DNA of 27,968 nt from IMG/VR virus record IMGVR_UViG_3300045918_000844, positions 1 to 27,968 of that record. The stretch is one strand, 5' to 3'. The position numbers and the translations under genes were made by a program. Position 1 is the stretch's first letter. The number at the start of each line of letters is the position of its first letter. Of this stretch, positions 1 to 27,968 are shown piece by piece. This stretch comes from a virus. Below the pieces are notes generated by a model, which was not told the DNA's origin, made no database searches, and saw nothing but the letters and a program-made list of their open reading frames with translations.

Positions 1-414
1 TTATTGTGCTTTGGCTATAGCATCCGTTAAATCATACTGCGCATCTTCTATGCCCTCGATAGACTTCACCATATCAGTTAGTTCATTGGTGCGGTCAATC
101 TCTGACTGCGTAGCATCGCGCGGCGGTTGCAATTGCCAACTTAAACTCGTCACAGAGCGACGACGTTTTGCCAATTCAGAAAAAATATGTGGGTCTCGCT
201 CTTCAATCAACTCAAATAACTCGGCTTGCTTAGCAATAAACCCCATATCAGCCGCCGCAAACGCACTGGCTAACCGTGCAGGGTCTAGCGTGGTTACAGA
301 GTTATAATTCATCGAGCCGCCTTGCATTGACCTAGCCCCCGTTTGAGTTTGGTCTAAGCCTTTAGGGACTAATGCGCGTAACGCCGCCACGGTTTTTTTA
401 AAACTAATCATCAT
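1..414 (-). pseudogene. Truncated Mu gp29-like (DUF935) portal protein, N-terminal part
   Basis: This frame of 137 residues looks like the beginning of a DUF935 portal protein, the ring at the head vertex through which DNA is packaged. The N-terminal half has the usual lead into 'DPHIFSELAKRRRSVTSLSW', followed by a 'LTDAIAKA' segment near the end. Portal proteins of this family normally run to about 500 residues, and the next expected residues would continue an aromatic-rich motif; instead a TAA stop follows at 3..1. It sits directly downstream of the large terminase, the normal Mu position for the portal gene. The missing three quarters could lie beyond the window after a frameshift or insertion, or may be lost. 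The family assignment is fairly firm. Calling it broken is an inference from length. Confidence 0.7.
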
Positions 415-435
415 CGTTTTCCGTATTCAGTTAAG

Positions 436-535
436 CCCTTCGACAAACACCCTTCGACAAGCTCAGGGCGAACGGCTTGGTAATTAAACCGTTCGTGGTG
501 AGCTGTGAGCCTGTCGAACAGTCGAACCATGAATG
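436..535. repeat. Interspersed TTCGACAAGCTCA-type repeat, locus 1
   Basis: The gap between the large terminase and portal genes is almost entirely made of fragments of the repeat family: CCCTTCGACAAACAC, CCTTCGACAAGCTCAGGG, then the opposite orientation CCGTTCGTGGTGAGCTG and a final TGTCGAACAGTCGAACCAT. Copies face each other, so the stretch can fold into hairpins. It lies in the untranslated gap and ends three bases before the terminase stop codon. Confidence 0.9.
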
Positions 536-537
536 GT

Positions 538-2349
538 TTAATCATCATCGTCCCACTCATCGTAAAATTGATTTCTTGCGTCATTTAATGCGTGATAATT
601 GGCTTCGTTAAGTCTGCCCATACGTTCGTTAGCCCGCAATTTTCCTGCTGCTGAGATATATTTCCACTCGCCACCAAACTCTATTGCCAACTTCCACAAC
701 ATCTCTAAAGAATCAGGGCCATCATCATGATCGGCTTCGGGGTAAAACTTTAACTGCTCAATTAACGTGCTTTGGTTATGCCCTAATCGGATCAGTCCAT
801 TATTGACGTGTGGCTGTAACGACATAATGCGCAAATTTTTATCGTTAATCGGAATAACAGGAATAGCAGGGAATGCAATGCCCTGAGCAGCACCCGCTTT
901 AATCAGCAATGAATTTAGAATGTACTGATACTGCACGCTCTCAATAGCCCAGCCTATGCAACCATATTCAATCTGTAATTCAACGGCACGGGTAATAATC
1001 AAATCGGGTACACGCCGACAAATATCAGCCTCAACAACATCTAAAATCATCGTGTTGCGATTAAATCCACCCACAAGAATTGCCGACGGATCACCCGTTG
1101 CCCCACTTGTGCCTTTTTTTCCTAATGACGGATCGACTGCACCATAAAACACCCAGTCATTTAATCGATTAACCCAAAACTGAATCGTTTTAAACGGTGC
1201 GTTCTCATCATTACCCGCTTCATTTTGATATTCTTGTGCAAACGCTTGATGATTAGTCGCCCTGATACACATCAAACGATACAGCGGGCGAATAGACCAC
1301 GACACCACTGCCCCTGCATCCATTGTGGCTTTATTTTTTTGATAAAATTCTAACGCTTCAATTTCAAACTCTGCCCGTTCATCATGATGCCCACCGTTAA
1401 GATAGTTTTCTAAATTTTGTGTTGGCAATCGGGTATAAAGAGCCTCCCACTGCTCCCACAACGCCATGTTATCGGGCATTTTCATAATCGAGCGGAACAC
1501 TTTACGCCGCCACCCTGCCGCGTTTGAAACGCGATTAATTGCCGCGTCATAATGCAGGGACGTTCCGACCCAAAACACATCCATTCCCGTCACATTTGGG
1601 TTATCAGGTTTAGAGGGTGGGGCTAAACCCAACACGGCAGACAGCACATACTTTTCAGTCTTATCACGCTGGGCTTTCTGCTTAACCTGTTCATCATTTT
1701 CTAAATCATCCAAAAAAATCAGGTCAGGACGATATGGCCCATGTTTCATACCACGGATTTTTTTGCCCGTGCCACCAATGCGTATTTTGATATTGTTAGC
1801 AGTGATTGCAGTAGCCGACTGCCACACCCGCCCTTGACCTGTGGCGTTAGGAAAATCTAATAACAGGCGCGGGTTGGTATCGAGTTCAGCTTTAATAGAC
1901 TCCAACATTTCAGCGGCTTGTTCTTCAGTGTTCATGATGATGCCAATCATGTGCTTACGCCCAGTCACGATGCACCACAAACTGCCTAACTGAGTTTCAT
2001 ACGTCGATTTAGCCTCACCACGCGGGGCGAGATGGACTTCACGCCCATCGGCATCGCCATCGATAACGTCGGGGAATCGCTTAAAAATAAACTGCTGAAA
2101 TAACGAAAAATGCGCCGTCGGCACATAATGGGGAAAATAAGTTTGGCAGAAAAATTGATAGTCCTTTTCAGTGCGCTCACGCCGTTCTCGACTAGCGATA
2201 GGATCAGGCGCAAATGCCTCACACTCCAGCTCAATAGTACGGCGAATATCCTCGCCTAAATTTGCCAGTTCCCTTTCAAACTCCCGCCACGAATGAATAT
2301 CTTTAATATCCCGTTCGTGGTGAGCTTGTCGAACCACCTCATCAGCCAT
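538..2349 (-). CDS. Terminase large subunit (Mu gp28-like)
   Basis: This is the packaging motor: an ATPase that drives DNA into the prohead plus a nuclease that cuts it. The protein has 603 residues from the ATG at 2349. An in-frame start at 2418 would add residues lying wholly inside the upstream gene. A Walker A-like 'APRGEAKST' is near residues 108-116 and a Walker B 'LIFLDDLE' near 210-217. An RNase H-like nuclease start, 'GAVDPS', is near 403-408, with further acidic residues after it. The gene overlaps the end of the small-terminase-like gene by 8 bp, so translation is probably coupled. Residues about 4-14 (VVRQAHHERD) are encoded by a copy of the interspersed repeat. This region precedes the ATPase core, so the protein may well tolerate it. 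Confidence 0.9.
   Translation of the reverse strand: MADEVVRQAHHERDIKDIHSWREFERELANLGEDIRRTIELECEAFAPDPIASRERRERTEKDYQFFCQTYFPHYVPTAHFSLFQQFIFKRFPDVIDGDADGREVHLAPRGEAKSTYETQLGSLWCIVTGRKHMIGIIMNTEEQAAEMLESIKAELDTNPRLLLDFPNATGQGRVWQSATAITANNIKIRIGGTGKKIRGMKHGPYRPDLIFLDDLENDEQVKQKAQRDKTEKYVLSAVLGLAPPSKPDNPNVTGMDVFWVGTSLHYDAAINRVSNAAGWRRKVFRSIMKMPDNMALWEQWEALYTRLPTQNLENYLNGGHHDERAEFEIEALEFYQKNKATMDAGAVVSWSIRPLYRLMCIRATNHQAFAQEYQNEAGNDENAPFKTIQFWVNRLNDWVFYGAVDPSLGKKGTSGATGDPSAILVGGFNRNTMILDVVEADICRRVPDLIITRAVELQIEYGCIGWAIESVQYQYILNSLLIKAGAAQGIAFPAIPVIPINDKNLRIMSLQPHVNNGLIRLGHNQSTLIEQLKFYPEADHDDGPDSLEMLWKLAIEFGGEWKYISAAGKLRANERMGRLNEANYHALNDARNQFYDEWDDDD
2311..2336. repeat. Interspersed repeat inside the terminase gene, locus 2
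   Basis: A single repeat copy (CCGTTCGTGGTGAGCTTGTC followed by GAACCA) forms codons about 5 to 13 of the large terminase without breaking the frame. It adds the peptide VVRQAHHER just after the start codon. Confidence 0.9.
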
Positions 2350-2836
2350 GACGTTTCCCCAAAATACCGCCGATAGCGTCAATGTGCGGATGCAGGGCGC
2401 GTAATGCAGCAGGGTCATTTTCGCGCAGATAATCGACGATAACTTTTAGCGTATCCAGAGAAATAGCCAGCCCAGAAAATGCAGGATTAATGCGAGAAAA
2501 TGCTTTACTAAACTTAGCATACGCATCCGCCAGCGTGGCTTGTAACTGCACTTTAGTCACCGCAGGTAAATCAGCGTCTTTTAATTCGCGCATGGTGGTG
2601 ACTGATTGCCGCGTGAAATCCTCAACCAGTTGCTGATTCAGTGCATCAATCCCTTGGTCACTTACTTGGTAAGCAGTCCTCGCCGTATCCCAATCATCAC
2701 CGCGCTTTTTCGCCTGTTTTTTCCAATCGCGTGAGGTATCGTAGCTCACGCCAAAGGTAATTGCCGCCGCTGTCAATGGCATACCTTCCACATACAGCCG
2801 CCGAACGTTATCGCGGGTCTCTTGAGAATGCGCCAT
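2342..2836 (-). CDS. DUF1804 protein, probable terminase small subunit (Mu gp27-like)
   Basis: This 164-residue protein fits the DUF1804 family, which in Mu-like phages sits immediately before the large terminase and is thought to recognise DNA for packaging. Its N-terminus 'MAHSQETRDNVRRLYVEG' leads into a helix-turn-helix with the sequence 'LTAAAITFGVSYDTSRDWKK'. The rest is helical and ends 'IGGILGKRHG'. I chose the ATG at 2836. A start at 2926 would add 30 residues that read through the end of the preceding gene. The ATG follows that gene's TGA by one base (TGATATG) and the 3' end overlaps the large terminase by 8 bp, so the three genes form one translationally linked unit. The assignment to the small subunit is by family and position. 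Confidence 0.82.
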   Translation of the reverse strand: MAHSQETRDNVRRLYVEGMPLTAAAITFGVSYDTSRDWKKQAKKRGDDWDTARTAYQVSDQGIDALNQQLVEDFTRQSVTTMRELKDADLPAVTKVQLQATLADAYAKFSKAFSRINPAFSGLAISLDTLKVIVDYLRENDPAALRALHPHIDAIGGILGKRHG

Positions 2837-2837
2837 A

Positions 2838-3182
2838 TCAGTTGTTAATTGCCCATTTAATAAACTCAACAGTAGCTGATATGAATGCACCAGAAATACT
2901 GCCGCCAATGATGCTGTGCTTAGCAATCGCCACGGCTTGTTTTTTGTCTGACACTTCTAAATTGCTAACGCGTCGCTCAACAAAGGTTATTTTATCTTTG
3001 ATGCTTTCTTCTAAATGAGTGATACGTTCTTGCGAACGCTCTTCAGCTTTTTTAATTTCGTCGCGTATTAATGACAGATGGTCAAATATCGAGGCAAATT
3101 GCGCCCGACTTTCACCCTGCATGTGTCCCAGCGTGTGCATGATCGTTGCTAGATCAGAATTGGGTGTTGTATTTTCAGTCAT
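2838..3182 (-). CDS. Small coiled-coil membrane protein, holin-like candidate
   Basis: I cannot name the family of this 114-residue protein. A hydrophilic helical stretch (about residues 25-85, rich in E, K, R and Q, with a heptad-like pattern) is followed by one hydrophobic segment, 'SIIGGSISGAFISATVEF', near the C-terminus, then a short tail. A single C-terminal membrane anchor and a long coiled coil suggest an inner-membrane protein with its helix in the cytoplasm or periplasm. It is the first gene after the Mor-like activator and its terminator. In Mu, lysis genes occupy the corresponding region, so a role in lysis is possible but unproven. No endolysin lies beside it. It could equally be an unrelated phage membrane protein. 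Confidence 0.6.
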   Translation of the reverse strand: MTENTTPNSDLATIMHTLGHMQGESRAQFASIFDHLSLIRDEIKKAEERSQERITHLEESIKDKITFVERRVSNLEVSDKKQAVAIAKHSIIGGSISGAFISATVEFIKWAINN

Positions 3183-3265
3183 GACGCATATCCATAAATT
3201 TTAGTATGCGCGTACTTTATAGAGGGGCTTAGCACAGTAGTAGACTAGAAACGATTCCAGCGGAC
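3183..3265 (-). promoter_or_regulatory. Possible Mor-dependent promoter for the terminase operon
   Basis: This 80-bp gap lies between the terminator after mor and the membrane-protein gene. On the minus strand it holds a -10-like TACTAA or TATAAA but no good -35 box, as expected for an activator-dependent middle or late promoter. An inverted pair CGCATA...TATGCG (about 3185-3212) flanks the last part before the start codon. Placement next to a Mor-like gene is the main argument; no binding site can be proved from sequence. Confidence 0.3.
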
Positions 3266-3266
3266 A

Positions 3267-3303
3267 TAAAAAAAGCCCTGTTGGTTTACATCAACAGGGC
3301 TTT
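3267..3303 (-). terminator. Intrinsic terminator after the mor-like gene
   Basis: A perfect 12-bp stem (AAAGCCCTGTTG at 3272-3283 and CAACAGGGCTTT at 3292-3303) with an 8-base loop is followed, on the minus strand, by a run of T (A-run at 3267-3274 on the plus strand). It would end early transcription just past mor and separate it from the packaging genes. The plus strand also has a T-rich tail, so it may work both ways. Confidence 0.85.
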
Positions 3304-3312
3304 AAATTTTTA

Positions 3313-3339
3313 ACCGCTCATGGTGAGCTTGTCGAACCA
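3313..3339. repeat. Interspersed repeat, locus 3
   Basis: One copy (CCGCTCATGGTGAGCTTGTC, then GAACCAT) fills the short space between the terminator and the stop codon of the mor-like gene. Confidence 0.85.
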
Positions 3340-3741
3340 TTAGTCATTAAACAGATCACATTGATTGCTCGGTATATCAACGCAAATATTTTGAATTTGT
3401 CTTGAGGTGAGATTGTACAGGGTTGCTAATGCGTTTAGCGACTTTTTTTGCCTAGCGGTACGAATTTCATGATTGCGAAAACTGATAAAAATTTTATCTA
3501 TTTTCGGTAGTGACAGACGATTGTCATTTGTTAAATACAACGCCAACTCAGCTCGCAGCGCGTTTAATTCATCATCGGACAAGCCCATTTTAACGCTATG
3601 ATTTTTAGGGATGGTAACGCTAGTCCCGCCGAATTTTAGTAGCAACGCCTGTGCCTTTTCTAGCCCTAACGCTCTAATAATAGCCCTTAAAACAGGCGGT
3701 AGATTTTGCAGTAGTTCACGGTAAATTTCATCTTCTTCCAT
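3340..3741 (-). CDS. mor: Mor-like middle/late transcription activator
   Basis: This 133-residue protein matches the Mor/C activator family of Mu-like phages. These proteins bind as dimers upstream of a middle or late promoter and recruit RNA polymerase where the -35 box is poor. The N-terminal dimerisation part shows the family pattern 'LPPVLRAIIRALGLEKAQAL' followed by 'FGGTSVTIPK'. The C-terminal part has the helix-turn-helix 'LNALATLYNLTSRQIQNI'. Mor is the last early gene in Mu, and here too it ends the early cluster and precedes packaging genes. Its ATG follows an AGGAA ribosome site. Unusually, intrinsic terminators lie both just upstream (3761-3787) and just downstream (3267-3303). 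Early transcripts therefore have to read through a hairpin to reach it. No second activator (C) is visible. Confidence 0.85.
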   Translation of the reverse strand: MEEDEIYRELLQNLPPVLRAIIRALGLEKAQALLLKFGGTSVTIPKNHSVKMGLSDDELNALRAELALYLTNDNRLSLPKIDKIFISFRNHEIRTARQKKSLNALATLYNLTSRQIQNICVDIPSNQCDLFND

Positions 3742-3756
3742 TGCTGATTCCTAATA

Positions 3757-3787
3757 AAAAGAAAAAGGCACATAACGCGCCTTTTTC
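3757..3787 (-). terminator. Intrinsic terminator between the early genes and mor
   Basis: A 9-bp stem, GAAAAAGGC (3761-3769) and GCCTTTTTC (3779-3787), is followed on the minus strand by TTTTTATT. It stands after the 60-aa early gene and only about 20 bases before the mor start codon. It could act as an attenuator that keeps mor expression low. Confidence 0.7.
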
Positions 3788-3801
3788 AGTGATGGTTTTA
3801 G

Positions 3802-3984
3802 TTAGTCAGGTTTTTTACAGCTTAGATGAAACTCAACTTCATCTAGCGTTTTTCTAAAAACACCTTTTTCATTATCACGCTCATGAATATCAACTAACAA
3901 ATAACCCTTTACTTCAATTAATTTAAGACCGCGCCGTTCAGCTCTATCATTAAGCTTTTTTCTTTTTGCTGAATAATCCGCCAT
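3802..3984 (-). CDS. Small basic early protein, unknown function
   Basis: The 60-residue product is strongly charged. A basic helix (KRKKLNDRAERRG) leads into a short strand-rich segment with 'LKLIEVKGYLLVDIHERD' and a C-terminus containing one cysteine. It begins five bases after the upstream gene and is the last gene before the terminator at 3761-3787. I do not recognise a family. A small nucleic-acid-binding or regulatory role would fit the charge and position, but nothing in the sequence establishes it. Confidence 0.65.
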   Translation of the reverse strand: MADYSAKRKKLNDRAERRGLKLIEVKGYLLVDIHERDNEKGVFRKTLDEVEFHLSCKKPD

Positions 3985-3989
3985 GATTC

Positions 3990-4694
3990 TTATCCCTTTT
4001 TATCAAAAAACGGAAATTCAAATCCAGCGGGGAATCCAACTGCCGACATTGACAGTGGAATGCTAAATTTGTACGGATTGCCCTCTGCATCAACGGTACT
4101 AGCCTCGATAAAATACACGGAGCGCACAGGTTTATAGGCAGCCATAATAATATTGACCCCATCAGTAAAATTAACATCGTTGAATTTAGTGGTGAGTTTT
4201 TGCAGCTCAAGGACGCGACTAGCGCGTAGATTGCCTTTTGCATCTTTTTTTAACAGTCCAAATACAATATCGACTAACTCGCCAGAGTTAGTATCACGAG
4301 CCAGTGACTGGATAAAATCAGTCACTTTTTTAACGCCTGTCGCTGCCGTATCATCCCAGCCCTCGTTAATGCGATAGCCCACGGTGATTGATGACTCATC
4401 ATCGGAAAATGTATGCGACTGTTGACTATCTTTAACGCCAAATACCTCCGCCTTGAGTTCCAATAAACCGCTGCAATAACTAAACGCCTCTGCTTTTTCT
4501 TGTGACAACAGGGCTGATAATGCTAATAATCGTTTAATAACCACTGGGACGGTTTCGGGTATCAGTTTCTTGTAGGCTTGACGTTGATCTTCTTTGCTTT
4601 GTTTTCTGGCTGCTAATAGATTTTCTAAATCTTGATCCGATAGATCACTCAATTTAAAGGTATCGTTTACGGTATTTTCTGGTTGTGTTTGCAT
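3990..4694 (-). CDS. DUF3164-like Mu-type early protein
   Basis: This 234-residue protein resembles DUF3164 proteins, found in the early region of many Mu-like phages shortly after the B gene; their function is unknown. Seen here: an N-terminal helix region (residues 1-60), a 'YCSGLLELKAEVFGV' helix, a 'SITVGYRIN' strand, and the family's typical 'DAKGNLRASRVLELQKL' stretch near residue 155-170. A closing strand segment 'SVYFIEASTVDAEGNPYKFS' follows. The gene begins four bases after its upstream neighbour, so it belongs to the same transcript as the transposase and ATPase. The DUF call rests on the order of these blocks. Confidence 0.75.
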   Translation of the reverse strand: MQTQPENTVNDTFKLSDLSDQDLENLLAARKQSKEDQRQAYKKLIPETVPVVIKRLLALSALLSQEKAEAFSYCSGLLELKAEVFGVKDSQQSHTFSDDESSITVGYRINEGWDDTAATGVKKVTDFIQSLARDTNSGELVDIVFGLLKKDAKGNLRASRVLELQKLTTKFNDVNFTDGVNIIMAAYKPVRSVYFIEASTVDAEGNPYKFSIPLSMSAVGFPAGFEFPFFDKKG

Positions 4695-4698
4695 GGGT

Positions 4699-5415
4699 TT
4701 AATCCTGTGGTGGTGGGTTGTTTTTTAGTGCTTTAACTTGTGCCAACATAGTGGCTTTTCGTTCTTCTTTCTCTTCGATTGTTAGCGGTAACTTAGTGTT
4801 TACGCCTAGACTTAGGGCATCTTTCAGCGAGGATTTAACAGTATCCGACAGCGGTTTAAATTCCTTCGTTGATTTAGTTTGTGTAGGTGCAGGTAAATCA
4901 CCGTGTTTCTGTTGTTTTTGTGCGGCTAACGCCGCCAACTCAGCAAAACTTAATGAGGCTTCACCATCGACTGGCTTAGCCCTAACACCTGCCCGTTTAT
5001 CAGCCTCCGTTTTGCTTTCGGCTTTACCAGCGAATTGCTCCGCTTGATTCGCCAAAATCGTCAGTAAATACGCATGGCTTTTTAACGGCAACACCAAATT
5101 AGGCGGTGGCGACTCGACCAACTCTTGCAGTTTTGCTACCCAACTATCCAGCGGCACACAATACGTTGTACCGTTGCGCTTAACTTGTACGTCTTTAATC
5201 ATTGGCACTAGCTCTTGCAATAATTTGAGCAGTTTTGACCAACGCAATGCTTGCTTAGCTGGTTTAAAACAATGGGTTAAATAAATGAAACACGGCTTGA
5301 TGACCTTCGGTGGCAAGCTGGTAATCAGCGCGGTAAACCGCCGCGCATCTTCATCTTGCCACGCTTGAATCAAATCAAAGCCGCCGCTGCAATGGGGGCA
5401 GTGAACAATAATCAT
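4699..5415 (-). CDS. Early protein with N-terminal CPHC motif, unknown function
   Basis: The 238-residue product starts 'MIIVHCPHCSGGFDLI', one half of a zinc-ribbon-like motif without an obvious second CxxC. Residues about 35-65 ('YLTHCFKPAKQALRWSKLLKLL') and a 'PLKSHAYLLTIL' block near 110 are reminiscent of uncharacterised early proteins of other Mu-like phages. The C-terminal third is K/E/Q-rich and probably disordered or helical. The start codon overlaps the stop of a 14-codon leader frame, suggesting coupled translation. A replication accessory role is conceivable from its place just after the B-like ATPase, but I cannot support one from motifs. Confidence 0.7.
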   Translation of the reverse strand: MIIVHCPHCSGGFDLIQAWQDEDARRFTALITSLPPKVIKPCFIYLTHCFKPAKQALRWSKLLKLLQELVPMIKDVQVKRNGTTYCVPLDSWVAKLQELVESPPPNLVLPLKSHAYLLTILANQAEQFAGKAESKTEADKRAGVRAKPVDGEASLSFAELAALAAQKQQKHGDLPAPTQTKSTKEFKPLSDTVKSSLKDALSLGVNTKLPLTIEEKEERKATMLAQVKALKNNPPPQD

Positions 5416-5456
5416 TCATTACCTGCCATTGCGCGATCAGGTTCTTTAGTTACCAT
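5412..5456 (-). CDS. 14-aa leader frame coupled to the next gene
   Basis: A short frame, MVTKEPDRAMAGNE, begins six bases after a strong ribosome site (AAGGGG). Its TGA overlaps the ATG of the CPHC-motif gene. It could be a translational leader that delivers ribosomes to the downstream start, whose own ribosome site is weak. It is too short to be sure that it is translated. Confidence 0.35.
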   Translation of the reverse strand: MVTKEPDRAMAGNE

Positions 5457-5466
5457 CACATGCCCC

Positions 5467-6423
5467 TTAAATAGGTTGTAAACACAGAGCTGTAATAGCC
5501 ACTGAGTCAACCAGCATAATGTCTAATGCCCGACCGTTTCTAAACTCACGGATACCTGCAATCAGCCCTTCCACCAGCATTCGCGCTGACCCTTTGCAAT
5601 ACGCATACAAATGATCAATAACTGCATCCGATACATCCTCTGCACCGAAACTGGCTTGTGTTAATGCCGCTGCATCATCACGGCTAATTGATTCGATGGT
5701 TTTGGGGAAAAAGCCCACGCGGCTACGGATTTGGTCAAACTGCCCATGTTCAGGTTCGATAATGCCGCGTAAATACTCCGTGCCAGACAACACAATGCCG
5801 ATGTTGGCAATGTCACGCAAGCGGCGCAGGGTGTGTAATTGCTTAGGGGTTAGTGTTTCCGCTTCATCGATAATGATTAAGCTATCGGTATTACGCAGCG
5901 AGCTAATAATGGCTTGAAACTTGTCTTCTAAGCTGCCTTTCACTTCATAGCCTGTCACCATTCTAGCCAGCATTTTTACTAGGCTATTGACGGTCATCAT
6001 GGGCGTGGCTTCAATCAAATAAGTATTGGCATGGGACGCGGTGTAATGCTTCATGGCAAAGGTTTTGCCTGTGCCAACATACGCCGACAATACCGCAAAG
6101 TTACGATACAACCGTGCTTGAGCGCAGGTGTTTTGTGCCATCTTAAACACACCCGTTTCAACCGCAGGAATAGCATGATTAGTAACCTCATCAAGATGGC
6201 GCAGGGCAGCCATTGCTGTGGATAAAATTTTGCTGGGTGAGGTGGGATAGTTGCCTTTTAAAATCTGATTCAGCGTTGTGGGGCTAGTGCGAGCTAACCG
6301 TGCTAAGGCGGCTTGGGTGTATTTGCGTTGCTCTAACCATTTGAGAGCGTAAGCAATTAGCTCAGCATCCGCAGCAGTGTAATGGGCAGGGTAAGTTTTT
6401 TCAGTTGTGGTGGGCGTAGTCAT
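5467..6423 (-). CDS. B: MuB-like transposition ATPase
   Basis: In Mu, B is an AAA+ ATPase that coats target DNA, activates the transposase and provides target immunity. This 318-residue protein has the same plan. An N-terminal helix-turn-helix lies at about residues 34-58 ('YTQAALARLARTSPTTLNQI'). A Walker A 'YVGTGKT' is at about 115-121, a Walker B 'SLIIIDEAE' at 181-189, and a sensor-like 'GIVLSGTEYL' at about 209-218. Length and domain order match Mu B (312 residues). The gene follows the transposase by 14 bp on the same transcript. The A-B pair is the defining feature of transposable phages, so this call is firm. Confidence 0.92.
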   Translation of the reverse strand: MTTPTTTEKTYPAHYTAADAELIAYALKWLEQRKYTQAALARLARTSPTTLNQILKGNYPTSPSKILSTAMAALRHLDEVTNHAIPAVETGVFKMAQNTCAQARLYRNFAVLSAYVGTGKTFAMKHYTASHANTYLIEATPMMTVNSLVKMLARMVTGYEVKGSLEDKFQAIISSLRNTDSLIIIDEAETLTPKQLHTLRRLRDIANIGIVLSGTEYLRGIIEPEHGQFDQIRSRVGFFPKTIESISRDDAAALTQASFGAEDVSDAVIDHLYAYCKGSARMLVEGLIAGIREFRNGRALDIMLVDSVAITALCLQPI

Positions 6424-6437
6424 CGTAATCTCCTAAA

Positions 6438-8147
6438 TTAATCAAATAAATCGTAAAGTTCTTTTTTAGCAACAACTGGCGTGTCGCCAGTTAGCTCCAG
6501 TAAATTGTCAGCAATCGTGTGTCCGTCAATTAGTACACCTTTGCGCTCAATTTTTTCATCGATTTTTAGCTGTAACTTTTTAATCGCGTTCTTCGCACTA
6601 GTGGTGCGCATTTCATCCATTCGAGAAACAGGTACAACATCCATCGGGGTAATCAAATGCGCATCACATACCCAGCGACCGTCTGGCAGTCGCACGACGG
6701 CAACGCGACTGTCCGTCATGTCGTATTCCAGCATGACCTTTTGACCGTTAAACGCATATAAATCAGGGTGTTTGTATTCAAGAACGCCGTGTTTAAGCAT
6801 GGAGCGGCGCACCGTCAACAGCACCGCCCGATATTTCATTTCCAGTTCCGATGACGCGGGTTCGATGCGTACCAGCTCTTGCCAGACCTCCAAGCGGGTT
6901 TTGTTTTTTTGCTCAGGGTGTGGGCGGTTGTGATAGCGTACTAGCCACGCATCAAACGCCTCCATGAACTCAGCAACGGTCGGCGGTGTTAAGCCCTTGG
7001 TGCGTTCAATCACGCCTTTTTTCTCAGCTTTACGAAAGGCGTTAAACTCTCTAACGGATTTGTTTTTAACGTCGGCTGCCATTTCATGACCACAAAAAAA
7101 CTCAGGTCGCCAATTGCGTAGAAAATCTTCTTTTACAATTCTGAAAAAGCGTTCTATCCAGCCTTTGCCGTGCGGATTGCCAGGAATGGCATGAATGAGC
7201 GACATACCCACTCGTGAATAAAAACCTACCGTCTCATCATCAACGAAATGGTTTTTATACCCTGAACCATTATCAACATAACCGAAAACGCAAACGTGTT
7301 GATGACGATGAAATGTCTCTGCCCACATACTCTGCACTGCAAAAGCACCTTCATTTTCATCCAATCGATAACCCGCTAGGTATCGGCTTTTAACATCGAT
7401 ACACGCAGTCATTTCAGCGCGGAATAACCCGCCACTAATCGGATGCGTTAAATAGACATCGAGGCAATAACCGTCTGCGGCATAAATGTCACCTGTGCGC
7501 AGATTTTCAGTGGTGCGGCGAAGGAAACTTTGCTGGGTTAATCGCTCCAGATTCTTTCCTAACCGTGCAGGGCTGTTTTTACCCAGTTGGGCAGGGAGCG
7601 CGTTTATGTAGTCTTTGACTTGGGTGTAAGTACAGTCAAAGCCGTGTACTTCAGTGAGTAACTTATGCACGCTGGCGATTGCCACTTTTGATGGCACGTT
7701 GTATAAATCAGTGGCTAATGCCTCCCAGCCACCCTCATTCCTCACTCTGCCTTTGTATTGCGGTATCAAGGCATCAATGCCGCCATCACGGCGGTTCTTA
7801 TGCCATAAACACAAAGAGCTTTTGGACGGATAACTGGCACTACCAGCGGCACAGGCTTTTAGTGCGGCGTTGATGTGGATAGGCAATAACCCCGATTCAG
7901 CACGTCCCAACAATAAATCCACAGCGACGGTTAAAGAACCTGACACCGCCATCAATTCATTGATATAATTCAACACGATGTCGCGGTTCATTGATTTTTC
8001 CCGCGTCTTCGTGGTTGTTTTTTGCAACGCGGGTACATTGGCGTTTCTCATGACCTCAGTGCGGGTGGCTGCCCGTACTGAGGGCTTGCCATTCACGATG
8101 ACCGCTAAACCCATTGGCTGACCGCGTTTTTTTACTAAGGCGTTCAT
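6438..8147 (-). CDS. A: MuA-like DDE transposase
   Basis: This 569-residue enzyme would bind the phage ends, cut them and join them to target DNA during integration and replicative transposition. The RNase H-fold catalytic triad can be assigned: D225 in 'AADGYCLDV', D292 in 'GYVDNGSGYKN' and E332 in 'HGKGWIERFF'. A beta-barrel-like C-terminal domain follows ('GQKVMLEYDMTDSRVAVVRL', about residues 470-490). The last ~70 residues are charged, where Mu A contacts B. The N-terminal ~200 residues are probably DNA-binding domains. It is shorter than Mu A (663 residues) and looks closer to the BcepMu/Tn552-like branch. Its ATG overlaps the stop of a 44-aa frame (ATGA). Confidence 0.93.
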   Translation of the reverse strand: MNALVKKRGQPMGLAVIVNGKPSVRAATRTEVMRNANVPALQKTTTKTREKSMNRDIVLNYINELMAVSGSLTVAVDLLLGRAESGLLPIHINAALKACAAGSASYPSKSSLCLWHKNRRDGGIDALIPQYKGRVRNEGGWEALATDLYNVPSKVAIASVHKLLTEVHGFDCTYTQVKDYINALPAQLGKNSPARLGKNLERLTQQSFLRRTTENLRTGDIYAADGYCLDVYLTHPISGGLFRAEMTACIDVKSRYLAGYRLDENEGAFAVQSMWAETFHRHQHVCVFGYVDNGSGYKNHFVDDETVGFYSRVGMSLIHAIPGNPHGKGWIERFFRIVKEDFLRNWRPEFFCGHEMAADVKNKSVREFNAFRKAEKKGVIERTKGLTPPTVAEFMEAFDAWLVRYHNRPHPEQKNKTRLEVWQELVRIEPASSELEMKYRAVLLTVRRSMLKHGVLEYKHPDLYAFNGQKVMLEYDMTDSRVAVVRLPDGRWVCDAHLITPMDVVPVSRMDEMRTTSAKNAIKKLQLKIDEKIERKGVLIDGHTIADNLLELTGDTPVVAKKELYDLFD

Positions 8148-8278
8148 CGTCTTACCTTCCGTTTGAATTTCTCGCTAAAAATAATCTTCGCTATTTGCAA
8201 GGTGTCTGCATAACTGTTTTGCAAACGAAACGGCTTTAAATGACAACGCATGGCTACTGCTGATTGATTTGACTGCAT
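8144..8278 (-). CDS. 44-aa basic protein upstream of the transposase
   Basis: A complete short frame starts at the ATG at 8278 after an AGGAA ribosome site and ends in a TGA that overlaps the transposase start (ATGA). The product begins MQSNQSAVAMRCHLKPF and ends in a basic tail, KFKRKVRR. The overlap and ribosome site make it the probable translational entry point for the transposase. I recognise no family. A small DNA-binding or purely leader role are both possible. Confidence 0.55.
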   Translation of the reverse strand: MQSNQSAVAMRCHLKPFRLQNSYADTLQIAKIIFSEKFKRKVRR

Positions 8279-8302
8279 GATAATTTCCTAATGTTTTGTA
8301 AG

Positions 8303-8369
8303 CCGTTCGTGGTGAGCTTGTCGAACCACCCTTCGACTGTTCGACTAGCTCACAGCTCAGGGTGAACGG
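8303..8369. repeat. Interspersed repeat pair, locus 4
   Basis: Two facing copies (CCGTTCGTGGTGAGCTTGTC... and CCCTTCGACTGTTCGACTAG...TGAACGG) occupy the gap between the DUF3102-like gene and the 44-aa gene within the early operon. The halves can pair to form a hairpin in the early transcript between these genes. Confidence 0.9.
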
Positions 8370-8378
8370 GTAAAAGGT

Positions 8379-9698
8379 TCATTTGTTTTTATTCAACGCA
8401 CCCGCAGGGCGACCTGCACCGCGTTTGTTTTTATCATCACGCCGCGCTTCACGTCCTGTGCTTTCCACTACAAATTCATGGTCTATCATGGCTTTGCAAT
8501 CGTCTAAGCGTTCGCGCTCTTCAACGGTCAGGGCGTGCTTACCTGCTAGGGCTGGAATGCAGTCATCACCTAAGTGGTCTTGCAGGTATTGATGTAACTG
8601 TTCAATGCCTGCATAAATGCTACCGACTGCGATACCAATGGCATTAAACCGCACCGTGTTATCTTCATCCTTAGGGTCTAGGTTGTTTAAACAGTCGGTA
8701 AACTTAGCGGTCAGGGCATCGATATATACCCGCGCCCCGTACTCCAGTGCGTAGGCTTCTTCGCGGATTGCCATTGTTTGTAAGCTAAAGGCGTTAGCGG
8801 GGTTTTTTGATGCAGTCAGCTTGGTGAGTGTATGCGTAGCCACTTCGTGCTTGGCTTGCAGTTCGCCGTAGTGCTTTTCATGGTTGCTGATTTGTTTTTC
8901 TAGGCTTTGAATACGCTCGATTAACGGGGTGTTTTCAGCCTCGACTTTTGCCTTTTCAGCATTAACACGGTCTTGTATGAGCTTTTTTAGTTTTGGTGCG
9001 CTTAGGCTTTTGATTTGCTCTAAATCAATGCCGTCTATGTCGCCGCCATTGGCTAATTTTTCCAGTTCGTCATTTTCGAAGAAGGTCATTTCCAGCATTT
9101 TTTGATACTGACCAATCTCATTTGCCAAAACGGCATTAGATGCCGATTTGCCAAACGTCTCAGCAACTCGCATATAATTCCGTGCGGTGCGCTCTTTAAA
9201 GCCCATTAGCTGTACACGTTTACCAAAGTCACCATGCCCTGCTACTTCTTTTAAAATAATCAGGGCTTTGCCTGCTTCTAATGCGTCAGAAGCTGAGCGT
9301 TTGATACGAAAAACAATCTCGTCTTCTAGCGCACCGATGGTTAAATTGCCTTTGTAGTTGTATTGTTCAGCCAGTTTTGCGATAGCAAACTCTTCCATAC
9401 TAGGCAATGCCACATCTGTTCTCACCACATCCGTTCGTGCTGAGCTTGTCGAAGCATGAACGGATGACCCTTCGACAAGCTCAGGGTGAGCGGCGTGGGG
9501 TTGAACAGGGGCTTTTAAGATAATAGGCGCGGGTGACAACTGCACACCCGATTCTGCAAAGCCCACCACATCGATCAACTCCACTTGTTGTCTGTGGCTC
9601 TCAAGGTCTAGCTCTAACACAGGTCTGGCGACAACGGTGCGGGTTAAATCCAGCTCCAATAAATCATCGTGCAATTCGTCTGGTCGGTTACGCGCCAT
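8379..9698 (-). CDS. DUF3102-like early protein with a repeat-derived insert
   Basis: This 439-residue protein carries a DUF3102-type core (about residues 120-180) with 'ALEAGKALIILKEVAGHGDF' and 'FKERTARNYMRVAETFGKS'. The domain is found in phage and plasmid proteins and resembles part of ParB/KorB-type DNA-binding proteins. A coiled coil follows at about 245-290. The C-terminus is basic, with 'RGAGRPAG', an AT-hook-like motif. DNA binding is therefore likely, possibly in early regulation or host takeover, but the exact role is unknown. Residues about 69-90 ('HPELVEGSSVHASTSSARTD') are the translation of an inserted interspersed repeat pair lying in a probably disordered linker. The gene overlaps its upstream neighbour by 11 bp. 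Confidence 0.8.
   Translation of the reverse strand: MARNRPDELHDDLLELDLTRTVVARPVLELDLESHRQQVELIDVVGFAESGVQLSPAPIILKAPVQPHAAHPELVEGSSVHASTSSARTDVVRTDVALPSMEEFAIAKLAEQYNYKGNLTIGALEDEIVFRIKRSASDALEAGKALIILKEVAGHGDFGKRVQLMGFKERTARNYMRVAETFGKSASNAVLANEIGQYQKMLEMTFFENDELEKLANGGDIDGIDLEQIKSLSAPKLKKLIQDRVNAEKAKVEAENTPLIERIQSLEKQISNHEKHYGELQAKHEVATHTLTKLTASKNPANAFSLQTMAIREEAYALEYGARVYIDALTAKFTDCLNNLDPKDEDNTVRFNAIGIAVGSIYAGIEQLHQYLQDHLGDDCIPALAGKHALTVEERERLDDCKAMIDHEFVVESTGREARRDDKNKRGAGRPAGALNKNK
9431..9494. repeat. Interspersed repeat pair inside the DUF3102-like gene, locus 5
   Basis: Two facing copies (CCGTTCGTGCTGAGCTTGTC... and CCCTTCGACAAGCTCAGGG...) lie wholly inside the coding region and keep the frame open. 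They encode a PELVEGSS...STSSARTD peptide. Confidence 0.9.
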
Positions 9699-9966
9699 GA
9701 CAGTCTCCCTGTTCTGCCGCTTCCAATTGCAAACGGTAGTGATTAATTAACTGTGCAAACGCCGCGATAGCGGAGTTACAGGACACTGTTAAGGCGCGTA
9801 ACTCTTCATCAGGCGAGACCCTGCGCTGGTCACTGCTGAGATGCAGCGCGTGAGCGACTTGCTGAATGGTTTCATGTCCGTCAGTAATCGCTAAAATAAA
9901 CGCCGCAGACTCACGCAACACCTGTAAGCTTTTTACGCCTGAGTGCGTAAGGGTGTTAAGGCTCAT
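9688..9966 (-). CDS. Small early protein, unknown function
   Basis: This 92-residue, mostly helical protein is unrecognised. It has a central charged segment ('SSDQRRVSPDEELRALT') and a C-terminal helix ending near 'GDCHGA'. Its start overlaps the previous stop by four bases (ATGA) and its end overlaps the DUF3102-like gene by 11 bp. It is therefore translated as part of the early operon. It and the next gene upstream are similar in size and general pattern (helical, with a mid-protein D/S-rich turn), so they may be distant duplicates. That is only an impression. Confidence 0.65.
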   Translation of the reverse strand: MSLNTLTHSGVKSLQVLRESAAFILAITDGHETIQQVAHALHLSSDQRRVSPDEELRALTVSCNSAIAAFAQLINHYRLQLEAAEQGDCHGA

Positions 9967-10259
9967 AATTTCCCCATGCTATTGCTGTGTTGTTCATAGC
10001 TATCGGCTATCTTATTAATGTGGGTCGCTATACCGTCGCTTAGTTCGCGTAATTTACTGATCGCTTGCGCATGACTGACGCAATCACACGGGTGCGCTTC
10101 CACTTTGCTAAACAGCCGATAAGCCACTTCTGACAAACTGGCACGGTCATTGGTGATAATGAGTGTTGAGTGTAATAACGCCGTTAGCGTCAGCATGTCG
10201 TTACTGTCTTGTTGCGCTGATTGCACTAAGGCGCGTAGTGGATCAATGATTTTAGGCAT
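9963..10259 (-). CDS. Small early protein, unknown function
   Basis: This 98-residue helical protein has two cysteines in 'HPCDCVSHAQ' and no motif I can name. It starts ten bases after the Ner-like gene and ends with an ATGA overlap into the next gene. It is therefore the second gene of the early operon, where Mu-like phages keep small host-modulating or regulatory genes. Confidence 0.65.
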   Translation of the reverse strand: MPKIIDPLRALVQSAQQDSNDMLTLTALLHSTLIITNDRASLSEVAYRLFSKVEAHPCDCVSHAQAISKLRELSDGIATHINKIADSYEQHSNSMGKL

Positions 10260-10269
10260 GGTGGTTCTC

Positions 10270-10533
10270 CTAGTTGGATTGAGTGGGTTGTGATATTTCT
10301 GTGGATTTACCTAGCAATCCTTGGTAAATCTCGCTAGGGATTTTTGATGCCCTTATCACTTGGTTGCGTTGTTTCTTTGCTTTGTTACTATTTATTTCCC
10401 CGCGCAAATAACGATAAATATTGCCACTATCGATGTGTTTCTTTTTGCAGTACGCATGTAGTGAGCTTTTCTGCAATGTAAAGCCGACTTTTACAGCCGC
10501 CACTAATTGCTCATTGAGTTCAGGTTCTTGCAT
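10270..10533 (-). CDS. ner: Ner/Cro-like small DNA-binding regulator
   Basis: This 87-residue basic protein is the first gene of the early operon, starting about 55 bases downstream of the predicted early transcription start with a GGAG ribosome site. The middle region, 'SSLHAYCKKKHIDSGNIYRY' and the following 'LRGEINSNKAKKQRN', has the look of a helix-turn-helix. In Mu, Ner occupies this place and turns down both early and repressor transcription. The position supports that role. The sequence itself is not a textbook Ner, so the symbol is by position and fold only. Confidence 0.65.
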   Translation of the reverse strand: MQEPELNEQLVAAVKVGFTLQKSSLHAYCKKKHIDSGNIYRYLRGEINSNKAKKQRNQVIRASKIPSEIYQGLLGKSTEISQPTQSN

Positions 10534-10566
10534 TTATTCTCCAAAGGGTTATATTTATGCGAAAGC

Positions 10567-10585
10567 GTTACAGAATTCCTGTAAC
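10567..10585. promoter_or_regulatory. Operator 1 (19-bp dyad)
   Basis: GTTACAGAATTCCTGTAAC is an inverted repeat with 7-bp perfect arms. It lies just downstream of the expected early transcription start, where a bound repressor or Ner protein would block elongation. It shares the TTAC...GTAA frame with two further 19-bp sites 33 and 63 bp away. Confidence 0.75.
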
Positions 10586-10594
10586 TCGTGGCAA

Positions 10595-10623
10595 AGTATA
10601 TTACATGAAATGCGTAATATCAA
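10595..10623 (-). promoter_or_regulatory. Early promoter (Pe), sigma70 type
   Basis: On the minus strand, TTGATA (10623-10618) and TATACT (10600-10595) are separated by exactly 17 bp, each one or two bases from consensus. It points toward the Ner-like gene and the transposition operon. Operator 2 covers the whole spacer, so repressor binding would shut off early expression directly. Confidence 0.85.
10600..10618. promoter_or_regulatory. Operator 2 (19-bp dyad) inside the early promoter
   Basis: ATTACATGAAATGCGTAAT is an imperfect dyad spanning the spacer between the -35 and -10 boxes of the early promoter. It is centred 33 bp from operator 1 and 30 bp from operator 3, about three helical turns each, which suits cooperative binding on one DNA face. 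Confidence 0.75.
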
Positions 10624-10629
10624 TAGGAG

Positions 10630-10648
10630 ATTACATAAAATGAGTAAT
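10630..10648. promoter_or_regulatory. Operator 3 (19-bp dyad) over the repressor start codon
   Basis: ATTACATAAAATGAGTAAT is almost identical to operator 2. It touches the AGGAG ribosome site (10625-10629) and includes the ATG of the repressor gene at 10640. Binding here would limit the repressor's own expression. Confidence 0.7.
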
Positions 10649-11074
10649 AAATCAGCGAGTGATGTAATTAACAGAATACAAATTGCATTAGGCGTGAAAT
10701 CAGATAATGAGCTGTGTAGCACCCTGAGTATAGGTAGATCAACGCTAGGTGGCTGGAGAAGCAGGGATTCCGTTCCTTACGCATTATGTGTAAGCTTGGC
10801 GGAAGATAAAAAGCTATCATTAGACTGGCTTTTAACGGGCGAAGGTGAAATGTTGCGAGAAAAGCCCAGCCACTTACAAGCTGTTGCCACCCCTAAACGC
10901 CGCATCACTGACAAGGAAGGTATGCTCGAAAGGCGTGCCGAAAAAATGGCGCAACTGATGGCACAGCTCAGCGAAGAGCAGCAGAAGGAGATGTTTTTTA
11001 TTATTGAGGAAAAGTGCGAATTTAATCAGTTGAAACACAAGGTTCAGGAATTAGAGCAACGGGCGACGGGTTAA
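10640..11074 (+). CDS. c: CI-type lysogeny repressor without protease domain
   Basis: This 144-residue repressor would keep the prophage silent by binding the three operators beside its start. The N-terminal 70 residues match the Bac_CI_repr-type helix-turn-helix: 'DVINRIQIALGVKSDNEL', then 'LSIGRSTLGGWRSRDSVP' and 'LSLDWLLTGEGEML'. The C-terminal half is a charged coiled coil ('LERRAEKMAQLMAQLSEEQQ'), probably for oligomerisation. It has no S24 autocleavage domain, so RecA-triggered induction of the lambda kind is unlikely. I chose ATG 10640, which has AGGAG ten bases upstream. An earlier in-frame ATG at 10421 would read through the promoter and the opposite gene. It diverges from the early operon, as in many Mu-like phages. 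Confidence 0.85.
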   Translation: MSNKSASDVINRIQIALGVKSDNELCSTLSIGRSTLGGWRSRDSVPYALCVSLAEDKKLSLDWLLTGEGEMLREKPSHLQAVATPKRRITDKEGMLERRAEKMAQLMAQLSEEQQKEMFFIIEEKCEFNQLKHKVQELEQRATG

Positions 11075-11079
11075 GTAGC

Positions 11080-11736
11080 GTGAAAATAAAATTAATGGTT
11101 TTTATGCTTTCTATAATGATGCCCGTTGCATCGTGGGCTACCGAGTGGACAGGTACAGTTGTTGGGATTTCTGACGGTGATACGGTAACAGTGCTAAACA
11201 CTGAAAAAAGACAGGTTAAAATTCGCCTTACTGAAATTGATGCACCTGAATCCAAGCAAGCTTTTGGCGCACAATCTAAACAGTCACTAACTGAGCTTTG
11301 TTTTAAAAAAACAGTAGTTGTCATAGACAATGGCACTGATAAATATAAACGCACACTGGGAAGAATTCGCTGTGATGGTGTTGATGCCAATGCAGAGCAA
11401 GTAAAACGAGGGATGGCGTGGGCGTATCGGCAATATCTCACCGATCAATCAATTGCTAGTTTTGAAGATATCGCAAAAGCTGAAAAGTTAGGCTTATGGG
11501 CAGATAATGAACCTATGCCGCCTTGGGAGTTTAGGCATGGGGGTAAAGCGATTAAAGCTAAGGCTGATGTAAAAAGTAACAGTACCTCATCAAGCAGTCA
11601 TTTAGAATGCGCTGGAAAGTCAATGTGCAAAGATATGAGCAATTGTGCAGAGGCTAACTTTTATCTAAATGAATGCGGCGTGAAGCGACTAGACCGCGAC
11701 CATGACGGCATACCCTGCGAATCGCTTTGTAAGTAA
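11080..11736 (+). CDS. Secreted SNase-type nuclease with Excalibur domain
   Basis: The 218-residue product starts with a signal peptide (basic MKIK, hydrophobic core, probable cut after 'ASWA' near residue 20). A staphylococcal-nuclease domain follows (about 22-140). Its key positions are visible: D32/D34 in 'SDGDTV', R49, D54 and E57 in 'IRLTEIDAPE', and R91 in 'YKRTLG'. After an S-rich linker comes a C-terminal Excalibur-type calcium-binding module (about 177-217) with paired cysteines and 'DRDHDGIPCE'. It probably cuts DNA or RNA outside the cytoplasm. The gene starts at a GTG six bases after the repressor stop, so it is probably expressed in the lysogen as a cargo gene. An ATG at 11095 is an alternative start but would trim the basic N-terminus. 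Confidence 0.88.
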   Translation: MKIKLMVFMLSIMMPVASWATEWTGTVVGISDGDTVTVLNTEKRQVKIRLTEIDAPESKQAFGAQSKQSLTELCFKKTVVVIDNGTDKYKRTLGRIRCDGVDANAEQVKRGMAWAYRQYLTDQSIASFEDIAKAEKLGLWADNEPMPPWEFRHGGKAIKAKADVKSNSTSSSSHLECAGKSMCKDMSNCAEANFYLNECGVKRLDRDHDGIPCESLCK

Positions 11737-11780
11737 TGATAGAATGCTATTTTGCAAAGCAAACAATAAAATAGGTATTT

Positions 11781-12014
11781 ATGAAAGTATTCGTGTCGAT
11801 TATATGTATTTTATTTGGACTTTGGTGTGGCTTATATGTGTTTTTTACACACGATTACCAATCTTTACTCACTGGTTTTTTTGTATTAATGACGATCATC
11901 ATAATCAAATCATTAGATACTGTAATTAATAATACCTTTGCGATTAATCAATCGCTAGCAAAGGTGATTGAGCTATTAGAAAAAGAAAAGACAACTATCA
12001 ACAATGAAACGTAA
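11781..12014 (+). CDS. Small membrane protein with two membrane segments
   Basis: This 77-residue protein has two hydrophobic helices, about residues 3-22 ('VFVSIICILFGLWCGLYVFF') and 28-44 ('SLLTGFFVLMTIIIIKS'), and a hydrophilic helical tail ending 'LEKEKTTINNET'. The hairpin topology would leave both ends on the cytoplasmic side or both outside. It follows the secreted nuclease by 44 bp with an AGG ribosome site. No family is recognised. Expression from the lysogen is likely by position. Superinfection exclusion or immunity to the neighbouring nuclease are guesses only. Confidence 0.6.
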   Translation: MKVFVSIICILFGLWCGLYVFFTHDYQSLLTGFFVLMTIIIIKSLDTVINNTFAINQSLAKVIELLEKEKTTINNET

Positions 12015-12020
12015 TAACCC

Positions 12021-12509
12021 ATGACAGAAGCAAAAAACCTACAGCTTGCGGTGGCTTTTTTTGAACAGCGGTTGGGTCAGCCGATAACTGAATTAGAACC
12101 TGTGTCGGGTTTGCAATTAGCAGAGCTATTGTTTCTGCTGAATGATGTGTTTAAGCCACATATTCATCAACTCTGTACGCTACCTTATGCGGCTCGTTTT
12201 GAAGCACAAGCCGATAAGGCGATAGAAGATTTTGTTTATCAAGCCTCTCCTACTGTATGGGATAACTTATCGCCCAGTGTGTGGCGGGTATTGTTAGAAC
12301 GCCATCAACAACTTTTGCTGGTCGCGCACATGAATAAGCAGACAAACAAGCCTGTTACGTCGTTACCTGTGGGTTTACCAAAAGACGCTCGATTAGCGGG
12401 TGTAATGTTGCTTCTGTTTCATTCCATGACGCTCCCGTTGCCAATAAGTGATTTAAGGTCTGTCGAATTTCCTGATACGCTGCTACAGGGGTCGCTATTG
12501 CGACACTAA
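12021..12509 (+). CDS. Unknown protein, C-terminus doubtful
   Basis: This 162-residue frame is unrecognised. Residues 1 to about 112 look like real helical coding sequence (e.g. 'VAFFEQRLGQPITELEPVSG'). The last ~50 residues overlap, in antisense, a minus-strand frame that resembles a phage head protein. The abrupt hydrophobic end 'VMLLLFHSMTLPLP' therefore looks like accidental read-through. A recombination joint near 12350 could have cut the original 3' end. It begins six bases after the membrane-protein gene but has no clear ribosome site. Confidence 0.5.
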   Translation: MTEAKNLQLAVAFFEQRLGQPITELEPVSGLQLAELLFLLNDVFKPHIHQLCTLPYAARFEAQADKAIEDFVYQASPTVWDNLSPSVWRVLLERHQQLLLVAHMNKQTNKPVTSLPVGLPKDARLAGVMLLLFHSMTLPLPISDLRSVEFPDTLLQGSLLRH

Positions 12510-12555
12510 ACGCATGGGCGTGTTGGGCTTGATAATAGGCTATTAGATTATTCAT
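12355..12555 (-). pseudogene. Fragment resembling Mu gpF / SPP1 gp7 head-morphogenesis protein
   Basis: The 66-residue frame contains 'HAHAFSVAIA' followed by 'ATGASWNETEATLHPLI'. This closely follows the pattern of the central part of phage minor head proteins (HAFxVA, then a short helix and G-xSxxxFxxxLxPL). Those proteins usually have several hundred residues and lie between portal and protease. Here only this piece is present, on the minus strand, with stop codons on both sides, although AAGGAA stands in front of its ATG. It overlaps the plus-strand unknown gene by 155 bp. The resemblance is from memory of the motif, so the assignment is tentative. It could instead be an unrelated small gene. 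Confidence 0.4.
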
Positions 12556-12692
12556 TGTTTATTCCTTGGTTAGTAAGTATTGCAAAGTTCACCGCATCTA
12601 TTCGTTTAAACCCCGCCAACAACCCACACAACCCCATTTAAAAAACGCGCTAGCTGTTTTTCTATACCAACGCCTACGTTATCGATAGAAAG

Positions 12693-12714
12693 CCCTTAAA
12701 CGCGCTCATATTGA
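12693..12714. repeat. 22-bp direct repeat, copy 1
   Basis: Begins CCCTTAAACG and ends CTCATATTGA. It matches copy 2 at 19 of 22 positions. Its length equals that of Mu A-protein binding sites. A weaker partial match (AAACGCGCT) lies at 12643-12651. Confidence 0.7.
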
Positions 12715-12825
12715 TTTATCTCATCGTATCTATTCATCAAAATATATCCATAGACGATTTTTAAATGGGGTTTAAATGGGGGTTAATCGGCTATTCATGC
12801 CAGCAGTTGCCTTATTGACAAGAAA

Positions 12826-12847
12826 CCCTAAAACGTACTCATATTGA
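12826..12847. repeat. 22-bp direct repeat, copy 2
   Basis: Begins CCCTAAAACG and ends CTCATATTGA, 133 bp after copy 1 and in the same orientation. It lies close to the -35-like box at 12860. Confidence 0.7.
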
Positions 12848-12859
12848 AATCCTTGCTAG

Positions 12860-12888
12860 TTGACAGTGATTGATAAAGTCAGTAGTTT
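12860..12888 (+). promoter_or_regulatory. Possible promoter for the head-tail operon
   Basis: TTGACA (12860-12865) and TAGTTT (12883-12888) are 17 bp apart. The -35 is perfect and the -10 weak. It is the best candidate to drive the plus-strand structural operon, which cannot be reached from the minus-strand promoter near mor. A late activator might substitute for the weak -10. Confidence 0.4.
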
Positions 12889-12986
12889 AAAAAAGACTAG
12901 CGTCTCACACAAAGTAGAAACGTTTCCCTGCCTGTTTTACCCGCTGTAATCCCTGACAATACAGCTACTGATTTTTTGAGGTAGCT

Positions 12987-13973
12987 ATGACCACACCCAC
13001 CCAACCTAAACCCGCTGATATTAAAGCGACCGTCGCGCTGACCTTTGAGATTACTGCAAATGCAGACGGCACTGTGCCTACCGAGGCACATCTACTGCCC
13101 AGCGGATATTTTCGTGCTACTGACGGTCGCCCGTATTGTTGTGCTGCGTGGTTTATTGATGCCGCTGTTGCTGCACAAGTTATTGCCCGCATGGCAGCAA
13201 AGAAAAACGACACGATGTTTGATTTTGAACATCAAAGTCTTTATGCCGATGACAACGACGGTCTGCCAACACCTGCTGCGGGCTGGTTTCATGCCCTTGA
13301 ATGGCGTGAAACAGGGTTGTACGCCATCAATATCGACTGGGTAGAAGACACCAAGCCGTTAATCCTTTCTAAAAAAATCCGCTATATCAGTGCAGTGTTT
13401 TCCTATTACGAAGGCACTGGCGAGGTGCTAGAGATTCTCTCTGTTGCCCTAACCAATTCACCCGCGCTCGACGGGCTTGATGCCCTCGCCGCATTATCCA
13501 AACGTTTTTCCTCACTCACTACAGACAAAGGTACAACTATGCCCGATCCACAGGTAGCGGTCTTAACCGCTGAACGCGATACCCTAAAAACTCAAGCGGT
13601 GGCGTTGACCGCTGAACGTGATGAGCTAAAAACCGCAAACACCGCATTGACAGCAAAAGTTGCGGAGTTAGAGCAAGAAAAAGTAGCTACGGCGGTCGCC
13701 AGTGAACAGCAACAATGTGCTGATTTATTACAAGCGGCGTTGACAACGGGTAAAGTCAGACCGAGCGCGAAGGCGTATTTGTCTACGATAATCGATATAG
13801 CTAGATTAAAAGAGGCGATAGATTGTTTTGGTGATACTAAAGACGCGCTATTAACTAAACAACACACCAAAGACGCAACAACTGGCAATCATGGGCTAAC
13901 TGAAACTGAAATAGCCATGTGTACCAAAATGGGCGTTACCCCTGAAAACTACCTGAAAACCAAGGAGGCATAA
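12987..13973 (+). CDS. Prohead protease with C-terminal scaffold (Mu gpI-like)
   Basis: This 328-residue protein matches the Mu I protease family. The N-terminal protease part (1 to about 170) has 'LLPSGYFRATDGRPY', a 'MFDFEHQSLYADDNDGLP' segment with the likely catalytic histidine, 'PAAGWFHALEWRETGLYA' and 'RYISAVFSYYEGTGEV'. It ends 'LTNSPALDGLDALAAL'. The C-terminal part is a coiled-coil scaffold (about 190-232, two 'LTAERD' repeats) that would be cleaved as the capsid matures. An internal ATG at 13539 would make the scaffold alone. A GAGG ribosome site precedes the start. This is the first gene of the plus-strand structural operon. In Mu it would follow F and G, which are missing here. 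Confidence 0.9.
   Translation: MTTPTQPKPADIKATVALTFEITANADGTVPTEAHLLPSGYFRATDGRPYCCAAWFIDAAVAAQVIARMAAKKNDTMFDFEHQSLYADDNDGLPTPAAGWFHALEWRETGLYAINIDWVEDTKPLILSKKIRYISAVFSYYEGTGEVLEILSVALTNSPALDGLDALAALSKRFSSLTTDKGTTMPDPQVAVLTAERDTLKTQAVALTAERDELKTANTALTAKVAELEQEKVATAVASEQQQCADLLQAALTTGKVRPSAKAYLSTIIDIARLKEAIDCFGDTKDALLTKQHTKDATTGNHGLTETEIAMCTKMGVTPENYLKTKEA
13539..13973 (+). CDS. Nested scaffold protein (Mu gpZ-like internal start)
   Basis: In frame with the protease gene, Met185 (ATG at 13539) has its own ribosome site, AAAGG, about seven bases upstream. A 144-residue product beginning 'MPDPQVAVLTAERD' would contain only the coiled-coil scaffold and C-terminal tail. Mu makes its scaffold Z in this way from the I gene. 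That the start is used is inferred. Confidence 0.65.
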   Translation: MPDPQVAVLTAERDTLKTQAVALTAERDELKTANTALTAKVAELEQEKVATAVASEQQQCADLLQAALTTGKVRPSAKAYLSTIIDIARLKEAIDCFGDTKDALLTKQHTKDATTGNHGLTETEIAMCTKMGVTPENYLKTKEA

Positions 13974-14884
13974 TGGCGGCTTTAACCTCAGATCAATTAC
14001 TGGCATTAAAAACGACACTTAAAGCACGATTTAACGCGGGTTTAATTGCCGCGCCGAATCATTGGGCGCAAGTAGCAATGCTGATTACCAGTGGTAGTCA
14101 TTCAAACACTTATGGCTGGCTGTCACAGTTCCCTGCGTTTCGTGAGTGGGTGGGTAGTCGCTCACATAAAGTGCTGAGTGAAAAAGCTTTTACGGTGGTA
14201 AATAAAAAGTTTGAAAACACCATTGATGTACAACGCACTGACATTGAAGATGATGTATTCGGTCATTACGCTACCGTTGCCGAGAGTTACGGTGCGGCGG
14301 TTATTGACTTACAAAATGACTTAATTTTTCAAGCGTTGGCAGCAGGTTTTGCTACTGAGTGCTATGACGGTCAATATTTTTTTGACACCGATCATCCGCT
14401 CGCGCCGAATGAAGATGGCACGGGGACACCGACTGTAATCAGCAATCGCATTGCAGGGGGTACAGGTGAACCGTGGGTGTTGCTGTGTACAGAACGTGCG
14501 GCGAAGCCCTTGTATTTACAAGAACGCATGAAACCCGAATTCGAATCGATAGTCTCTGCACAAAATCAGAATGTGTTTGATTTAGACGTGTACAGCTTCG
14601 GTGGTCGCTGGCGTGGTAATGCGGCGTATGGCTTTTGGCAAACTGCATTTGGTGCAAAAGTGGCACTGGATGAAACTGCATTCAACACCGCTTATGACGC
14701 GATGCTGAAATTCAAGGGCGATGGCGGTCGTAAATTGGGTATTACCCCCGACTTGTTAATTGTGGGACCTGATAATCGTGCGGCGGCTGAGCAGTTAATT
14801 TTAGCTCAAAATAAAACAGGCGGCGCGTCGAATACTAACTACAAGAAAGTAAAGCTTCTTGTCTCTCCTTGGATGGCATTATGA
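13973..14884 (+). CDS. Major capsid protein (Mu gpT-like)
   Basis: The 303-residue product is very close in length to Mu T (305). It carries the family's N-terminus ('LKARFNAGLIAAPNHWAQVA'), 'YGWLSQFPAFREWVG' and 'FENTIDVQRTDIEDDVFG'. It also has a tail of 'GRKLGITPDLLIVGPDNRAA' and 'KLLVSPWMAL'. It would form the icosahedral shell. The ATG overlaps the protease stop (TAATG) and has a full AAGGAGG ribosome site. That is the strongest site seen in the operon, as expected for the most abundant virion protein. Confidence 0.93.
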   Translation: MAALTSDQLLALKTTLKARFNAGLIAAPNHWAQVAMLITSGSHSNTYGWLSQFPAFREWVGSRSHKVLSEKAFTVVNKKFENTIDVQRTDIEDDVFGHYATVAESYGAAVIDLQNDLIFQALAAGFATECYDGQYFFDTDHPLAPNEDGTGTPTVISNRIAGGTGEPWVLLCTERAAKPLYLQERMKPEFESIVSAQNQNVFDLDVYSFGGRWRGNAAYGFWQTAFGAKVALDETAFNTAYDAMLKFKGDGGRKLGITPDLLIVGPDNRAAAEQLILAQNKTGGASNTNYKKVKLLVSPWMAL

Positions 14885-15222
14885 GTTTACAACAAATATA
14901 TGTGCGTATTACACGCGGTAAGACTAACACCACGTTTCACCGCGCTGGCATGACCTTTACTAAAGAATGGCTGTGTGTTGGTGTTGATGAGGCGACCGCA
15001 AGTTGTTTGTATGCGGAGCAGATGTTGGAGGTCTCTGAGACTGATCCAGAAATGATTGAGGCAGTCGAAGCCGTTCGCCCTGAGCCTGTCGAAGGGTTTG
15101 AGGCGAGTAGTTCGACAAACTCAGGTGTTCGACAAGCTCACAGCTCAGGGCAAACGGTCGAGGGGCAACAAGTGGTCGAGCAAGATGCCGTAGATACGGT
15201 AAAGAAAAAAGGTAAAAGCTAA
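14881..15222 (+). CDS. Mu gp35-like protein with repeat-derived C-terminal half
   Basis: I start this 113-residue protein at the ATG overlapping the capsid stop (ATGA). A TTG four codons earlier is possible. The first ~60 residues ('YVRITRGKTNTTFHRAGMTF', 'EATASCLYAEQMLEV') have the compact fold pattern of HI1506/Mu gp35-like proteins found between capsid and gp36. Residues about 66-95 ('RPEPVEGFEASSS...VRQAHSSGQTVEG') are encoded by interspersed repeats, followed by a lysine-rich end. The insert sits in what is normally a variable, disordered tail, so the protein may still work. Confidence 0.75.
   Translation: MSLQQIYVRITRGKTNTTFHRAGMTFTKEWLCVGVDEATASCLYAEQMLEVSETDPEMIEAVEAVRPEPVEGFEASSSTNSGVRQAHSSGQTVEGQQVVEQDAVDTVKKKGKS
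15071..15157. repeat. Interspersed repeats inside the gp35-like gene, locus 6
   Basis: Three partial copies (CCGTTCGCCCTGAGCCTGTC..., AGTTCGACAAACTCAGG, TTCGACAAGCTCACAGCTCA...) lie in frame within the coding sequence and make up about a quarter of the protein. Confidence 0.9.
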
Positions 15223-15719
15223 TGTTTGCCACCCGCGCCGATTTGTTACGCAATAGCAATGCACGTCGGCTAATGCAGTTAGCAATCCCATCTGATCGTG
15301 AGATGCCTCAAGATGTCGAGGCGTTAAGAGTAGCCATTGAGGGCGGTGTTTTAACGGCGTATAGCGCGGATGACCAAATTACAATTGCATTGGCATTGGT
15401 AGTAATTGACGGTGCGCTGGCGGATGCCGATGCGTTAATACTCAGTTATGGCATACCAGAAACCGTGCAAACCACATTGTTAGCACGGATAGCCTCAACG
15501 ATTGCCCTGTATTACCTGCAAGGCACTGAAAAAATGAATGAGACGGTGCAGAAGGCATTCGACGGCGTTATTAAACTACTCGATGGTCATGCCAAAGGCA
15601 CGCTATCACTAATTCCAACAGTTGTAACTGTACCGCCTGAACCTGTAGGCATGGGTGCTGAAATTGGCTCTAGCCCAGTACGGTACAGCGGCGGTAGTTA
15701 TAACTGGGATTTTGATTAA
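15222..15719 (+). CDS. Mu gp36-like (DUF1320) head-tail connector protein
   Basis: The 165-residue protein shows the DUF1320 pattern. It has an N-terminal 'FATRADLLRNSNARRLMQLA' and an 'ALVVIDGALADADALILSYG' helix pair. These lead to 'LARIASTIALYYLQG' and 'KAFDGVIKLLDGHAKGTLSL'. In Mu this gene lies between the capsid gene and gp37, and its relatives join the head to the tail. It overlaps both neighbours (TAATG at each end), so its level is tied to theirs. Confidence 0.88.
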   Translation: MFATRADLLRNSNARRLMQLAIPSDREMPQDVEALRVAIEGGVLTAYSADDQITIALALVVIDGALADADALILSYGIPETVQTTLLARIASTIALYYLQGTEKMNETVQKAFDGVIKLLDGHAKGTLSLIPTVVTVPPEPVGMGAEIGSSPVRYSGGSYNWDFD

Positions 15720-16189
15720 TGCTATCGCTAAAACCTATTATTACCGTACTAACGCCTAAACCCGCTGATTTCAACGGGTTGTGGTTTCGCAAAGTAGCAG
15801 GGGCGGCTGAGTATGCACAGGCGCGTGATGAGGCGTTGCCATTACCGATGTGTTGGGTGGTGCGAGCGGCGGATAAATCGGATCATGTCGGTGATGGCGT
15901 TGAAGATGTGGCGATTGCGTTTGATGTCGTGATTGCTATTGAAAATGTCCGTACTCATACCGCTGGTGATACCGATGATTTGTTGCTGCACTATCGGCAA
16001 GCAGTGAAGAAATTACTGTTAGGCACTAAGTTTACTGGTGCAATCAAGCCGATTAAATTTTCAGGCGGCGCGATTGTTGACTATACCAATGCGGATTTGT
16101 ACTGGCGTGATCGGTATGAGGTAGAGGCAGTGATTGAAAACTATCTGCCTGATCCTGTCGATGTGTTTGCAAATATGACAAAAATTTAA
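15719..16189 (+). CDS. Mu gp37-like (DUF1834) tail completion protein
   Basis: This 156-residue protein fits the DUF1834 family: 'ALPLPMCWVVRAADKS', then 'DVAIAFDVVIAIENVRTH' and a long final strand region ending 'DLYWRDRYEVEAVIENYL'. Relatives sit at the head-proximal end of the tail. In Mu it is followed by gp38 (DUF2635). Here a repeat block follows instead and gp38 is not found. The start overlaps the gp36 stop. Confidence 0.85.
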   Translation: MLSLKPIITVLTPKPADFNGLWFRKVAGAAEYAQARDEALPLPMCWVVRAADKSDHVGDGVEDVAIAFDVVIAIENVRTHTAGDTDDLLLHYRQAVKKLLLGTKFTGAIKPIKFSGGAIVDYTNADLYWRDRYEVEAVIENYLPDPVDVFANMTKI

Positions 16190-16279
16190 CCCTTCGACTG
16201 TTCGACAAGCTCACAGCGAACGTTATCCGTTCATGGTGACTGTGAGTTTATCGAACAGTCGAACCACGAACCACGAACC
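16190..16279. repeat. Interspersed repeats forming a hairpin before the sheath gene, locus 7
   Basis: Facing copies create a 19-bp inverted repeat with two mismatches (CTGTTCGACAAGCTCACAG at 16198-16216 and CTGTGAGTTTATCGAACAG at 16240-16258), then three short GAACCAC iterations. It fills the gap where gp38 would be expected. The mRNA would fold strongly here between connector and sheath genes. Confidence 0.88.
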
Positions 16280-16294
16280 ACAGAGAGTTTACAC

Positions 16295-17797
16295 ATGATT
16301 TTTAAAAATATTTTAGATACCTTTCGTGTACCAGGTGCGTACATTGAAATAGATGGCTCGATGGCGGGATTGAACAGTAGTTCAGTGCCTAATTTATTGT
16401 TAGTCGGGCAGAAATTAGCAGTAGGCACAGCCCCAGCGGGTGAAATCAGCTTTATTAGCAGTTTGGCGGATGCTATCGCTAAGACAGGTAGCGGCTCAAT
16501 GTTGGCACAAATGGCAGCGCGGTTTTATGCCATTAACCCGATGCTGAACTTGTATTTGTTGCCGTTTTCAGACAATGCCACGGGGTTAGCAGCGACTGCA
16601 ACACTGACGGTCGCACAGCCAACGACCGCAGACTGGGGAACTATGTCCTTATATATAGCAGGTCAGTTAATTGCAGTGTCTGTTACCTCAACGATGACGA
16701 CAGCCGATATTGCCACTGCACTACAAACTGCAATCGATAGCGTGAGTAGCAATAATCTTTGCGTGACTTCGGCGGTTGTTGGTTCGGTGCTTACGCTCAC
16801 CGCTAAACACAAGGGCGTATGTGGTAACGCGATTGATGTTCGTTTGAATGCACTGCCACAGGACAAAACACCCACGGGATTGGTGGTGAATATTACTGGT
16901 TTTGCAGGGGGTACATTAGTACCAACCGCTATTTCAGCAGATTCAATCGCGGCTATTTTCGATAATGATGACAGCGGTTTTCTTAACGTGCCGTCTAAGT
17001 ATATCGCGTTAGGTATGAATGATCCTGCGTCATTAGTGGCATTTCACGCTGAAAGCCAACGCCGTTATGCACCACCGTTGCAGTCAGGTTTTAGAGCCTT
17101 TACTGCCTTTAACGGAGCATACAGTGATGCCTATAGTTTTGGTGCTAGCAAGAACTATGAGCATATTTGCTGTGTCGCGATGAATCACGGGCTAACGTCA
17201 GTGTGGGAAACGGCAGCAATTGTTGCAGCGACTGCGTGTCCTGCGATGTATGAAAGTCCTGTGGTGTCACTGGAAGGATTGGCATTAAAAGGCTTGCAAA
17301 TTGCGCAACCATTCACGTTTAATCAAGCTAACGCGCTGTTGTTTCAAGGCATGAGTTTGATACAAAAATCGCGTGATGGGGCGTGTTCGATTAAACGCTT
17401 AATCTCAATGTATTTGCATCGTGCTGATGACAGTTTAGATGATGCCTTTTTGGATATTAATACCACTGAGGTATTAGAGCGTATTCGTTATGAGCAACGC
17501 ATAGGCGCGATTCAGCGTTTCACTGGCACGGCGGCGGCGAAGAATAACGAGGGTTATCGCCCCGGTCTGCGTATTACGACTACCGATGATGTGATTGCCT
17601 TTTTACTGACCATGTATCGTGAAAAATTAATGCACGAAAAAGGTTGGGTTCAGGACTACGCGTTTTATAAAAACAATCTGATTGTTGAACAAGACCCGAC
17701 TAACCCCAGTCGATTTAACTATCAAGACACGCCTGTGATTCTATCGCCATTCTATATTTTGGCGGGTCAAGCACAGTTTAGAAAAGTGGCTAACTAG
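16295..17797 (+). CDS. Contractile tail sheath protein (Mu gpL-like)
   Basis: The 500-residue product matches Mu L (about 495) in length and layout. The N-terminus has 'FRVPGAYIEIDGSMAGLNSS' and 'NLLLVGQKLAVGTAP'. A variable insert domain occupies roughly 100-210. The C-terminal half carries the conserved sheath core with 'RRYAPPLQSGFRAFTAF', 'KGLQIAQPFTFNQANALLFQ' and 'IKRLISMYLHRADDS'. It ends 'VILSPFYILAGQAQFRKVAN'. It polymerises around the tube and contracts on infection. The GAGAG ribosome site lies just after the repeat hairpin. Confidence 0.93.
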   Translation: MIFKNILDTFRVPGAYIEIDGSMAGLNSSSVPNLLLVGQKLAVGTAPAGEISFISSLADAIAKTGSGSMLAQMAARFYAINPMLNLYLLPFSDNATGLAATATLTVAQPTTADWGTMSLYIAGQLIAVSVTSTMTTADIATALQTAIDSVSSNNLCVTSAVVGSVLTLTAKHKGVCGNAIDVRLNALPQDKTPTGLVVNITGFAGGTLVPTAISADSIAAIFDNDDSGFLNVPSKYIALGMNDPASLVAFHAESQRRYAPPLQSGFRAFTAFNGAYSDAYSFGASKNYEHICCVAMNHGLTSVWETAAIVAATACPAMYESPVVSLEGLALKGLQIAQPFTFNQANALLFQGMSLIQKSRDGACSIKRLISMYLHRADDSLDDAFLDINTTEVLERIRYEQRIGAIQRFTGTAAAKNNEGYRPGLRITTTDDVIAFLLTMYREKLMHEKGWVQDYAFYKNNLIVEQDPTNPSRFNYQDTPVILSPFYILAGQAQFRKVAN

Positions 17798-17805
17798 GAC
17801 ATATT

Positions 17806-18168
17806 ATGGCTATTATTAATAATGTAAGAAAGGTGATGTCGCCCTCGATTGGGCGCATACCACTGGCGGATAAAGCGGGTTCATTTACACCCAGTGGTAC
17901 AAAACGCGAACATAAAGGCGGGCGGATACCTGAAGACGGTGGGCATTTAGATACCTCTGTTCCTGCTAAATTAGAACTATCAGTAAATTTGTTAGGCAAC
18001 ATTGATGTGACACGATTCAATTCAATTGTTGATGAAGATGTGACGGTGCAGTTAGCTGATGGTCAGGTGCATTTGCTATCAAAAGCGTTTTGTACTGAGC
18101 CTGTCCAAGTCAGTGATGGTGAAGGCAAGTTGACGATCATGGCAAATTTTTCAGAGAGAATTTCCTAA
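17806..18168 (+). CDS. Tail tube protein (Mu gpM-like)
   Basis: This 120-residue protein has the size of the Mu M tube protein (118). It shows 'GGHLDTSVPAKLELSVNLLG' and 'VTVQLADGQVHLLSKAFCTE', a beta-rich pattern typical of tube subunits. It forms the inner hollow tube through which DNA passes. It follows the sheath by eight bases and overlaps gp41 (TAATG). Confidence 0.88.
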   Translation: MAIINNVRKVMSPSIGRIPLADKAGSFTPSGTKREHKGGRIPEDGGHLDTSVPAKLELSVNLLGNIDVTRFNSIVDEDVTVQLADGQVHLLSKAFCTEPVQVSDGEGKLTIMANFSERIS

Positions 18169-18428
18169 TGACTGATTTAGCATTAAAACACCCGTTGGAA
18201 TTCGGCAAATTGACGGTTGATAAATTAAAATTTCGGGATCATGTGACGGCTGGCGATATGCTCGCATTTGATAAAAAAGGTAACGTCGCACAAAATATTG
18301 AGCTGATAGCGAATTTATCAGGCACTGATGAATCAATGATTAAACAATTGCATCGTGTTGATTACAGTGCGGCCGTGAAAATTGTCGATGATTTGTTTGC
18401 CGATGAGGCTGATGCCGAAAAAAAGTAG
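18168..18428 (+). CDS. Tail assembly chaperone gp41 (zero-frame product)
   Basis: The 86-residue zero-frame product starts 'LKHPLEFGKLTVDKLKFRDH', the pattern of Mu gp41 and the P2 E-like chaperones, and ends in an acidic tail '...DLFADEADAEKK'. It helps assemble the tail around the tape measure. Its last three codons form a slippery sequence leading into a -1 frame extension. Confidence 0.9.
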   Translation: MTDLALKHPLEFGKLTVDKLKFRDHVTAGDMLAFDKKGNVAQNIELIANLSGTDESMIKQLHRVDYSAAVKIVDDLFADEADAEKK

Positions 18429-18565
18429 TAAAGGTATTATCAGCGGTCAGTTTAGTAATGGCTGTTTTTCACCAACCGCTACCGCTGGTTAAAGCGATGT
18501 CGCTGACCGAGTTGTTTGTGTGGGCTACGATAGCCGCAAAGATGAGTGGTAGAAAGTTCGAGTAA
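18168..18565 (+). CDS. gp41-gp41' frameshift fusion chaperone (132 aa)
   Basis: Slippage by -1 at A-AAA-AAG (18419-18425) joins gp41 to a 46-residue extension read from 18425 to the TAA at 18563-18565. The extension reads 'VVKVLSAVSLVMAVFHQPLP' and 'SLTELFVWATIAAKMSGRKF', a helical, hydrophobic-rich pattern like the second-frame part of Mu and P2 tail chaperones. It has no start codon with a good ribosome site, as expected for a frameshift product. In lambda (G/GT) and P2 (E/E+E') the two forms are made in a fixed ratio. The frame stays open exactly until the repeat cluster begins. Confidence 0.85.
18419..18425 (+). promoter_or_regulatory. Programmed -1 frameshift slippery heptamer
   Basis: A-AAA-AAG lies in the correct phase directly before the zero-frame TAG. 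A GAGG ten bases upstream (18405-18408) could act as a stimulatory internal ribosome site, as in dnaX. Downstream, CAGCGG and CCGCTG segments could pair to form a stimulatory stem. Confidence 0.85.
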
Positions 18566-18568
18566 TGG

Positions 18569-18790
18569 TTCGACAAGCTCACCATGAACGGCTATACCGT
18601 TCGCCCTGAGCTAGTCGAAGGGTGGTTCGACAAGCTCACCACGAACGGATTTAATAAGCGGTTATGCCGTTCGCCCTGAGCTAGTCGAAGGGTGGTTCGA
18701 CAAGCTCACCACGAACGGATTTAATAAGCGGTTATGCCGTTCGCCCTGAGCTAGTCGAAGGGTGGTTCGACACGCTCACCACGAACGGAT
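18569..18790. repeat. Interspersed repeat cluster with 70-bp tandem copies, locus 8
   Basis: One lone repeat is followed by three tandem copies of a 70-bp unit starting at 18597, 18667 and 18737. Each contains a CCGTTCGCCCTGAGCTAGTC half and a facing GGTTCGACAAGCTCACCACG half. Copies 1 and 2 are nearly identical. The third has one visible change (CACGCTCACC) and ends early. It separates the frameshift product from the terminator and is the main part of a stretch of about 360 bases before the next gene. Confidence 0.93.
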
Positions 18791-18806
18791 TCGTAAACAG
18801 ATTAAC

Positions 18807-18840
18807 AAGCCCGTGAATCGAAAGGTTCACGGGCTTTTTT
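18807..18840 (+). terminator. Intrinsic terminator inside the tail operon
   Basis: An 11-bp perfect stem (AAGCCCGTGAA at 18807-18817, TTCACGGGCTT at 18826-18836) is followed by TTTT. It points along the operon between the tail chaperone and the tape measure. Transcription of the remaining tail genes must pass through it or start again after it. Confidence 0.85.
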
Positions 18841-18928
18841 ATGCCCGCTAGAATCATTTCCATCCTGCTAATCCCCGTTGTCACTCGCTAGACTACCTCA
18901 TCATTTTTTATAACGGCTGTATGATCCT

Positions 18929-19072
18929 ATGCCAATAAGACTCCTCGCCATATTCATCGCTGTGCTAATCGTCATTATTTTGGCAGTTGGTTTCCTTTGC
19001 TATCGCATTGGTCTCCTCGCATTAACGGTGCGGCACTCGTTGTGGGGTAATAGTTGTCATGAACAGCCCTGA
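18929..19072 (+). CDS. 47-aa single-pass membrane protein
   Basis: A short frame starting at ATG 18929 reads 'MPIRLLAIFIAVLIVIILAV' and continues with a cysteine and a basic C-terminal part before TGA at 19070-19072. One transmembrane helix covers about residues 4-24. Its 3' end overlaps the next gene by 14 bp, which supports it being real, though no clear ribosome site is visible. Small holin-like, spanin-like and toxin-like peptides all look like this; I cannot choose between them. The 88 bases between the terminator and this gene hold no other feature I can support. Confidence 0.5.
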   Translation: MPIRLLAIFIAVLIVIILAVGFLCYRIGLLALTVRHSLWGNSCHEQP

Positions 19073-19259
19073 TACCCCGTTGTTAATCCGAGCTAAAACC
19101 CGCCACACGACGATTAAAAACTATTATCTAAGCTGTGGTCACGATGAACAGCAATGGCACACGGTTAATCACAACCCTCAGTTATTCAATGCCGTGTGGC
19201 GGCGAATGCTCGGTATCCCCAGCGGTAATATGCCACCACCCGAAGCGATGCGGAGATAA
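19059..19259 (+). CDS. Small protein before the tape measure, unknown function
   Basis: This 66-residue basic protein is unrecognised. It has 'NYYLSCGHDEQQWHTVNHNP', rich in H, C, Y and W, and then 'LFNAVWRRMLGIPSGN'. It overlaps the 47-aa membrane gene and ends two bases before the tape-measure start. Mu-like phages often keep a small gene at this place. A role in tail assembly is possible by position only. Confidence 0.55.
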   Translation: MNSPDTPLLIRAKTRHTTIKNYYLSCGHDEQQWHTVNHNPQLFNAVWRRMLGIPSGNMPPPEAMRR

Positions 19260-19261
19260 CC

Positions 19262-22141
19262 ATGACGGATGACGTTAAAATAAAAATTCGTTTAATTGAC
19301 GAAGCCTCGCAAGGATTATCGAAGTTAGAACAAAAACTGCGTGACTTTCAACACCGTGCGGCTGAACAAGCCAAACTATTAGGGCAAGAAACGACCCAAG
19401 CCGCTGCACAAAGCAATCAGAAACAACTCAGTGGGTTTCAACGCCTTGCCCAGCGTGAACGTGAACTCAGAGAACAAGCGGCTAACGAAGCTAAGCGGTT
19501 AGCACAAGAAACCACCCAAGCGGCTGCACAAAGTAATGCGAAACAACTCAGTGGGTTTCAACGTCTTGCCCAGCGTGAGCGTGAAATTAGAGAACAGGCG
19601 GCTAACGAAGCTAAGCGGCTCGCACAAGAAGCCGCGCAAGCTGCTGCACAACGGCTCGGTAGTTTTCAACGCCTTGCCCAACGTGAGCGACAACTGAGAG
19701 AACAATCGGCTAATGAAGCCAAGCGGTTAGCACAAGAAACGGCGCGTGCCGCTGAACACGCATTGCAACAAGAGCAGCAAGCCGCCGCTCGTGCGATGCA
19801 GAATATCACTAATGCCCGGCAACGCTTAGGCGTGCGTTCCCACGCAGATATACAGGCGAATATGGAACGGGTGCGCGGTTACTATCGCACGCTCGCACAA
19901 TCAGGGGTGTTGTCGTTTCGTGAGCAAGCCCAAGCCGCTGATAAGCTAAAACAACGTTTGCAGGCGTTGACCAATGAGATGGGTAATTTAACCGCTGCCC
20001 AAAAGCGTTATGGGGCATTGCAAACAGGCGCGGGTATTGCAGGTGGGGTGATTGGTGGTGTGGCGGGTACGGCGTATGCAATGGTACAGCCGATTAAAGA
20101 TGCGATGCAATATGATGATCGTTTAACGACTATGACCAATACAGGTTTTCGTGAACGGGATGTCGCTGGCAGACGGGAAGGTAAAAAAGAGATACAAGCG
20201 GCTATTGAAACCGCTGTTAAGGATAGTAAAGGACTAATCGATACCTTTGGTGCAGCGCAGATGATAGACCAATTGATGGCGGGTGGTCGTGTACCTGTGA
20301 AAAAAGCAATGGATATGCTGCCGTATTTAACACAAACAGCGGGTGCGAATGCTGCTGATCCATTGGATATTGCTCGTACCACTAACGCCGCCTACGGTTT
20401 AAAAATTGTAAAAACCAACGATGATTTAAAAAAGTTTTGGAATATGAGTGTTGCCGCTGGTCAAGAATCAAGTTTTGAATTAAAAGACCAAGTTAAGTTC
20501 CTGCCTGAGCAGTTAGCGTTTGCAAAAACCAACGGTAGTCACGGTTTAGATGCAGCGCGTGAGGTGTTAAAACTCAACGTAACGTCATCGGGCGTGACAG
20601 GTAGCTCAGACGAAGCGGGGGTTGCTACCTCTAATTTTTTGCGTAAACAGACAGGGTCTGATACGCAAAAGGACTTTGGGGATTACATGGAGGAAAAGCA
20701 CAAAATCAAAGGTGCTGACCTGATATCAAGTCTTGATAGCTTTATAGCTAAAGGTGGTAACTCATCAGATTTCTATGCTAAGTTCATTAAAAATGAAACG
20801 GAAAAAAGTCCTGAAGTCATAAAACTCAGAAAAAAACTAGCGACTGAAAAAGACCCAGATAAGCGTGAAGTTCTGGAATCAAGAATGGATTTGCGTAAAG
20901 GCGAAATCATCAACGAGTTATTTCAAGACGTGCGTGCCGTTAAAGGCGTGTTAGGGTCGTTGAATACAGAATATGGTGATGCGGTAGATGCTAAAATTAA
21001 AGCCGCGCAAATGGGTACATTTGATCCTAACAAAGGAAACACCGAATTTAAACAGGATCAAGCCACCGCAAAAACAACTGAGTTGGGAAATACACTGGAG
21101 GTTAAAAAACACCATGCGTTGCAACAATCGTTTGACACCATCGGCTCAACCTCACAAAAAGCGAATGAATTTGCAGGTGAACATAGCACGTTAGCAACGG
21201 TTATGTCATTTGCTCCACAAATTGGTGCAGGAGTAGGTACGGCTGGAATGGGTTGGATGGGGGCTAGATGGCTAGCCAGCCGTGCAGTTCCTGCGGCGGC
21301 TGAGGCGGGTGTGGTAGCCGCCCCTACTTTAGCCGCTAATACAGGGGTTGCCCTATCGCGTTTTACAGGATTACTCTCGCAAGCAGGGAGTGCAATAGCG
21401 CGTACATCCGCATGGAGTGCAATAGCGCGTACACCCGCCGCCACAGTCATTGGTAATACTGCACGGTCTGCCGCACCGTGGATAGCGCGTGCGGCTAACC
21501 CTGTAGCTAAACTGGCTGGGGCAGCTTCTTTGGGCTATCTAGCAGGTGATACGTTAATCAATCCCGTGATTAATAAAATGATGGGGCCTAACAGATCATT
21601 AGGCGCAGAAACTTATAATTTTACCCATTCGGGAGCGTCTAATATGATTTCCAAAGCGGGGTCGGCTGCTAGCCTAGTGAACCCGATAGTGATGCTAGGT
21701 AATCTATTTTCTAAATTCATGGGTAAAAGTCCAGCGGTTTCAGATAGGCTGCCGCGTGTTGATAAATCCGCCGTCGCCGCTAAAATTATTGCCAACCCAA
21801 TGGGTTTAACCTCGTTATCAGCCTCGCCGCTGCCACAACTAAAGGCGGGTGGTGCGTTGTCAAAAGAATCCGCGCCGTTTAATGCGTTGAGTAACGTTAT
21901 CGCTAAATTAAATGGCAGTGAAAGCTCGTTAAGTTCGTCAATTTCAAATTTAATGAGCTGGAAGCCCGAACCGTTGCCTGTTGAAGTCAATACCCAAAGT
22001 CATTTAACGGTTGCGTTAGCGGCTGGTTTAGTAGTGCAGTCTCAAAATAGTCAATCCAGTAGCACTGCACAAAAAGGCGCGAATAGCTCAACCGTCAATG
22101 CGGGTAGTAATACTGGCAATATATTTAGTGGTACGCCCTAA
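19262..22141 (+). CDS. Tail tape measure protein
   Basis: The 959-residue product sets tail length and is threaded through the tube. Residues about 25-165 consist of imperfect 36-40-residue repeats ('GFQRLAQRERELREQAANEA' and 'KRLAQETTQAAAQSN') predicted as a long coiled coil. Hydrophobic glycine-rich segments follow at about 250-272 and 640-675, probably used in membrane crossing. The start of the conserved core is near residue 280 ('MQYDDRLTTMTNTGF'). The C-terminus is S/N/T-rich. Position between gp41 and N, size and repeats all fit. The next gene overlaps its stop (TAATG). Confidence 0.93.
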   Translation: MTDDVKIKIRLIDEASQGLSKLEQKLRDFQHRAAEQAKLLGQETTQAAAQSNQKQLSGFQRLAQRERELREQAANEAKRLAQETTQAAAQSNAKQLSGFQRLAQREREIREQAANEAKRLAQEAAQAAAQRLGSFQRLAQRERQLREQSANEAKRLAQETARAAEHALQQEQQAAARAMQNITNARQRLGVRSHADIQANMERVRGYYRTLAQSGVLSFREQAQAADKLKQRLQALTNEMGNLTAAQKRYGALQTGAGIAGGVIGGVAGTAYAMVQPIKDAMQYDDRLTTMTNTGFRERDVAGRREGKKEIQAAIETAVKDSKGLIDTFGAAQMIDQLMAGGRVPVKKAMDMLPYLTQTAGANAADPLDIARTTNAAYGLKIVKTNDDLKKFWNMSVAAGQESSFELKDQVKFLPEQLAFAKTNGSHGLDAAREVLKLNVTSSGVTGSSDEAGVATSNFLRKQTGSDTQKDFGDYMEEKHKIKGADLISSLDSFIAKGGNSSDFYAKFIKNETEKSPEVIKLRKKLATEKDPDKREVLESRMDLRKGEIINELFQDVRAVKGVLGSLNTEYGDAVDAKIKAAQMGTFDPNKGNTEFKQDQATAKTTELGNTLEVKKHHALQQSFDTIGSTSQKANEFAGEHSTLATVMSFAPQIGAGVGTAGMGWMGARWLASRAVPAAAEAGVVAAPTLAANTGVALSRFTGLLSQAGSAIARTSAWSAIARTPAATVIGNTARSAAPWIARAANPVAKLAGAASLGYLAGDTLINPVINKMMGPNRSLGAETYNFTHSGASNMISKAGSAASLVNPIVMLGNLFSKFMGKSPAVSDRLPRVDKSAVAAKIIANPMGLTSLSASPLPQLKAGGALSKESAPFNALSNVIAKLNGSESSLSSSISNLMSWKPEPLPVEVNTQSHLTVALAAGLVVQSQNSQSSSTAQKGANSSTVNAGSNTGNIFSGTP
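19341..19750 (+). repeat. In-frame 120/108-bp tandem repeats in the tape measure gene
   Basis: Units beginning GTGGGTTTCAACG...CTTGCCCAGCG recur at about 19431 and 19551 (120 bp apart) and about 19659 (108 bp, four codons shorter). A more divergent copy lies before them. Unit number could change by recombination without breaking the frame and would alter tail length. Confidence 0.8.
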
Positions 22142-23346
22142 TGAGTTGGTACGATAGATTAGTAACAGCCAAATGGCGGGGCATGGAATTTTTAACTGAA
22201 AGCCATGAAGCGAAGTTAGGGCGACGGTTAGTGATTCATGAATTCCCTGGTGCGGATGATCCACTGGTTGAGGATTTAGGGGCTAAGGCGGCGACTGTTA
22301 GTCTGACCGCGTATTTTATCGGTGCGGATTATGATTTAGAGCGTAACAAAATGCTGTTATTGCTCAATAAAAAAGGGTCGGCGTGGTTAGATCATCCATG
22401 GCTCGGCTACATAGCGGTCTGGGCGAAAGAGTGGAGTACGTCTGAAAGTATTGAGAAGGGCGGATTTTGTACTATTAGTATTGAGTTTGTGCCAACAGGT
22501 ATGGCAGCCACTAACCCGACTATTGATCATGTTGATCATGCGACAGAGAAAATGACCGCCTTATCAGATACCGCGCAATTGGCGTTTGTGTTGTCAATAA
22601 TGAGTTTGGATGTGGTAGCTAGTTTTATTAGTCTATGCACGAGTAAATTCGACACCTTACAAAATACCGTGTCAATAGCCGCCTTACCGCTGGCTTCGTT
22701 ACAAAATACCTTATCAATTACGACATTGCCGCAGCAAGCTTCGTTACAAATTATTCCGCTCATTCAGGCAGTCAAAAATGATTTTGTATCGCTGTTAGCC
22801 TCGCCTGATCGTTACGTTTCAGCATTGCGTTTGTTAGTTGATAGCGTACTGAGTGTTGATAGTTATCTATCTGATACTGATAGAGTGCGCGTGGTGTCGT
22901 ATTTAACCAGCCTAGCGATTCGTTATCCTGTGCATTCGTCACTATTGAGTGATGCTGCGCCCACCTCCGCGTTAGAGCTACCCGCTAATATCGAAAAAGA
23001 TACCGCGTTGCAAGCGTGTTTTTTAATTTCAGTCGCGGGGCAGTTAGCATTAAACGATTATCAAACCGCCGCTGATCGCGATGCGGTGTTATCTAGCGTA
23101 CTGACAGCGATTGATACGTTATTGCCTGTGTTGCCCGATGCTGTTTTTCAAGCGGCAGTCACGGCGCGGGTAGCGATTTATGACGCATTGATGGTGCAAG
23201 ATTTACAGCCTACCCAACAACGCACGGTGTTTTCTGCGATGCCATCGACTGTACTGGCATATCGATTTGAATTAGATGATCCGCTGTTTATAGCGATTAA
23301 TGCAGTGCGGCATCCTTTGTTTGTAGCAGGTGATATTTATGGTTAA
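22141..23346 (+). CDS. Mu gpN-like DNA circularisation / tail protein
   Basis: The 401-residue product begins with a DNA_circ_N-type domain (about residues 1-120): 'WYDRLVTAKWRGMEFLTESH', 'RRLVIHEFPGADDPLVEDLG', 'AWLDHPWLGYIAVWAKEW' and 'GGFCTISIEFVPTG'. The rest is helical with short internal repeats around 'ASLQNTLSITTLP'. In Mu, N is a baseplate-proximal tail protein encoded between tape measure and P, exactly as here. It overlaps both neighbours. Confidence 0.88.
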   Translation: MSWYDRLVTAKWRGMEFLTESHEAKLGRRLVIHEFPGADDPLVEDLGAKAATVSLTAYFIGADYDLERNKMLLLLNKKGSAWLDHPWLGYIAVWAKEWSTSESIEKGGFCTISIEFVPTGMAATNPTIDHVDHATEKMTALSDTAQLAFVLSIMSLDVVASFISLCTSKFDTLQNTVSIAALPLASLQNTLSITTLPQQASLQIIPLIQAVKNDFVSLLASPDRYVSALRLLVDSVLSVDSYLSDTDRVRVVSYLTSLAIRYPVHSSLLSDAAPTSALELPANIEKDTALQACFLISVAGQLALNDYQTAADRDAVLSSVLTAIDTLLPVLPDAVFQAAVTARVAIYDALMVQDLQPTQQRTVFSAMPSTVLAYRFELDDPLFIAINAVRHPLFVAGDIYG

Positions 23347-24481
23347 TTATCCAGCCATTAAAGTTTTTAATAAGCGTCATTCCTCGACACCGATACCGAC
23401 ACCGACAGGGATTCAGATTAAATTTAACGGCAAACTATACGGCTATTGGCAAAGTGTTTCTATTCAAGCGTCTGTCGATGATCTGTGTGCATCGGTCAGC
23501 TTGTCGGTGATGAGTTTAGAGCAAGGCGCGGGTGTTATGCCACTGTCTGAAAATACCGTGGTTGAGGTATTAGTGGATGGTGAGTTAGCCGCCACGGTGC
23601 GTGTTGACCAATTAAAACGCAAAGTCGATGCCAATAGTCACTCTATTAATATAGACGGTCGTAGTCTGGGGCGTGAGCTAGTCGATTGTCAATATTCGGC
23701 GACCATGAATAATTTGAAATTAGAAGAGATTATAAAGCGGCTTTGTAGCACGTTTAAAGTACCTGTAAAGGTGCTTGCTAAGACTGAATTAGTTCCTGAT
23801 TTTTCGATGCAATGTGAGTCTCCTGCCAATGCGTTAATTAATGCAGCGCGGGCGGCTAATCTGTTGTTGTATCCGTCGGCTGATGGTGGCGTGGTGCTAA
23901 CTGAACCCACTAAAGCCGCACCTGTCGCTACTTTGGTTTATGGCGATCATATCCTTAGTTATGAAGTTGTCGATGAATATAAGCTACGGTTTAGTGAATA
24001 CACCGTGAAAGGCTTTGATCATGCTAAGACCGAATCGACAAAAGGCTCAGTGAAAGATGATGCTTTTACTTATTTTCGCCCGATGCAAATCATGGCAGAT
24101 AAGCATGGGCAAGGCATAGGCGGCGTTGATAGACGGGCGCAATTAGAATTCAATCGCCGTAAAGCGCGTGCGCATCGGATTGATTTGGAGGTACAAGGTT
24201 GGAAACACGCGGGCGGTTTGTGGGCAATTAACACGCAAGTGCGCGTCATTATTCCGCTGGAAGGAATTGATAGTGTGATGCTAATCGGCGAACGTTCGTT
24301 TAATTTTGATAGTAACGGCGGCAGTATCACACACCTGCAAGTTATGAGTCGTGAGGCGTTTGTTGGTGAAGCGGTCAAGGATAGTAAGCCATCGGCGGCA
24401 GGTCATGCAAAAGCAAAGAGCAGTAAACCTAAAAAAGGTCACAAGCACACGCCTAAGACCGTCATTAACCCAGGGGAATAA
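23339..24481 (+). CDS. Baseplate hub protein (Mu gpP-like, gp44)
   Basis: I start this 380-residue protein at ATG 23339, eight bases after an AGG. A GTG at 23330 would add three residues. It has the beta-rich hub pattern 'IKFNGKLYGYWQSVSIQASV' and 'SINIDGRSLGRELVDCQYSA'. 'LVYGDHILSYEVVDEYKLRF' and 'FNRRKARAHRIDLEVQGWKH' follow, which fits the Mu P / gp27-fold hub family. It anchors the spike under the tube. The C-terminus is lysine- and histidine-rich. It overlaps N by 8 bp. Confidence 0.87.
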   Translation: MVNYPAIKVFNKRHSSTPIPTPTGIQIKFNGKLYGYWQSVSIQASVDDLCASVSLSVMSLEQGAGVMPLSENTVVEVLVDGELAATVRVDQLKRKVDANSHSINIDGRSLGRELVDCQYSATMNNLKLEEIIKRLCSTFKVPVKVLAKTELVPDFSMQCESPANALINAARAANLLLYPSADGGVVLTEPTKAAPVATLVYGDHILSYEVVDEYKLRFSEYTVKGFDHAKTESTKGSVKDDAFTYFRPMQIMADKHGQGIGGVDRRAQLEFNRRKARAHRIDLEVQGWKHAGGLWAINTQVRVIIPLEGIDSVMLIGERSFNFDSNGGSITHLQVMSREAFVGEAVKDSKPSAAGHAKAKSSKPKKGHKHTPKTVINPGE

Positions 24482-24483
24482 CA

Positions 24484-24981
24484 ATGATTCAACATGTTTG
24501 GAGACGGTTACAACTGATGTCATCATCAGGTTCTGTGCAGTTACTAGAACGGGAAAATGGCAAGCATCATGCGCAGGTCAAGATATTAGATGATGAGGTT
24601 TTAACTAACGTTTCTCATGTCACGCCTTATGGATTCTCGCATAGCCCACGCGCTGGTGCGCAAGCCCACATGATGTTTCCAAGTGGTGATCGTTCATTCG
24701 GTATTGCGCTGGTGGTGGGTGATAAACAGTACAACATGACGTTAGAAGGCGGCGAGGTTGCGCTGCATGATGACGCAGGTAATTATGTAAAGATAAAGAC
24801 GGGTGGCATTATCGAAGTGAAATCATCTACTAAAGTCATTGCTGATACACCGCTATTTGAATGTACGCATGATTGTAAAATCGGTGGTAATTTAGAAGTG
24901 GTTGGTGATATTACATCGAACAGTAAACATGTTGGTAGCACCCATACCCATGCAAGTGGCGGTGCTGGAGTGCCTAATTAA
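24484..24981 (+). CDS. Baseplate spike protein (Mu gp45-like)
   Basis: This 165-residue protein is the central membrane-piercing spike. It has an OB-fold N-terminal region with 'VTPYGFSHSPRAGAQAHMMF' and then a beta-helical part built of short strands ('IKTGGIIEVKSSTKVIADTP', 'CKIGGNLEVVGDITSNS'). It ends 'HVGSTHTHASGGAGVPN', where the HTH histidines match the metal-binding tip of Mu gp45 and P2 V spikes. It starts two bases after the hub gene. Confidence 0.92.
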   Translation: MIQHVWRRLQLMSSSGSVQLLERENGKHHAQVKILDDEVLTNVSHVTPYGFSHSPRAGAQAHMMFPSGDRSFGIALVVGDKQYNMTLEGGEVALHDDAGNYVKIKTGGIIEVKSSTKVIADTPLFECTHDCKIGGNLEVVGDITSNSKHVGSTHTHASGGAGVPN

Positions 24982-25022
24982 TGGTTCGACCATTCGACAA
25001 GCTCATGGCTCACCACGAACGG
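24982..25022. repeat. Interspersed repeat, locus 9
   Basis: A copy with an internal partial duplication (GGTTCGACCATTCGACAAGC, then TCATGGCTCACCACGAACGG) fills the gap between spike and gp46 genes. It starts directly after the spike stop codon. Confidence 0.88.
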
Positions 25023-25039
25023 ATTAAATCGGAGATTTT

Positions 25040-25453
25040 ATGCTGAAAATAGTGCAAACAGAGTGGGAAAAATTCGACTTGGCATTTGATGACACTGTAC
25101 CGCGTGATGCTGAAATCGCTTTTTCGACATTGGTTTATACCGTGTTATTTACCGATGCTGAAGCTGATGAAATCAAAGTGCCAGACCGTTATGAGCGACG
25201 CGGTTGGTGGTTTGATGCTGAGTTCGGTTCATTGATTTGGATATTGAGAAAACAAGCACTGAGTAATCAAACACGCTCAGAGGTGTTGAGTAACGTCACT
25301 AATGTATTAGCAATGCGTCCTGAATTATCTAATGTAGTTGTGACGGATATAACACCACCTAGAACCGTTTCCAGTATGTTGATAGCAATAACCGCTTTAT
25401 ATAATGATGCACCCAATCGAATTGAACTATTCGCACTGAATACAACTTTATGA
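25040..25453 (+). CDS. Mu gp46-like baseplate wedge protein
   Basis: The 137-residue product matches the GP46 family: 'AFSTLVYTVLFTDAEADE', then 'ERRGWWFDAEFGSLIWILRK'. A final 'LFALNTTL' follows. Members are equivalents of T4 gp25/P2 W and join sheath to baseplate wedge. A GGAG ribosome site precedes the ATG. Its end overlaps gp47 by four bases (ATGA). Confidence 0.9.
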   Translation: MLKIVQTEWEKFDLAFDDTVPRDAEIAFSTLVYTVLFTDAEADEIKVPDRYERRGWWFDAEFGSLIWILRKQALSNQTRSEVLSNVTNVLAMRPELSNVVVTDITPPRTVSSMLIAITALYNDAPNRIELFALNTTL

Positions 25454-26493
25454 ATTATATACGCCCTAGTTTTACTGAGTTACAAGCGCGTATCAATGCT
25501 GATTTAGCACTGATACCCGCTGTGTTAGCTGAACCGCTTTCAGCGATGTGGGCGCGGGCGTGTCATTCGCAACATGGCTATTTGGACTGGATATTGGCGC
25601 AATGTTCACCGCTAACCTGTGAATTAGAACGGCTGTATGACTGGGCTGCACTCTATGCAACGCCTCGTTTACTGTCGGTTGCTGCGCAAGGTTCAGTTAT
25701 CGCTACGGGTAATGCAGGGGCGGTTATTCTAGCGGACACCTTATTACGCGCTACTAACGGATTAAATTACCAAGTTATTAATGCAGTCACACTGACATCA
25801 ACGGCTACGCCTGTTTTTGTACGTTGTACTACACGCGGTGCGATTACTAATGTTGCAGCAGGTCAGGTTTTAACGCTGATTGATCCTGTGCTAGGCTGTA
25901 ATAATGCGCTGAGTGTCGGTTCGTTAGGATTAACGGGCGGCGCAGACGATGAATCATTAAATGATTGGCGGTTGCGGGTTGCTGACGAATGGCAAACGAT
26001 GGTGGTTTACGGCGGTCGGTCAGGCAAGCCGATGGATTATATTGCGTGGGCAAAATCAGCACATCCGTCAGTGACAAGTGCGTTAGTTCAGCCACATTTG
26101 GTCGGTGTCGGTACAGTAGTGATACGACCCATTTGCAATGATTTACCCAACAGACAACCAACGACTGAAGTTTTGACTGCGATAGCCGCGTATTTTCAAC
26201 CAATTGCCCCAGCGACCGCCGATTGGCGATTGACCGCACCGCTGTTACAGGCTATCACTGTGTCAGTGCATTTATCGCCTGAAGTAGACACCACAGCTAA
26301 CCGCCTAGCTATCAATGATTTTTTATCGGCGTTAATACTGTCTAAAGTCACTAATCAAGCAGAGTTATGGTTGACTGAGATTGATACAGCGATTTTATCA
26401 GTGACCAGTCATTACACGCGCAATGCGCCACTCGCTAATATCACGGCGGATGCAGGGGCGGTGTTTGTGTTAAATCCATTGGTATTTACCTAA
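25450..26493 (+). CDS. Baseplate J-like wedge protein (Mu gp47)
   Basis: This 347-residue protein follows the Baseplate_J pattern: 'RPSFTELQARINADL' at the start and 'LERLYDWAALYATPRLLSVA' near residue 60. 'GADDESLNDWRLRVADEWQT' and 'GGRSGKPMDYIAWAKSAHPS' come near 158-205, then a C-terminal strand-rich domain. It forms the wedge frame with gp46 and gp48. It overlaps both neighbours, so the three wedge genes are translationally coupled. Confidence 0.92.
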   Translation: MNYIRPSFTELQARINADLALIPAVLAEPLSAMWARACHSQHGYLDWILAQCSPLTCELERLYDWAALYATPRLLSVAAQGSVIATGNAGAVILADTLLRATNGLNYQVINAVTLTSTATPVFVRCTTRGAITNVAAGQVLTLIDPVLGCNNALSVGSLGLTGGADDESLNDWRLRVADEWQTMVVYGGRSGKPMDYIAWAKSAHPSVTSALVQPHLVGVGTVVIRPICNDLPNRQPTTEVLTAIAAYFQPIAPATADWRLTAPLLQAITVSVHLSPEVDTTANRLAINDFLSALILSKVTNQAELWLTEIDTAILSVTSHYTRNAPLANITADAGAVFVLNPLVFT

Positions 26494-27032
26494 TGCAACT
26501 GACTGGTCATGATGATCGGCAGTATGCCGATGGGTTAAAAGCCTTATTACCTACGGGTGCGGCGTGGGACTGGACTGTCGGTGGCTTTGGCGATGGATTG
26601 ATTTTAGCCACTGCACAAGAATTGGCTAGAGTTGAAGTGGCGACGCAATTGGTTCTTGATGCAGCGACTGCTTTACATAAACCCGCTAAAGGCGTGGTTA
26701 CGCTGGCGGACTATCAGCGCGTAGCGGATGCAGCGACTGTCATTATCCCACGCAAACCCGCCGCTATCGGTCATACAATTGGGTATCGGCTGTGGAGTAA
26801 TAATGCGCCTGTCTCAGGGTCTCCCGACCCAAGCCCAAAAGTGATTTGTAGTCATTTATTACAGCCATTGGCTATTGGTCGCTCTATCGGCGATGTCCTA
26901 TGGTCGGGCGATAGTCGTTATTATTTGCGCGTTCAGTTCGATCACTCCGTCATTGATTCGGCTATCGTGCTATCTGCATTAATGACCTTTAAACAAGCCC
27001 ACGTCTATTTATATGTTGAGGATGTATGTTAA
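26493..27032 (+). CDS. Mu gp48-like (DUF2313) baseplate protein
   Basis: The 179-residue product has the DUF2313 layout: 'YADGLKALLPTGAAWDW' at the start, an 'ELARVEVATQLVLDAATA' helix, and a C-terminal strand region with 'LQPLAIGRSIGDVLWSGDSR'. It is the tail-fibre-proximal wedge protein (P2 I equivalent). The start overlaps gp47 (TAATG). Confidence 0.88.
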   Translation: MQLTGHDDRQYADGLKALLPTGAAWDWTVGGFGDGLILATAQELARVEVATQLVLDAATALHKPAKGVVTLADYQRVADAATVIIPRKPAAIGHTIGYRLWSNNAPVSGSPDPSPKVICSHLLQPLAIGRSIGDVLWSGDSRYYLRVQFDHSVIDSAIVLSALMTFKQAHVYLYVEDVC

Positions 27033-27053
27033 TTAATCAAATTGGATTTAGTT

Positions 27054-27968
27054 ATGCAAAAAATTAGTGGCCCAGGGCATTTTAATAATACCTTTGTTGC
27101 TGAAGACCTCGTTTTAGGTCGTCAGCCTACACAAATAACAGCGGATTGGATGAATGCTATTCAAGGTGAGCTGGTTAATATTGTGTTAGCGGCGGGTTTG
27201 TCGCTAAATCCTGCTAATAATGCGCAGGTTTTAGAGGCGTTAAATTATTTAATAAGAAATAACCTAATAATGTCATTGACATCATTAGATTACCCCACGA
27301 TATGCACTGCAACTAATAAAGCGAATGTTACAACATCAATTGATGCCGTAGGCGGCAAAGTAACGCTAGCTGCTGCTGATAAAATCGAACTCGGAAAAGC
27401 GGTCGGCACGAATGGCGTGATGATGCTCGATGCAACAACGGCGTTTGTAAGTCCAAGCCTTGCTGTTTCGAGTACTTATTATTTACGATGTATGTATGTC
27501 GGCGATACACTTACTTTTTACGTCCAAAAAGGCACTGACTCGGACGCTATACCAACTGGGCTGGTAGGTACGGTAAACGGCGCAAGTGGTGGCGGTTTTG
27601 ACTCGACTGTATTAGATATGCTTGTTGCAAAAATTGTCACAGGCACAGTTGGAACTATTCCGACAGTTACACCGCTTGCTAACGCAAAAAATTTGGAGGC
27701 ATCAATAACTTTTCCATTTACCTCGTCATCACAGGCGAATCAATCAGCAACATTGACATGGGCTAGAGCACCCAAAATTTGGTTATCAAATCAATATGGC
27801 TCTGGAAATATAAATTCAACAACAATGGAAGTTGATTCGATCACACTTTTTGTTACGTTAACTCGGTCTCTACTAACTATAAACACGGCGGTTGGGCAGG
27901 TTCTTCTAAGCAATAACACCCCCGCTGGTGCATGTTCTTCCGCCGCTACAATAACAATAAAAGCATAA
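27054..27968 (+). CDS. Tail fibre protein
   Basis: I start this 304-residue protein at ATG 27054, which has GGA seven bases upstream, rather than a TTG at 27042. The N-terminus 'MQKISGPGHFNNTFVAEDLV' with 'PTQITADWMNAIQGELVNIV' is the conserved baseplate-attachment segment of fibres in Mu/P2-type phages. The rest (from about residue 90) is beta-rich, A/T/S-rich and probably trimeric, with the receptor-binding part at the C-terminus. It ends with the last base of the window. No fibre-assembly chaperone is visible, though one could lie beyond it. Confidence 0.85.
   Translation: MQKISGPGHFNNTFVAEDLVLGRQPTQITADWMNAIQGELVNIVLAAGLSLNPANNAQVLEALNYLIRNNLIMSLTSLDYPTICTATNKANVTTSIDAVGGKVTLAAADKIELGKAVGTNGVMMLDATTAFVSPSLAVSSTYYLRCMYVGDTLTFYVQKGTDSDAIPTGLVGTVNGASGGGFDSTVLDMLVAKIVTGTVGTIPTVTPLANAKNLEASITFPFTSSSQANQSATLTWARAPKIWLSNQYGSGNINSTTMEVDSITLFVTLTRSLLTINTAVGQVLLSNNTPAGACSSAATITIKA

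Follow-up and report, generated by a model that had tools for sequence, protein, structure and literature searches.

Gene order in transposable phages has been described as strongly conserved and linked to timed expression (PMC8705779). In the window analysed here, which is the whole of IMG/VR virus record IMGVR_UViG_3300045918_000844 (27,968 bp, a provirus), the early genes, the terminase and the beginning of the portal gene are on one strand, and the protease, capsid and tail genes are on the other strand, beyond the repressor. This raises the question of whether we observe a disrupted Mu-like genome, the contact of two prophages, or a layout shared with other phages. The packaging and early side of the window comprises the following features.

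1..414, minus strand: the first ~134 codons of the portal gene, then a junction and a stop codon at the record edge (Portal_Mu, 8e-11)
538..2418, minus strand: terminase large subunit (PHROG 38, 1.5e-103; 63-74% identity to relatives in GTDB genomes)
2342..2926, minus strand: DUF1804, a predicted terminase small subunit-like DNA-binding protein (PF08822, 4e-42)
2838..3182, minus strand: gp2838, a small gene heading the packaging arm, with homologues upstream of DUF1804 in relatives
3272..3303: terminator-like strong two-way hairpin between mor and the packaging arm
3340..3741, minus strand: Mor-type transcription activator (PF08765, 1.6e-8)
5467..6423, minus strand: MuB-like transposition ATPase (PHROG 296, 2e-61)
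6438..8147, minus strand: MuA-like transposase (PHROG 310, 5e-78; the best isolate match is KS10, 37%)

The repressor and capsid/tail side is organised as follows.

10421-11074 (ORF), plus strand: CI-type repressor, with an uncertain start at about 10571-10640 (PF07022, 1e-18)
11080..11736, plus strand: predicted thermonuclease-like secreted protein (SNase and Excalibur), with homologues beside the repressor in relatives and in phage TJ1
12021..12509, plus strand: conserved hypothetical gene of the repressor-side module (41% identity to the repressor-adjacent gene in L163/L215)
12355..12555, minus strand: small gene resembling the N-terminal part of F (PHROG 220, E=2.5e-4), antisense to the 3' end of 12021-12509
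12556..12986: junction zone, the right part of which looks like a native protease promoter region (palindrome copy at 12916-12927, as upstream of the protease in relatives)
12987..13973, plus strand: head maturation protease/scaffold (PF10123, Mu-like_Pro, 1e-57)
13973..14884, plus strand: major capsid protein gpT (PF10124, 3e-99)
15222..27968, plus strand: head-tail connectors, sheath (16295-17797), tube, tape measure, baseplate and tail fibre (27042-27968), by PHROG matches and in the same order as in relatives

The PHROG 310 and 296 matches extend over most of each protein, as for a MuA-like DDE transposase and a MuB-like ATPase, and PF08765, PF10123 and PF10124 score above the cut-off for the Mor/C-type activator, the gpI-type protease and the gpT-type capsid. 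Open reading frames and family scans confirm the strand map of the first-pass annotation, with the portal start, terminase, mor, B and A on the minus strand and the repressor, protease, capsid and tail on the plus strand. We consider it probable that the window is one Mu-like/KS10-type transposable prophage in a bacterial genome, in which the early and repressor block was turned by an inversion and now faces the packaging arm; the order itself is known from one assembled metagenomic record, from the assembly alone.

The first-pass annotation regarded the gene order as broken between portal and protease. As worded, this finds no support: the split in itself is no break, since KS10, TJ1 and most relatives normally have it, and relatives with such a divergent order were what the annotation had named as refuting this part. 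In Burkholderia phage KS10 (NC_011216), the isolate closest to the window by transposase, the packaging genes (F, portal, terminase) are opposite to protease-capsid-tail with the repressor between them, as in the window. In 2008, the authors of the KS10 description regarded its divided head module as unique (PMC2628397), and a later paper gave two oppositely transcribed arms as the B3 organisation (PMC8705779). Curvibacter phage TJ1 (MH766655) has the KS10 layout and, like the window, a thermonuclease-like gene beside the repressor; its early block is oriented as in KS10, and its packaging arm, unlike that of the window, is complete.

A terminase search of GTDB genomes yielded 21 relatives, and the surrounding DNA was examined for ten. 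In all ten host-genome prophages, tail-capsid-protease shares its strand with mor-B-A, and DUF1804-terminase is on the opposite strand. The packaging strand continues into portal-F-G in nine of the ten (those with a sufficiently long contig), and host genes come after G where this region was looked at. Four of these prophages, 36.8-39.3 kb in size, share the ends AGTAAAGCG...TCCCTACT and are flanked by matching 5-bp target duplications, and thus are complete elements. The layout of the host-genome prophages coincides with that of KS10 and TJ1, except for the place of some small head genes. Hence, terminase-portal-F (usually with G) is opposed to protease-capsid-tail, with the repressor between them, in KS10, TJ1, the ten prophages and dozens of contigs, and from the relatives gathered this layout seems to be widespread across hosts from the Beta- and Gammaproteobacteria.

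A third, co-directional layout was observed in contigs L024, L020, L025, L239, L241, L250, L257, L159 and L169, where protease-capsid...chaperone runs into DUF1804-terminase-portal-F. This group includes several insect-gut-like MAG fragments, and in L159/L169 baseplate genes precede A. In L245:1-14216, the capsid-tail and packaging arms diverge, and the region between them has no match to A, B, mor or protease.

What distinguishes the window is the orientation of its early block. Like KS10, it has the packaging genes and protease-capsid-tail on opposite strands around the repressor; in KS10, however, A, B and mor share the strand of protease-capsid and the repressor is on the packaging strand, whereas in the window these three genes are on the terminase-portal strand and the repressor, too, is turned round. 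Thus, the sole departure from the KS10 layout is the inversion of the early block (A...mor with the repressor), so that mor leads into terminase-portal as in Mu. In Mu and Pseudomonas phage DMS3, A-B...mor-terminase-portal follow in one direction, as they do in the window, but there F, G, protease, capsid and tail follow on in that direction as well, while in the window the genes from protease to tail lie beyond the repressor and are reversed. The split was already known from KS10 and TJ1; its combination with this early-block orientation is the unusual part.

When the genome is treated as four blocks, the inversion distance is 1 between the window and Mu, 1 between the window and KS10, and 2 between Mu and KS10, the window order being one of two possible one-inversion midpoints between the Mu and KS10 layouts. 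A census of clade members found through the capsid, transposase, terminase and sheath gave, among sequence clusters with all three markers, 21 with A on the capsid strand and opposite to the terminase, one with the full Mu order, and none with the window order. No other contig with the window order was found via the capsid, transposase, terminase, sheath, MuB or the 12021 gene. Single-sequence searches with the protease and transposase retrieved no close viral contigs, and viral relatives were recovered by profile searches. Together, the relatives gathered suggest that the layouts interconvert by whole-block inversion. The window would be a single example of a step between them, which makes the change of late-gene order in these phages testable.

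If the two halves of the window belonged to unrelated prophages, their genes would be expected to have different closest relatives. Seven gene trees, for genes on either side of the junction, all give the window one and the same sister, contig 3300022240_000009 (L259/L052), which has an unbroken Mu order. The SH-aLRT values for this pair are 81 for the terminase, 91 for the portal start, 95 for DUF1804 and 98 for B, and 98, 96 and 100 for the protease, capsid and sheath, respectively; the mor tree, not included in the seven, does not resolve the sister of the window. The order A-B-g3990-mor-gp2838-DUF1804-terminase-portal in the sister is as in the window, but F, G, lysis and then protease-capsid-tail follow on the same strand; the contig ends before the repressor. 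A record from another metagenome, ~90% identical to the sister, has the same lysis-protease junction. The raw identities form a mosaic, with the terminase, tube and connectors closer to KS10-type phages than to 3300022240_000009, and in the terminase tree the window and its sister are nested inside the KS10-type phages.

These trees bear on the possibility that two transposable prophages, each partly deleted, abut back to back. Such phages integrate almost anywhere, and the strand switch at 12,355-12,987 would then be the seam. The same sister for the left and right halves, however, argues against two unrelated prophages and supports one genome. Moreover, no second copy of a head or early gene was seen among family hits in the window, in agreement with the first-pass annotation, and no phage end of the relatives' type (TTGAATTCCGGACA, up to 3 mismatches) was found anywhere in the window, the junction included. 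With the shared affinity and no phage-end motif, two abutting prophages become improbable, two copies of one phage being the variant that stands. The single genome with an inversion, also proposed initially, is strengthened by the seven trees and by the distance of one inversion from Mu, but needs correction in that the split itself is no break and the unusual element is the orientation of the early block.

We also considered whether two parts of one prophage could have been joined in the wrong orientation by the assembler. The order comes from a single metagenomic record, and the region contains interspersed repeats: a REP-like family (GTTCGACAAGCTCA...) has many copies inside the prophage (440-534, 2296-2338, 3311-3345, 8292-8374, 9416-9508, 15068-15158, 16193-16270, 18549-18803 and 24977-25027), three of which are translated in frame, in the terminase, the 8379-9698 gene and the 14869-15222 gene. 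Among the repeat pairs listed, though, none falls in 12,556-12,986, and the repeats nearest the other edge also lie away from the break, so a misassembly seems unlikely. Repeats of one family are present in both halves of the window (8300-8338 and 18613-18651 are 97% identical), which places both halves in one host genome. Inverted repeats flanking the early block were considered as the cause of the inversion and rejected: there are many repeats, but none of those listed is in 12,556-12,986. No other contig carrying the same junction was found, and a DNA search of phage records with 12,000-13,000 gave no match. Upstream of the protease, the junction zone contains a near-identical direct repeat pair, 12690-12715 and 12828-12850 (CCTTAAACGCGCTCATATTGA and CCTAAAACGTACTCATATTGA), possibly protein-binding sites.

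The single rearranged prophage, which we prefer, still has to account for the incomplete packaging arm. In-frame stop codons sit exactly at both ends of the record (1-3 and 27966-27968), suggesting that it was trimmed to gene limits; hence, the left edge through the portal gene is no plain contig end. The record stops before both phage ends. In the alignment, the portal agrees with every relative as far as DLTDAI; AKAQ-stop follows in place of the GKG of the relatives, and the homology ends ~13 bp inside the left record edge. Thus, judged by this alignment, the portal gene is broken at codon ~134, inside the record. The 27,968-bp record showed no full F, no G and no lysis genes. The first-pass annotation, in the reading it held to be simpler, took the portal C-terminus, F and G to have been lost, but as the record was trimmed at the portal stop, such a loss does not follow.

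There are two finer versions of the history. If the ancestor had the Mu order, an inversion of the segment from the portal start to the repressor side module, together with a deletion of the portal C-terminus, F, G and lysis genes, would have yielded a damaged prophage rather than a working layout. In its favour, the sister carries the missing genes as one uninterrupted series (portal-F-G-endolysin-holin-protease), genes from either half of the window have this contig as their sister, and the portal breaks off at the record edge, where inverting the Mu order would place the left phage end with host DNA after it. The number of missing genes also favours this version, which is plausible but falls short of even odds: it needs two events, and, given the nesting of the window and its sister among KS10-type phages in the terminase tree, the Mu order of the sister may itself derive via the window order.

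Vice versa, if an intermediate order between KS10 and Mu was retained, the portal alone would have been interrupted, by an insertion or a terminal deletion; the remainder of the packaging arm would be outside the record or have been lost with the end. The midpoint position of the window order agrees with this. If the KS10 order is ancestral in the clade, two inversions explain the three layouts, compared to three by the other route, and terminase-tree parsimony then slightly favours the retained intermediate over the inversion with deletion; KS10-type relatives also have the 12021 and 12355-12555 genes bordering the repressor module. On the other hand, no intact example was found among the contigs searched, the ancestral state is not firmly rooted, and the lysis genes need to be accounted for as well. 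We regard this version as a tentative one. The long branch of the sister and the mosaic of raw identities limit both versions.

A way in which such block inversions could be tolerated is suggested by a 12-bp palindrome, GGAAACRTTTCC. In relatives, its sites are inside gp25 and ahead of the protease, the tape measure and the lysis/packaging arm; of the four genomes tested, three have four copies and one has two (shuffles, 0-1). In the window, degenerate copies are present at the four matching places (3247, 12916, 18850 and 25361); by count they do not exceed chance expectation, and the evidence lies in their position. The copy before the packaging arm is the following.

3247..3258: degenerate GGAAACRTTTCC, candidate late-promoter box, with 2 mismatches, at the position of the box before gp2838 in the Mu-order sister

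The palindrome is a putative late-promoter box for Mor, as far as motif and position indicate. The genome would then consist of four separately transcribed blocks, that is, the packaging arm (gp2838-DUF1804-terminase-portal...), the early block (A-B...mor), the repressor side module and protease-capsid-tail. With each block presumably being its own transcription unit, inversion of a whole block would be tolerated, and with an activator-type box on each arm the late genes could be switched on by Mor in either orientation. An inversion would have brought the early and repressor block into its present orientation towards the packaging arm (-packaging, -early, +repressor, +capsid/tail); which inversion occurred, and at what time, we infer. 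A second, independent event, an insertion or a deletion, would have broken the portal at codon ~134, which is also where the provirus record was trimmed, and the prophage is probably defective now. It is conceivable, although we would not put it higher, that the window preserves an intermediate order in the conversion between the divergent head arms of KS10 and the single late direction of Mu, enabled by a Mor-type box on each arm.

The small gene at 12355-12555 (66 aa) was considered as a broken F beside the protease and rejected, as stand-alone homologues in L176 and L212 indicate a separate small gene and not the missing F. The antisense overlapping pair 12021-12509 (plus) and 12355-12555 (minus) is conserved: it recurs in L212, and each partner is found elsewhere in relatives. 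Internal pieces of F (HMM positions ~100-200 or 307-409) match short ORFs between the repressor and the packaging arm in KS10-type relatives (L163:6704-7742, L146:6588-7022, L041:9883-10362 and L043:10920-11402), possibly stand-alone MuF-domain genes. Finally, in L235 (G at 885-1412 and 11864-12382) and in L212 (3476-4003), a copy of the G gene lies beyond the packaging arm on the reverse strand; in L235 this is a second copy.
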